From assembly GCA_949825065.1 (NCBI GenBank), contig OX463848.1, positions 24,274,986 to 24,338,985 of the forward strand: DNA of 64,000 nucleotides, read 5' to 3'. This DNA comes from Odontocerum albicorne (taxonomy: Eukaryota > Arthropoda > Insecta > Trichoptera > Odontoceridae). The position numbers were made by a program, and so were the translations under genes. Numbering within the stretch: the stretch's first letter is position 1; each line of letters starts with the position of its first letter. The notes under the pieces were generated by a model. The model did not search any database. It saw nothing but the letters and a program-made list of their open reading frames with translations, and had not been told where the DNA came from. This document shows positions 1 to 64,000 of this stretch, piece after piece.

Positions 1-77
1 TCACTGCTTTATTTGCACTGGTAATGCTGACTGTGATATTTGGGCAGATATCTAAAATATTACGGAATAACGACGAA

Positions 78-240
78 ATCCGTGACCTAGTTGGTAAGAA
101 GCTTGACTTACTCGAGGGAATCGAGTTCGATTCTCGATGGTACTCGAAACAATGAAGGGTGTCTGTTAGGTAAAAATGTTCGTTTGGTAACAATACTTGC
201 GCGGATTAGACATCGCACGTGAAGAGACAACCATACTCGC
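78..240 (+). mobile_element. tRNA-derived SINE
   Basis: The head resembles a tRNA promoter. An A-box-like TGACCTAGTTGGTAAGA lies at 83-99 and a B-box-like GAGTTCGATTCTCG at 123-136. The body (TTTGGTAACAATACTTGCGCG) recurs at 5035-5060 in another copy. Confidence 0.65.
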
Positions 241-289
241 ATAAGTATAACACGGAGGAGTATTGATACCAAACTTTTTTAAAGTTTTT

Positions 290-470
290 TTAACCAGGCG
301 AGCTTATTGCCATGTTGGCAATCTCTTTCAGTCAATCAAAAAGATATTTTTAATGGGCCCTTAGCGAAAACCAGACTGGAATACCATCTTTAAAAAATCT
401 GGGTTCCAGCGGGGATCGAGCCCGCAACCTCAGGATCAGCAGACAAGCTTCTTGCCACCAGGCCACGGTT
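290..470 (-). mobile_element. tRNA-derived SINE
   Basis: On the - strand the order is head (CCGTGGCCTGGTGG), B-box (GGGCTCGATCCCCGCTGG), a (T)n/TTTAAAGA stretch, then a 3' module ending GGCAATAAGCTCGCC. The same modules recur at 11.7, 30.3, 46.8 and 49.6 kb. Confidence 0.75.
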
Positions 471-1727
471 TTGTTTTATTTTCGAGTACAATCGGGAATG
501 GAAACTGAAGTCCTCAGGTGAAAGTGAAGGGCTTTACCAACTAGGTCACGAAGGTAGTCAAGGCTTAATTATGGGGCAGATGTTGTCTCCAGGCCACGCT
601 CTTCAATATGTATGCATTACTGTTTCGGAAATGTTAAGTGGTATATTAAGTTGTTCTAAAAATAATGGCCGATTTTAATAGGGTTGGGATTCGAAAGAAA
701 ACTTCATCCACCTTACTCATTCGATCTATCGCCAAGCGATTTTCACTTTTTCAAGTGGTTCAATAATTATTATATTATTGCAGAGTATATTTATTGCAGA
801 AAAAAACAAATACCAGAGAAGCAGCACTAAATGCCTTAAAATAATTATTGGATTCTAAATCGCGGGTGTTTAATTGTTGTTGTGCTTAACAGTGTTGGCA
901 AAAATGCCTAGAATCAAATAACTTGATTTGATTAATAAAGTTTATTAACTCTCAATGTATGTTTAAGAATCTAATAATAACTTAGGATAATGAATCCAAT
1001 GGAGATAGCTTAGAAAAACATCGAGAAAAATTTAAAAAAATCGCTGAATCTGATAATTTACTTTAAAAAATCATACCATTGGGCGACGAGAAGCAACACA
1101 CGTTAGTATAACATCCATTGCCATAGCTTTAATTAGATATTAACCACAAGCAACGTACTCGTATTAATATTTTCTTGAATAGATCTCGTTGAAACGTGGT
1201 TGACTGGGGCAGAGGGGAGGGGGGCACCAGACCAGGAGGGGCAATACATGCGGAGCGTGCGGATCCTTGAGTTGTGCATATTTGTAAATGCCAAAAGGTT
1301 TCCATCCTACTGAGATGATGGTATTTGCATTTCGCCATCGGTTGCCTTATGCGCCTTCATGTGGGCTGAATCACCTGTCCGATATTAAATTTCATTTGCT
1401 ATGCAGTTACCTTCTGTAGACTTTTTGTTTTTCATGTTACTTATACTTTTCTATACTTCTTTCGTAAGGATTTCGCGAACTGGTTCATCTGTTTTGTTAT
1501 TCGTTGTATCTCTTGTATTTTCCATGATTTTAAAGAGTTTTGAATAGTATTTGTCGACTAATTTGTGCTTTTCGGACTAAATAAGACTTGTTTTTTTAAT
1601 GTAATTTTTTACATTTTTCTTATTTTTTGCATAATTCTGAATATTCAAATCCATTGCCGTGTAACCAAAAATGTTTTTTAAATTCTCTTCTCTTATTGTT
1701 ATGAGTTATATTATCTATATGAAACAA
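471..1727. other. No gene seen; SINE-head fragment and GC-rich patch
   Basis: A broken SINE head lies at 515-560 (CCAACTAGGTCACGAAGG, - strand). The string CACGCTCTTCAATATGTATG at 595-615 recurs near 48425, probably the SINE body. A G-rich patch at 1205-1260 stands out from AT-rich surroundings. The 69-residue - frame there has no recognisable features. Confidence 0.4.
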
Positions 1728-2170
1728 ACGTACATACCATCACGGCGTTTCCCTACTGGGGTAGTGAGAGAGGACAGAGCGTCATACTATCCTTTCTTGA
1801 CACACATGTTTTGTTTCCTCCACATCCAGACACCTTTTCATACAGCTTCTTTTCAAAACATTTCACTTGACTCAACCATACTTTCTAAGGTCTTCTTCTA
1901 CTACGTCTTCCACTCTCATTAGCATTGTATATTTGTTTTGTAAGTCTTTCTTCATTCATTCATTCCACGTACCCAAATCATCTAAGAGTGCTTTTTTTAT
2001 TTTACTCAACATATCAGCTTTAAGTTCACCTTTATCCCTTATCCTTTATTCCATATTCTGTCAAACATTGCCACACCACATTTTGTCCAAATTGTTCACA
2101 TTTCTACAGAATTTATTAGATACGGACCTACACGACATATCAATCAAAATAATTCTATATCGAGAGTAGT
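1728..2170 (-). mobile_element. LINE-A 3'-end relic
   Basis: The reverse complement matches the family seen best at 51036-51495 and 38215-38710. It has an ACCATCACGGCG...CTACTGGGGTAG terminus, a segment encoding something like RKVWLDQV (the ...TGACTCAACCATACTTTC block), and a GHVERM-type upstream block. Many stops and shifts are present. This is the C-terminal tail of a non-LTR retrotransposon polyprotein. Confidence 0.7.
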
Positions 2171-3318
2171 TATGGTCATAAAAAATTCTTGAATTCCATG
2201 GTTTGGTGGAACATCATTGTCTCCTCTTTTTCTATCTCTTAAGTTATACTTTTGGTTTGTCATCATCAGGATAGTCTGTCTTGAAATATTGACTCCCATA
2301 TTTTTCGAGGTTTTCCTTGGGGATGACTGTCAAAAGGTATTTTATGCATCGCCATGTAGGGAACTGTTTTGTTATCCAACTTTTTCGCATGACTTTACCA
2401 GTGTTTTTTGTGGTTTCTTCTCTATCTCACATTATCTTCTATTTCCCATATCTTTCGGGTGCGGGATAATTTTAATCCTCTAGAGTATTTCTGAAAAACT
2501 GTATTTAAAAAATCTGATTTCGATACGTTAGGAAATTGATCGGAAAATGTCTTAGTATTGGGACGGTTCGGTCTCAGTGAGAGACTTGGATCTTGTCTCA
2601 CGGCTCACATTCACGCGAGCCGGTGCAACATGTAGGACGAAGACCTCTTGCGAAAGGTGCCGTGCACCGGAGTAATGCTTGTTAGAATCTGATATCACCG
2701 CTATATAAAATATACGTGGGACATTGAAGGGGCCGGTTCCAATTAGAACAGGAACTACATTGCACTTTACTTTTCAGCTTTTCAGGTCTTCAATGAAATA
2801 TTATTCAATCCAAATTACATTTTTTTATATTAAATTTTAAACACAGTTTGATCTTAAACGGTTCTGAGTAAATATTTAGATTTTGGTTTAATAATTCAAA
2901 TTTTCAATCTACTTTATTTTACGTATTGTCAAAAATAACCATATCCAATCAATATAATTATACTTCACATAGCGTTATTCAAACTATTGTACTATCTACT
3001 CAAAGACTCTCAAGAATTTGTGAGGGGTAGATTAAAAGTGCTAACATAAATTCAATCTTCAAAACACTGGAAATGAGAATAATCCATTATCCCATGGATA
3101 TAAAAAATTCACACCTAAGAGCTCAGTGTATATGTAGGAACTTTAACGAAATTATACATTTCACGACACGTTTCCAGATTCCACGTTTTTGAACTGAAGT
3201 AAGATTTTTCGAAAGACATTGCTGAGAGATTTTTAAATTCTATTTTGTTAGTTGCATTTCGTATTATTCATTTTTCGAATGTTACGTCAGCCAATATTTT
3301 TTTATTTTTTTTATTTTT
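2171..3318. other. No gene seen; GC-richer unidentified block 2560-2760
   Basis: The block 2560-2760 is CpG-rich against the background and shares AATATACGTGGGACA with 5290-5305, so it is probably a decayed repeat. The remainder is AT-rich and featureless by eye. Confidence 0.35.
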
Positions 3319-3482
3319 TTATTATTACACATGACAAGAAATATACACAATTTGAGAAAAAACAACAGGTAATTTGATTTGGACATATAATTTTAATGGA
3401 TCTGGGTTTGTTGCCTTTCATTTGTCGTATCCCCAGTAAACTAGGCTTTTGCCTGTATCTCACTGAGGATATTTAGCATGAA
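3319..3482 (-). repeat. Retroposon family R (A-tailed), - copy
   Basis: Its reverse complement is nearly identical to 8540-8712 from GATACAGGCAAAAGCCTAG through CTTGTCATGTGTAATAATAA and then an A-rich tail. The similarity is high for elements of this size, so both copies look young. A partial third copy lies at 30040-30115. Confidence 0.8.
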
Positions 3483-3825
3483 AAAATAAATCGATACTTC
3501 TTTCCGATTTTTGATAACACAAAAAACCCCGTTGCACGCTCTCATCAACCTGACAAACAGTGACACTCAATATTGAACCTAAGATGAAAACATTATTTTC
3601 CGAAGTTCCTCTGCTTCTTGTTTTTACCTAAGTTGAGTCAATCCCATCCGTCTCTTGCTTGCCGGAAATACGTTGTAGGTTCTTATATGTTAGTTGTCCA
3701 TGTCTTTTATTCCTACATGACATACTTCATGCTAAACACGTTTTTTTTTATAAATACGTATGTATTATAATAAAACCAAAATTTAATGGCCATGAAAAAA
3801 TAAAACTGAGGGATACAAATATTGC

Positions 3826-4235
3826 ATGGATAAAATAACTTTGGAAATGCGTGCATTAACTCGTAGAATAATAGACGGTGTGATAATGTATAACAGAATA
3901 CGGAATGAAGTGTTTAGGGGCAAACTTAAGGCTGATGTGTTGAGTAAGGTAAAGAAGATCACTCTGAAATGGTTTGGGATTGGGGAACAAATTAATGAGG
4001 GGAGATATACAGTACAAATGTGAGTGCAAGGCGTGGTAGAGGATTACCAAGAAAAGTATGGTTGGATCAAGTGAATGATATTTTTAAACAAGGAAATGTG
4101 AGAAGTAGAATAAATCGTAGGAGTTGTATAAAGACGTATATGTATGTGGAGAGGCGAAATAAGCGTATCGAGATATAACATTTTGGCGCTCAGTCCTCTC
4201 TGCCTACCCCATCAGGGAAATAGCGTGACGGTATG
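3826..4235 (+). mobile_element. LINE-A 3'-end relic
   Basis: Frames read MRALTRR, YNRIRNEVFR, LKADVLSKVKK, LKWFGIGEQINEGRYT, then in another frame RKVWLDQVNDIFKQGNVRSR and RSC.KTYM. This is the C-terminal region of a non-LTR reverse transcriptase polyprotein. The copy ends CTACCCCATCAGGGAAATAG / CGTGACGGTATG, the shared 3' end. Confidence 0.8.
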
Positions 4236-4579
4236 GGAAATAACTTTGGATAAGATCTTGAATTCACGTAAATATTATATATTATAATATTTTAACGTAT
4301 GTGTACATAAACAAATAAGGCATTTGTAACATAATGTTGAAACCAGAGTTCACACGACTATAACAATGAGCCTGTTTCGATCATTCAAAATGAGAAAACT
4401 ACGAACCATTGCGGGGAAATCTTTTAAAGATAGGGGTTAGTAGTATTTGGACATCCGTCAGACCTGCAGCACGGACGATATACGAGTAGTCACATGAAGC
4501 AGGAAAAGAAGGCTACTGACGTGACTACATGGATTGGACATGCAGTGACTGAATCTCATATATAACGACATACAAGTTC
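4236..4579. other. No gene seen
   Basis: Mostly AT-rich. It contains a TACGAGTA octamer at 4481 and a short stretch (4450-4560) with repeated TGGACAT words, and nothing codes. Confidence 0.3.
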
Positions 4580-4820
4580 TCGGCAGTAAGTAATACAAAC
4601 CGGTCTTAAGAAAGAGACTGTCGGCCATAATCAGCTAACTTCGGCTTTGTAGAACGTTGTCTCTGTCATTCATACCACACCCTAGAACGCTTGACAACGA
4701 CTGACAAATCGGGACGGAACACGTGTATGAATGACAGAGACGACGGTCTACTAAGCCGAAGTTAGCTGATTATGGCCGACAGTCTCTTTTTGAAGCCCGG
4801 TGTGTATTACTTACCGCCAG
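4580..4820. mobile_element. Foldback / MITE-like inverted repeat, about 95-bp arms
   Basis: Arms 4580-4676 and 4722-4820 are about 90% complementary (CGGCAGTAAGTAATAC at one end, GTATTACTTACCGCC at the other), with about 45 bp between them. The arms include GGCCATAATCAGCTAACTTC. No coding capacity is present, and I could not settle a target duplication. Confidence 0.8.
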
Positions 4821-4904
4821 GTACTGTACGAGGACATCGCATGTCAGAAAAGCCACCTAAAAGGTGAAGAGACGGCGGGTGCTCTTCCTCCAAGGATTGA
4901 TTTC

Positions 4905-5130
4905 AGAATAAAATTAATGACGACCTCTGTGACTTATTTGGTAAGATACTTGATTTTCAATCGGACGTTTCAGGTTTTATTTTCGACGGTACACGATTCT
5001 TTTTAAAAAAAGGTCCTAGTCTGGTAAAAAATCAGTTGGTAACGATATTTGCGCGCTATATTTGTGCAAGTCTTATTATCCCTTCACGTGTGGTAATATT
5101 TCCAACACGAGTGATGACGAACTGCAAGTT
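4905..5130 (+). mobile_element. tRNA-derived SINE, decayed
   Basis: The head is GACCTCTGTGACTTATTTGG, then a weak B-box at about 4965. The body is TTGGTAACGATATTTGCGCG, as in the copy at 78-240. Confidence 0.55.
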
Positions 5131-5760
5131 CCAGCTCTACTCTAGTGGTTCTAAACCCGATGACTCGAGTAATGGAGCTGAAGAAGTAATTCCCTCCCGC
5201 ATGTTGAGGAGCAGTTTACGAATGAATGAATGAATTAAATTAATAATGGCAATAAGATGCCTAGTGTCGGCTCTGCCCAAGTCCATTACAATATACGTGG
5301 GACACTAGACATCATAATTTACTACAGTAACCGTTTGCTCCGAGCATTTATGTGTTATATTATCTTCCGATGAATTATTGTAGACTGATTTCAAAGTGGA
5401 CAACGCTGTTCTGCAGCCAGACACCAAGGAAGTACGATTATTTAAGATAAATTTGCTATCCATAATCTCATTTTAGCCTTATGTTGGAATAAGCGATGCC
5501 CTAGTTGTCATTTATTTTTTAAAATAACATTGCAATAAATCTACAAGCCTGTAAACAACGAAATACAAAAAAAGTCAATTTGTAAATATATTTTCTAAAA
5601 AAATCTAGATTTCCGGTTGGGCTGCTTTATTTTACAGATCTTTTTAATTCTAAATGTGTGCTTTTTTAAAATTCACTGAATGTAGGAAAATAACTTGTGA
5701 AATAGTTACACGTAAAATTTAAGAGCTCTATGTAAAGACAGAAAATATTTACCTATTTAA
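5131..5760. other. No gene seen
   Basis: No frame of note. AATATACGTGGGACA at 5290-5305 repeats a word from 2700-2725. The rest is AT-rich. Confidence 0.3.
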
Positions 5761-7484
5761 ATGTTGACATAATTATACTACGAGTATATACAAGATATAT
5801 GGTCTATATCAACCCTCTCACAAGGCTCAATGTTGACATAATTATACTATATACAAGATATATGGTCAATATCAACCCTCTCACTAGGCTCAATGTTGAT
5901 ATAATTATACTATATACAAGATGTATGGTCTATATCAACCCTCTCACTAGGCTCAATGTTGATATAATTATACTATATACAAGATATATGGTCTATATCA
6001 ACCCTCTCACTAGGCTCAATGTTGACATAATTATACTATATACAAGATATATGGTCTATATCAACCCTCTCACAAGGCTCAATGTTGATATAATTATACT
6101 ATATACAAGATATATGGTCTATATCAACCCTCTCACTAGGCTCAATGTTGATATAATTATACTATATACAAGATATATGGTCTATATCAACCCTCTCACT
6201 AGGCTCAATGTTGATATAATTATACTTTATACAAGATATATGGTCTATATCAACCCTCTCACTAGGCTCAATGTTGATATAATTATACTATATACAAGAT
6301 ATATGGTCTATATCAACCCTCTCACTAGGCTCAATGTTGATATAATTATACGATATACAAGATATATGATCTATATCAACCCTCTCACTAGGCTCAATGT
6401 TGACATAATTATACTATACACAAGATATATGGTCTATATCAACCCTCTCACTAGGCACAATGTTGTTATAATTATACTATATACAAGATATATGGTCTAT
6501 ATCAACCCTCTCACTAGGCTCAATGTTGACATAATTATACTATATACAAGATATATGGTCTATATCAACCCTCTAACTAGGCTCAATGTTGACATAATTA
6601 TACTATATACAAGATATATGGCCTATATCAACCCTCTCACTAGGTTTAATGTTGACATAATTATACTATATACAAGATATATGGTCTATATCAACCCTCT
6701 CACTAGGCTCAATGTTGACATAATTATATTATATACAAGATACTCGTATATTGTCTATATCAACCCTCTCACAAGGCTCAATGTTGATATAATTATACTA
6801 TATACAAGATATATGGTCTATATCAACCCTCTCACTAGGCTCAATGTTGATATAATTATACTATATACAAGATATATGGTCTATATCAACCCTCTCACAA
6901 GGCTCAATGTTGATATAATTATACTATATACAAGATATATGGTCTATATCAACCCTCTCACTAGGCTCAATGTTGATATAATTATACTATATACAAGATA
7001 TATGACCTATATCAACCCTCTCACTAGGCTCAATGTTGACATAATTATACTATATACAAGATATATGGTCTATATCAACCCTCTCACTAGGCACAATGTT
7101 GATATAATTATACTATATACAAGATATATGGTCTATATCAACCCTCTCACTAGGCTCAATGTTGACATAATTATACTATATACAAGATATATGGTCTATA
7201 TCAACCCTCTAACTAGGCTCAATGTTGACATAATTATACTATATACAAGATATATGGTCTATATCAACCCTCTCACTAGGCTTAATGTTGACATAATTAT
7301 ACTATATACAAGATATATGGTCTATATCAACCCTCTCACTAGGCTCAATGTTGACATAATTATACTATATACAAGATACTCGTATATGGTCTATATCAAC
7401 CCTCTCACTAGGCTTAATGTTGACATAATTATACTATATACAAGATATATGGTCTATATCAACCCTCTCACTAGGCTCAATGCC
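5761..7484 (+). repeat. 63-bp minisatellite, about 27 units, with higher-order structure
   Basis: The unit runs TATGGTCTATATCAACCC ... CTATATACAAGATA and is 63 bp, a multiple of three. One frame is therefore open through the whole array (YMVYINPLTR...). Two units carry an extra 6 bp (at 6741 and 7377) and the first partial unit carries another (5779). Variant marks (GGCACAATG, CTCTAACTAGG, GGTTTAATG/GGCTTAATG, then the 6-bp insert) recur in the same order in units 11-15 and 21-25. This is a 10-unit higher-order repeat. Confidence 0.97.
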
Positions 7485-8108
7485 CATTCTGATATAGTTG
7501 CCTTTCACCCGCAAAATTTACATATACATAAAGAAAGCAAAAAGTTTAAGGTATAATCTCTCTTGAGATTTGACATTACAAAAGCGTTTTGTAGCGATAT
7601 CAAGACCTTTGTATTATAATTTTAAAATGCTGATTATTTATTGAACATTCCTGTAATGGTTGGTGTCAATGCTATGACCTTAAGATTACCAATTTTGGTA
7701 AGCACCAGGCTGCCCCGAATTCGATTCCCGGTGGATCTGGATTGGTTTTACTTTCAGGTTTCATTAATCTAAATTTGATGTATCGCCCCTTTGTAAGTCT
7801 GAAGTCTGAAAAGAGCCTCAAGATAGGAGGAAGAAATAGTTAGTGGAATAACAAAGTAATTTGTGATTAAATGTTATCATATAAAAATATTAATTAAGAT
7901 TCAATGGGAATTTTCAAAACGCAATGAAAAAAGGTCAAAACAAAATTGAAAGAAGTTGTTCAAATAAATCTTGATAATATCGGCTTCATCATTATCCTTG
8001 GCCTGGTGGTCCTGGGTGTGCCATTGCCTTGTTGAAGAAACCCGTCAGATGATAATCAATGTATTTTTTCCATCTTGTTTGCTATATAAATCAATTATAT
8101 TTACCATA
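7485..8108. other. No gene seen; tRNA-like fragment 7655-7810
   Basis: A B-box-like GAATTCGATTCCCGG at about 7718 follows GGTAAGCACC, so 7655-7810 may be a second SINE type. The rest is AT-rich without frames. Confidence 0.4.
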
Positions 8109-8394
8109 ATTTAATCCAGGGGTCAGCGAACTACAGCCCGAAGACCAAATTCGATTCACCGCCTCTTTTTGTACAGCCCGTGAGCTAAGAATGGATTTAA
8201 CATTTACAAATTCATTGAAATTTCAAAGTACGTGCTTTCGTGGAGTGGCCGATCGCCGAGTTAAGGAGTTGCGAGATACGACCGTATGTAGCGCTCCTAT
8301 AGCTTTGCATTCGGTGGACTCTGCTGTGACGGCACGCAATTATAATTCGGCAACGTTTTCAGTGCAACGTGTATCGCCGTTCTTGTTTTAAAGA

Positions 8395-8530
8395 TACGTA
8401 AAATCTCAATACACGTCAGTATTAACAGATGAAAACTTGCTATCAATTTGGATGATAGGTTTTGAACCCCAATTCGGTGAAATGTTATCTCAAAAAAAAA
8501 ACAATTCATTCCGTCGTATTTCAAACAATT
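8395..8530 (+). pseudogene. hAT transposase C-terminal scrap
   Basis: The reading is broken but recognisable: a TSVLTDENLLSI segment, then QKKQFIPSY-like residues that resemble the (K)RCQxS region ending hAT transposases of the ZBED5/SCAND3 kind. It lies inside the element bounded by 8117 and 8884. Confidence 0.55.
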
Positions 8531-8539
8531 GTAGTATTT

Positions 8540-8712
8540 TGATCCTCAGTGAGATACAGGCAAAAGCCTAGTTTACTGGGGATACGACAAATGAAAGGCA
8601 ACAAACCCAGATCCATTAAAATTATATGTCCAAATCAAATTACCTGTTGTTTTATAGCAAATTGTGTATATTTCTTGTCATGTGTAATAATAAATAAATA
8701 AAAAAAAAATTT
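8540..8712 (+). mobile_element. Retroposon family R nested in the hAT element
   Basis: It runs from CCTCAGTGAGATACAGG to an AATAAATAAATA(A)n tail at about 8690-8712, nearly identical to 3319-3482 in inverse. It is younger than the hAT copy it interrupts. No head promoter is obvious, so it may be the 3' end of a longer LINE. Confidence 0.8.
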
Positions 8713-8892
8713 TTAGTTTGGTACTTATTATTACGTTATATTTTGTTCAATAAATTTGTGAAAACTTTTTTATTCTTGTTATTTAGTAGGCTTACCTACA
8801 CAAATATCCTCGAATTTGCCTCTTGGCCCACATAAGCTTTATTTAAAATTTGACCCTTTACAAAAAAAGGTTTGCCGACCGCTGATTTAATC

Positions 8893-9480
8893 AATTCTTA
8901 TAAAGCAAAGTAATGTTTGATTTCGCGGTTACCGAGGTGATTGCGTGCTATGTTTCTCATTAACGTTGCATAGTCAATGTGTATCACAAAAGTTTTTAGG
9001 AAAATACTTATGTACGAGTATAACATATCTATTTGTAACGTTATGGATCGTTAAGGATAATATTGCACCTAACACTTTGTGTGCGGGCATGCTATATTCT
9101 TCTTTCTTCAATATACTTGCAAGTGTCCATAAATTGTCGAATTTCATCAATTTATTTGGTAAATGAAAAAACTGTTCCTAATAACTTTCACTTTTAACAG
9201 AATCATTAAAAATACACAATTCCTCGGAACGTGAAGGAGATGGTAGAGTAGGTCCCTGCACTAAATAGTAAGTAATGCTGAAAATAGATGGCAGTATAAA
9301 ATTCAAATCGTTGTAATAAAAAACCGTGGCTGAAACCTCCGATTTCTGCGGTCCCCGCACATTTATCGCTAAATTGAGATTACAATATACAGCTTTCTAT
9401 GAGGGTCACATTCTTGTCTGTAATTCAAGTGCCCCGCATGCGAAGTGTAAAACAATATACGAGTATTGTATTGACAAAAA
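8893..9480. other. No gene seen
   Basis: Small frames only. TACGAGTA octamers lie at 9013 and 9458. Confidence 0.3.
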
Positions 9481-9489
9481 TCGCTCTTT

Positions 9490-9720
9490 ATGGTTGGATT
9501 CTTTAACCGTGGTCACACCACTAGCTACACACGAGCAGACTTTGGGTCGACCTTGAGCTGACCGTAACATACCCACTGTGAGACAGGGTTCGCATACTCG
9601 TATTTATTTTTGAGGGTGTCAATTTAGATGTGTATGTTGTTTGTCTACAATTTTTGTTGATGATCAGTAGATCGATATGAAGTTCGCGCAAGCTAGCTTG
9701 CGTTACACGTGCAAGTACAT
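9490..9720. repeat. Possible interspersed repeat D
   Basis: It contains AACCGTGGTCA and GAAGTTCGCGCAAGC. Similar words occur at 37285-37345 (GAAGTTCGTGCAAGC, AACCGTGGTCA) and, inverted, at 45640-45665. A related block at 43740-43900 shares GTACAATAGGGTATGCATAC with 37200. The family type is unknown. Confidence 0.35.
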
Positions 9721-9944
9721 ACATATAATCAAGTCGTGTCCCTAGCATTTATACATCTTGTCATGCACAATCTTCTATTATTCATCCTTCTCCCTTTATC
9801 TCTTTTAAAATTTGGTTCTTTGATTCAGACATGTTTTCTCTGTCTACTTATTCCCGACACCTTGCATTTCTGACTTGTATACTCAATTAGTCATGTTTTC
9901 ATAATTTATTCTCTCCACATGTCCAAACCATCTTAAAACACATG

Positions 9945-10320
9945 TCCAAACCACTTTAGGAAGCACTTGAAGGCAACCCTTTTTGAGAAGTCTTATCAAA
10001 ATGTATGATTATACGAGTATAAGAACACTGCATACATGTGCCTAAAGTTCAATGTGTCAGCAATCACGTGTCGGAAGATCTAAAAAGATTTTTTGTGTAG
10101 CATGTCTTCTCTTGGTAAGTTTTCTTACCAAATATGATATTTTAAACATATGCAAATGCGCAGAAGTTCATTATCTATTTAATAACTGTAGCCACCACCT
10201 ACCTACTTTACTTTTAATCTGTAAATATAGTGGGCTCGAATCCCGAGTTCGAGTACCCTTGAAGAGAGTCTGCTTTCTAAACGGCGCTATATAAACTTTT
10301 ACTATAATTAAATGACATAA
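9945..10320 (+). mobile_element. LINE-C 3'-end relic
   Basis: It begins with the tail of the coding region (AAGCACTTGAAGGCAACCC, encoding a KHLKTTFF-like motif). It ends with the family 3' UTR: TCGAATCCCGAGTTCGAG, GAGAGTCTGCTTTCTAAACG, GCGCTATATAAA. A TACGAGTA octamer at 10012 is absent at the matching place in the 39.2-kb copy. Confidence 0.65.
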
Positions 10321-10841
10321 AAATATGAGTTTCATACAAACAAATTTCGTCATTGAAGATGTGATATTTTTAGGTCGCTGTTTTAACCAATAAAGAAACT
10401 GACGTGAGTGAGTTTTTTTTAATTTTCAGCTCGATCATAATTATATAAACTTGAACATTCTTTCTCTTTTTTCTTCATATTCAGAGACCAGCATTGAAGT
10501 ATCGGTACGATTATCTTCTGCCGTCTACTGCATCCCTTGACAAGGGGTCTTCTTGCTGACTCCTTCACGTTTTTTTTGTCTTATGGCTGCTGGGCCCTTA
10601 ACGTCTTTCTTGGTTTTATAAATGTACGAGTATGTCAGGTAAACGCTGCTGTTGGTAAATTTTTTATGAATGTCGATAGTTTGAAAGTTGAATAAATGCC
10701 CTAACCATCTTAATCTTAATTCAGATTTCCCTTCTGACAGTACAAAAGGTTTCGTATTTATTTTCCTAAGTTATAAAGGGTTAACTCCTTAATTAATATT
10801 TGCATTTTTATAGTTGAGCTGTAATAAAATTGTTATATTCT
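10321..10841. other. No gene seen
   Basis: AT-rich with no repeats recognised. A TACGAGTA octamer lies at 10625. Confidence 0.3.
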
Positions 10842-11125
10842 TTCATGCTTTTAAGATAATATTATTTTGATGCTTTTAACATAATTTGAAGTCGGGAAAA
10901 AAGTTTCATGCGTTTAAGAGAACATGAAGTCAAGCTTAAAACTTCCATACTTTTAAGATAATGTGAAGTCAAGCTAAAAGTTATCATGCTTTTAAGATGG
11001 TATGAAGTCAAGCTAAAAGTTATCATGTTTTTGAGCTAATTTTATGCCAAGCTAAAAGTTTCATGTTTTTAAGACAATTTGAAGCCATGTTAAAAGTTTT
11101 ATGTTTATAAGATATTCAAAGTCTA
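10842..11125 (+). repeat. Degenerate tandem repeat, about 40-bp period
   Basis: About six imperfect copies of a unit like GAAGTCAAGCTAAAAG plus TTATCATGCTTTTAAGAT. The copies differ by substitutions and small indels, so this array is old compared with the other three. Confidence 0.75.
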
Positions 11126-11254
11126 TAAGAAGTCAAACGTCGTCTTACGTCTATTTATTTATTACTAAGGTGAGATGAGCTAAAGTATTCGAATATATAA
11201 TCATTAGTTTTGAGGATCAAAATTAGTAAAGATATACATAAAAAAATGGATGTC

Positions 11255-11677
11255 AAAAGAAGTCGAGCCACTGGGCTAGAAGAAAGGCGCCATATCGATT
11301 AAACCACGGAGGTAGTCATTTGATTTAGAAAGAAGAATGTTTCATGGTTGTTTGAATATGTAGGCATGCATTGGTATGTTGGAATACTATCTTTTTAGCG
11401 TGAGAAGGGATGTGAGGATCTCTTCATATATCTATAAGTTGCTGACGGGAACTACACCTAATCCTACTATGTAGGAAATTATAAAGTTTTATGTTCCTGA
11501 CAACTATTCGAAGTACAGAAATATTGAACTGTTTAAACCGCCAATAAGTATAACTTACCTGCCATATGCTCTCTGTATCACGGGCTGCCCCTTTAAATAA
11601 AGCCGGGGATATTGACATCTTCAACATTTCCGAAAATGTTTTTGAAGAAAGCATTTTGAGCTTCTTTTTTTTTTTTT
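11255..11677. other. SINE-head fragment, otherwise no gene seen
   Basis: CCACTGGGCTAGAAG and CCACGGAGGTAGTC at 11268-11315 are scraps of the SINE head. The rest has only short frames. Confidence 0.35.
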
Positions 11678-11856
11678 AACCTGGCGAGTTTATTGCCATG
11701 TGGCAATCTCTTCCAACCAACCAGAAATATGTTTTTATATGCCCTAAGTGTTAACCAGACAGGAATCCTATTAAAAAAAATCTGGGTTCCAGTGGGGATC
11801 GAACCCGCAACCTCCGGATCGGCAGACATGTGTCTTATCACCAGGCCACGGAGGAG
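11678..11856 (-). mobile_element. tRNA-derived SINE, well preserved
   Basis: On the - strand: TCCGTGGCCTGGTGATAAG (A-box region), GCGGGTTCGATCCCCACTGG (B-box), CCAGATTTTTTT, TTTCTGGTTGGTTGG and a 3' end at GGCAATAAACTCGCC. This is one of the best copies of the main SINE family. Confidence 0.82.
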
Positions 11857-12394
11857 ATTTGTTAGTGATGGAAGTTAATTGTTTCAGTTTAACTAATATT
11901 TCTTGTTTACTAACTTATATTTTTTTGCTGCTGTATAATAATGTCTCTTAAAGCGTTGTTTGTATATTTTTTTCTTGTTTATGTATATAATTTCTGTTAA
12001 GTTTAGTATGTAATTGGGTTTAACCTGTGTATGTTCACTTGTTGAAAATAAAATAAATAGTCCCTTCTAAGACTGCTATTAAATAATACTTTCATAGATA
12101 CACGGGCCTTTGGGGTAGTCAAGTCTCGCCAAACAACGAGTTATTAATTAAATAGTGGTTTTAGCAAGTTTCGAATAGAGGCTTCGTTTAATCATCCTAT
12201 AATGCGGATAATGTCAACGATCTCTGATTTAACCCTCTATCTGTTACTAGTTGCCGCAGTTTATGAAAAGTTTACTGGTGTTTTCGAGTACAATAATTCC
12301 ACTAGTTTTGTTTTTTAGAGGTGTTATCAAGGCCGTAGCCATCACCTTATCGTTAATCCCAAAATATTTTGTTTAATTTTTACAACATTTTAAA
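11857..12394. other. No gene seen
   Basis: AT-rich with no frame or repeat I can name. AAATAAAATAAATAG at about 12045 looks like a retroposon tail. Confidence 0.3.
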
Positions 12395-12470
12395 ACTGTT
12401 AATAAGACGTCCTTGATGAGAGTCTGTTCTCTTAACGGTGCTATATAAATTATCATTTTATTATTATCAA
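12395..12470 (+). mobile_element. LINE-C 3' UTR fragment
   Basis: GATGAGAGTCTGTTCTCTTA, then ACGGTGCTATATAAATT and a TTTATTATTATC tail, matching the 3' ends at 10.3, 33.5 and 62.1 kb. Confidence 0.65.
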
Positions 12471-12484
12471 ACTTTATAATTGTA

Positions 12485-13035
12485 TAGTGTGTCGCAAAAA
12501 ATGCATACACACTTTTATACCGTGCCATATACTTAGATTTGCTGCAAGAATTTGTCATATCACGCATTCGTGAGGAATATAGAGATAAAAAAGACTTTTA
12601 TATCCAGCAAGATCGTGCACTTCCATTGCGATATGAGGGTTTTTCTTGATGAAAATTTGTCGAATATATGAATTGGACGTACCTAGATGTAGCATTGAAT
12701 ATCTCCCGAGGTCCTCAGACCTCACGCCAGTGTTTTTTTTATGGGGACTCATCAAAGGTAAACTTTAAGGTATAAAAAAGGGCAACAGTTAATGAATCGA
12801 GAGCAGCCATTGAAAGATAATGCGCACAAATACCAAAACAAATTATTCGTGATGTTTGCGATTCCAAGCTATCAGCAATGCATGGACCAGATCGGTCACA
12901 ATTTGAGCATTTGTGATAATTGAAAAAAAATCTAACATATCTCCTTTTAACTTGAAGTTTTGATCTTAGATACATCTTAATGAATACTGAAATTAGAACC
13001 ATTCAAAGTGTGTATACATTTGTTTGGGCTACCCG
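12485..13035 (+). mobile_element. Tc1/mariner-superfamily element relic with terminal inverted repeats
   Basis: The left end (GCAAAAAATGCATACACACT) and the inverse of the right end (CCAAACAAATGTATACACAC) pair as terminal repeats around a broken transposase. The right terminus probably ends GGGCTACCC next to a TA. Much of the left half of the gene is missing. Confidence 0.7.
12550..12915 (+). pseudogene. DDE transposase C-terminal half, broken
   Basis: The reading is interrupted but clear: FYIQQDRALP (second catalytic Asp; usually QQDGAPPH), SSDLTPVFFLWG (usually SPDLTPLDFFLWG, so the third Asp is lost), ATVNESRAAIER, CAQIPKQIIRDVCDS, and a QFEHL end. This belongs to the IS630-Tc1-mariner group with LDFFLWG signatures and is not the same family as the 56.3-kb mariner. 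At least two stops and two shifts are present. Confidence 0.8.
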
Positions 13036-13364
13036 TATTTTAACTGTGTTACTATCATATATTTGGGCTACCCGTATATTAACTGTGTTACTATCATATA
13101 CTCGTATTTGGGCTACCCGTATATTAACTGTGTTACTATCATACATTTGGGCTACCCGTATATTAACTGTGTTACTATCATATATTTGGGCTACCCGTAT
13201 ATTACCTGTGTTACTATCATATATTTGGGCTACCCGTATATTAACTGTGTTACTATCATATATTTGGGATACCCGTATATTAACTGTGTTACTATCATCT
13301 ATTTGGGCTACCCGTATATTAACTGTGTTACTATCATAAATTTGGGCTACCCGTATATTAACTG
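13023..13364 (+). repeat. 39-bp minisatellite, about 9 units
   Basis: The unit is TTTGGGCTACCCGTATATTA followed by ACTGTGTTACTATCATATA. The third unit carries a 6-bp insertion making TACTCGTA at 13099. As 39 is divisible by 3, several frames on both strands stay open, and none need be coding. The first 12-13 bases of the unit equal the end of the transposon just upstream. Confidence 0.95.
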
Positions 13365-13462
13365 TTAACAACATCCACATTAAATATATCCAGCAAACAA
13401 GGAATGGAGTTAATCAATTCTTACGTTATTATACAAAAATCATTAAGCCTGTTATAAGAGGG

Positions 13463-13739
13463 TTAACTCTGTGAGAACCGGATAATGCTTTCTTGTCTCA
13501 GCTGTGAGAGAACAGAGGACAGGAGAGGAGTAGCGGAATTACTTAGTGATTTGGGGAGGCAGGTAAGAGCGAGGCGCGGGAAGAGACCTACGCATTGCAT
13601 TGCATTGCATACTGGTGACCCAGAGACGCTAACAGCACTGGGTCGACTGTCGGTAGGCCTGGACGCTTTCAGGGATAAACGTGTTTTTAACAATTTATCA
13701 AAGGTTTTGGCTTTAAAGTTGCGGAACTCCATATTATAA
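13463..13739 (-). CDS. Unidentified ORF, 89 residues, probably repeat-derived
   Basis: On the - strand, MEFRNFKAKTFDKLLKTRL... runs to a stop near 13463. The ATG region is repeated at 32723 on the + strand (MEFHKSNVKPFDNL), so the start belongs to an interspersed repeat, perhaps the first exon or ORF of a transposon. The stretch is GC-richer than its neighbours and holds four TGCAT words in tandem near 13595. The + strand is also open (84 residues), so coding is unproven. Confidence 0.35.
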
Positions 13740-13770
13740 TATTAAAAAATAAATTACTTTGATATTTCAC

Positions 13771-14809
13771 AAATAAGACCAATCCTCATTTTTACTTTTA
13801 TTGTGAAGTTTGAATTATTTTTAAATAGTTTTAAACTGATATACTCTTACAAGTACCGCGGAATCTTTAGCTATCGAAAATTATTGTCAATCACCTTATA
13901 CATGGAAACCGCTTGTGTGTTAGTTAATTGTATGCAAGCTGTTGCAATTCAACAATCATGCAGTTTTGACAGAACAAATCTAAAGTTCCGAGGAGATACA
14001 AGTTCTATGATACATAGTTGTTAGACCAGACTATATAATAATGGTAATTAATACAAATACGACTAGTGTAGTTCTCCTTCGTGATAAAATATCCCCTCAA
14101 GAGCGCTTTGTTTTTAAATATTCTAAAAAGTAACCATAAAGTGCCGTTAAATAAATTCAGATGGAATGATGTCTGAAAGTAAGTTTTAACTGATATGATC
14201 ATAATGAATAAAAAGACAATTTTCACTTAAGTATTGGCGCTCGATTTTGCCGATCAATATTAATTTTAGGAAGTGATATTTTTCTCCTTTTTATATATAA
14301 AACATATATACAGCTTGGCATTTTACGATAATTAAGAGTTCTTGTTCCACTTTTCGTCGGCATTTGAGATACGATGATATCAAGGAGTTTTGAGAATTCT
14401 CCGATAAATTCACATTTCAAATCGATTCATCGGAGAATGCTCAGAATTTATTTGAAAAGACTATGAATTTTAACCGTACTTTGAAAAGCCCATAAACCAT
14501 GACGCATTTATGGTTTTGGTCTAAATAAGTTGATAACTAAATTTACTATCACAGGATTGAAATAATAATAAGACCAAATAATACAACTTCAATTTTGAAA
14601 TAATATAATATTGTTAGAATAAAAAATGCGTAAAAATATATATATTTATTTGACAAAATTAAAGTAACATTTTTTCAACTGGTCATGAGAGCGGTTAAAG
14701 TAGTCAAGTCTAAACGAAGATGTATGAACTTGGGATGTTTTTGACTTGAGTAGTGTAAATCTTTTTAATTCAATAATTCCGATTTTTTATTAACGAAAAT
14801 AAATGAGAT
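13771..14809. other. No gene seen
   Basis: AT-rich. Short frames on both strands show no domain or repeat that I recognise. Confidence 0.3.
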
Positions 14810-15365
14810 GCTTACTTATGATTGATGACAAACTTATTGGACAAGTGATGGAATTCAAATATCTAGGTGTCAATTTGCTCAGCTACAATGATCTCTACAA
14901 TTAAATAATATGCAAAGTAAATAAAGTAGCTGCTGTGATTGGATGCCTAAAATATGTGATCTGTAATAACAAATACATGAGAATAGACAGTAAGGTCAAA
15001 ATGTACTAAGCATGTGTAAGGCCAATCGTGACTTATGGAATTGAGTATATAGCAGATACAACAAAAACAAAAAGTATTTTTTAGAACCAATGAAATGAAA
15101 ACTTTCCGAGGCATTGTGGGCAAAACGTTCAGAAATATAATAGAAATTCTCATATCCGAGACATACTCGTATGTGAAGATATTGTGAGATGGAGTAGAAA
15201 CCGCATAAGACACTGGGAAGGTTATGTGGAAAGGATTGATAACAAAAGGGTTCCTTACGTGGTAATGCAAGAAATATCCGCTAGCAGTCTTTCCCCTGGA
15301 AGATCTTCAAAAAGTCGGAAAGATAGCTGGGTGTCAACATGTCAGGAAATGCATGTCTGATGATA
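14810..15365 (+). pseudogene. LINE-B reverse transcriptase C-terminal relic
   Basis: Broken frames give EFKYLGVNL, VNKVAAVIGCLK, NNKYMRIDSKVKMY, ACVRPIVTYGIEYIADTTKTKS, WSRNR...HWEGYVERI and GRSSKSRKDSWVSTCQE. The order and spacing match the better copy at 47765-48335. Several stops are present. A TACTCGTA octamer sits inside at 15164. Confidence 0.85.
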
Positions 15366-15392
15366 GTATAAACTATTAATATAACTATATAT

Positions 15393-15605
15393 TTATTGGT
15401 AGCAACATAGTATGTAGATATATAATTAAATTGTATATATGTATTTCAAGATAATGGCGAAGAAAATACATTTAAGAGAGAAGCTATCAAAAGGTTATGG
15501 CTTATTTCATAACATACCTCCAATCGAAATACATCCCTGCCAATAGATGGCGAGCCTAGCCGCGAGGATATCAGATGTTTTTCAGTCCACACCTTAACTA
15601 TAGCA
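15393..15605 (-). repeat. Interspersed repeat C
   Basis: It shares TTAAGAG.GAAGCTATCAAAAGG, GCGAGCC.AGCCGCGAGGA and TTTTTCAG..CACACC blocks with 22675-22915. The A/T-rich end at the left reads on the - strand as CAATAAA plus an A-rich tail, so it is probably a - strand retroelement 3' end. Confidence 0.7.
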
Positions 15606-16619
15606 CATGTCTAACTTAAGAGAAAGAAGAAAACAACTGAATTTGAACAGGGCTTTAACATTAATAATTCGACATTATAAAAATATGACTCCTACACTTT
15701 AAGGGATACTCGTATATATTATATTTTTGACAAAGTAGAACATAGTAAACACATGCGATTGGGTCATTTACAATCTAACAGAATAAAACAGATATTCATA
15801 AACTACTCGTAAAAGCACGTTTACTGAGGTGCTATCATGGATTTTGCAACCATACGAGAAATCACATTGGCTGAAAAGTTCTCGGATTAAAAATCAGGGT
15901 ACTGTGTTATTAAAAAAAGCTTAATACACGCGATAAAAAAACTTCATCTAAATGTCACTAGTTCATAAGATGTGAATCAAACCTAACTTGCAGTGTTTTT
16001 TTACGCAAATCAGGAAACACATTCCGTAGTCTTTGGATAAAAATAAGACAGTGAATAAATTTTGCATATTAATTGTCTATGCGCGACACTGGAGAAGGTT
16101 CCGATCGTCTATTAAATGTCTGCATCGCTTAACCTTCTGGGTAACGAGAGGCAAGGCTAACCTTGTTCCGTGACGTGTGTTTATTTTTAAATGAAATATT
16201 GTCGGTTAAGTGCATGGCCGACTTAAGGAAAATGAAAAATATGCGTGGTACTAGAGAGAAAATTTTATTGATAGAAATTCTATTAAAACACACATAACTA
16301 CAATAAAAAATCATAACATGTGGTTTAAGTAAATACATATTAACGAGACTAAAATATGGGTAGAACAAAAATGAAACGGAAAGATAAAATTTACACCTCT
16401 GAATATTTATTATATTTCGTTTTACATGGGTTTATTGCCAATATAGTAAGAATATATATTTAACTATAATAATAATGCGAGGAAAAAAGATCGCAAAAGC
16501 TGAAAAAAACTGTCGAAATACGTGTTCGAGAGAAATTAAGACAGAAAATAAAATTAAGCTATGATGGAAAAATATGAACTAAAGACTTGTTTAATAAGCA
16601 GGATAAAGAAAATAATTTA
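15606..16619. other. No gene seen
   Basis: AT-rich with octamers at 15707 and 15804. The 79-residue - frame at 16129-16368 has no recognisable features. Confidence 0.3.
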
Positions 16620-16880
16620 AAAAATATGTTACCTTATAGAATAATGAATGACGAGAAACTGACAAAAATACTAACAATACGTAAATGAGAGACGTGGTAA
16701 AATAAGACCGAGGAAATTAAGCTTGGAACAAGTGAATGGAATATTGAAAGAAGGAAATTAAAGGAGTTAAAGAAATCGAAGGAGTTGATAGATATAGGTC
16801 TATTTTGCAAAGCAAAAGTCAGGCGATGTCTGTTTTGCCTACCCCAATAGGGAAATGGCGTGATGGTATGCTAGTTAATT
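16620..16880 (+). mobile_element. LINE-A 3'-end relic, short
   Basis: GGAACAAGTGAATGGAATAT corresponds to the LDQVN block. It ends TTGCCTACCCCAATAGGG and AAATGGCGTGATGGTATG. Confidence 0.65.
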
Positions 16881-18177
16881 AGTAATTAATAACTCAAATT
16901 ACTGACATTCATTAACAAGAATATAATACAGGAGGATACTTTTACACACATATCATGAAAATACTTTCGTTTCGAATGGGTTATCAGTTTACATTAATTT
17001 GAATAAGTTTACTCAGATTGCATGGGTATCAAACCAGTTTGCATTAATTTGAACATGTTTACACACATTGGTAACTAACTAGTTGGTAACTTAACTCATA
17101 TTAATGGATAATCTGTTTGCTTTAATTTAAAGTTATTTTCTCCCATTGTATTTATAAAATCAATAATAATGTTTACTCACATCAACAGGAAAGCAATGAA
17201 GAGTTTATTTTTTCTCTCTCTTGCTTTTTTGCCGTTCACTCATTTAGAGTGTTCTTCGACATTCTTTGAGATTAATTAAAATATTTTCGTTTTGAATGGT
17301 TTATCAGTTTACATTAATTAAAAAATTTTTGTTTTTTTTTAATTCTGTTACGTCGACTGACTTTAAAACAATGTCTGTATTACGATTTTCGTATATGACT
17401 TAATATTGAATTAAAAAAACAATTTAATTAGTTTAAAATTATGGATGACACCCCTGGTCAACACCTACAGAACAGGTGAGGTGAGTTTGATTATGTTACT
17501 AAACAGTTCCTTGTGTAAAGCAATTCTCTATTTTAGATAAATGTATATATTAACATTTGTATTTTATAAATATTATCATACATTAAATTTTAGAGCGTAA
17601 CATAATAAAATAAATATTGAAAAAATAAAGCTTAGTATCGAATAAGAAGTTTATTTTGACATACATATATTTACTTTATTTATTATTTGGTGTACATGAT
17701 CTTACAACGTATATCTACCGATTTTTTTATTATTCAGAAATTTCTTCCAGCCAACTGGCTTATCTAAAATACATTAAGTTGTTTCATAACAGATTTTATA
17801 GATTGTTTATATAAATTCAATTAAATAGTCTATTGGCTTAACAACTTGTGGGAGTGGTTTGAGTGCAGTTCTACTGACGTGTTCCAGGCTGCAGTGAATA
17901 TCATAAGGATTGTCTTGACGGTGATCAACCTCCGATAGAAGACGCCTTATGAAGAAGATGTATAAAATGACTAATTTATATGAATGGTAAAATTAATAAC
18001 AATAATGGTGGAACTAGATGACAGGATTCGTTCAAGAATAAGGAAGGGACACAAAGCATAAGTAAAATACAAGGATATCCTGTGTGTTGTAATATTTTTT
18101 TCAATTCTCTCTTGAATGCAAACAACTATAAACAATTTTACAACTGTGTTCCGTTTTTTCAGGTCACCTTTCTTCGT
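16881..18177. other. No gene seen; weak repeats 16975-17325
   Basis: GTTTACATTAATTTGAA and similar words recur about five times at 50-60 bp spacing between 16975 and 17325, an old tandem array. The rest is AT-rich without frames. Confidence 0.4.
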
Positions 18178-18836
18178 TGGTGTTATATTTTTGTTAGACC
18201 TTTTGTTAGCATGTTGGTGTTAGACCTTTTGATAGCATGTTGGTGTTATACCTTTTGATAGCATGTTGGTGTTAGACCTTTTGTCAGCATGTTGGTGTTA
18301 GACCTTTTGTTAGCATGTTGGTGTTAGACCTTTTGATAGCATGTTGGTGTTATACCTTTTGATAGCATGTTGGTGTTAGACCTTTTGTCAGCATGTTGGT
18401 GTTAGACCTTTTGTTAGCATGTTGGTGATACACATTTTGTTAGCATGTTGGTGTTAGACCTTTTGATAGTATGTTGGTGTTAGACCTTTTGTTAGCATGT
18501 TGGTGTTAGACTTTTTGTTAGCATGTTGGTGATACACCTTTTGTTAGCATGTTGGTGTTAGACCTTTTGTTAGCATGTTGGTGTTAGACCTTTTGATAGC
18601 ATGTTGGTGTTATACCTTTTGATAGCATGTTGGTGTTAGACCTTTTGATAGTATGTTGGTGTTAGACCTTTTGTTAGCATGTTGGTGTTAGACTTTTTGT
18701 TAGCATGTTGGTGATACACCTTTTGTTAGCATGTTGGTGTTAGACCTTTTGTTAGCATGTTGGTGTTAGACCTTTTGATAATATGTTGGTGTTAGACCTT
18801 TTGTTAGCATGTTGGTGTAAGACCTTTTGATAGCTT
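18178..18836 (+). repeat. 26-bp minisatellite, about 25 units, with higher-order structure
   Basis: The unit is GTTGGTGTTAGACC then TTTTGTTAGCAT. Variant units (TATACC, GTCAGC, GATACACC, GACTTTT, GATAGTAT) recur in order. Units 1-4 equal units 5-8 (104-bp block), and units 10-14 equal units 17-21 (182-bp period). This points to duplication of blocks, not only single units. Confidence 0.97.
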
Positions 18837-18987
18837 CTTTCTTAAATGTATTTTCTGCTATTTATGTGTTTTTGAAATGTATTTAAATATATTATGCACA
18901 TACTATGTTGCTATAAAAAAAACAATATTTATTTATTATTTATTATATGGCTCTATCCCGAGTTGTCTTGTGAACCATACTAATATA

Positions 18988-21140
<2,153 letters not shown>

Positions 21141-21179
21141 AAAATACTAAAATAAATGTTGTGGATTATCCTTTTTGCC

Positions 21180-21345
21180 AAAATATCTAAGTATCAAAAT
21201 CCACATTTATAATAGAATTGAAGTCAACATTTATCAAAATATTATAGTTCACATTTATCAAAGTATCAAAATCCATATGCATCCAAGTCCACATTTATCA
21301 AGTAACACTGTATCAAAGTACATTTATCAAAGTACGTGGAAGTAG
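21180..21345 (+). repeat. Degenerate short repeats (TATCAAAGTCCACATT type)
   Basis: About eight variants of ATCAAAGTCCACATTT at irregular 18-30 bp spacing. The same word family reappears at 22255-22400, on the other side of a foldback element. Confidence 0.6.
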
Positions 21346-21736
21346 ATATATTCAGTTGGTCTGCGGGAAGCTGAAATCAGGAATATTTTTGATATCTTAA
21401 TGTGGCTCCTTTCATCCATTTTCCAAGTCTACTTTTCACTCCAATATATCAATTTCAGTTTAAATATATGACTTTTGCAGCATCTTTGACTTTGTTCATT
21501 GTTCTTCTTTCCGTCGGCGTCGTTCGAAAACGTACTTCCCAAGTAGCAGAGATTTTCCGTCATCCGAAAACGTACTTCCCGATCTTTCATTGTTCTGATC
21601 TTTCATTGTTCACCCGAATCGCATTTACTGGACTTTAAAACTTGCAGCATTCATTCTCTAGTCTTTTTGTTTGCATTTTACGTGAACTTGAATTATCATA
21701 CTCGTACATAACATATGCTGTATTTAGTATGTTGTT

Positions 21737-21882
21737 TATAGTTAAGGCATTAACGTTGTGGAGGTTTAAAGACATTGGAATTTATTTTTATCAAACACTG
21801 TTTATTCTACTTTTTTTTTGTGGAATAAACAGTGGAAAAAAGTGGAATAAACAGAGTTTGATAAAAATAAATTACAATGCTG
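21737..21882. mobile_element. Foldback element F, copy 1
   Basis: It starts ATAGTTAAGGCATTAACG, with arms TTTTTATCAAACACTG and its inverse CAGAGTTTGATAAAAA around a short centre containing a second GTGGAATAAACAG. It matches the copies at 25098-25328 and 29670-29790. Confidence 0.75.
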
Positions 21883-22254
21883 TATTTAGTTTTAATTTTC
21901 TACTAATACTACAATGTCATCACCATGTCCACATACATTCCTGTTAGACATTTTTTACCATGTTTATTTAAATCAATCGTGATGAATTTAAACAGTTTTT
22001 AATTAAAAAGCACAATTTAAAAATTTGTTTTTTGATAAAATTGTGTCCTAATTTTTTTTACACTTGTACATAAAGATTTCTCCGTTTTGATTGTGTGTTC
22101 AAGTTGTGATGTTTTTCCCTTTTGTTGTTGATTTTCGTTTTTGGTATGTTGTATTTTGAGGTTTGTTTGATTATTTTTTGTTTTTAATGTACGAGTATTA
22201 TAATTTTTGTTCCTGAAATTTGATTTATAGTAAAGGCTGCCGCCGTCAAAAACA
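21883..22254. other. No gene seen
   Basis: AT-rich, with a TACGAGTA octamer at 22190. The 101-residue - frame here is low complexity (Asn, Lys, Gln, Thr) and is not considered real. Confidence 0.3.
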
Positions 22255-22400
22255 AATTGACTAAAGTCCACATGTATCAATAAAGTAACACAATACATGT
22301 TTATCAATGTATCAAAGTCCACATTTATTCAAGTCTCTAGGTCCACATAAATCGAAGTATCAAAGTCTATTACAATGCCATATTCATCCAGGTTATTAAT
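22255..22400 (+). repeat. Degenerate short repeats, second block
   Basis: AAAGTCCACATGTATCAA, TATCAAAGTCCACATTTATT and similar words, the same family as 21180-21345. Confidence 0.6.
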
Positions 22401-22674
22401 ACATCGAGAGCTAATGACGCGTTCAGAACTCATTTTGCCCCATAAATATAATAATAGAACCGGCCCTGTCTGGAGACAACTATAAATAGGCCATGTCAAT
22501 AGTGGTGTTGCTTCATTTTTCTATCTATGGTATAGTATCAATGGGTTAAATATTTACATAGTGGCTTAGAATCGTGTGGATTATTTATTCTGTGTAGAAG
22601 TCAATTCACATCAGCAATTTACTGATGATGATAGACCATCCCTTTAGATCGAAAGTGATGGAATTAAATAAATA

Positions 22675-22915
22675 AATATAAGTTTATTGATAGCAATATG
22701 GCATGTATGGTACATATTTAAATACATTCCAAAATCATATGCACTCGTATATCTCAATATAAAAAGCAGAAAATAAATTTAAGAGGGAAGCTATCAAAAG
22801 GTTTGGGCTCATCTCGTAACATCCTCCGGCCGAGATACACCCCACCAATATAGGGCGAGCCCAGCCGCGAGGACACCAGATTTTTTTCAGCTCACACCCT
22901 TGAATTACGACGCTG
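22675..22915 (-). repeat. Interspersed repeat C, GC-richer copy
   Basis: It contains GGGCTCATCTCGTAACATCC, CGGCCGAGATACACCCC and GGCGAGCCCAGCCGCGAGGA, aligning with 15393-15605. CpGs decayed at 15.4 kb are kept here, so this copy is younger. The left end gives, on the - strand, CAATAAAC and a TTTA-rich tail: a retroelement 3' end. Confidence 0.7.
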
Positions 22916-24764
22916 TATACCAATCACGTGAGTGTATTCTACATTATTTGCAAGTTGTTGTACTTCAGCAAGCGTATTAAAGTAAGGTGATAAACATCAA
23001 TGACGATCGATCGGCAGATTTACTCTGTTACAGTCTACCACACGGCAGATTTACATAATGCTATTTTTGTTGCAAGTATTGCTCTTAGAATTCATAAAAC
23101 CAGCTAATAAACTTCATGGGTTCAGATGTAATAAGGTCTAAGAGTAAAACCAGTTTGGAAGTGAATTCGCCAGGAATCAAATTGTAGATGTTTGCTTGTG
23201 AATTGTTAGATCATGGTGACGACAGCAATTTATTATTGTCTGGAAATAGTCAAGCCTTACTATGTGAGTGGCCAATTATACTTGTATTATGAAAACTACT
23301 ACGAACATTAAATTTTTTAGTCGGTTCCTCAGGGTAAGTATTGCGAATATGATGATCATAAAGTGTCTCTTTCGCGATGCTTCTCTAGATTCTTTGGTCT
23401 TGCATCTTATAGGGAACATCAGAGAGTCACTCATTTTTACGTTTTTTAGAGAAAAAAATCTGGGTCTTTCGAGTATTTTCCTCTCAACCATTTTAAGTCT
23501 CTCCTGACTGACCTACTGCGATTTTACCCAAGAAGGGAATAATGCGTTGAAAGCATTTGACCGACAAGCTCTCTACTATTTTGAGTTCTTCCAGGAGAAG
23601 CGCATTGGTTCGTCTACGCCCATGTAATTGTTTTCATTTTATTTCTTCATGCAATGATATTATATATCTTGTGGCTCAAGATTAACAATAAACAATGAAG
23701 ATACCTTTCGATCTTGTTAAATATAATCTAATAAATGTCTCAGATTGCATCAACCGGTGATCTAAATACCAAGCCATCGTTTCACTTTCATGTTTATTTC
23801 CATCTGTAATAATGTTTATGAAATTGCACCTGTAACAAATAAACTGCATTCTGGGAATGAGATACGGTTCGTTTTTTCTGAAGTTACAAAACTCGCAGAT
23901 CTTTTATTTATTTATTCATTTATTGAATATATATACAGTTAAATATCATTTGCGAATCATAGCAAAATTTACTAAACAAAATATAAAATATCAACACTAA
24001 AAAAATTAACACAATTCAGAAAACGCTATGTTCATCAAATCACCAATTCGCGAGGAGGCTTTCACCCTACAGTGGGTAGATATCGATGGATGCTAATCCA
24101 GATAACACATGTCTACATAATCAATTATTGATAAAACTAGAGACTGCACAAGTAAGATATTGCTTTTGGTGAGTAGATTTATCTATGCACCATATTAAAG
24201 GTGTGCACTTTCATTATTTTCAGAAGGACGGCAGCGGCGACTGTGACGACTGCTTGTATTTTGAACACCTACCATACATATTAAACTGAGATTATCTGCA
24301 GACAGAATATATCTAGTCCATTTTTACACTTAGGTTTTTTAAATATGTTTAATGCTGCTCATTACTTTAATTAATTTCAAGTTTCTGGCTTACTTGTAGT
24401 ATAATTTAGTTGTTAGTTGAAGTAGATTTTTAAGCCACTTTTTGAAGTATGTGGGTGTAAGTCTTGTAGCAACTTGTAGTTTCCGGAGTTTTACAGTATA
24501 GACAGGAACAGATGATGTAAAGCAGGAAGAGCGATAAACTGGAAATGACTAACAGACAATTTCTGTTTGCGCACGTCTAAGATTTTCCGCAAGAAATGTA
24601 TGTAGGGACAGTTATGTTAAGTATGTTATATTATAACGACAATACATGCACATTTCGACATTTTCTTACATTCAACCAATTTAGCTTTATACGATGTAAT
24701 GTTACGATATATCGCAAACTGATATTTGATAGTAGTTGAATTTATCAATATTTTTTTAAATGTA
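22916..24764. other. No gene seen
   Basis: Short frames only. The 79-residue + frame at 23268 and 71-residue - frame at 23276 overlap each other and show no motif. TTTATTTATTTATTC at about 23910 suggests a - strand retroposon tail. 24470-24620 weakly resembles 29340-29480 (AGATGATGTAAA, CAATTTCTGTTTG). Confidence 0.35.
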
Positions 24765-24950
24765 CAGTAGACTGTCAATTATCTGGGTTCACATTAACCG
24801 GGCTGCGAATCGATCAGAGCAGAAAAAAATTCAATTTTGTGTAACATTTGGAAATATTATTTAAAATGTTATAAAAAATATCGGATTTTTTTACCGTCCC
24901 GATTAATCCGCAACCCGGTTAATGCGACTCCGGACAATCGACAGTCTTCT
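24765..24950. mobile_element. pogo/Tigger-type MITE
   Basis: The left end CAGTAGACTGTCAATTATCT and the inverse of the right end AGAAGACTGTCGATTGTCCG pair over about 45 bp, including ATTAACCGGG and CCCGGTTAAT. TA flanks both sides. The termini fit the Tigger/pogo signature (CAGTAGAC.. with ATTATCCGG). It has no coding capacity. Confidence 0.85.
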
Positions 24951-25097
24951 ATATCGGGATATCAAAAATAAAAATATTGTGATATTCGACAGTTAAAAAT
25001 TAATTAACAAAAAAAAACGCTAGGACGTAAATTTAACTAAACACTTGGCCACATTTTCGACAATTCACCTAATAAATAAGTAAGTAATATTTTATTT

Positions 25098-25328
25098 ATA
25101 GTTAAGGCATTAACATTGTGGAGGTTTAAAGACATTGTAATTTGTTTTTATCAAACACTGTTTATTCCACTTTTTGTAACGGTATAACCCTACCGGTTTC
25201 AAGGCTTTCATCTCATCATCAGGGGATTGTTTGTGCTCCCCTGATGATGAGGTGAAAGCCTTGAACCGGTAGGGGTAAACCGTTACAAAAAGTGGAATAA
25301 ACAGTGTTTGATAAAAACAAATTACAAA
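25098..25328. mobile_element. Foldback element F, copy 2, long near-perfect hairpin
   Basis: Arms 25136-25225 and 25238-25327 are almost exactly complementary around a 12-base loop (25226-25237). The outer module is TTTTTATCAAACACTG and the inner module TCATCATCAGGGG / CCCCTGATGATGA with CTACCGGTTTCAAGGC. A unique left shoulder, ATAGTTAAGGCATTAACA, is shared with the other copies. An RNA from it would fold into a stem of about 90 bp. Confidence 0.9.
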
Positions 25329-25754
25329 AAATAATAAATGATGTAAATTCCAGTTTATGTTTGATCTATATACATAATTTGTTGACATTCCTAACATAAA
25401 GCACGTAAACATGGCGAGCAAGAAGCTACACTCCTCGGCATTGAATTGTCAGGTCGGTGCAGAAGTTGATTAATGTAAAGAGATAAATCTTCATTACCAC
25501 AGCAAAGGTATGTGGATCATCAGGTTATGTTTTTCTATTCAACAGGCGTGTATTGACGATGTAACCTGTGAGATCCTCAGTTATTCGAATGCAGATTTTC
25601 TTCTAAGAAGTTGATTTATCTTTTCATTTCTTGGCAATTTAGCGCAGCTTTGATAAATTTAAAATTTAGTATGTATGGTCATGTCATCAATGTGTTGGAT
25701 TTCTGGACGGATGCCCCATCCCGCAGAACATAGCATGTTCGGTTATCCGAATGT
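25329..25754. other. No gene seen
   Basis: No repeat or frame recognised. Confidence 0.3.
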
Positions 25755-25960
25755 TAGTTTAATATTCATCATCTTCATTATCACTGGCTGTACAACACCG
25801 GGTGGGAGAAGCCTCCTCCAATGACATTTCTATTCCATTCTTTCCAGTGCCCCACTCTCTAGCTGGGCTATGCTTGTAACCTCAGTAACACTATCGCTCA
25901 CAGATGTCGGGATTATCCATTCCTACCACGTGACACGCTCAACGAATTCTCGGACGCATC
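25755..25960 (-). mobile_element. RTE-type 3' end fragment
   Basis: CATCATCTTCATTATCACTG then GGCTGTACAACACCGGGTGG and GCCTCCTCCAATGACATTTC. The (CATCAT)n plus ACTGGCTxTACAACxCxGG order is the typical inverted 3' tail of RTE elements in insects. Confidence 0.65.
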
Positions 25961-26099
25961 AAATTTCACTTTCTTGCATTTTTATTATTTGATCAAAATT
26001 ACAAATTTTATAATATAGAATTTCTTTCGTGTTCGCGTGTAAAACATTTTTTGGAACCATTTTATTTTCGTTAAAACGCGATAAACATTTTTTTTTTAT

Positions 26100-26560
26100 T
26101 TCATCTTATATTGTTGACTGGTAACCATATAAGTGGAGTCTAGGATCCTTGGTTGGTTTTGTTCTTTCTATGTCAGCTGCAACACTTAACATACATGGAT
26201 CTCGACACCGATCAATTGGTATATTTTCTTCACTGGTGTGAAGTTGTGCTCCCCAGAACGCTCCCAGTGAGTCTCACAACACCCAACACACAACGTCTGG
26301 ATGGAGCTCTCGGAAAATATTGCACTTGAACACCAATAACCTTGGCCTTCTTGGACAGCACTGAATAGACTGCGAGTAAGGGGGACTTGATGCAAGGTGA
26401 ACATGGAGAGATGGGGTTTATTGACCAAAGGTAGTGCTGAATATGGTTGTGGGGCTATACAGGACTCCCAACACATTTGTCTGGTTTGTCCCAACACAGG
26501 GACCATATGCTCTGGGTAGAACCTAATTGATGCGAATATTGGGGCAATCTCTGTTGCCTC
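26100..26560. other. GC-richer unidentified block with a 106-residue - frame
   Basis: Base composition differs clearly from the flanks. The - frame at 26186-26506 (MVPVLGQTRQMCWESC..., ending VGVEIHVC-like) has many Cys and Ser residues and no domain I can name. It could be the inside or an LTR of an unknown retroelement. Confidence 0.35.
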
Positions 26561-27107
26561 CTAATGGAAACATGGGCCATAGCTGATGATCCGGACACGG
26601 AAATAAGATCTTTTATAACAACAGGTTTTTTATAAAATGTTCATTATTGATTTTTTATTGATGGCTTTGCACGGATTTCTCCTGTTACACGAAGAGGATC
26701 TGACTAGTAAGTTTACTGGTAAGGAAGAATATCACCCAGGATACTTCTCATGCTGCTAGACGATGTCGTGAATATATTCACAGTGTCACTCAGTTGGTTG
26801 AATATCTCTATACCACGCGCGACTGAGTGCTAAGCCATGATATTCGTTCTGTAAGTTGGTATGTATTGTAGAATAGAGAGTGACCCTTAATTTATCGGGG
26901 ATATATAAACGCAGTGTTTCTAATATCGCGGGATAATTAAAACTACGTCGGAGAACATTCAGTAGGAATATCGTGATGAATTCTTGCCTTTTTTGAGGTT
27001 TCTATAATTGCACATCATGAGAAGTTCGACCTGTGAAATACATGGTGCGCATATTTTGGGTAATCACCCATTGTTCTGGATATTTTCTGGATATTTTTTA
27101 GCGCCAG
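26561..27107. other. No gene seen
   Basis: AT-rich, without frames or repeats I recognise. Confidence 0.3.
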
Positions 27108-27235
27108 GCTTTCCTATGGCAACATCCACCTTTCGCATCTTCTACATCCATACACTTCTCATACAACTCTTTGATTTCTTTGACTTTTTATATTTCCTAC
27201 TTTTAAAATATAGTTCACTTGATCCAACGTAGAAA
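27108..27235 (-). mobile_element. LINE-A fragment, - copy of an inverted pair
   Basis: CTTCTACATCCATACACTTC, TCATACAACTCTTTGATTTC and TTCACTTGATCCAACGT match - strand LINE-A copies. It ends abruptly at the LDQ block and abuts an opposite fragment. Confidence 0.65.
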
Positions 27236-27380
27236 GTCAGGGAAATAGTGGGAGTTGTGTGAAAATATGTATAGATGTAGAAAAGACAAAGAATGCGTGT
27301 GTTGAGATAGGAAAGTCTGGCACTTTACCGTCTTTGCCTACCCTGACACGGAAAAGGTGTGATGGTATGTATGTATGTTA
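27236..27380 (+). mobile_element. LINE-A 3'-end fragment, + copy of an inverted pair
   Basis: AAAGTCAGGGAAATAG, GTATAGATGTAGAAAAG, TTTGCCTACCCTGACACGG, then GTGATGGTATGTATGTATG. This gives the normal 3' end of the family without any CGAG insertion. Confidence 0.65.
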
Positions 27381-28439
27381 AAACTGTTTTTACACACTCG
27401 AAAAATGTGCAGCTACCCAGATAGATACACATATATATTGGGAGAAGTTTCAACTTTTCAAGTGAAATATCTAAGGAACCGCAAAATGTTAGTAACCAAT
27501 ATGAAACAGAAATCCGAAGACACACACATATATAATATAATGCTTAACATATTCTTATAAAGCTAAGTTGGTTCATGCGACAGCGACAGCAAGTTCGATT
27601 TATCTATTTTCCAAGTTATCTCAAAACAACATAAATTGATAGTAAAGATATTAATTATGCAGAAGAAACATAAAAGATACTACCGTCCGCACGAAGCAGA
27701 CCGTGTCACAGACCAGATTGAGAAATTTGTGTGTAATTTCAGCTGAGGAATGCCGATTTCCAGTAAACTATTAAATTAACATTGCGCAAAGAGAGCGATT
27801 CGGGATTTCTGCATCGCGAGTTATTTTACGCACAGACTTGTTTATGTTTGATCGGTTTGTTTTCATTTTCAGTGTTGGGAAATCGCTATTGCCAATACTG
27901 TGACGGTTTATGCATTATTTAACTGTTTGATTTGTCGAATTTGCCGCGTTTTCGTAATAAAATATTGGCATTTCTTTTCGTTTCTGTGAATTGGTAGATA
28001 TCGAACACAATGTATAAAATAATTATCGCTTAACTAAGCACGATTTTATCAATTAAGCATTTTGATTGATTTTGTTTTGTTTATTTATAATCGGTCATAT
28101 TAGAGATTGACAAAACAAAAGTGTAATATAATACAATAAAGTTTTAAATTAAGGATATGCAAATCATGTGTAGGGTTGCCACTTAATAGAAAAACTGAAT
28201 GGCAATAGATTTACAAAAAATATTCTTTAGATTGTAAGAAGTATATAAGATACCCGCCCGAAACTTGGGAAAATCTAGAAAGACGTGTTACTACCGAATG
28301 AATCAAACTCTGAAAGAGACAAGAGGGAAGGTCTTTATAGTATGAGAGTGTTAATTTTGCATTCGCTGGGGTGCTACTTAATCGTAGTTACACTGTCAGC
28401 TTGCTTGTGGACGTGAATGTCTCCGTTGACAAAATGCGA
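27381..28439. other. No gene seen
   Basis: Small frames near 27375-27560 on both strands overlap and are not convincing. The rest is AT-rich. Confidence 0.3.
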
Positions 28440-28780
28440 AGCCGAATAAATACAAAACACATAACTGTGTGCACTAAGAAAATACGGTATAACGAAGTGT
28501 GAAAGAATACTGAATGAAGTGGTCAAATATGAATATAAACTTATGATTGGTACAGAATGAAAAAGAGCACGCTTGGGCATGTTAAACGAGTGAATAATGA
28601 AAGATCAATAAAAAATGTATATACATCACAAATGTGAGTAGAATGCGCGATAGAAGAAGGCCAAGGAAATTGTGGTTAGATCTAACGAATGGTTTTTTGA
28701 AAGAATGAAATTTAAAAAGTTGTTAAAAGGACTGGAATGAGTTTTAAGTGCGGATCGTCTGATTTAGGGAAGAAGAACGA
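28440..28780 (+). mobile_element. LINE-A relic, strongly decayed
   Basis: GCGCGATAGAAGAAGGCCAA then GGAAATTGTGGTTAGATCTA match the GRGRPRKxWLDQ block. The upstream GGGCATGTTAAACGAGTGAA matches GHVKRVN. Confidence 0.6.
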
Positions 28781-29669
28781 CCATAGCTTTAAAATATATC
28801 AGAATTATCTCTATGTAAGGTCTACTCAAGTGTAGTTTACTGGACTTCAATGGGTCTTAAGTGAGGCTCGTTTGATTGCCTAATATTAGGGTAATCAATA
28901 TCTTTCAGTTTTTCATAAGTTGATCGTCGTATTGCATAAAATATACGAATAGTGAATCGGTTTTTTTTAAATAATAAGTAACAAAAAAGTTATATTTGAC
29001 GATTTTTTTCTTAATTTATATAACATTTCATTGTATTATAATCTGGCAGGCGTAGTACCAGGCGGTAATGTTTTCCAAACAATCAGACAAATGTAAGTAA
29101 ATAAAGGAAGTTACATGGTCACAAAAATGATTCCAATCATTATTTACTTGTATAGAATTATTGAAAAAAAAAAATAACGATTAAGATGAGACATCACCAA
29201 TCAAATGAAAATGAATGGGGTTGGGGTGCTGGAGAAGAAAGGAAAATCGGGAATGAAATATGTAGTATTACTAACTTCAAATAAAGAGTTTTTCAATCGC
29301 CTTTTTAAACATGCCGATGACACAGCGAGTATTATATTAGTTGGTAACTAGTTCCAGAGTCTCATTGCATGCGCAGTCAAGGATGATGTAAAAAACGAAG
29401 GGTGGTTAATTGAAATAGTCAATAAACAATCTCTGCTTGAGAATGTCCATGATCGGACAGACATAATATTTTCTGCGAAATAAGAGTGGTTTAGAATTTT
29501 ATGTGCTGTTTACCTTAAGGGGGAAAATCCAACCAACGATACAGGAGTTTAGATGAGGTTTATTTAACTGACATTATCGTGAGAAGCTATAATTTATTTT
29601 TCACGCAGTTTCATTCTGAGATAAATAAAAAAAAAACTAAACTATCAATATTATAAATTATATTATTGA
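28781..29669. other. No gene seen
   Basis: AT-rich. 29330-29480 resembles 24470-24620 weakly, perhaps the 3' end of another LINE. Confidence 0.3.
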
Positions 29670-29790
29670 TAGTTAAGGTATTAACATTGTGGAGGTTTAA
29701 ATACATTATAAATTGTTTTTTACCAAGCACTGTTTATTCCACTTTTTCTAAGTGCAATAAACAGTGTTTGATAAAACAAATTATACCATT
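29670..29790. mobile_element. Foldback element F, copy 3, without the inner module
   Basis: GATAGTTAAGGTATTAACAT shoulder, arms AAATTGTTTTTTACCAAGCA and its inverse ending AACAAATTAT. The CATCATCAGGGG module of copy 2 is missing, as in copy 1. Confidence 0.75.
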
Positions 29791-30039
29791 ATAATTATTC
29801 CCCTTTTAACTCAGAAATAATATAAAATTTAAAAAAGAATAAGTGTTGTCGAAGTTACGTTTTAATGTTAACGTTTTTATTATGTCAAAACTACAGCTTA
29901 GCATTGTTAATATTATCGTCTTCAAATAAATTGATTGTCATACTTTTTAATTAAATCAAAAGTAATCGTCCAAAACAAAAGAAGAGCGTAATATATGACA
30001 GTAGAAAAACAACGTAGCATCAAGTGGACGCACTCAAAT
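29791..30039. other. No gene seen
   Basis: AT-rich, nothing recognised. Confidence 0.3.
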
Positions 30040-30115
30040 TATGTGGATCTGGGTTAGTCGTCTGTTAGTAGTCGTGACACCCGTAAACTAGGTTTTGTCT
30101 GTATCTTACTGGGGA
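30040..30115 (-). repeat. Retroposon family R, partial and diverged
   Basis: GTGGATCTGGGTTAGTCG and CCGTAAACTAGGTTTTGTCT align with the inverse of 8555-8625. Confidence 0.6.
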
Positions 30116-30280
30116 AATATGAAGTGAAAACATACGTTCATACTATTCACCGATCACTTATTAATATTCAATTCCTTCATCAAAATATTTCATTGACTTG
30201 TGAGACCTAGTTACGAGTATGCACCGCCCGAGTCAACCCTTAGTGTATTGTATTACACTTTTGTTGTATACAGTACAATG

Positions 30281-30456
30281 TGGCGGGCTTATTTCCATGT
30301 GGAAATCTCTTCCAACCAACCAGAAAGATGTTAAAGTTGTCGTAAGTGAGAACCAGACTGGAATCCTTTTTAAAAAAATCCGGGTTCCAACGGGATTTGA
30401 ACCCATAAACTTCGGGTTGGGAGACAAGCGTCTCACCAACTAGGCTACGGAGGTCG
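30281..30456 (-). mobile_element. tRNA-derived SINE
   Basis: The - strand has CTCCGTAGCCTAGTTGGTGA (A-box region), GGTTCAAATCCCGTTGG (B-box), TTTTTTTAAAAAGGATTCC and a 3' end with GGTTGGTTGGAAGAGATTTC. Confidence 0.8.
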
Positions 30457-31205
30457 TCAACTGGTGTATGTATCAATTGAAATATATTAACAGCCTCTCC
30501 TACAATTCCCTCGATACATTGATCAAAGACATATTCACAAATTGGAAATACTGAGAAAATACTTACGGTTAATATTGACCCCACCACTTACTCTATCGAT
30601 ATATTTTTCTAAATTATCAATCCCTCTGAATTCAAATTTAGATATTTTCTAAATATTTCGTACATAGTTTGCATAATTTTACTGCTGAGAATACGAATTA
30701 TACTCATGATTCTATCCCACATTTTTAATGGGTTTGCTTGGCTATTTCTTCTTATATTATGGTACATTAGAAGAGATCTAAATACCTCTTTGTAAATATA
30801 CAAATTACTTAACATTGAACAAATTTAGCAAACCCTTTGTTGGTTGACAACATTTTGTTTAATGTTCCTGATAATTATTTAAGCTATCGTGAATTATGTA
30901 AGATTATTTAGCTGTTAAAATCATCATCATTCACACACGGCATGACCTTGTTGAACGAATTTTCCAATATTAATGTCTTCCATATCCCGGTGAATAAATT
31001 AAGTATTGATCTTCTTAATTTTTTAGGCATAACTGAGTCACTTTACAAAGAATCATTGTTTCCGTTGTTATTGTTTTTAGACATGTATCTAAATATTTGA
31101 TTTTTCTCTGTATTATGCGTTTTATTTGAAGTAATCGGATTAAACCTGTATCAAATGTAAAATGAAATAAATTTGTCCTCTTCATTACGTTACAAAGTTA
31201 AAAAT
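30457..31205. other. No gene seen
   Basis: AT-rich. The 115-residue - frame reaching 30587 crosses the SINE and is not a gene. Confidence 0.3.
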
Positions 31206-31932
31206 CAGTGTTTCTTAACCTTTTTGAACCGTGACCCAGATTAGGATATTTGTTTTGGTTTTGTGACCCAAAATAAAGATTATTAAAATAACACACATAT
31301 CGTCATTGTTATCTTACAATCAAATAAATTATATATTTTAATAATACAAAGAACATCTCTTATATCGGTAGTAATAATATTTTTTTTAAATGTGAACCAT
31401 GGCTTTGAAAAAGTTTTGAAAGCTCATAAAATGTTTGTGTTATATTAGAAGAATCAGGTTAACTTTAGGCTGTGGTCCATTTAGCGATTTTGGTTTCCCT
31501 TATAATTCAATTTGAGAACCCTGACTCACCCATGTAACGTTTGTTGTTATAAAGGGATAGTAATATTTTCAGTGTTTAGTTTATTAATGTTGGCTTTTCA
31601 CTTTTGAATGCCATTCAGAATTTACCCAAAGATTAGATGCTTTTGTTAAAAAATGTAGCATCGTTATTTTGTACTTTGATGAGTTTCTCTTGTGTATTTT
31701 GACATTGACAAAATCTTCATGCAAGTGAAAATTTGAAAATTCGGCTGATAAGATTCTTCGAATTCTGAATACCAAAAAAACTGCTACTTTTGACACGCAG
31801 GCTCGGAAGGTTTAAAAATCGTGTGTTTATGCAAAAATATTAAAACAATCTTATGGTTAAAAGTTTTTCCAGATCCATTCAAAATATCAGCCGACCTAAT
31901 TTTGTATCGCGACCCATAGATTTAGAGTGTGT
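31206..31932. mobile_element. Probable hAT-type element relic
   Basis: The left end CAGTGTTTCTTAACCTTTTT then GAACCGTGACCCA is typical of Charlie-like hAT termini. The right end TATCGCGACCCATAG with TTAGAGTGTG is a weak inverse. No clear 8-bp duplication is seen. The 70-residue - frame at 31584-31796 could be transposase debris. Confidence 0.55.
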
Positions 31933-32464
31933 AATAAACCAATTACAGTACTTGCATATTTATATAAAGTTATTAATACATTCAAATATGTTGTTGAACA
32001 TAATTCACTGATTAATGTGACAGCTATTTACACAAGCGTAAAATATGTCTGAAAAATTAACAAGCATTTAATTAATCGATTGAAAAACTACACGATTAAT
32101 GTATCACTCGTAAAACTATCGTATTATTAAAACCAATCGTGTTGTATGTTTGTTTGTAAATTGATTAGTTGCATTCGTTCATGCGAGAAAAATGTTGATG
32201 AGTTACTTGTTAAATCATAACAAGAAGGCGTTACTACGTAAAAGTGAAATGATGCAATGTTTTCAAACATTAACCACTGCATCGTGAATTAATAAAAAAT
32301 GGCAACGTTTAACAGTGAGCAAAATGTGCCTGTTTGGCCAAAAAGCTTCCGCATACTGAATATAATGTGTAATTCCAAATAAATTAACGTCTGTGTAGAG
32401 ATTGAACCTATTCTAATACTTTTTATTTACACAAATCTATATCTAAAATAGTCCTTTTTTAATA
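31933..32464. other. No gene seen
   Basis: Nothing recognised. Confidence 0.3.
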
Positions 32465-32540
32465 ATGATAATAAAAGGATAATGTATATAGTGCTATTTA
32501 GACAGCAGACTCTCCTCAAGGGTGCTCAAATTCGGTTATT
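32465..32540 (-). mobile_element. LINE-C 3' UTR fragment
   Basis: Inverse of the family tail: AATAATGATAATAAAAGG, AGTGCTATTTAGACAGCAGA, CTCTCCTCAAGGGTGCTC. Confidence 0.65.
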
Positions 32541-32694
32541 CCACTAATTACATGAATCCCAGCGACGCGTGTTTCTGTCTCCTATCTCCAACTAGTGTCA
32601 TGTTTTATCGGAAGTGTGTGGTATATTGAGTCAAAGGGAAAATTTCATATGATAGAGGGGTGATTTTTTTGGAATAACCAATTTAGCGGAATAA

Positions 32695-32785
32695 AAAAGT
32701 GATTTTATATTTAATATTGTAATATGGAGTTCCACAAAAGTAATGTTAAACCCTTTGATAATTTATGGTTTATAAATGTTTGTGA
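32695..32785 (+). repeat. Repeat shared with the ORF start at 13.7 kb
   Basis: TATTGTAATATGGAGTTCCA and AACCCTTTGATAATTTATGG match the inverse of 13680-13770. In the matching frame the start reads MEFHKSNVKPFDNLW. Confidence 0.6.
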
Positions 32786-33219
32786 CCAGTGATTCCTCCC
32801 ATAAGGAAAATAAGAAAGCAACACCCACTCTTAATTTCAAACTTTTAAATACCATACATATTTATCCAAAAAGGATTCAACTAATAAAACATCTCTTATT
32901 GTTTATTTAAAATATCAAATTGTGTTATCGATGAATACTGAGAATTTCTCGTGTTGACAAAGTCCGTAATAACGTCATCTTGAAACGGATGAATAAAGGT
33001 ATATAAGTATTATCCACCAGGAGGTATACTACGAGGAGAAAAATATGACATCAATCAATTAGGATTGCAGGGGACAATTCAGGCTAGAAGTGTGGGAAGA
33101 CGGCTAATCTCCCGGTTGAAGAACTTACGAGAGTGGTTTCATTGTTCTTCTGCTATATACCTTTGTTCAGAGCTGCAGTTTCAAAAATCAAGCTAGCCAT
33201 GATGATGAAAATAATATTA

Positions 33220-33525
33220 CATACATACACTACACTCCATCTAAAGCCGAATGTATTACTATCACATACCGGAATATCTATAAATGTTTCTTGGTAGTTC
33301 GTCTTCCCTTGGAAAGTTTTCTGTAGTTTTTCTAAACAGATACAGATCCGGGAAAGATCATTATTTCATGGCCGCAGCCAACATCTTCCTATTTTTAGAC
33401 ACACCTGTTTTTTGTAATATTTTTATTCTGTCTATAATAGTAGGTACGAATCCCGAGCTAGAGCGCTCTTGAGAAGAGTCTGCTCTCTGAACGGTACTTT
33501 ATACATTTTCATTTTATAAATATTT
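33220..33525 (+). mobile_element. LINE-C 3' UTR copy
   Basis: ACACTCCATCTAAAGCCGAA, TGTATTACTATCACATACCG, then GGTACGAATCCCGAGCTAG and GAGAAGAGTCTGCTCTCTGA. It shows that the pieces seen at 10.2 and 39.4 kb belong to one UTR. Confidence 0.75.
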
Positions 33526-33789
33526 ATGATCAAAGATAATTTCGATCCTTTGAAGAAGAGAGGAATTTTAAATAAGAAGAAGAAAATATCGAATAAGCGT
33601 ATGTGAATCCATGTAAACATTAAGCGAATAAATGAGTATGAAATAGCTAAAAAAATTCACAATTTTTTTCATATAATACGTTTTTAGATTCATTCAAATA
33701 CCATAAAACAGGTATAAGACCTTTTTCATATAAACGTTCGTATATAATATGAAACTTGCCCCTCATTTTTTCTTCATTCATAAAGTTCA

Positions 33790-34000
33790 CTTGATTGGCA
33801 TTCACGTTCAGTGATCGAATACAATTTTTATATTGCTTACTACATAGTCGCTATACTCGTAAATAACATTTATTTTTTAGCTTATGTCGCAATTTTTTTC
33901 GGCAGTAAAAAAAGCTATAAGTTACGAAAAAACAATACATTTTGCTCCATCTTCAAAACGACGGCAGAAAAAACTTGTAAAGCTATTTGGATAAACATTG
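33790..34000 (-). pseudogene. mariner N-terminal relic, same family as 58.6 kb
   Basis: The - strand reads KMEQNxLFFR around 33940 and then a decayed AVSD-like segment, aligning by eye with 58840-58960. A TACTCGTA octamer interrupts it at 33854. It is very degenerate, and I call it only because of the shared block TTTTGcTCCATCTTCAAAA. Confidence 0.45.
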
Positions 34001-35194
34001 GGTGAAAAATGCGCTTAACTATTATATTTCATGATAAGAAGTATTCAGCATGCTAGGGATAAAGTTTAAAACGAATTTTTTGTCCTGACGACAAAAAAGG
34101 TTCCATTCCGGTTTTTATTAAGAGCTTCTTTAACATCAAATATTGTCCCATGGCAATAAACTCACAAAATTACTCTAGACCTGCATGCGCCTGTACGCCT
34201 GCCTCCTGGATAATCCATCTGATATTAATCCAATATTAAGTTCTAGTTGGTGAAGTTGCAGTCTGCAAGTTTGGTGTGAGATGAGTCATTAACAGTGGGA
34301 GGGGTTGTGCCAGGAGGAAATTTCGTGCCTATAATCAGAGTTGCCGCTAAATATAGTACGGCGCAAGTATGGAAACTGAAAATTCACCCCCTTGTGGTAA
34401 AATAATATCAGAATACATATTTATACTTTTTATGATTAAAATATTCTTCTTTTTTATAAAAGGAAAACAATATTAAAGATTTATTTGTAAGTTTTATGTG
34501 TGAAAATTAAAAAAAACATCTAAAGATGAAAAACGTCGTGGACTTATTAGTAAGACATGTCTTCCAGCCAAGGGGTAGGCATTTTCTTTAAATATAGTGA
34601 TGAACTGATAAAAAGGTTGACATGTTGCATGGATGTAAAACAAAACATTAGTCATTCAATGGTTATTATTATCCCATTACAATAGAAGACGAAGCATTTA
34701 CCCCAAATAAACGCTATTCAGTTGTCTGATATTTTTTAGAGCGATGACATGCAGCCGCTCCTATAATTGAACGCCTGTGTACCGCATGTTTAGCACAAAT
34801 AAAAAAGGTGGTACTGGCTATAACACAGGTCAACAATTATAATTATTGGACGTATATATGCAAAAGGACCCAATCCATATTTTAAATATTCTGAGATAAT
34901 AGGACATCGCTGTATATGTGATATATTTTTAAGAATTTTATTTTGAAATATGTACTCATTTTACTGATTTGACATTTTCATACATATTGGATTGGTCATT
35001 ATTTTGTATTTATATAAAATCATAAAAAGTGTTTTATAGGTTATTTTGCATAATGGAAAATACAAGCATATTTCCATTAAATATAGTCAATATTCTAGAA
35101 TTATAAAAAAATCACAAAGACGTTTCATCAAACTTTTAAATTGTGGAATTATTATTAAAATAAGTACTTTTCTTAACTTTCTGTATACACAGTA
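34001..35194. other. No gene seen
   Basis: AT-rich; no motifs or repeats recognised. Confidence 0.3.
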
Positions 35195-35250
35195 CAATCT
35201 GACGGCTTATTACCATGTGGCAATTTCTTCAAATCAACCAACAATTTGTA
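35195..35250 (-). mobile_element. SINE 3' module fragment
   Basis: ACGGCTTATTACCATGTGGC and AATTTCTTCAAATCAACCAA match the SINE 3' module. Confidence 0.5.
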
Positions 35251-36104
35251 AACGAGGTGTGGATGAAAACCATAATTAACCTTAAATCAATCTAAAAATA
35301 TTACAAAATATGGAGACTGGATTTACTCGAATTGGTGGCTTATATTGAACAAATCAAAAGAGAGGTATCATTTATAGCAAGTAATCATATGACTATAATT
35401 ATTACATTTGTACGAATTTTCTTAGCCATTACTAAAATTGCAATTGATGATCGAAACAAAAATAAAAAAATGTAAATAAAATACGGATAAAATGTATTTA
35501 CAATCGAAGACGGGATTTTGAAGAAAATATGTAAACAAAATACTAAAATACAAATGGTTTATATGGAAAACAAGCTAGAATTCATTATGTGATTTTAGAA
35601 TTTCATTTTACTCCAGTCAATCGAGAAAAAAAATCAGCATTTGTGAAGAATAAAGACAAATACAAAATTTTTTTTTATTCAAAGTAGAAAGTTTTCTCAC
35701 AAAACATGGTTTTACTTTAGGGAAAAGTTTACTAAAATTATAAAATGAACAATATAAAAAATAGCAACATTTTCGATACATACCTAATGAATGGTTTCTT
35801 CAATCAAGATAAGATCAATAGACACTGAACACACATCCAAATAATAATACGAACAGGAGAAACAATAAGTTATCTATATTTTTCGAAAGCGAAGTCTAGT
35901 AGAACGAAATTGCCAAATTAAGATTCCACGTGTTTTTACAACATATAAATGTCAACACAATAATCAAACAAGTGAAGTAAACCTTCAAAAAGCAGGAAGC
36001 AAAATAGTACGAAAAAATATTTGTTTATTAAGAAAGAAAAAACAATTCGAGTAAGTACCAGTAAAATTTTAAAATGTATTTTTTTGTTGTCTATTGTGTA
36101 TATT
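35251..36104. other. No gene seen
   Basis: Very AT-rich, without frames. Confidence 0.3.
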
Positions 36105-36430
36105 TGGGAACGGGTCTGCGCGGAAAATGGAGTCGGATGTTAATGTTTTGGCGCGTTGTCGGTTTTCCGAAGATTTTCTTTTGCTCGCGTCGCTTTCACG
36201 TGCTTCGCTGTCCTCAACCGGACATATACTAATGTAAGCTATCACCTGACCGATTGTGTAGCTACCTTTTGCCGTAATATTGCGCTAAAGATCGACTGTG
36301 GCGGCACACTTTGATTGTCCCCACCGCGCGCCGGGCCGTGGTTGCATCGGCTGGCGCGCGTTGCGAGTACCAACTCGCGAACGTTGGTATTACTCGCATA
36401 CAGTGAGACTAAACATAACGTTTTCGGTGT
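36105..36430. promoter_or_regulatory. CpG-rich island, function unknown
   Basis: A sharp GC and CpG peak in an AT-rich region (GCGCGTTGTCGG, CCACCGCGCGCCGGGCC, GGCTGGCGCGCGTTGCGAG). No transposon termini or known repeat are seen. It could be the promoter or 5' UTR of an unseen gene or a recent foreign insert. Frames of 79 (-) and 87 (+) residues overlap it, and neither is convincing. Confidence 0.35.
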
Positions 36431-36974
36431 AATAAACAAAGTGCCAAACAATTGTAAACTCTCAAGCAAATCGATAAACATTTTTTTGGTGTGCTTTTCT
36501 GTCCAGTTTCTCTTAAAATTTCCACTCTCATGCTATGTATTATATATAATTAAGTTTCGTTTAGAATTAATTACTTAAAAACCTTCCCAATGTATGATTC
36601 GAGTATTAAGGTAGCCATAACACCTTTTTGGTTTGTTTGAAATACAAATAAATATTTTATTTACTAAAATATTTATTTATTTTCTTAAACATTTCATTGT
36701 ATATATAATTTACAATATGAAAATAAAACGGTAAAAACAGAATTGTTAAATAAAAAGGAGGCATGAATTATATAATATATATTTTAAATAAATAATTTCA
36801 TCTGTGGCTGGGAGATAGTAATATACATTGGGAGGAAGGATAAAGACGGAATCAGGTAACATGCTTCGTCTCTGGAAGAAAATATAATATTTTTTTGAGT
36901 CGTTGTTTGAAACATTATTTCAAAAGGATTGACCATCGAAGCTTTTTATTTTATTTAGATTTATTTATTGCACA
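36431..36974. other. No gene seen
   Basis: AT-rich spacer. Confidence 0.3.
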
Positions 36975-37155
36975 AGTGATGACCGTGGTATAACGGTTAG
37001 CATTTATCCTATGTAAGCGGGTGCTATAGGTTTGAATCTTGGCGAGTTCACTTCTGGGTGGTCATGACCATATCAATTTTTTGTTGCTCATGGCCTATAA
37101 ATTCTCAGATTTCTAGGGCACTACTTTAGTGTTACTGTTAAATAAAACAAAATAA
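36975..37155 (+). mobile_element. Second SINE type, tRNA-derived
   Basis: A-box-like TGGTATAACGGTTAGC at about 36987 and B-box-like GGTTTGAATCTTGG at about 37030, then GGGTGGTCATGACCATATC and an AAATAAAACAAAATAA tail. The arms do not pair as a real tRNA would. Confidence 0.65.
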
Positions 37156-37499
37156 CGCTACAGATATTCGTAAAATAAAAGGTTGCAACAATCGTCAGTA
37201 CAATAGGGCTTGCATACATTTTTTAAATTTGTGTCAAATATTTTTTTTAGATTGCCTGCCTTCAGTTATTTTCACTCTTGGTTGGTCGCTGTGAAGTTCG
37301 TGCAAGCGAATTCGCGGTATAACCGTGGTCAAGTGAAGAGCCGGTCTAAACATACTTTTTTTTATAAATTGTAAAATAATTATTTATTTATTTATATAGT
37401 ACACTTCAATACATAAAAAAATGTGATTTTCACGTATTTAAAAGCGTGCCTCGGAGACAACGTTGTCTTCGGCTCTATTAATCGAGTCTTCGGACTTAG

Positions 37500-37735
37500 A
37501 ACTGCTTGAGTAAGTACGAATCTCGTGATTCCATTGCACGTGCTGGAAATAATACGCTTCATGTAGAGAGGCAACAATACTAGCAAAGTTCTAGCATTTG
37601 AAATAATTGTGGCCAGATGAACTCTTTACCAGACTGCGACCTTTTAATTTTTTTTTCGTTGGGTAACATTTAAAATCGAACCCGAAACCCTCGAGTGGAA
37701 GTTAAGTGCCTTACTAATTAGGCTACGGAGGTTGT
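37500..37735 (-). mobile_element. tRNA-derived SINE, partly rearranged
   Basis: The - strand has CCTCCGTAGCCTAATTAGTA (A-box) and TTTCGGGTTCGATTTTAAA (B-box) at 37665-37733. The body words GGCAACAATACTAGC and TTGCACGTGC occur at 37525-37580. Confidence 0.6.
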
Positions 37736-38214
37736 CGTCATTCTGAGATTTAACCCAATGCAGCCGAAACATTTACGTCTCAATCTCAACTTGAAAGTTC
37801 GGGTGAATATCATTGGTAATTGCATCTTTGAGAATGTTCAGAAATGCCATCTTCTAAACAGTTTGTGATTTATTATGCAGGACACTTATTATTTTAGATT
37901 ATTTATTTGTTATTGTTATTTTTTTTCATCTCATGTAATTTTTACTAATTTGTTTGAAAAAACTGTGGACTGAAAAACATCCGTGGTGCCACCAATTGGA
38001 TTTCTTTTATTTACTATACACACACAATGAGCCCAAACCTAAAAGTTAAATATAGCACCTGATTTAAATCGTTTCTTGTGAATTCTGTGAAATCTCCAGA
38101 AATTTATTTTTTTCGTCAATGAGGTGCTATTGTATTGCTAGTCAATGAGGCGCTAAATTGTGTATTCACGAATCGGATAATATCAGAATCTGCCACGATG
38201 ATAGTCCATGTTAG
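37736..38214. other. No gene seen
   Basis: Nothing recognised. Confidence 0.3.
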
Positions 38215-38710
38215 TATTTTAGTACTATCTTTGATGTATATGAGTGAAATTGGGATATGAAAAATACTGAAAAGAGCTGGATAAATGCTGTTGAAATGCG
38301 TGAAATTAGAGGAATACATGGAGTGGCAGCATATGACAGACTGCGGAATGAAGTGATTAGAGATGAATGGGAACTTAATGCAGCTGTGTTAAGTAACATG
38401 AAGAAAAGCCTTCTGAGATATTTAGGGTAACGAATGAATGAAGAAATATAACTGACGAAACAAATGCACAGTGCAAATATAAACGGAATGCATGGTAAAG
38501 GAAGATCAAGGAAAGTATGGTTGGATCAAGTATGTTATATTTTGAAGGAAGGAAAAGTAAAAGTCAGAGAAATCGTAAAAATTGTGTGAGAAGGTATATT
38601 TATGTAGAACAGGCGAAAGACGTGTGTCGCGTAAGGCAAGTCTGGCGCTCTCTCCTCTCTGCCTACTCGACAATGAATGACGTGATGTGATGTATGTACG
38701 AGTATGTATA
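38215..38710 (+). mobile_element. LINE-A 3'-end relic, one of the longest
   Basis: Broken frames read MREIRGIHGVAAYDRLRNEVIRDEW, LSNMKKSLLRYLG, GKGRSRKVWLDQVCYIL, RRYIYVEQAKDVC and WRSLSSLPT-like at the end. The 3' end GTGATGTATGTACGAGTATG contains the extra CGAGTA absent from the copy ending at 27380. Confidence 0.8.
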
Positions 38711-39189
38711 TATTGCCGAGTTTTTTAATCAATAAATGAAATTTGTATTATTAACTTCACAAAAAAATGCTTCAATAAAATAAGAACAAGGTGTTACTGT
38801 AGCCGTAGACGGATATCAGATCAGTGTACAACGGTCAGAAGAAAAAACGTGATGTAGACGTCACACGGAATCGCGGAGGCACAGAGCTACGCGGAAATAC
38901 AGCGGAGGTAGACTTCAGGCTCAGACACTCCTTCCACTATATTCTAGAGGCATCACGTGGTTAAAGGATCTACAGACGCTGCCATACTTACTCGTATCGC
39001 TTGGATTCGGTCGGAACTCATTAATAACTGTAATAAATTTTAAGTTAAAACATTTATTTGTTTTATGTGTAACTAAAAACATATATAAATCTACATGCAT
39101 ATATACAAACCTTCACGCAGAGAAGACAAATCTCTGCATTTTTATATCCACATAAACAGATATTTCTCATACTTCTCACGTTTCATCTA
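38711..39189. other. No gene seen
   Basis: 38810-38990 is slightly GC-richer and CpG-rich, and is unidentified. A TACTCGTA octamer lies at 38989. Confidence 0.3.
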
Positions 39190-39480
39190 ATAAATTGATT
39201 GATCTAAATCGACCAAATAGGGCGGGGTGCTATGATAGAGCCTTTGCAATTGCAGGTCCTGTGGCGTGGAACAGTCTACCTCTTAGCGTTATAAATATGG
39301 GTGGTGTGTGCAACTTTGTGAAGCACTTGAAGACGACCTTTTTTGGGCGGTCTTACAAAATTTTTGATTATATTGTATTAACACTGCACTCCACCTAAAA
39401 CCGAATGTGTTACTATCACATCCCGGAAAATCTACATAGGTGTTTTTGTAGTTCGTATTCTCTTGATTAGTTTGCTGTGG
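39190..39480 (+). pseudogene. LINE-C polyprotein C-terminus plus 3' UTR start
   Basis: A 67-residue frame starts at 39195 and contains DRAFAIAGPVAWNSLPLSV and NFVKHLKTTFFG. This is the standard C-terminal motif of CR1/Jockey-like non-LTR polyproteins (AGPxxWNSLP...FKxxLKTxLF). The UTR words ACTGCACTCCACCTAAAACC and TGTTACTATCACATCCCGG follow. Confidence 0.85.
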
Positions 39481-39540
39481 TTCTCCAGGTGCTAGACTAC
39501 TAGAGGTACCAACAAGAAGGAGGCTGAGTAATATTGTCAG

Positions 39541-40062
39541 TATAGTAGTCTCCTGTTATCTGCGGGATTTGTATTCGCGGTTTCAGTTGCCCGTGATTGA
39601 CCTCACATGTTTTTTCTTCAATATCGCATCAAATCAGTGCCCCTAACGGTAAAGGCAGGCCTAACAATGACCCAACGATTCATTTCAAGTCACCCACATG
39701 ATAGCATCATTCCCGGTATCTAAGTGTTTGTGTCCAAATAACCCTTATTTACCGTAATAATGCTACTGAAATGCCAGATCAGTGATGCTGGTGGCTTAGA
39801 GACTACAAAGAAACATTGTCAAGTGCTTACAATAGCTGAAAAGCGAAAAAAATAGACAATACAAAAGGAAAAGAAAACAACCGCTGCCGTTGCTCGAGTG
39901 TATGAAAAGCGCGAATGTTTTATTGACGAATCGCTTAAAAAAGAAAAACAACTCGTGCTAGTTTTGTTGTTGAACTTCGAACTGCAAAAGTTACACAAAT
40001 GATACCTAAAAAAGTTTAGTAATTAAGAGGGGGCTCGCTGTTATCCGCGGATTTAGTCATTT
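39541..40062 (+). mobile_element. pogo/Tigger-type transposon relic
   Basis: The left end GTCTCCTGTTATCTGCGGG with ATTCGCGGTTTCAGTTGCCC resembles Tigger termini. At 39830-40010 broken frames read AAVARVYEKRECFIDESLKKEK and FVVELRTAKVTQMIPKK, matching the helix-turn-helix region of Tigger transposases. A second CTCGCTGTTATCCGCGGATT at 40034 points in the same direction, so the right end may belong to another copy. Confidence 0.65.
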
Positions 40063-41589
40063 ATTAATTATTAATTAACTAATTTTAGCTCCATTTATTA
40101 GTTTATTTTTTCAAGTCTTGCACATTATAGTTTTCCCTAATTCGTACAAGGTACTAATACAAGTACAAAAAAATATGCATAAAATAATTCAAAATTTATT
40201 TGATAAAAACAACAGTAAAAATGTTTTTCACTTAAAAATTATGACAAAATGTAGCATGTTAAATGATATAAAATATGAATGATTTCAAGTATTACACTAA
40301 ATTTAAGAGTTATTTTCCTGAACGACACATGAAACACGTCGATATGAGGACACACATAGATAAAAAGTGTGATTGCTCTACCTACCGACATTTCCAAAGG
40401 TAGGTTTGTTCGACTTATAGGTTGATAGAACAATCTATGGGTGCGTCGTCTCAGCTAATTATCTGGACCATACAAACCAATACATCATCTGTGGAAAGGG
40501 GGAGGGGGTTAGAACCTATTCCTCATGGATAGCGTGGGATTTATATATTCCTAACTATATAAAATCAGACGTAGTTAGTGATATTAAAACCCAATCGTTA
40601 ATAACGGATATTATGTGATTGCAATATAAATCAAACCCAACCCATTCCTGAGGCATTGTTGAAAACTTTGCCGTTTGATAACGGCGAAAAAAGGGATTAA
40701 GACGAAAAAGAGTTTTGATTTACAACGCCGACAAGCTATCTACAAGGCCAAATATTTAGGTATTGTAAAAATACATTTTAAAGCTTAAAAAAAACAATCA
40801 GTCGTCTTTATTTTACTGATGAAAAACTGCAGGTGTAAGAATGTTAACAAAACAACATTAACCACTGCGATTGCTGTGACGGGCCAACTGTCCGATGGAG
40901 AACTTGAAATATTTATGCAGACCAGATTTGACAGCTTGGCGCCAGGTCAAATTGGACCTTAGAAAAAAACTGTCAAAAGTATTTTCTCATTATAGAGGCA
41001 GAGATTTTCAAGTACGGTGTTGATCTTTTTAATATATTGCGTTATTATGATAATGACGTGGTTGGGATTGTGTAATGTGGTTGGGATGGGAATGCAGTGT
41101 GAATGTTTCAGCTGAGCGTTTTATGAAATGTGTTGCAAGCTTTGCTTAGTAAAGCGGTTCTCTATATCCACAAAATGGAGGGGTTTAGCTTTGTAATGTA
41201 CTTGTGTTCTACGATTAGTTTTCCCATTAAAACTATGTACATTTTAAAATATGTCTTGTAAATAGTGAAAAAAATTGATAGGTATTATAGTTTGTGGTGC
41301 TACAAAAGGATTTTTTTTTGTTAAATTAAGCGTAAATATATCATGACTATGTGACAACAATAGTATTGATGTTATCCCTCTTATTGATATTGCCATATTT
41401 AGAAGTAAACTGACGAATATTTTCGATAGGCATGGGATAAAAAATATCAATATATGACATTAATAAAAATATTAAAAAAAATAAAGTATCATTTTTGTGT
41501 CATCGGTTACTCTGTAATACGACTGGTCCTAAAGAGCTCATGTTTTCCGTCCGACCTAAATCAGCCATATTTATCAATTATGCCATGCA
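40063..41589. other. No gene seen
   Basis: AT-rich. The - frames at 40239 and 41244 show no motifs. Confidence 0.3.
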
Positions 41590-41770
41590 TATCATCTCAT
41601 ATCCCCATTGCGCCGTGCATATCATCCCGATGTGCCATTTGCGGGGTAAGCAGAGAAAACAAATCCAATCACTCAACTTTCGCCTCTTCCACATCCACAC
41701 TCGTTATTCATACATATTTCATAAAAGGGCACTTTATAATTCTTGTTTGGCATGTCTTGTTCAACCAATT
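41590..41770 (-). mobile_element. LINE-A fragment, decayed
   Basis: TGCGGGGTAAGCAGAGA, TTTCGCCTCTTCCACATCCA and TTCATACATATTTCATAAAA follow the order of the LINE-A inverse (compare 51070-51160). Confidence 0.5.
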
Positions 41771-42600
41771 TATTTAATGGTTAACTATATCATTCAAAAA
41801 GTTCTTATATAAAGTAGAACTACCGCATATTCGTAGAATTTCCTTGTTTTTTTAAACGTGTACTCGTAACATCTTAAATGCATAAACTTTCATTTTCCAC
41901 GCTGCAGTGCGGCCTTCTAGGTAGCCATATACGAGTATGTCTATTTCCGCATTGATGAGAATGTAAAGACTTCTCAAGTATCTCCACTGGAAAGAGATTT
42001 CTATTATTTTGATTCTAATATAAATTGTAAATAAAATATCAAATATGTACCATAGATTATTAAAATAAGGTGTACAATCTGTCGGTTGTGAAATTGTAGC
42101 AATTTGGTCTTACTTTTATAAAATAGATTTTTCATTACATAATTTTTAGGGTTTATCTGAAATATCGAATTAGTATATCTCACAAGTGAGAGTACAAAAT
42201 CACGCAGTAAAGGTTCTGGTGTAAGGCAATACATGAAAATGCTTTTTGCAGGACGCATTTCACCTCTTTGAAACTACCTGTTAGGTGAAAGATTTTACTT
42301 CGCCCTACTGGAAACCAATGGAGATTACGATTGATTGTTTCATAGTTAATTTTGCATTTCGAAAAAAAAATCATATCGATAATCCATATTTATGGTCTTG
42401 TAAGATTCCAAAAATGTACACAAGTCTGATTTTTATTTATTTTTCAAAAACCAGTAAGCATAAATAATGTTTGGAAATATTGCCTTGTACAAAAAGGATT
42501 ATCTGGTTAATTTAGATAAACTTTGTAGCATTTTTTGAATTCATAGGGAGACGTGAAGCTTTTAAAAATTTTAAATTTAATTTTTAACTTATCAGATACC
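41771..42600. other. No gene seen
   Basis: Octamers at 41861 and 41930. No frames of interest. Confidence 0.3.
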
Positions 42601-42770
42601 ACAGATACTCTTCTTCTTCTTGAATAATGACCGTGAACTCACCACAGATATTTCTTCTTCTTCCTGAAGAATGGTCGTGAACTCCTATGTATGAGGGAGT
42701 ATACGCTAATGTCAAGTATTTTTCTTCTTCTTGAATAATGGCCATGAACTCCTATGATGCGCAGATATTT
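42601..42770 (+). repeat. Three imperfect direct repeats
   Basis: TTCTTCTTCTTGAATAATG then ACCGTGAACTC occurs three times with variation at 42608, 42653 and 42722. The spacing is uneven (45 and 69 bp). Confidence 0.7.
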
Positions 42771-44814
42771 CTTACAAAATTACATTCAAATCCTTGTTAT
42801 AGACTTTATTCTCCATCCATCTCCATTTTTTAAAAAGAAAAATGAGTATTTTATATCAATTTAAATTCAGAACATGGTAGTATAGAAATTGAAAAATATA
42901 AAGTTTGATTTTGATCATATTACAGAAAATTTACACAAATGTAGATGGCAACATTTCGTACTAAAATCATACTAAGATCGTCTTGATGTATATTTTTTTC
43001 AAAAGAGGAATAGTTAAAAGTTAAGATAAGAAATATTTCAATGCAAAATTATTTTTCCAGGAACTCACTCGTACTCGTATATTAGAATTTTTATTATGGT
43101 ATTTATTGAGATAACACGAATTATTTATAAAACTACAAATGCAATCCCAATGATAAATATTTTTTTTAGTTGGATATGCCATAATGATATGATACCACGC
43201 GTTGATAGTGACCATGGAATAATTTCGTGTTCGAGTTAATGAAATATGAATTTAAGGTTTACCAACGTGCGGCGCCTATAATATAGTTTTTTGTTTACAT
43301 TTTCTTGGATATTACACACGACATTGGTTATAATGAACTTGTTCTTATTATTATACTTCAAAGCATACACATTTTTTTTATTATTAAAATTTCATTAAGT
43401 TCCAACAAAAAATAATTAAGGCCAGTAATAGAATGTCACATGTGAGACTGGTATTTGGTACCTACCTATTTTATTAATATTTTTTTTAAATCAATATAGT
43501 TGGCGTCCGCCAAAACACATAACTAAGTACTTTTTTTCGATATGTCATATGTTTTCTTATATTTGTAATATAATTATTAGTTTAATATTTACAAAAAAGT
43601 ACTTTTATACAGAGTAAACATATTATAACAAAAGCAAGATTTTATAAGATAACCTTACAAGTGAGAGATGATTTAATTTAATGGATAGGGCTAGACTGGA
43701 CTACCACTTGGACGCTATCATATCACATGTTGCTCAAATGCTGCCTTTGGGTCAATCGTGAGTTGATCATTGCATGCCGATGGTACAATAGGGTATGCAT
43801 ACAGTTTTTTTGACAGTGAGTTCAGTCAAATCGTTAGGTTGCATGCCGTTGACCATTGGTTGATCTAAGTGAATATGCCGTGGATTTCTTATCGCGAGGA
43901 TATAAGGTTGCTTACCTGTTAATTTTTGGACGGTCCAGTTTGAATCGAGCCGAACATTTTGATAGGAAAACTTAAGGATTTAACAAGGTGTAAAATTGTT
44001 GTGCTCAAGAATTTCATTTACAATGTTTAAAGAAATTTTATTCGATTTTTTTTCAAGATTTTTTTTCAAGACTAGCTATAATGCAGAACGTACATATATT
44101 ATTATATTTGTTTTACTGCACGACGCTATTTGATTTATGGTTTTTTTTTTGGAAATTTATATAGAAGAGTTTTCTACATCAACCTTCCACCGCTTTTTGA
44201 TTATTTTAAGTTTATCTATGCTCTGCTGCGTGGGGTTATCTTGTCCTACAATTATCTCATTGTATATTCCCATTCATTCATCATTCTCGCTTTTCTTTTC
44301 ATACTACTTCTTATTGTTGTTCATTCATCACTTGCTTCTTTTGTTCTCGGCACGTTTTAATTGGTAGATCTTATACGGTTAAGAATATTCATTTTTTATT
44401 TAAATATAATCTTTAGAATTGTTATATTTTCGCTCATTATCTGCACGTGACCGAATCATTTAAAAATATACCGTTTTTAATGCTGACGATGCAAAAATGT
44501 GGAGTTTTCACAAAAAGTACGATAAACAGAATGTATTTCATTTTGTAACAATTAAACACATAATAATACGTCGTATATCATACAATTATTACTACGTGCT
44601 GATTTAAAAAAATAAATATAATTCTTACATGGACATAACACTTTTAATTTATTCATAACATAACGGCAAACAATAAAGATATTTAATTATTATTTGCATA
44701 TAATATAAAACAATTACGCATGTTTTCACATGTTTATACTTAATATTTTATTTCATCAGTGTGAACCTTTGCCAGGTTTAACCTAATTTATTTATTAAAA
44801 CACTTCATTGTATA
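42771..44814. other. No gene seen; possible repeat D at 43740-43900
   Basis: GTACAATAGGGTATGCATAC at 43785 nearly repeats 37199-37218. Two overlapping + frames at 44130 are hydrophobic and AT-driven; I do not consider them real. Confidence 0.35.
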
Positions 44815-44905
44815 ATGTATAATTCTATCGGCTTATTACCTAAGGATAATCTCATTCAACCAACCAGAAATGCTGTTCAATCATTGAGTTTCCAGTGTTG
44901 GGTGA
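44815..44905 (-). mobile_element. SINE 3' module fragment
   Basis: ATCGGCTTATTACCTAAGG and TCATTCAACCAACCAGAAAT match the SINE 3' module. Confidence 0.55.
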
Positions 44906-46804
44906 AATATTTATACGTACAATCAAAATAAAATGAAAAAAAAATAGAATTGAAAGATAAAAAGAAAACAGGTATCATTTGACGATTTAAATATGAAAAT
45001 ATCACCTGCAGCTTGAAGATACTCGCAGGATGGGATATTGGGAAGAGTGATATTTGACGAACCAGGAAACACGCAACGTCATTGAATTGAAATATGTTAT
45101 GATTTTTTAGTTGCTATTCAAAACCTTGTGTTTAGAGTGATTATTTAAACCAAATTTCTAAATATATTTGATATTTAAGATAATAAATATTTAAATAATA
45201 TATCTGGTCAAAATTTGTATGAACATGTACTCATATGTGCACATTCATGCGAGCGTATATAAATCGGATTCAATAGCAACATTTGTGATTTGAGTTATCT
45301 ACTTATGAAAATCAAAATATAATATATTCAGTGACATATTGGAAATAAGTGATGAACGTTAGAATTACGAGTACATTACTAGACAGAAAAAAAAACGAAT
45401 GGACTCGGAGTCAAACTAAGTGGGGAACGTAGGGGAAAGGATTACGTAATTGAATTGGAAATGACTGAGCTATATTGTTGGTATATCAAATGATAGATGA
45501 ATCAAACATGTGTTCGAGTAGAGACCGTCAACCGCCAAAAGATTACAAGGAAGATTTTCTAGACAATTTATTACACATTTAAAAAAAAACTGTATCAAGA
45601 TGTAATTTTAAATTTCCAATTTATGGCGATTATATCGCGAGCTTGCTTGTACGAACTTTACAACGATCAACCAACCAATGGTCAACTGCAGGTAGTCAAC
45701 TTAACAATCAGAATTGACACAAAGTAAAGAGCGCAAGTTCTGTCCTACAGCGAGCGACAAAAAGGCAGCTCGTAGTATTGGAATCCAGTCTACGAGTTTT
45801 TGAGAATGGTAAAATATATAAACGTAAATAAAGAATGTATCATATATTGTTAGCAGGGTGTTGTTGGCGTCAGCGCTAGAATAAAAATAAATTGGAACTA
45901 TTTATACAGTATGTCCTCCTCTTATTATTTTTGATAGAAAGGGCTAAAATCTTCTTTAAGAAGAAAACATGTACGTAACCATTTTTTATCAGGTTAATAA
46001 ATATTTAGAATAATTTTCATTCCGAGATTTATTTAGACAAAATGAAACTTCCATTTTCATTTCTACTTCTCTCTTGACAATATACAGTATAATTATCAGA
46101 AAATGTTTTGTCAAACGAGACTATTTTGGTTATTTACAATACGTTTTCGTTGGTAACGTAACGGTTTTCTTTACAAATGTTTTTTGATGCAATAAAAGAA
46201 GAAAGTACACACCAACTACAAAGTTGGAGTTGACGGTGCGATCTGACATCATCATTCTGATCGATAACATCTACCAGATTGGGTCGTTAAGTCGTTAACT
46301 GCGCGATCGTTAGGAACCGCTAGCAGTTAACTATACTTAGGATTAACTGTCAACTCAAAATGAGTTATCTGCCATTTTAACCAAAATCATTTACAAGCAT
46401 TCCACATATTTTGACATTTTTTCTTTAATCTGGCGAAACTACTTGTCAAAACTTAATTACGTACTATAACCAAGCAAATATTTATAACGTTATGTATATA
46501 TACACATACGTCGAAGGCTGAATTACTGTATTGCAATTTTCTTTATTTTAAATGTATTATTAAAGATGTTATTGGACCAAAACCTGTCTTTTTCCTAAAT
46601 TTCATCACAATTGATATAGTTTTCATTGAATTACAATTATTATGTTTCTCCTTAGAAAACTAGTAATCAAAAATAAATTCTTAATCGACAAAAAACTGCT
46701 TTCATAATACGTTAGAAAATAAGTATTGAATGAGATTTTTTTTTAATATGAACCAAAGGATCATCGAGATTGTGTTGTATTACATTTTCATTGTACGAGT
46801 ATAC
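44906..46804. other. No gene seen; possible repeat D at 45630-45790
   Basis: GCGAGCTTGCTTGTACGAAC at 45638 is the inverse of words at 9680 and 37290. The rest is AT-rich with octamers at 45366 and 46794. Confidence 0.35.
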
Positions 46805-46998
46805 AGTATAAACTAGCGGGATTGTTGCCATGTAGCAATCCCATCCAACCAACCAACCAACCAGAAATAAGTTTAAGATTCCTTAAATGAAAATCAGACT
46901 AGAACTCTTTAAAAACCGGATTTCAACGGGAATTGAACCCGCAACCCTAAAGTGGGAAGACAGGCGTCTTAGCAACTGACCTACGGAGGTCGTCGACA
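46805..46998 (-). mobile_element. tRNA-derived SINE
   Basis: The - strand has CTCCGTAGGTCAGTTGC (A-box region), GCGGGTTCAATTCCCGTTG (B-box), and TTTCTGGTTGGTTGGTTGG (one extra GGTT). It ends near GCTACATGGCAACAATCC. Confidence 0.8.
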
Positions 46999-47764
46999 TT
47001 AATCAATGTCGATAAAATTATGAAAATGTTATAGATTTATTAATTTTTCATCATAATATTGTTTGGATATTTTCAGTTCACTCTTTATAACTTATGTCAT
47101 GGATTGCCAGTGAAATTGTCGATTTTGCGTGAGTAACATTGAAAATATTTTTTTTCCAAAATTTAAGATTACTTTATCCACCCACGACAAACTCTCATGT
47201 ACGAGTATATATATTATAGTACCCATATTTATTTTCTGATAGTATTCTTACATCTTGAGGCTCGATTCTTATTTGACCACCTTCTTCCGGATTGATATTT
47301 ACAGCATATTTGTCTACTTTTGGATTGATGATTAATAGTCAGATGGGAATCGTGTTAAGGTCTTTTTTTACGGATTGATACTAAATAATGCCAGTTTGAA
47401 ATCGTTTTAAGGTCTATGTTATGTCACTGTGGACTTAAGTATTTATAGTTTGTGTAAGTTCTCAAGATATTTTTTGAAAGTTATTTCCTGACTTCTTGAG
47501 CTGTAACATGTCAATAATGAACCATACATATAGTAGTCTTTTATATAATGAACCCTGCGCTGCTTAGTGCACTGTGTTTCGGTAAGATGAAATTTGTTTG
47601 CTTGTTATTTATTCATATACTATAATTATGTAATATCCTTAGTTATCAATTTATCCACAGGGTATACAAAGATACACAATTCATTCGTACATATGACAAC
47701 AGCGGAATATGTACTCATCAAATCACTTACATAGGACACAATGGGTGGAAACACAAAATTCTTC
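46999..47764. other. No gene seen
   Basis: AT-rich; octamer at 47200. Confidence 0.3.
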
Positions 47765-48335
47765 TTCTTCTTCCTATAGATCATGATCTGTTTGTTCCGC
47801 TTGTTCCTCTTCTTGTGACGTGTATTGCCAGCTGTCCCGCCATCTCTTCGGAGGTCTTCCCGGTAATCTTCTTCCGGCTGGATTCCCTTGAAGGGTGACA
47901 CGTGGAAGTCTGTCGTCTTGCATTCTGTTTACATGTTCATTCCAGTATCGCCTTCGTTGTCTTCCCCACCTGACGATGTCTTCCGTACTACACTTTCTCC
48001 TTATTTCGGGGTTTATGATTCTATCTCTTAGTGTGTTTCCGGTTATACATCTCAGTATTTTCATTTCCGAGGTTCTCAGGAGAGATTTTGTTCTAGATGT
48101 GTCTGCTCTGGTCTCTATTCCGTAGGTGGCTATCGGTCTCACACATGTCTTGTATATTCTGACTTTACTTTCTATTCTCATGTGTTTATTATTCCACACC
48201 GGTGTTCTTAGGCATCCCGATATTGCAGCCGCCTTATTGACCTGTCTCAAGGTTTTATCATACAGATTTCCATTGCTACTGATGCTCACTCCAAGATACA
48301 TAAACAAAATTCTGATGGGTCTAAATTCTAAGATC
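47765..48335 (-). pseudogene. LINE-B reverse transcriptase C-terminal domain, best copy
   Basis: A 177-residue frame at 47774-48307 starts MFMYLGVSISSNGNLYDKTL. It continues VNKAAAISGCLR, KVRIYKTCVRPIATYGIETRAD, MKILRCITGNTLRDRI, IVRWGRQRRRYWNEHVNRMQ and GRPPKRWRDSWQYTSQE. These are the thumb and C-terminal motifs of an endonuclease-reverse transcriptase of non-LTR type. The catalytic palm is missing upstream, so the element is 5'-truncated. No internal stop is present, which suggests a fairly young insertion. Confidence 0.9.
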
Positions 48336-49564
48336 TCGTAATTGTATTGTAAGCCCTAGACATGTGAGTAGACCTTTTTACTTGCGATAGTATTTCCAAC
48401 ACGTTCGATGTTGTTTCCCGGTCACGCTCTTCAATATGTATGGATCACAAGTTCTTTGATACTCGAACATTAATGGGTACCATACGAATGAAAACTATAA
48501 TAAAAATACACATTTAAATTTCCATAAATATTGAATGATATATCTTACATATTAAAAATGTATAATTTGCAAAGAAAATGTAGATGCCGGGCCAGCTCAG
48601 AATTTCCTTGAGGTGGGTCGCCGTGACGGAAGTAGGTTGTCTTGTATGGCACTACTGCCCCGGTAACACACTACATGCTTCACGAGTGGCGCGGACGCGG
48701 GCGCTGTAAAACCATCTTTGAAAAAATTGTGTACCCCGTTCACAGCTCATATTAGTGTGAACTCGCATTTAGGTGCCATAAATAATAGACGGAAATTTAT
48801 GGCAGTAGTTGCATTATAGGTATAAATGTAAAGTTTTTTTTATTATAATATTTAAAATTCAAATAAAAGACATCTTTAGTTTGATAATTTTACTCTTGAC
48901 AATTTTTCGACACATTCCTTGTGTTTGCGTCTTGGTCATTGTTGGACTAAATCTCATTTATCCAAAATTCATGTTTTGAATTCTTGTTTATGCGAACGTG
49001 GTCTAAAAAAGTGGACTTGAATCGTATTATTTTCAAACGCAGTTATCGGACTCCTTTCTCATCTTTTTTCATTTTCAAATTTTGATATTCCACTACCAAT
49101 TAATATTTCGACTATTTTAGCCTGTTTAAAGATTCCAATATGTAAATATATCATTTTTAAGATTACATAATGACAATATATAACAAAAGTTCTTCTATAA
49201 CAAAATATATTTCAATGTAATTTTATTTAAATATATTTTAATATCAATTTGAGCTATAGTGTATATTTTAATTTAGTAGATTAATATATATATATGTTTA
49301 ATGTTAAAAAAATCAAAAATTATTTTTATTATATTTATTTATGTCCGAATAATACTCTTGATGGGTAAACGGCAAAAGGGCTAGAAAAATGAAATGTTTA
49401 TGTAAAAAAAAATTACGCGTTTCAGCCTATGACATTTTTAGAACAAAATATATGTTATGTGTAAATTTGACTAAAATTGACACCAGAAATATAAAAAAAT
49501 ACGTTTTTTCATATATCTGAAATAATAAAAAAATAAGATATATGTATACCATATGTATGCAAAA
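48336..49564. other. No gene seen; GC-richer block 48585-48720
   Basis: CACGCTCTTCAATATGTATG near 48424 repeats 597-616 (SINE body). 48585-48720 (GTGGGTCGCCGTGACGG, GTGGCGCGGACGCGGGCGC) is CpG-rich and unidentified. Confidence 0.35.
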
Positions 49565-49825
49565 TATTATCCTGTCGGGTGTAATGCCATGCAGAGATCT
49601 CTTCCAACCAACGAAAAAGCTGTTCTTCTCTCGTAGTCGGAAATCCTGGTCGCTCATCCATGATATATTTTACATCTTTCTGGACCATTCACGTGGAATG
49701 TTACAGAAATTCGTTCTAAAACCAGACTAGAATATTTTTTAATAATTTGATAATAATAGGAATCGAACCTGTAACCTCTGGGCTGAATGACATGCGCCTG
49801 ACAACTAAATCGTGGAGCTCATCAA
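49565..49825 (-). mobile_element. tRNA-derived SINE with internal expansion
   Basis: The 3' module TCTCTTCCAACCAACG is at 49600 and the head TCGAACCTGTAACCTCTGG at 49762-49780. About 80 bp of extra sequence lies in between (49640-49720), compared with other copies. Confidence 0.65.
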
Positions 49826-50506
49826 AACACACAACAAACTCAACAAATTTTCCGTGTATTTGAAACGTCGAATAAAAATAACTTGAGTTAAATGTATTTA
49901 CATTTATCAATTATATGGAGTGAAATTCTTATTTGAAATAAAATTTAATGGTACTACAGTGTTTTAAAATAAATTACTGAGCGCAAGGCTGACCGACCAA
50001 GGTGATCGTCAACAAAGCCCTGCTAAAACATATGCCTAATTCTCTCTTCTTCATCGCGTGCTTAATTCTGAACGTCGTACATAATTGGAAAATACAGGAG
50101 ATTTTAATGATGCCCGCCAAAAAAAATCAACTGGTTCGTTAATACAAATTTTAGTACCTACCCATTTTAAATATTTTTTCCTTTCACTTTCTAAATACAT
50201 TTTTGTGGTAGGTATGTAGATACATACACACCTGCAAATTACGAGTAGGTAAAAATATCTCAAGGAAAATATATTTCAAAGGAGAAGTAAGTAATAAAAA
50301 ATACGTTTCAATGTCGTGAAAATGTGAATCTTTTGTGACAAAATAATTTAGTAACGAATTATTTTCTATAAAAATTGTTACGCATGTGTTGTACATATTG
50401 ATAAATACTCGTACATAACTTATGTATCTATCTAACATGATTATCATTCTTGTTAGAACAGTTTTAAAAATAATAAGTATACCATATATTATCAATATAG
50501 CTTATG
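49826..50506. other. No gene seen
   Basis: The 103-residue - frame at 50184-50495 has no motif. Octamers at 50240 and 50406. Confidence 0.3.
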
Positions 50507-50864
50507 CAGAGTGCGTTTTATGTTCCAGGTCGATGTTTTTTTTAATAACTTTTAAATAAAACACAATTTTGTAGTTTATATTTAATTGATTGATTATATG
50601 GTCTATATCATTATGTATGAAATATAATGTCGGTCAAGTGGCCGCCTCTGGCCGCGGCGCAAGCGCGAGCTCTTTCAATTTCACAATAGAACAATTATTT
50701 AAATAAAATGTTTTAATAACTTCAACACGTTGTTGCGGAGTTAGATGCTCCATAATAAATTTTTATTGACCACTCTCCACGACTTTTAAATATAAACTGA
50801 CAAATGACAGCCAAACCAAAATGGCGGCCAAACAATATCGCTTTGGAACATAAAACGCGCCCTG
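50507..50864 (-). mobile_element. Internally deleted Tc1/mariner-superfamily element
   Basis: The left end CAGAGTGCGTTTTATGTTCC and the inverse of the right end CAGGGCGCGTTTTATGTTCC are 18/20 identical. TA flanks both (50503-50504, 50865-50866). On the - strand an ATG at about 50752 reads MEHLTPQQRVEVIKTFYLNN, then SIVKLKELAL. This is the N-terminal helix-turn-helix of transposases with the PQQRVxxVK signature. The frame then runs into unrelated sequence and stops, so the catalytic core is deleted. Confidence 0.85.
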
Positions 50865-51035
50865 TATATAAAACTCGTTCTGATACATTTAAGTTCCCTG
50901 GGCTAAGCTAAGAATAACGGGTACCTTTTTACATAATAAAAAAAATCTTATTTTTTAACATCAAAATACTGGTATTATAGTTATTTGATATTTCTTATTT
51001 AATTGTTCTGAAGTACAATTTTATTTTGTGAACAT
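50865..51035. other. Short spacer, nothing seen
   Basis: AT-rich spacer between two mobile elements. Confidence 0.3.
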
Positions 51036-51495
51036 ACATACACACCATCACGTCATTTCTCTGACAGGGTAGGTAGATAGTACAGAGCGTCAGACTTTCC
51101 AATCTCGACACATCTTAAGCTTCTTCTACATCCATATACTTTCTCATAAAACTTCTACGATTTGTCTGACTTTCTGCGTTGCCTTCTTTCAGAATCTCAT
51201 TCACTTGATCCAACCATACTTTTCTTGGTCTTCCTCTTATACGCCTTTTACTCACATTTTCGTTATAAATATGTATATCTGTTTAGTCTTTCTTCATTCG
51301 TTTGTTCCATATGCCCAAACCATCTCAGTTTGCTCTTCTTCGTTTTACTTAACAAATTAGCTTTAAGATCATGTTCATCCCTAATTACTGCACTCTATAT
51401 TCCGTCATACATTGTAATTCCGTGTATTCTTCTCAATGCGCGCATTTCTATAGCAATTATTCGTCTCCTTTCAGTATTTATTCCACCAGTATTAT
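51036..51495 (-). mobile_element. LINE-A 3'-end relic, best-preserved - copy
   Basis: Inverse order of all family blocks: ACCATCACGTCATTTCTCTG terminus, CATCCATATACTTTCTCATA, TCACTTGATCCAACCATACT (WLDQV), CTTGGTCTTCCTCTTATACG, CAAACCATCTCAGTTTGC (RWFG), ATTCCGTCATACATTGTAA. It serves as a ruler for the split copy around 20 kb. Confidence 0.8.
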
Positions 51496-52404
51496 ACCAG
51501 TTTAAAGGAAATTTCATAAGTAAAAAGTATTAATGAATAAATAAAAAATTAAATACCCTTGTGAGGTTAATAGTGACCGGCGCTCTGTGGCGCGTCGTGC
51601 CCTAGGGCTGCAGCTTTATTAGTCCAATAGTTAAAATGTACCTGATTATATGATGTATTCTCATTTATACAGTTAGAGTGAGGATTTTAAAAAACATATA
51701 TGGAATCTGAAAAAATAAAATAATAAATCTTAACCGATTCGACTTGAGGGTACTTATTTTATCAAATGGTTCGCCCGAATCGGTGTGAACCTATAGGGGA
51801 TGTAAATTACTGGTTTAGACTGATTAATCCATATCATTAGTAAACTTGTCAAAGCTAATTACACTCGAACAAAATTTTTTAAAAAATTGGGCGATCGTTA
51901 GGTGGAGAGAATTGAAGGTACACCGAATAGTAAACGCTAGGAGTGTAGGAGTAGTAATATTTTTTTTTATCAATGTAGGTGGTAATGTTAATGTATAATT
52001 TCTATTAGATGAGTGTTTTTTTACTGTACAAAAGTTTCGAAGTGAGAAAGTTGGTTTTCTTGTTCTAAGAGCTCGCCGCTATTAAGAAAAAAGAAGTTAA
52101 CGGTATGCGTTGGTAGTACGATTTATATTTATGTCCCTGCCGTAAATGGTTGTTAAAAAATAAAACTTGGAAAAACATGTCACTTTGTATCATTTAAAAT
52201 CTTCACGTATTCCCGGGTAAATTATGAAAGGCCTTAACTATGTACTACTATAGTGAGCTATAGAAATTAAAATATAGCGTGGTAAAAAAATACATTTAAG
52301 AAATATGCTGCCATGTTTTCTGGTAAATTTAATCTGAAAATAAATTAATTTATAAATATTTGTTTATTTAACTGTTTATAAATAACTAATAATTTATTTT
52401 GTTA
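51496..52404. other. No gene seen
   Basis: AT-rich; a short CpG-rich run at 51570-51620. Confidence 0.3.
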
Positions 52405-52690
52405 GCGACCTCAGTGGCCCAATTGACAAGACACTTGTCTTCCACTCGAGTTTGGGTTCAATTTCCAATAGTATACCAAAAATAAAAGAAAAATATTAAA
52501 GGTCTCTGATTTTGTCCAAGAACCCATCTGGTAACAAAATTAGCACGCACTAGAACTGTGCTTCTCCAAGGGTGGTAATACTGCCAACATCTATGATAAT
52601 GAAATGAAACAAAGACACGATTATTGGTTTCAAAGACAATGTTATCCTCCGGTCACGTTCTGAAATTGGTATATAAATACATCAAATATA
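52405..52690 (+). mobile_element. tRNA-derived SINE
   Basis: GCGACCTCAGTGGCCCAATT and GACAAGACACTTGTC (A-box region), GTTTGGGTTCAATTTCC (B-box), then a body ending with CCTCCGGTCACGTTCTGAAA, the counterpart of CACGCTCTTCAATATG in other copies. Confidence 0.7.
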
Positions 52691-53845
52691 TAAAAGGACA
52701 TCATAGGAACGAATGCATTTATTTTATACTGAAATTTAAATTGTTTACATATCAAAAATATTTCAATACCAGATAAAACACGAATAGATTTACATACATA
52801 TTTTGTTTAGTAAAATTCAGTTAATTATTCAATTGAAGAACGAATTGAATCGCCTCATAAACATAAAGAAGGCAATAAGTTGTTTTTGAATACGACTATG
52901 TGCCATAACATAGTAAATGCCATAACAAGTTCTTTACATCGTTAAAAGGTATTTGTAATATTTAAAGCAAAAAAAAAAATCCCTATGGATTAATTTTATA
53001 CTTCGCCACTCATTAGCCTTGCATCTACGAATTCTGAGATTTTTCAATCAAAGATAAACATGTACAAACTCACATTTGGGGAAGTTGTAACGTACCATAT
53101 TTTATAATAAACTTTAAAAATATCTTTCTGTGTGAAATATGAATATTTTGGTATATATTATTTTTTAAATTCTCTCAAAAAATTTAAAATTCCTTATCTG
53201 TAAAAACATATCCTCACTAACAACTAAAACTGCACATATGCTTGGTTTGCCGTGGAAAGGTATAATTTTGTTTGCTGAATATAAATTTGCATTTTAAATT
53301 AACTTTTATCAGTAAAATGTGTTCTAAGTTCACATTAATTAATTGTTATAAAGATATATAGACTTATAAAATGATAAAAGTAAAAAATGTTTGCTTCTGA
53401 AATATGCATTTATGATAAATGTATTATTTAAAAAAATAATTATTCCTTAATATTTACTTAACCTTTTAAGTGTCTGTAGCATTAATGAATTTAAACATTT
53501 TGATCTGTCTTTAGTTAGTTTTTCCCTCTAACATCAAAATAAAATCCACCTAGGTGGTATTTTAGGAACTGTGAAATCATTTTCAGAAGCCGTTAAAAAC
53601 GTCTTTAACACGTTTCCGATTTGTAATGTGGTTAGCGATTTGGGTAATTTTGTAGCCAGATGAAAGGTGTAATGGAGCGAACGTCTTACGATGAAATGTC
53701 AATCTCTATGGGCCATATGTCAAACTTCTTTTCATCGCGATTTGTCTTTATTTCTACCTATTTGTCATTCGTCTTTTTATTAGTGTGGCTCGATTCAATA
53801 AATATTTCAATTTCTGCCCACAAGCCAGTGTAATTTCATTGTAAA
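52691..53845. other. QPCT upstream region
   Basis: AT-rich to about 53560. The last 250 bp before the ATG are somewhat richer in GC (ATCGCGATTTG, GGAGCGAACG) and could hold the promoter. I see no clear TATA box or initiator. Confidence 0.35.
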
Positions 53846-53956
53846 ATGTTTACTAAAAAGTGGAAATTATTTTTTATAACTTCAGTGACTTTATTAGTTG
53901 TTATATTGTTTAATAAGATTGTAGATGGGCGTTCAAGATCCTTGTATGTGGCTAGG
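53846..53956 (+). CDS. QPCT: QPCT exon 1 (signal/anchor segment)
   Basis: It encodes 37 residues: MFTKKWK, a hydrophobic run to about residue 23, then a short basic stretch. The donor GTGAGT at 53957 ends the exon in phase 0. The hydrophobic start fits either a cleaved signal peptide or a Golgi type II anchor as in isoQC. I cannot tell which from sequence alone. Confidence 0.8.
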
Positions 53957-56900
53957 GTGAGTTCAATGTTTTCGGTTTTACCTGTTGCTTGTATTGTTTA
54001 TATTTATTGATTCACTAATGTTTTTAATTCACTATTATTTTAAATCCAATTTTAGATATAATGGTTAGTTTTCGTATACTTTTGTGCAAAATAAACGATT
54101 TTCGAAATATATGTTCAGCAGTAATTTCTGACAAGCCTTTATTATGTAGTTTTTTTTAACTGTTTCATAAAATCATACTATCAAGCTATATGTTATGTGT
54201 AATTATATTTTATTATTTTATTTGATCTTTTTTGTTACAAAATGTTGTTCATCGACAATATGTTATCTCAAAACAATGAGGTGGGCGAGGGTGAAAGAGT
54301 AATTTTTGAATTTTCTTATTAGCATTGTCCCTGACTTCAGAAATTTTCTATTGTTTTTATGAAAGTTATTCTTTTTATGTTAGTCAACTGTGCCAACTCA
54401 ATTATTGGATATTTGTTTTATAAATCATTTTATTCGGATGAATTAAAAAAAAATGAATACTTTCAACATTTTTTCCTTTTGGATTTCTATGTTGAGTTTA
54501 TTTTTTTTGTATTTTTGTGTGAAACTAAACTAACCAGCTTTCATGATCTTCTTAAGTATAACATTTATTTACAATATGTTGAAAATATTGAAGTCTGTAA
54601 TTAACACAATTAAAACTAGATTAATTTTGTTCCCAAATGTATGCTGAAACATTTCTGATTTTATTTCAAATGAAACCCTAAACCTCAGTATAAAATATAT
54701 GATAGATGTTCTTGAAACTATCTTTAGTTGGGTTTATTGGTAAAATATCTGTTACTTAGCAGCTTTCATCAAAACCTTCGATTTCCTACAAGTATACAAG
54801 AATCATCCTGCCATCTACGAATATATGATAATGTTCAGAATAGAAATATTCTGGTAGGCTTATCGCCAATATTGGCGATTTCTTACCACCAAGTGGAAAA
54901 TGTCAAATTACCCAAATATGACAAAAACTAGGCTGCAATGTTTTCATTATTATCTTTCGGAAACAAATTTTAATCCTCTTATACATATTAAACTTTTTAT
55001 TACTAGAATATAGAGTTCACACCCAGCCTTGGTCTCGTATATAATATCTAGACATTTGTTATGCCTTGAAATAAATATAAGTATGAATGAATGATATCAT
55101 TTTTAAGGATAAAAGTTTTCAGTAAAAATTAATTTCAGCAATAGATGTCAAATAAATTTATACCAGTATTTGGATGAGTATTTAGAACAAAACTATTATG
55201 AAATAATAAGGCTAATTACAATGATATTTATATTTTTTATCAATTATAATAGATCTATGACTAGCTCTTTTATCTTATCGGCTTGGAATGTGCATAAATA
55301 AAATCAGTTTATATTTTTTCTTTTAGAACTCACACAATGCGAGACTTTTGAGTGAAGAAGAAATAAATTCTTTGGCTCTAATGACGGATATTGACAATAT
55401 TAACCAGATATTAGATCAGATTTTGGTTCCTCGTGTAGTAGGAACTCCACAACATAAGAAAGTAGCCAATTATATTGTTAACTACATGGAGCAGTTAGGA
55501 TGGTCTGTCGAGAGAAACAAATTTAAGGATCAGACTCCCATATTTGGACCATTGGAATTCCAAAATATTATAGCAAAATTGAATCCAAATGCTGAGAGAT
55601 ATTTGATATTATCTTGTCATTATGATAGCAAATACACGAGAGAACATAATTTTGTTGGTGAGTTAATATTTGATATTAGTGTTTAATAACAAATTATGTA
55701 GGAAAATATTTTGTGGGTAATAAAATGAAAAAAACATTTATTTTAGATGTGAATTTAATGTACAGGCAAAAATTGTCCTCTTTTTTGTTTTATATTAATG
55801 ATGTATTTTGTTGACTGGTTTGGGTAACCCATTCAAATGTCTTATTAGTTCTGTTAATATTCTAAAATTGCTGTATAGTTTTAACATTTTTGTGGTAAAA
55901 ATTACAAAAATAATTTAGCTTGAGATGGGGTGTCCAGTCCTTCAGTTCAAATGTGCTTAAACCTAATATCATGAATATAAAACTCTTTAAAAGTCTGTCA
56001 AAAAACAAATTATTAATTTAAAAGTTTAAGTCTATTTTTCATAAAAAAGGATATACTGAGCAATTTTTCGCACTGTTCGAGAACAGAATAAATTACAATT
56101 AGTAGCGGGTTTTGTCGGTTGACTTACAAATCCTAGTGATTTTTCTTCTTTCCTGTACTAATCTTTAAAATTATGTTATCGGCATCCCATTTCACCATGT
56201 AACCATCCACTCCCCATGGTAGGGTGGATGGTTTCAAGTCTGCTGAACTGTATATAGAACAGCTGTCACAATGTAATAAGTATACGAGGGCGGTCCGGGT
56301 GCCGGGGGCGGCGATGGGTGCCGCGTTTGCTCACTCCGGACAACAAGCGCAACCGTGAGACCACTTCAGAGCAGTGTTTGACGATGTTTAAGCGCAATCC
56401 TAGGAGTTTCTGCGTCGTTTCGTGACCGTCGACAAAACATGGATACACTGGTACACACCCGAGACCAAGGAACAGTCGAAACAGTGGACTTCACCCGGCG
56501 AACGTGCTCCGAAGAAGGCGAAGACTGTCCTATCGGCTGGAAAGGTGATGGCCACCGTTTTCTGGGATTCAAAAGGTGTGATCTACATCAACCTCCTGGA
56601 GAAGGGCAAAACGGTCACAGGGCTCTACTATGCCGAATTATTGGGCCGATTCGACGCCGAATTGCAGAAAAAACGGCCCCATTTGGCGAAGAAAAAAGTG
56701 CTCTTCCATCATGACAACGCACCGGCTCACACCTCCGCCGTCACCACGGCCAAATTGGTAGAATTAGGCTACGAACTGCTGCCCCATCCACCGTATTCTC
56801 CGGATTTGGCCCCGTGCGACTTCTTTTTGTTTCCAAATTTGAAAAAGTCACTCGCTGGGCAGAAATTTGAGTCGAATGAGGAGGTTATCGCCGCCACGGA

Positions 56901-58181
56901 GGCCTATTTTGCAGACCTCCAGAAAACGTATTTTTCAGACGAGTTAAAGAAGTTGGAGCATCGCTGGGTCAAGTGTATCGAACTCAAAGGAGATTATGTT
57001 GAGAAATAAATCGCCACTTTTCCAAAATTTTTGTTATTCTTTTGTAGGCCTTATCGGACCACCCTCGTAGACACAGTGGGAAGTCTACCAGTCTCAATCT
57101 GTTTGTTATATGCATGGCAACCATGTCTACATCTTGATTAGTTTATGATGCACCAGGACTTCTTGGCACTATAATCGAAATTCAGTAATAAAACGTTTAT
57201 AACAAGGGAGAACAATGAACTATTCTGAATTTCTTTACATCAAAATTATTTTCTATAAAAGACTCAAATGTGTTAGGAAAGATTATCTGAATATTAATTG
57301 AATTATGTGTCTTTTTTCACTTTAATTAAGGAGGGTCGGTGTTCCTTCGTCTGGGTGAGGAAATATTACATGGTTGTCTCCTACACCTTTTTTAGACTTG
57401 TACCTATTCCAGCTGCATCACAGTCTTGTAAAACTCCTCCACTTTCACCAGTCCTTACTTCAGAAATGTTATGTACAAATATATCATCACGCAATTTTCC
57501 TATCTCGACACACATTCTTAATCTCTTCAGGAATCTTGGGAACTGTAATTGAAAATATCTGCAAATGGTCTCATAGTTTTTAGTGAATACAACCAATAAA
57601 CGATTGATAGTAACAAAATATTTTCCTGCTAACCTTTACAGTTGTAGTAACATGGTGAGTATATTGTCATGGATCACGATAATGTACATTTCTAATAAAT
57701 CCACCAAGATACAATATCAATGTTAAATGTTCTAAATATAAAAATAAAATTTTTTTCAATCGAAAAATTTAGATTTCAAAACTTACAATTATTATTTTTT
57801 GCAGCCCTATTACCTTAATATTGCCTCAAACCTCCATCTGTATTACCGACTTTAGAAGAATCAGAATGGGTATGATATTTAATGAAATTTTACCACTGTT
57901 TATTTAAAATAGATGCTAATTTTTATTTGACAGGAGCCACTGATTCGGCTGTTCCTTGTGCCATGATAATGAATCTTGCCAAAGTGATGCAAGATTACTT
58001 GAATACCGCAAAACTTCGAGAAGAAGTCAGTCTGGCTTTCATCTTCTTTGATGGTGAGGAAGCATTCAAATCCTGGGGCCCGAAGGACTCTCTATATGGA
58101 TCTAGACATTTGGCTGCAATGTGGGAAAATAAGCCATTTGTAAATCGTAATAATGATGAAGCCAAGGAGATAGACAGGATA
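53846..58181 (+). CDS. QPCT: Glutaminyl-peptide cyclotransferase, 5' three exons (gene continues past window)
   Basis: The enzyme converts N-terminal glutamine of secreted peptides to pyroglutamate, in the secretory pathway or Golgi. Joining 53846-53956, 55327-55657 and 57934-58181 gives a 230-residue open frame with intron phases 0 and 1 and a phase 0 end. Residues 7-23 are a hydrophobic signal or anchor segment after a Lys-rich start. The M28-type fold carries CHYDSKY (134-140), ATDSAVPCAM (149-158) and FFDGEEAFKSW (185-195). Compared with human QPCT, Asp151 and Glu190 are zinc ligands, Glu189 is the general catalyst, Trp195 lines the pocket, and Cys134/Cys156 match the conserved disulfide. 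Family members run about 340-360 residues, so the last third with the zinc His lies outside. The ATG at 53846 is chosen because the signal segment follows directly. No frameshift or stop is seen, so the gene looks intact here. Confidence 0.93.
55327..55657 (+). CDS. QPCT: QPCT exon 2
   Basis: The acceptor is a T-rich tract ending TTTTAG at 55321-55326. The donor GTGAGT is at 55658, and the exon ends in phase 1. It encodes residues 38-147 plus the first base of Gly148, starting with NSHNARLLSEEEINSL and ending in the CHYDSKY strand-loop of the metallopeptidase-like core. Confidence 0.92.
56285..57067 (+). mobile_element. mariner element with 5' internal deletion, in QPCT intron 2
   Basis: Both ends are visible. 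The left end is TA then CGAGGGCGGTCCG; the right end is the inverse of CGAGGGTGGTCCGATAAG followed by TA. The flanking TA at 56283-56284 and 57068-57069 is the target duplication. Only about 15-30 bp separate the left terminus from transposase sequence that should begin around residue 100. The 5' UTR and helix-turn-helix domains are therefore deleted, and the copy is about 780 bp instead of the usual 1.3 kb. It is much more GC-rich than the surrounding intron, which suggests a fairly recent arrival. Confidence 0.93.
56315..57009 (+). pseudogene. mariner transposase, catalytic domain only, one frameshift
   Basis: The DDE-type transposase is truncated at its N terminus. The frame opens at WVPRLLTPDNKRNRE (56315 on). 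A single-base loss near 56401-56406 shifts it at the NPREFLRRF motif, and it runs open from there to a stop at 57007-57009. The D,D(34)D triad is complete: the D of VTVDKTW, the D of HHDNAPAH, and the D of APCDFF exactly 34 residues later. The usual VDE is VDK here. With no DNA-binding domain and a frameshift it cannot act alone. Confidence 0.92.
57010..57933. other. QPCT: QPCT intron 2, 3' part
   Basis: After the mariner end at 57067 the intron holds only short frames. The 84- and 69-residue frames near 57300-57580 overlap in different frames and have no motif. Confidence 0.4.
57934..58181 (+). CDS. QPCT: QPCT exon 3 (zinc/catalytic core)
   Basis: The acceptor TTTGACAG ends at 57933 and the donor GTAAGT starts at 58182. 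The split Gly codon (G+GA) restores the family motif GATDSAVPCAM. It then encodes AFIFFDGEEAF with the catalytic and zinc Glu pair, and DSLYGSRHLA, which is near invariant in animal QCs. The exon ends in phase 0 just before the LDLxG block expected in the next exon. Confidence 0.94.
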
Positions 58182-58574
58182 GTAAGTGTTCAAATCATGT
58201 TCAAGCTTAGAACTATTCATCTTTTGAAAATATTTTTTTAGGTCCATAATAAGATTGAAAAGACTCAAAATATTATTGTTTCCACAGAAAACATTGCGTA
58301 TATTAAAAAATATGCAAAATACGTCACTCCATCAAATCCAGCTCACTTTTTTCCTGTCAACATTGAGAAGTTTTAAATTAATTGGAAACATTATTTACTG
58401 GTTAAATAAAAGTTTTCTTTCTAACCATGTTTCTATCGTGCAAAATTAACTGTACTTGTAATAGTTATGAACTTAAAATTAAATTGTGTATTGTGCCCAG
58501 AAACTAGAAACAGTAAGTGTCCGCTTAGCATGATCCTGTTTACCGTGATATTCACAATTCAGTGATTTATCTTT

Positions 58575-58960
58575 AGAAACATATTGAGTTGTCCGGGAAG
58601 TACTTTCATATTTTTATGTCAAATTTAAGCACAAAATTGTACCACATACTCATGGACCACTGTCCTGTTTTTAATATTTTCAGTATTTCGGCAATCTCTC
58701 GTGTCGTAAAATGCTGGTTATTTTCGATCAAAGCTTTGATTTGGCCGTCATCAGTGGTAACGGGCCTTCCAAAACAGACACTATCTTCAAGTGACGTATC
58801 GCCAATATTGAATTTTTAAAATCACATTTGACACACGATCACTTACTGCATTGTTGTCATTCACAGTATATATCTTTTTTTCTGGTTTGTGTCTCAGTTT
58901 TTCATTAAGCATCGGAAAAACTACTTATTTTGTTCCATCTTCAAAATTACGTTAAAAAAC
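58575..58960 (-). pseudogene. mariner transposase N-terminal relic (second family)
   Basis: On the - strand, an ATG-like start near 58945 reads KMEQNK. Further on come SGDxSLEDS-type residues, GRPVTTDDGQIKALIE and HFTTREIAEILKI, the second helix-turn-helix of mariner transposases. Stops and shifts break it, and no catalytic part follows before 58570. It lies in QPCT intron 3 and is not the missing half of the 56.3-kb element: the order and strand differ, and the divergence is far greater. Confidence 0.75.
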
Positions 58961-60004
58961 CACTCAAGTGATTTGGGTGGCCAAAAATGTGGAATGCAAA
59001 AATAATAATATACATTCAGTATGTTTGGAATGAAGTTAGCAATGAGAATTTTTGTTGACATCTATCTGAGAAATACGAAATACTTTCTGAACAAAATAAT
59101 TGAATAAAAAACATGATAAAGTCTGCATTGCCATGATTTTTAGAATTGATTTTTTTAAGTAAGACTGTAATTTACTCCTCTTCATCCTTGGAAATTTCTA
59201 CCCTGTCAACATCCGTAGTAAGTAATTTTTGTATGATTTTTATTTAATAACTTATAGTACATACATATTTGCCCAAAAAAGAAAGTTTTGTTGCAATTTT
59301 CACATATTTTTTATTGACTTATATATAAAAATATTTGTCTAATTACTTCTGCTGCATTGTTGAAATTTTTATTGCTTATTAATTATAAATAAGTGTATAA
59401 AATATTGTATTATAGTTATATACTAATGTATAACAAAACTTTACATGTCTATTAAAAATAAATATTTTTTTATTGTTCGCTGATCATTAAATTCACTCAT
59501 GGTGATGATTTTTCGATCCCCATTAATCACGGTAAGCGAATGCTTACTGTACATACATCTGAAGTGACACAATTCTCCATGAGTTTTTTTTCTGGGTCGT
59601 AACAGCTCTCTATCAATCTGCTTCCCATGTTAGCTACTTCCATTTTTAAACTGTGAGTGTCCAGCAGTCCTCTTCAACTCCACATATCTATCTTTTCCTC
59701 TGTCTACCTTGTGGGCTTTCTTGGATACGGTGCCCAATGAGCCATGCTAAAGAAAATTCAATATATCCTTTGCTCAAAATCTGCCAGTTTAGTATATTAG
59801 CATATTTGTCTGTTAGATTTGTTATTCACAGGAGTTGAAGTAAGTTTTATCTCTAGATATAAGACATTTTTTGGATGTCTTCTGAGATTTTACTTTAGGC
59901 ATTTTGGTTTTATCCCAGATACATAAAGTTCTTCACACCTTCATATGTATCCTGATCCACCTGTAGTGTTTGAGGAAGTTGTCTTGCTTTTGAATGAATT
60001 GTGA

Positions 60005-60520
60005 ACTTAGTTTTCTTCTTCTTTTGCAGTAGATTCTTAATCTGTTTTTTTTTTGCATTATTCCTGGGATGCAAATTGCCAGCTACCCATTGAGTATGGA
60101 TAGATAAGAGGTAGCCATGAGATTCCTTGTATAATTATACAAGGAATTTGGGTGTCATCAATTCTGCGGTCTCACCGATTTATGTCATTTCTGCCTTCCT
60201 CATTTTACAATGTCTTTGGTTTCACACATTATTCTTATTTTGATTCTGAGTGTTTTACCAGTTATATATCGCAAGACCTTCATTTCTGATGTTCTAAGGA
60301 GCACCTTTATTCGTGTGGTATCAGCTCTGGTTTCAATAGCCATATGTTATTCATAATAGATCCTCACTTTACTTTCTGTTGCCATGTACTTATTCCCCCA
60401 TACACTATCTTTGAGGTATCGAGATATCGCAGAAACTTTGTTCACCTATCCTGTGATTTCATTATATAAATTATTTTTGTAGCTATTCATTTTTAGACCT
60501 AAACAATTTTTCCGATTCTT
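60005..60520 (-). pseudogene. LINE-B reverse transcriptase C-terminal relic, decayed
   Basis: The - strand reads VNKVSAISRYLKDSVWGNKYMATESKVRIYYE, then IETRADTTRIKVLLRTSEMKVLRYITGKTL, with stops and gaps, aligning with 47774-48307. It lies in the presumed intron 3 of QPCT. Confidence 0.85.
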
Positions 60521-61949
60521 AATTTTCTCAGAAACTAAGTGGAAAAAATAGCATAACATTTAACTTAACCACTTAAATGTCCGATTTTTAACACGTGACG
60601 TAACGCAACGATGAACTTTGAACGAATAAATTCTATACGAAAATATATTCCGTTCGGAGAAAACAAGTTGAAACAAGATCTGCTCAAACGACGCTCGGGA
60701 GAAACACTCCCAATATGTCGAAACAAGATTTGCCCAAATGAGGCTCGGGCTCGTCAGTATAGAAATAAACTTCGTGCCCGAGTCACGCTCGGGCAAAACT
60801 GTCAAGTGGTTAACTAATTGATACCAAATTTCTTTATTTTTCAATTAAAGTTTGATTAAATTTTTTGTCTGTTTACACTGTTTAAGTGAAAATGGAACAT
60901 TCTCATTGGTCTAGTTTTACTGTTTCATTCCACCTGATTAGCATAGCAAACATTCAATTAACTTTTTTTAAAAGCTTTTTCATGGTTGATCAATGAATCT
61001 AAAATTATTTTGTGTTAGTAACGCGTGGTTTCATAATCATTGTACACAATCGACAAATAAAATTTTATTTTTATCTCAAACTTCATTCAAATTTGATTGA
61101 CTTATACCATAATAAAATAACAATTTGTGCCTTTTCACTGGTTCGCCATTGGCCATAGTGAAGAAGAAATCAAGAATTATTTTATGAGATTAAAAGTTGT
61201 AAAAGTTGGCTGATGAATACCTTGTTCATAGATTAGGTGTTTTATGCAGTATATTGATTATTTATTTTTGATTCAAAAATTTAATTGGGATGTATAAAAG
61301 TTTGTCTTAGATTTGATTTCAACCTAAGAAAGTACGATCACATCATTTCATATAAAAAAAGTCTTCATTTATATGAGAAATAAATGCAAATTGCACATAT
61401 TATCATTTTCATATAACACCCTGAACTGCTTGTGTTCAAAAGAGATTGTGATCCCACTACCACCCACGCAGTTATGGGGGACAAAGTTAGTCCCCATTAA
61501 GTGAAATCTACACTAGAAGATGAAAATCTCTATTTATTATGAGCGTAATGCCACTTTGTGGTGAATAAGGAATTGTCTAAATGGACTCCTCTTTGGGTGG
61601 AAACATACCTGATTGTAATAAAAATAGTAGTGACGCTGAACTCTAAACTTAAGCAATGGTTGATGAAAATTGGGATGTTTTTGAGGAGTTTTACTGTGAT
61701 ATAAAGCAAGCGATCAAGCTCCTTTCTGAGTCAAAAGATTTCAAAAGGTTAGTTGAAGAGATGGCTGGAACTTCAGGCATGTTTTAAATCATCATTTCTA
61801 AACCGAATCAATCCATAAATTTTATTTCATCTTAGTCATAGTTGTAACAAAATGTTGAAACACATAATATTCTTCTTGGTAAGTGAATTATAATTTTCTA
61901 GCACCAATGGGTTCAAACACATGGATTAAATATATTATTTATTCAATTA
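60521..61949. other. No gene seen (presumed QPCT intron 3)
   Basis: 60600-60820 has CpG-rich words repeated with change (GCTCAAACGACGCTCGGGAG, GCCCAAATGAGGCTCGGGC, GCCCGAGTCACGCTCGGGC), a small degenerate repeat. The rest is AT-rich. Confidence 0.4.
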
Positions 61950-62190
61950 TTTATGATAGAGCTTTTGTCGTTGTTGGTTCTGTAGTGTGGAATGGTCTGC
62001 TTCCTAGTGTCAGAGATATGGGTGTGCGTGTGCAGTTTTAGAAAGCACTTAAACACAATCCTTTGTAAAAGGTTTTTATTAAAATTGATTGGTGGGTTTG
62101 AATCCTGAGCTAGAGCACCCTTGAGAAGAGTTTTCTCTCTAAACGGCACTATACAAAATTGTCCTTTTATTATTATTATTAAAAAAAAAA
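61950..62190 (+). mobile_element. LINE-C 3'-end relic, complete to its tail
   Basis: Broken frames read YDRAFVVVGSVVWNGLLPSV and a KHLNTILCKR-like run, then the UTR TTTGAATCCTGAGCTAGAGC, ACCCTTGAGAAGAGTTTTCT and a TTATTATTATTA(A)n tail at 62167-62190. Confidence 0.8.
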
Positions 62191-62634
62191 CATGTAAAAT
62201 TTCTAATTGATCTGCTGATATTATTTTTGAATCAAACTAATTTGACAATTTAGAATTTTGTTATAAAAATTTGCCTTTCATTCTGAAGTATTGCTTTGTG
62301 TTAGTCGACAGTCAGGCCTTGTTACAAATTTTGTTTTTTTTTGGTTCTTTGGATTATCGGTTGAAGTCTACATTTGACTACAAAACAAAGTATTTCTTCA
62401 CTCTGCCATGTTGTGCATACTAAATAAGGAGATGAATTTCTCAGGGTTTTTTATGCTTAGTCATAGAATAAGAAGGTTAAAAACCTTTCACTAACAAAAG
62501 AAGAAAAAAATAACCTTGGATTGATTGAAACACAACACAATCATGTTAATGCACGACCTATGCAATACCACCATTATTAATTTTTTTGTTTTAATGTATA
62601 TAATACGACATCATTGTAATATGTTAAAAATGTT

Positions 62635-62765
62635 GAGGTTGCTGGTTTGATTCCCGTTGGTACACAACTTTTTTTAAAAAGGATATCAGTCTTTTTATTC
62701 ACTTAGATTATCTTGAACTTTTTCTGGTTGGTTGGCAGAGATTGCCACCACGCCATATACCCATC
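62635..62765 (+). mobile_element. tRNA-derived SINE, truncated head
   Basis: GTTGCTGGTTTGATTCCCGT (B-box), then TTTTTTTAAAAAGGATATC, CTTTTTCTGGTTGGTTGGCA and GAGATTGCCACCACGCCAT. Confidence 0.7.
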
Positions 62766-63169
62766 AGGTTGTTCTGTATGCAATGAAAGTGTAATATACT
62801 AAAAACATTCACTAATCTGTTTTTAAAGCCAGCAGACACCGCAGGCTTTCAGTGTTAGCTCTCCAAGAATCAACATGCTCACTATCCGGAGAGCCTTCAA
62901 GGGGGTTGTGGGGGGTCATAAAACTCCTACGAGACCTCAGTCTTGGCTATGTTGTTATATGGCCAAACATAAAGTGTTTGGGTTTTCTGAGTTATTTGTG
63001 TTTCTCACTCCAATATTGCGGAGGATGTCTTCACTGGTAGTGTCATTGCAACCCTGCTCTAGGTATGCATACTACACAGTTGAGATTGGACTTTAGGCCG
63101 TTCTTGTACCTCTTTTTTGGGTTACCTTTGTCTCTTTTCCCTAACTTAAGTTCAGAGAAGCGTAACTAC
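62766..63169. other. No gene seen; possible LINE-A upstream part
   Basis: Overlapping 62- and 73-residue + frames at 62852-63096 show no motif. The block runs directly into the LINE-A copy and may be its upstream sequence. Confidence 0.3.
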
Positions 63170-63465
63170 TTTAAAATTTGAGATACTGGCATTCTGAGAT
63201 GGTTTGGGCATGTAGATCAAATTAATGAAAAAAGTCTAAGAAAACAAAACAAATATACAGCGCAAATTTAAGTAGAAGGCGTGGTAAAGGAGGACCAAGG
63301 AAAGTATTGTTGAATCAAGTGAATGGTATTTTGGAAATGTTTCAAGTCAGAAATTGTAGAAGTTGTATGGATGTGGAAGACGCGAAAGGTTATTTTACCA
63401 TGAGGATAGTTTAGCACTCTCCTTTCTGCTTACTCCAATAAGGAGATGGTTTGATGGTATCTACT
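63170..63465 (+). mobile_element. LINE-A 3'-end relic
   Basis: Frames read GILRWFGHVDQINEKSL, then GKGGPRKVLLNQVNGILE and KLYGCGRREr-like remnants. It ends TTGATGGTATC in place of the usual GTGATGGTATG. It lies in the presumed QPCT intron 3. Confidence 0.8.
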
Positions 63466-63980
63466 TTATGTTTTAATTCTTAATCTTGCATTCTGATAAT
63501 ATTGTAATAAAAGGCAATTTCCGAAGACCTAGAAAGTTATTATTGTACAGTGAGAACATTTTATTCCTGTTTATTTTTCACGTCTCCCAAACGTTCCTCT
63601 CCTGGACTTAGGTTGGTAATCATCTTTCAATTTTTAATGTAATTTTATCACTTGTGGTGACATTAAAAAAAAAAAACATTTTTTACTGTCTTCTCACACA
63701 GAAATATGGTTGAGTGCAATTTTTTAGATAGTTTCGATAGAAATATTACTTATTGTAGAGGGTGTCACGTCACAACTTCAAGAAAATTTCAATACACTTT
63801 CTTTGATTATGACCAGGAGACTCTAAAATTACCCTTGGTTAAAAAGTTGATATATTTATTTATTATCAGCGTAAAATGAAATGTTTCCAGTAGAATTATG
63901 TAATTTGTTCAAGAGAAATGGTAGAGTACCTACAATCTACCATAATATGGGAAATTTCCTTTCCTTTCACACAAACAAAA

Positions 63981-64000
63981 TCTATCTGATTTTTGCAGCT
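63981..64000 (+). promoter_or_regulatory. QPCT: Possible splice acceptor for QPCT exon 4
   Basis: A pyrimidine-rich stretch ends TTTTTGCAG at 63998. The two bases after it are CT, so a phase 0 exon would open with Leu. That fits the hydrophobic strand expected after exon 3, but two bases prove nothing. I found no LDL(L/I)G-type coding block between 58182 and 63980. Confidence 0.35.

What the first reader, a model, noticed from the sequence alone, without database searches (positions are those of the whole stretch)
1156..50413. About 28 copies of TACGAGTA/TACTCGTA: candidate mariner excision footprints
By eye the octamer (it and its reverse complement) occurs at 1156, 4481, 5779, 6741, 7377, 9013, 9458, 9595, 10012, 10625, 13099, 15164, 15707, 15804, 21699, 22190, 30212, 33854, 38697, 38989, 41861, 41930, 43072, 45366, 46794, 47200, 50240 and 50406. 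My rough composition estimate is two to three. In tandem arrays, filled and empty units differ by exactly six bases: TA becomes TA-CTCG-TA or TA-CGAG-TA. CGAG is the first four bases of the mariner at 56285, whose ends are TA|CGAG...CTCG|TA. Mariner excision is known to leave the duplicated TA plus a few terminal bases. I infer a past burst of insertion and excision by this or a related family, leaving hundreds of thousands of scars genome-wide if the density holds.
Basis: partly seen in the sequence, partly recalled or inferred. Interest (0 to 1): 0.88.

Follow-up and report, generated by a model that had tools for sequence, protein, structure and literature searches.

The report
350,000 scars of departed mariner transposons
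This genome holds about 380,000 copies of one eight-letter word, roughly twelve times as many as of its backwards control, that at repeated sites appears as an exact six-base addition at a TA; they are likely healed scars left where mariner-type jumping genes cut themselves out, which would make them a record of past jumps over a hundred times larger than the roughly 2,000 such elements inferred to be still present.

Summary
TACGAGTA/TACTCGTA occurs exactly 28 times at the listed places (low-order Markov expectation 1-2). The genome (1.287 Gb, unnamed) has 381,502 copies against 30,151 of the reversed-word control. In 254 kb read here there are 79 against about 6 expected. Against repeat copies lacking it, the octamer is a 6-base insertion at a TA: a clean 6-base gap in at least one aligned copy at 8 of 9 testable sites. 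At one TA of a dispersed SINE, 6 of the 9 four-base inserts found genome-wide with those exact flanks are CGAG/CTCG, in six diverged copies. All 13 complete mariners read are TA-CGAG...CTCG-TA, in two families with mariner transposases; 3,935 such ends exist. Mariner insertions and scars share the target TA|T-A-T. Best reading: excision footprints, 4 terminal bases plus the duplicated TA. Shown: site, insert, source candidates. Inferred: excision, and that these mariners rather than a lost relative did it. Mos1 has a 3-base overhang and Minos a 6-bp footprint, so a mariner leaving 4 would be unusual; Minos's own end is absent. A 'burst' is not shown.

The parts
1156..1163 (-). octamer (scar)
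4481..4488 (+). octamer (scar)
5779..5786 (+). octamer at the edge of the 63-bp array; empty units lack exactly 6 bases
6741..6748 (-). octamer inside the 63-bp array; empty units lack exactly 6 bases
7377..7384 (-). octamer inside the 63-bp array, same TA of the unit as 6741
9013..9020 (+). octamer (scar)
9458..9465 (+). octamer (scar)
9595..9602 (-). octamer (scar)
10012..10019 (+). octamer in a dispersed repeat; one of two empty copies gives a clean 6-base gap
10625..10632 (+). octamer (scar)
13099..13106 (-). octamer inside the 39-bp array; empty units lack exactly 6 bases
15164..15171 (-). octamer (scar)
15707..15714 (-). octamer (scar)
15804..15811 (-). octamer (scar)
21699..21706 (-). 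octamer (scar)
22190..22197 (+). octamer (scar)
30212..30219 (+). octamer just outside a SINE copy
33854..33861 (-). octamer (scar)
38697..38704 (+). octamer next to a dispersed repeat
38989..38996 (-). octamer (scar)
41861..41868 (-). octamer (scar)
41930..41937 (+). octamer (scar)
43072..43079 (-). octamer (scar)
45366..45373 (+). octamer (scar)
46794..46801 (+). octamer in a SINE at TTG-TA-TAC; all four SINE copies aligned (of nine hits) give a 6-base gap
47200..47207 (+). octamer (scar)
50240..50247 (+). octamer (scar)
50406..50413 (-). octamer (scar)
56285..57067 (+). internally deleted mariner (family A), TA at 56283-56284 and 57068-57069, ends CGAGGGCGGTCC / GGACCACCCTCG
5785..7482 (+). 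63-bp tandem array, the local filled/empty control
13023..13365 (+). 39-bp tandem array, the local filled/empty control

Best explanation
Each excess octamer is likely the excision footprint of a mariner-type transposon that had inserted at a TA: the duplicated TA plus the element's four terminal bases, TA-CGAG-TA or TA-CTCG-TA. Steps: (1) shown: mariners of two families sit in this genome as TA-CGAG...CTCG-TA, in targets that prefer T-A-T after the TA; (2) inferred: their transposase cuts the non-transferred strand four bases inside each end, leaving TA-CGAG 3' overhangs on both flanks; (3) inferred: the two overhangs pair by their outer C and G with two mismatches between, are joined, and repair copies both mismatches from one strand, giving CGAG or CTCG; (4) shown: the octamer is a net +6 bases at the TA, it is carried along and point-changed in array units, hence inherited, and its copies far outnumber the element ends counted (381,502 against 3,935); (5) inferred: the scars piled up over a long time, over more than one wave of CGAG-ended mariners.
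For: Genome excess 381,502 against 30,151. Exact word: in the first 204 kb TA-N4-TA shows CGAG far above the other CpG-bearing words, the 3-base form TACGATA is not enriched (18 against 26) and the six longer forms tried are at 0-1; in 254 kb the mixed repair products TACTAGTA and TACGCGTA are not enriched (4 against 6-8; 4 against 3-3.5, both strands counted). Empty copies of the same repeats lack exactly 6 bases: clean in at least one aligned copy at 8 of 9 testable sites, and in the array of L100 on contig C1 five units carry the scar and the last does not. At one SINE TA, among 63 insertion-bearing copies genome-wide (control 0), 9 have four-base inserts, 6 of them CGAG/CTCG (P about 2e-11 if four-mers were random), in six copies 49-69% alike over about 240 bases with their flanks. 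Candidate source: 3,935 TA-flanked CGAGGGNNGTCC ends against 71 control; 13 of 13 complete elements read have CGAG ends and TA on both sides (all but the window copy were chosen because an end matched), with mariner transposases in both families. Target match: 51 mariner right flanks T .69, A .49, T .71; 158 scar flanks T .60, A .49, T .54; all TA sites .37.37.37; none of 2,000 random draws of 51 TA flanks fits the scar profile as well as the mariner flanks do.
Against: No filled/scar pair at one orthologous or allelic site was seen, so excision itself is inferred. Mos1, the best-studied relative, has a 3-base overhang (PMC4505599), and a review gives 2 or 3 bp for Tc1/mariner (PMC3878927). 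Only one complete CGAG-ended element was recognised beside 79 octamers in 254 kb, so the number of excisions per surviving element must be large, or the main source family is gone. The TAT target preference may be shared by many Tc1/mariner families: three-base inserts TGT/ACA/CCA lie at the same SINE site. The 51 mariner flanks were picked by a pattern or alignment that includes the TA, which does not touch the bases after it. At L011:5341 the repeat comparison did not give a clean 6-base gap, and single copies at 10012 (one of two) and L003:4454 (two of three) did not.
Confidence: 0.72

Rival explanations
1. The scars are excision footprints, but of a different, now rare or lost element with CGAG ends, such as a Minos-like Tc1 element, and the resident mariners share the first four bases by descent or coincidence.
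For: Minos starts TACGAGCCCC (primer in PMC3680223) and leaves a 6-bp footprint (PMC10992017), which would be exactly this word; Mos1 has a 3-base overhang. Few recognised CGAG-ended elements per scar.
Against: The D. hydei Minos end TACGAGCCCCAACCAC has 0 matches in 1.287 Gb; TACGAGCC does not occur in 254 kb; the resident mariners have the right ends and a matching target. A diverged Minos-like family was not searched for by protein.
Confidence: 0.2
2. The octamer spread as part of a larger repeat, a short MITE or a satellite, or serves as a binding site.
For: Some copies lie in arrays with the scar in nearly every unit.
Against: By eye the flanks of the 28 window copies share little except in arrays; 79 distinct 24-base contexts in 254 kb; at repeats with empty copies the addition is 6 bases.
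Confidence: 0.04
3. Compositional or mutational bias without insertion.
For: The genome is AT-rich and TA words are common.
Against: The reversed-word control is 12.7 times rarer, the Markov models give about 6 of 79, and filled/empty copies show an insertion, not substitutions.
Confidence: 0.01

Closest known systems
Excision by mariner Mos1 (Tc1/mariner, DD34D)
   Same: TA target; a few terminal bases remain on the flanks at excision; the resident family A transposase aligns with Mos1 over nearly its whole length.
   Different: Mos1 has a 3-base overhang (PMC4505599 passage); here four bases remain and the 3-base form is not enriched.
Excision footprint of Minos (Tc1-like, Drosophila hydei)
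   Same: A 6-bp footprint (PMC10992017 passage) and an end that begins TA-CGAG (PMC3680223 passage) would give exactly this octamer.
   Different: The Minos end itself is absent from the genome; the CGAG-ended elements read here are mariners.
Hsmar2, a CGAGGG-ended mariner
   Same: Ends TA-CGAGGG (oligo and legend in PMC3770610 passages).
   Different: HSMAR2 footprints in cells were reported as non-canonical (same passages); here the scar is uniform.
Excisions scored genome-wide in rice (Asian against African rice)
   Same: Natural excision sites of DNA transposons recognised by comparison of filled and empty sites.
   Different: 94 putative excisions, 8 of them perfect (PMC4423477 passages); here some 350,000 excess copies of one uniform word.

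Membership tests
Tc1/mariner excision footprint | Net insertion at a TA that leaves TA on both sides | tested here: met
   Clean 6-base gap in at least one aligned empty copy at 8 of 9 testable sites; SINE spectrum; L100 array
Tc1/mariner excision footprint | Inserted bases equal the terminal bases of an element present in the genome | tested here: met
   CGAG = first four bases of two mariner families, 13 of 13 complete elements read; 3,935 ends
Tc1/mariner excision footprint | Both forms (left-end and right-end bases) occur in one reference frame | tested here: met
   SINE site: CGAG 5, CTCG 1
Tc1/mariner excision footprint | Same target preference as insertions of the source | tested here: met
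   not specific, other families may share it
Tc1/mariner excision footprint | Orthologous sites seen as empty, filled and scar | not testable with these tools
   states that the genome has no relatives held here
Mos1-type mariner (source) | Mariner transposase (PF01359 with Mos1 HTH PF17906) | tested here: met
   Family A; family B; one copy of each family scanned
Mos1-type mariner (source) | 3-base overhang and 3-base footprint | tested here: not met
   TACGATA 18 against 26 expected; scar has 4 bases
Minos | End TACGAGCCCCAACCAC | tested here: not met
   0 matches in 1.287 Gb; a diverged relative is not excluded
Minos | 6-bp footprint of TA plus four end bases | tested here: met
   Scar length as found here; the Minos value is from a paper

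The most novel reading that the evidence does not exclude
A mariner lineage that cuts four bases, not three, inside its ends has used this genome as a ticker tape: its overhangs pair by their own outer C and G, so nearly every break is sealed the same way, and about 350,000 uniform, inherited, datable scars now record a turnover more than a hundred times the standing copy number. Other inserts at the same SINE site (TGT/ACA, CCA, GG/CC) would be the parallel records of other Tc1/mariner families.
Probability: 0.5. Interest if true: 0.85.

Novelty: new variant of a known kind. Interest (0 to 1): 0.74.

Why it matters
Cut-and-paste transposons are usually counted by the copies that remain. If these octamers are scars, then the number of departures can be read from one assembly, placed on the map, dated by decay, and compared with the resident copies. 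That would make open questions testable: how often excision is sealed by end joining rather than copied back from the sister chromatid, how fast a mariner turns over, and how many small +6 insertions (two codons) transposons leave in a genome. A uniform 4-base mariner footprint would also widen the known cleavage geometry of the family.

Tried and rejected
Rejected: chance and composition; a hidden longer repeat or MITE (15 TACGAG/CTCGTA pairs within 5 kb pass 6 mismatches in 20, among them the window mariner itself with 6; the other 14 pairs match mostly through the octamer and were judged chance or array pairs by eye); 3-base footprints of the same ends; mixed mismatch-repair products; the D. 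hydei Minos end.

Led nowhere: a paper search for the octamer found 301 papers, of which 20 were listed; none of the 20 has to do with footprints by title and abstract start. Minos plus the octamer gave 6 listings, none relevant by title and abstract start. Searches for genome-wide footprint counts listed 1, 2, 4 and 1 papers; of these I read passages only of PMC4423477. 'Not in print' is claimed only for those listings.

Not obtained: the count of empty SINE sites and a wider insert spectrum at that site, because the genome-search machine stayed busy; hence no scar frequency per TA. Age is only crude: one-base variants of the octamer show 204 against 161 expected, about 9 of the excess belonging to the 39-bp array word TACGGGTA, beside about 73 intact excess copies, roughly 5% change per site. 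The organism was not identified.
Full report
Observation. The octamer TACGAGTA or its complement occurs 28 times in the window, at every position listed. Markov models of order 1-3 expect 0.6-0.85 per form; order 4 about 1.6-1.8; orders 5 and 6 more, since they contain most of the word. The window lies in an unnamed 1,287,057,991-base assembly, in which the word occurs 190,753 + 190,749 times; the same word read backwards occurs 15,081 + 15,070 times. The excess is thus about 351,000 copies. That forward and reverse counts agree is trivial and is not used as evidence. In 14 stretches of 10 kb plus the window (204 kb) the count is 57 against 4.3-4.6; with five more stretches (254 kb) it is 79 against 5.8-6.0. 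One of the 19 stretches has none (L008) and the richest has nine (L027).

Exactness. In the 204 kb, among words TA-Nk-TA with k from 1 to 7, CGAG at k = 4 stands out; the other strong scorers, such as TATATATA and TAGGTATA, look like simple repeats and array words. TACGATA (k = 3) is at 18 against 26, and six longer forms such as TACGAGGTA or TACTCGAGTA are at 0-1. The palindromes expected if the two middle mismatches were repaired from different strands, TACTAGTA and TACGCGTA, are not enriched.

It is an insertion. Of 56 octamer sites with enough flank in the 204 kb, nine have a repeat copy spanning the site, with 96 hits in all. I aligned 16 of these copies with the octamer kept. A clean single 6-base gap appears in at least one copy at eight sites: the four array sites in the window (one unit each), 46794 (four of four SINE copies aligned), L004:6378 (two of two, one placed beside the octamer), L003:4454 (one of three; the other two split the six as four plus two) and 10012 (one of two). 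The ninth, L011:5341, aligns with other gaps. In L100, five array units carry the octamer and the last has the plain TA.

Insert spectrum at one TA. The pattern TTTTGTTGTA-N{1,30}-TATACAGTACAA, a TA in a dispersed SINE, gave 63 matches and none in the control. Nine have four bases between the TAs: CGAG five, CTCG one, CTTA, TGTG and TAGG one each. Nine have three: TGT three, TAC two, ACA, CCA, TGA and TTA one each. Four have two: GG two, CC, CA. One has one base, one has five (a duplication), and 39 are longer, many of them repeats of SINE sequence. The six CGAG/CTCG copies lie on five contigs, are 49-69% alike over about 240 bases and have different flanks, so they are taken as separate events at one TA.

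Heritable. On contig C1 scars are amplified with array units: 45-bp spacing in L097, 50-bp in L098, 67-bp in L100; in L097 single units carry point-changed forms. So these scars belong to the germ line, mutate afterwards, and genome copies overcount events.

Candidate source. The window mariner (56285-57067) is an internally deleted copy: it lacks most of the 5' half that other copies have. A DNA search found 1,852 first-look candidates, of which 40 were scored; the 39 other than the window copy are 97-98% identical over the aligned part. The pattern TACGAGGGNNGTCC has 3,935 matches against 71, which suggests about 2,000 elements, counting two ends each. Thirteen complete elements were read (window, L070-L076, L078-L082; L077 repeats L074): all have CGAG...CTCG ends and TA on both sides, but all except the window copy were chosen because an end matched. 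They fall in two families by their end sequence: A, CGAGGGYGGTCCGATAAGTACTTAGCC in most copies; B, CGAGGGTRGTCCCARAAGTACCCGACCT. One family A transposase matches PF01359 and PF17906 and aligns with Mos1 over residues 2-348 of 349; one family B frame matches the same two Pfam families. Of 4,498 relatives of family A, 120 are listed; the few with a species name are arthropods, from which I infer that the host is an arthropod.

Target. After the TA, 51 mariner right flanks read T .69, A .49 or G .24, T .71; 158 scar flanks (79 scars, both sides) T .60, A .49, T .54; all TA sites .37 T.37 A.37 T. Under the scar profile the mariner flanks score +0.41 on average and random TA flanks -0.35; none of 2,000 random draws of 51 reached the mariner mean. 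The 51 are the window copy, 10 copies and 40 of the 100 places listed. This fits a common source but is not specific, since other inserts share the SINE site.

Mechanism. From established knowledge of Tc1/mariner, the second strand is cut a few bases inside the end and the flanks keep these as 3' overhangs; end joining then leaves them between the two TAs (review passages in PMC2874221 and PMC3878927). With a four-base cut, both overhangs read CGAG. Laid against each other, the outer C and G pair and the two middle bases do not. Joining, then repair of both mismatches from one strand, yields CGAG or CTCG and not CTAG or CGCG, as found. The four-base cut and the repair step are inferences. Mos1 has a three-base overhang. 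Minos has a six-base footprint and begins TA-CGAG, but its end is absent here.

Scale. About 351,000 excess copies against about 2,000 resident elements is some 175 to one before correction for array amplification. The one-base variants suggest a mean age near 5% change per site, a crude figure from small counts, older than the 97-98% alike copies of family A, so earlier waves probably contributed.

Verdict. What is new is the number and uniformity of the footprints in one genome and, if the mariners are the source, a four-base mariner footprint. Literature searches listed no paper that by title and abstract start reports this, within an open-access library only.

Noticed in passing
SINE site in L089-L096 (contigs C16, C17, C45, C1, C19, C24, C25, C31): Three-base inserts TGT/ACA/CCA and two-base inserts GG/CC between TAs at the same SINE TA, possibly footprints of other Tc1/mariner families.
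   Followed up: partly
L097, L098, L099, L100 (contig C1, 24-73 kb): Tandem arrays in the first 80 kb of contig C1 in which the scar sits in nearly every unit; it was amplified with the unit.
   Followed up: partly
window 19309-19676 and 20874-21010: Long (TA)n runs of 368 and 137 bases.
   Followed up: no
window 18192-18834: 26-bp tandem array, about 25 copies.
   Followed up: no
window 57930-58180: Exon-like frame that by recall resembles glutaminyl cyclase; not tested.
   Followed up: no
L077, beyond the mariner: Open frame that by recall resembles a piggyBac transposase; not tested.
   Followed up: no
sample of 254 kb: Among one-base variants TACAAGTA (29 against 15), TTCGAGTA (21 against 8) and TGCGAGTA (12 against 4) are in excess but TATGAGTA (8 against 11) is not: decay of the scars looks uneven.
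   Followed up: no
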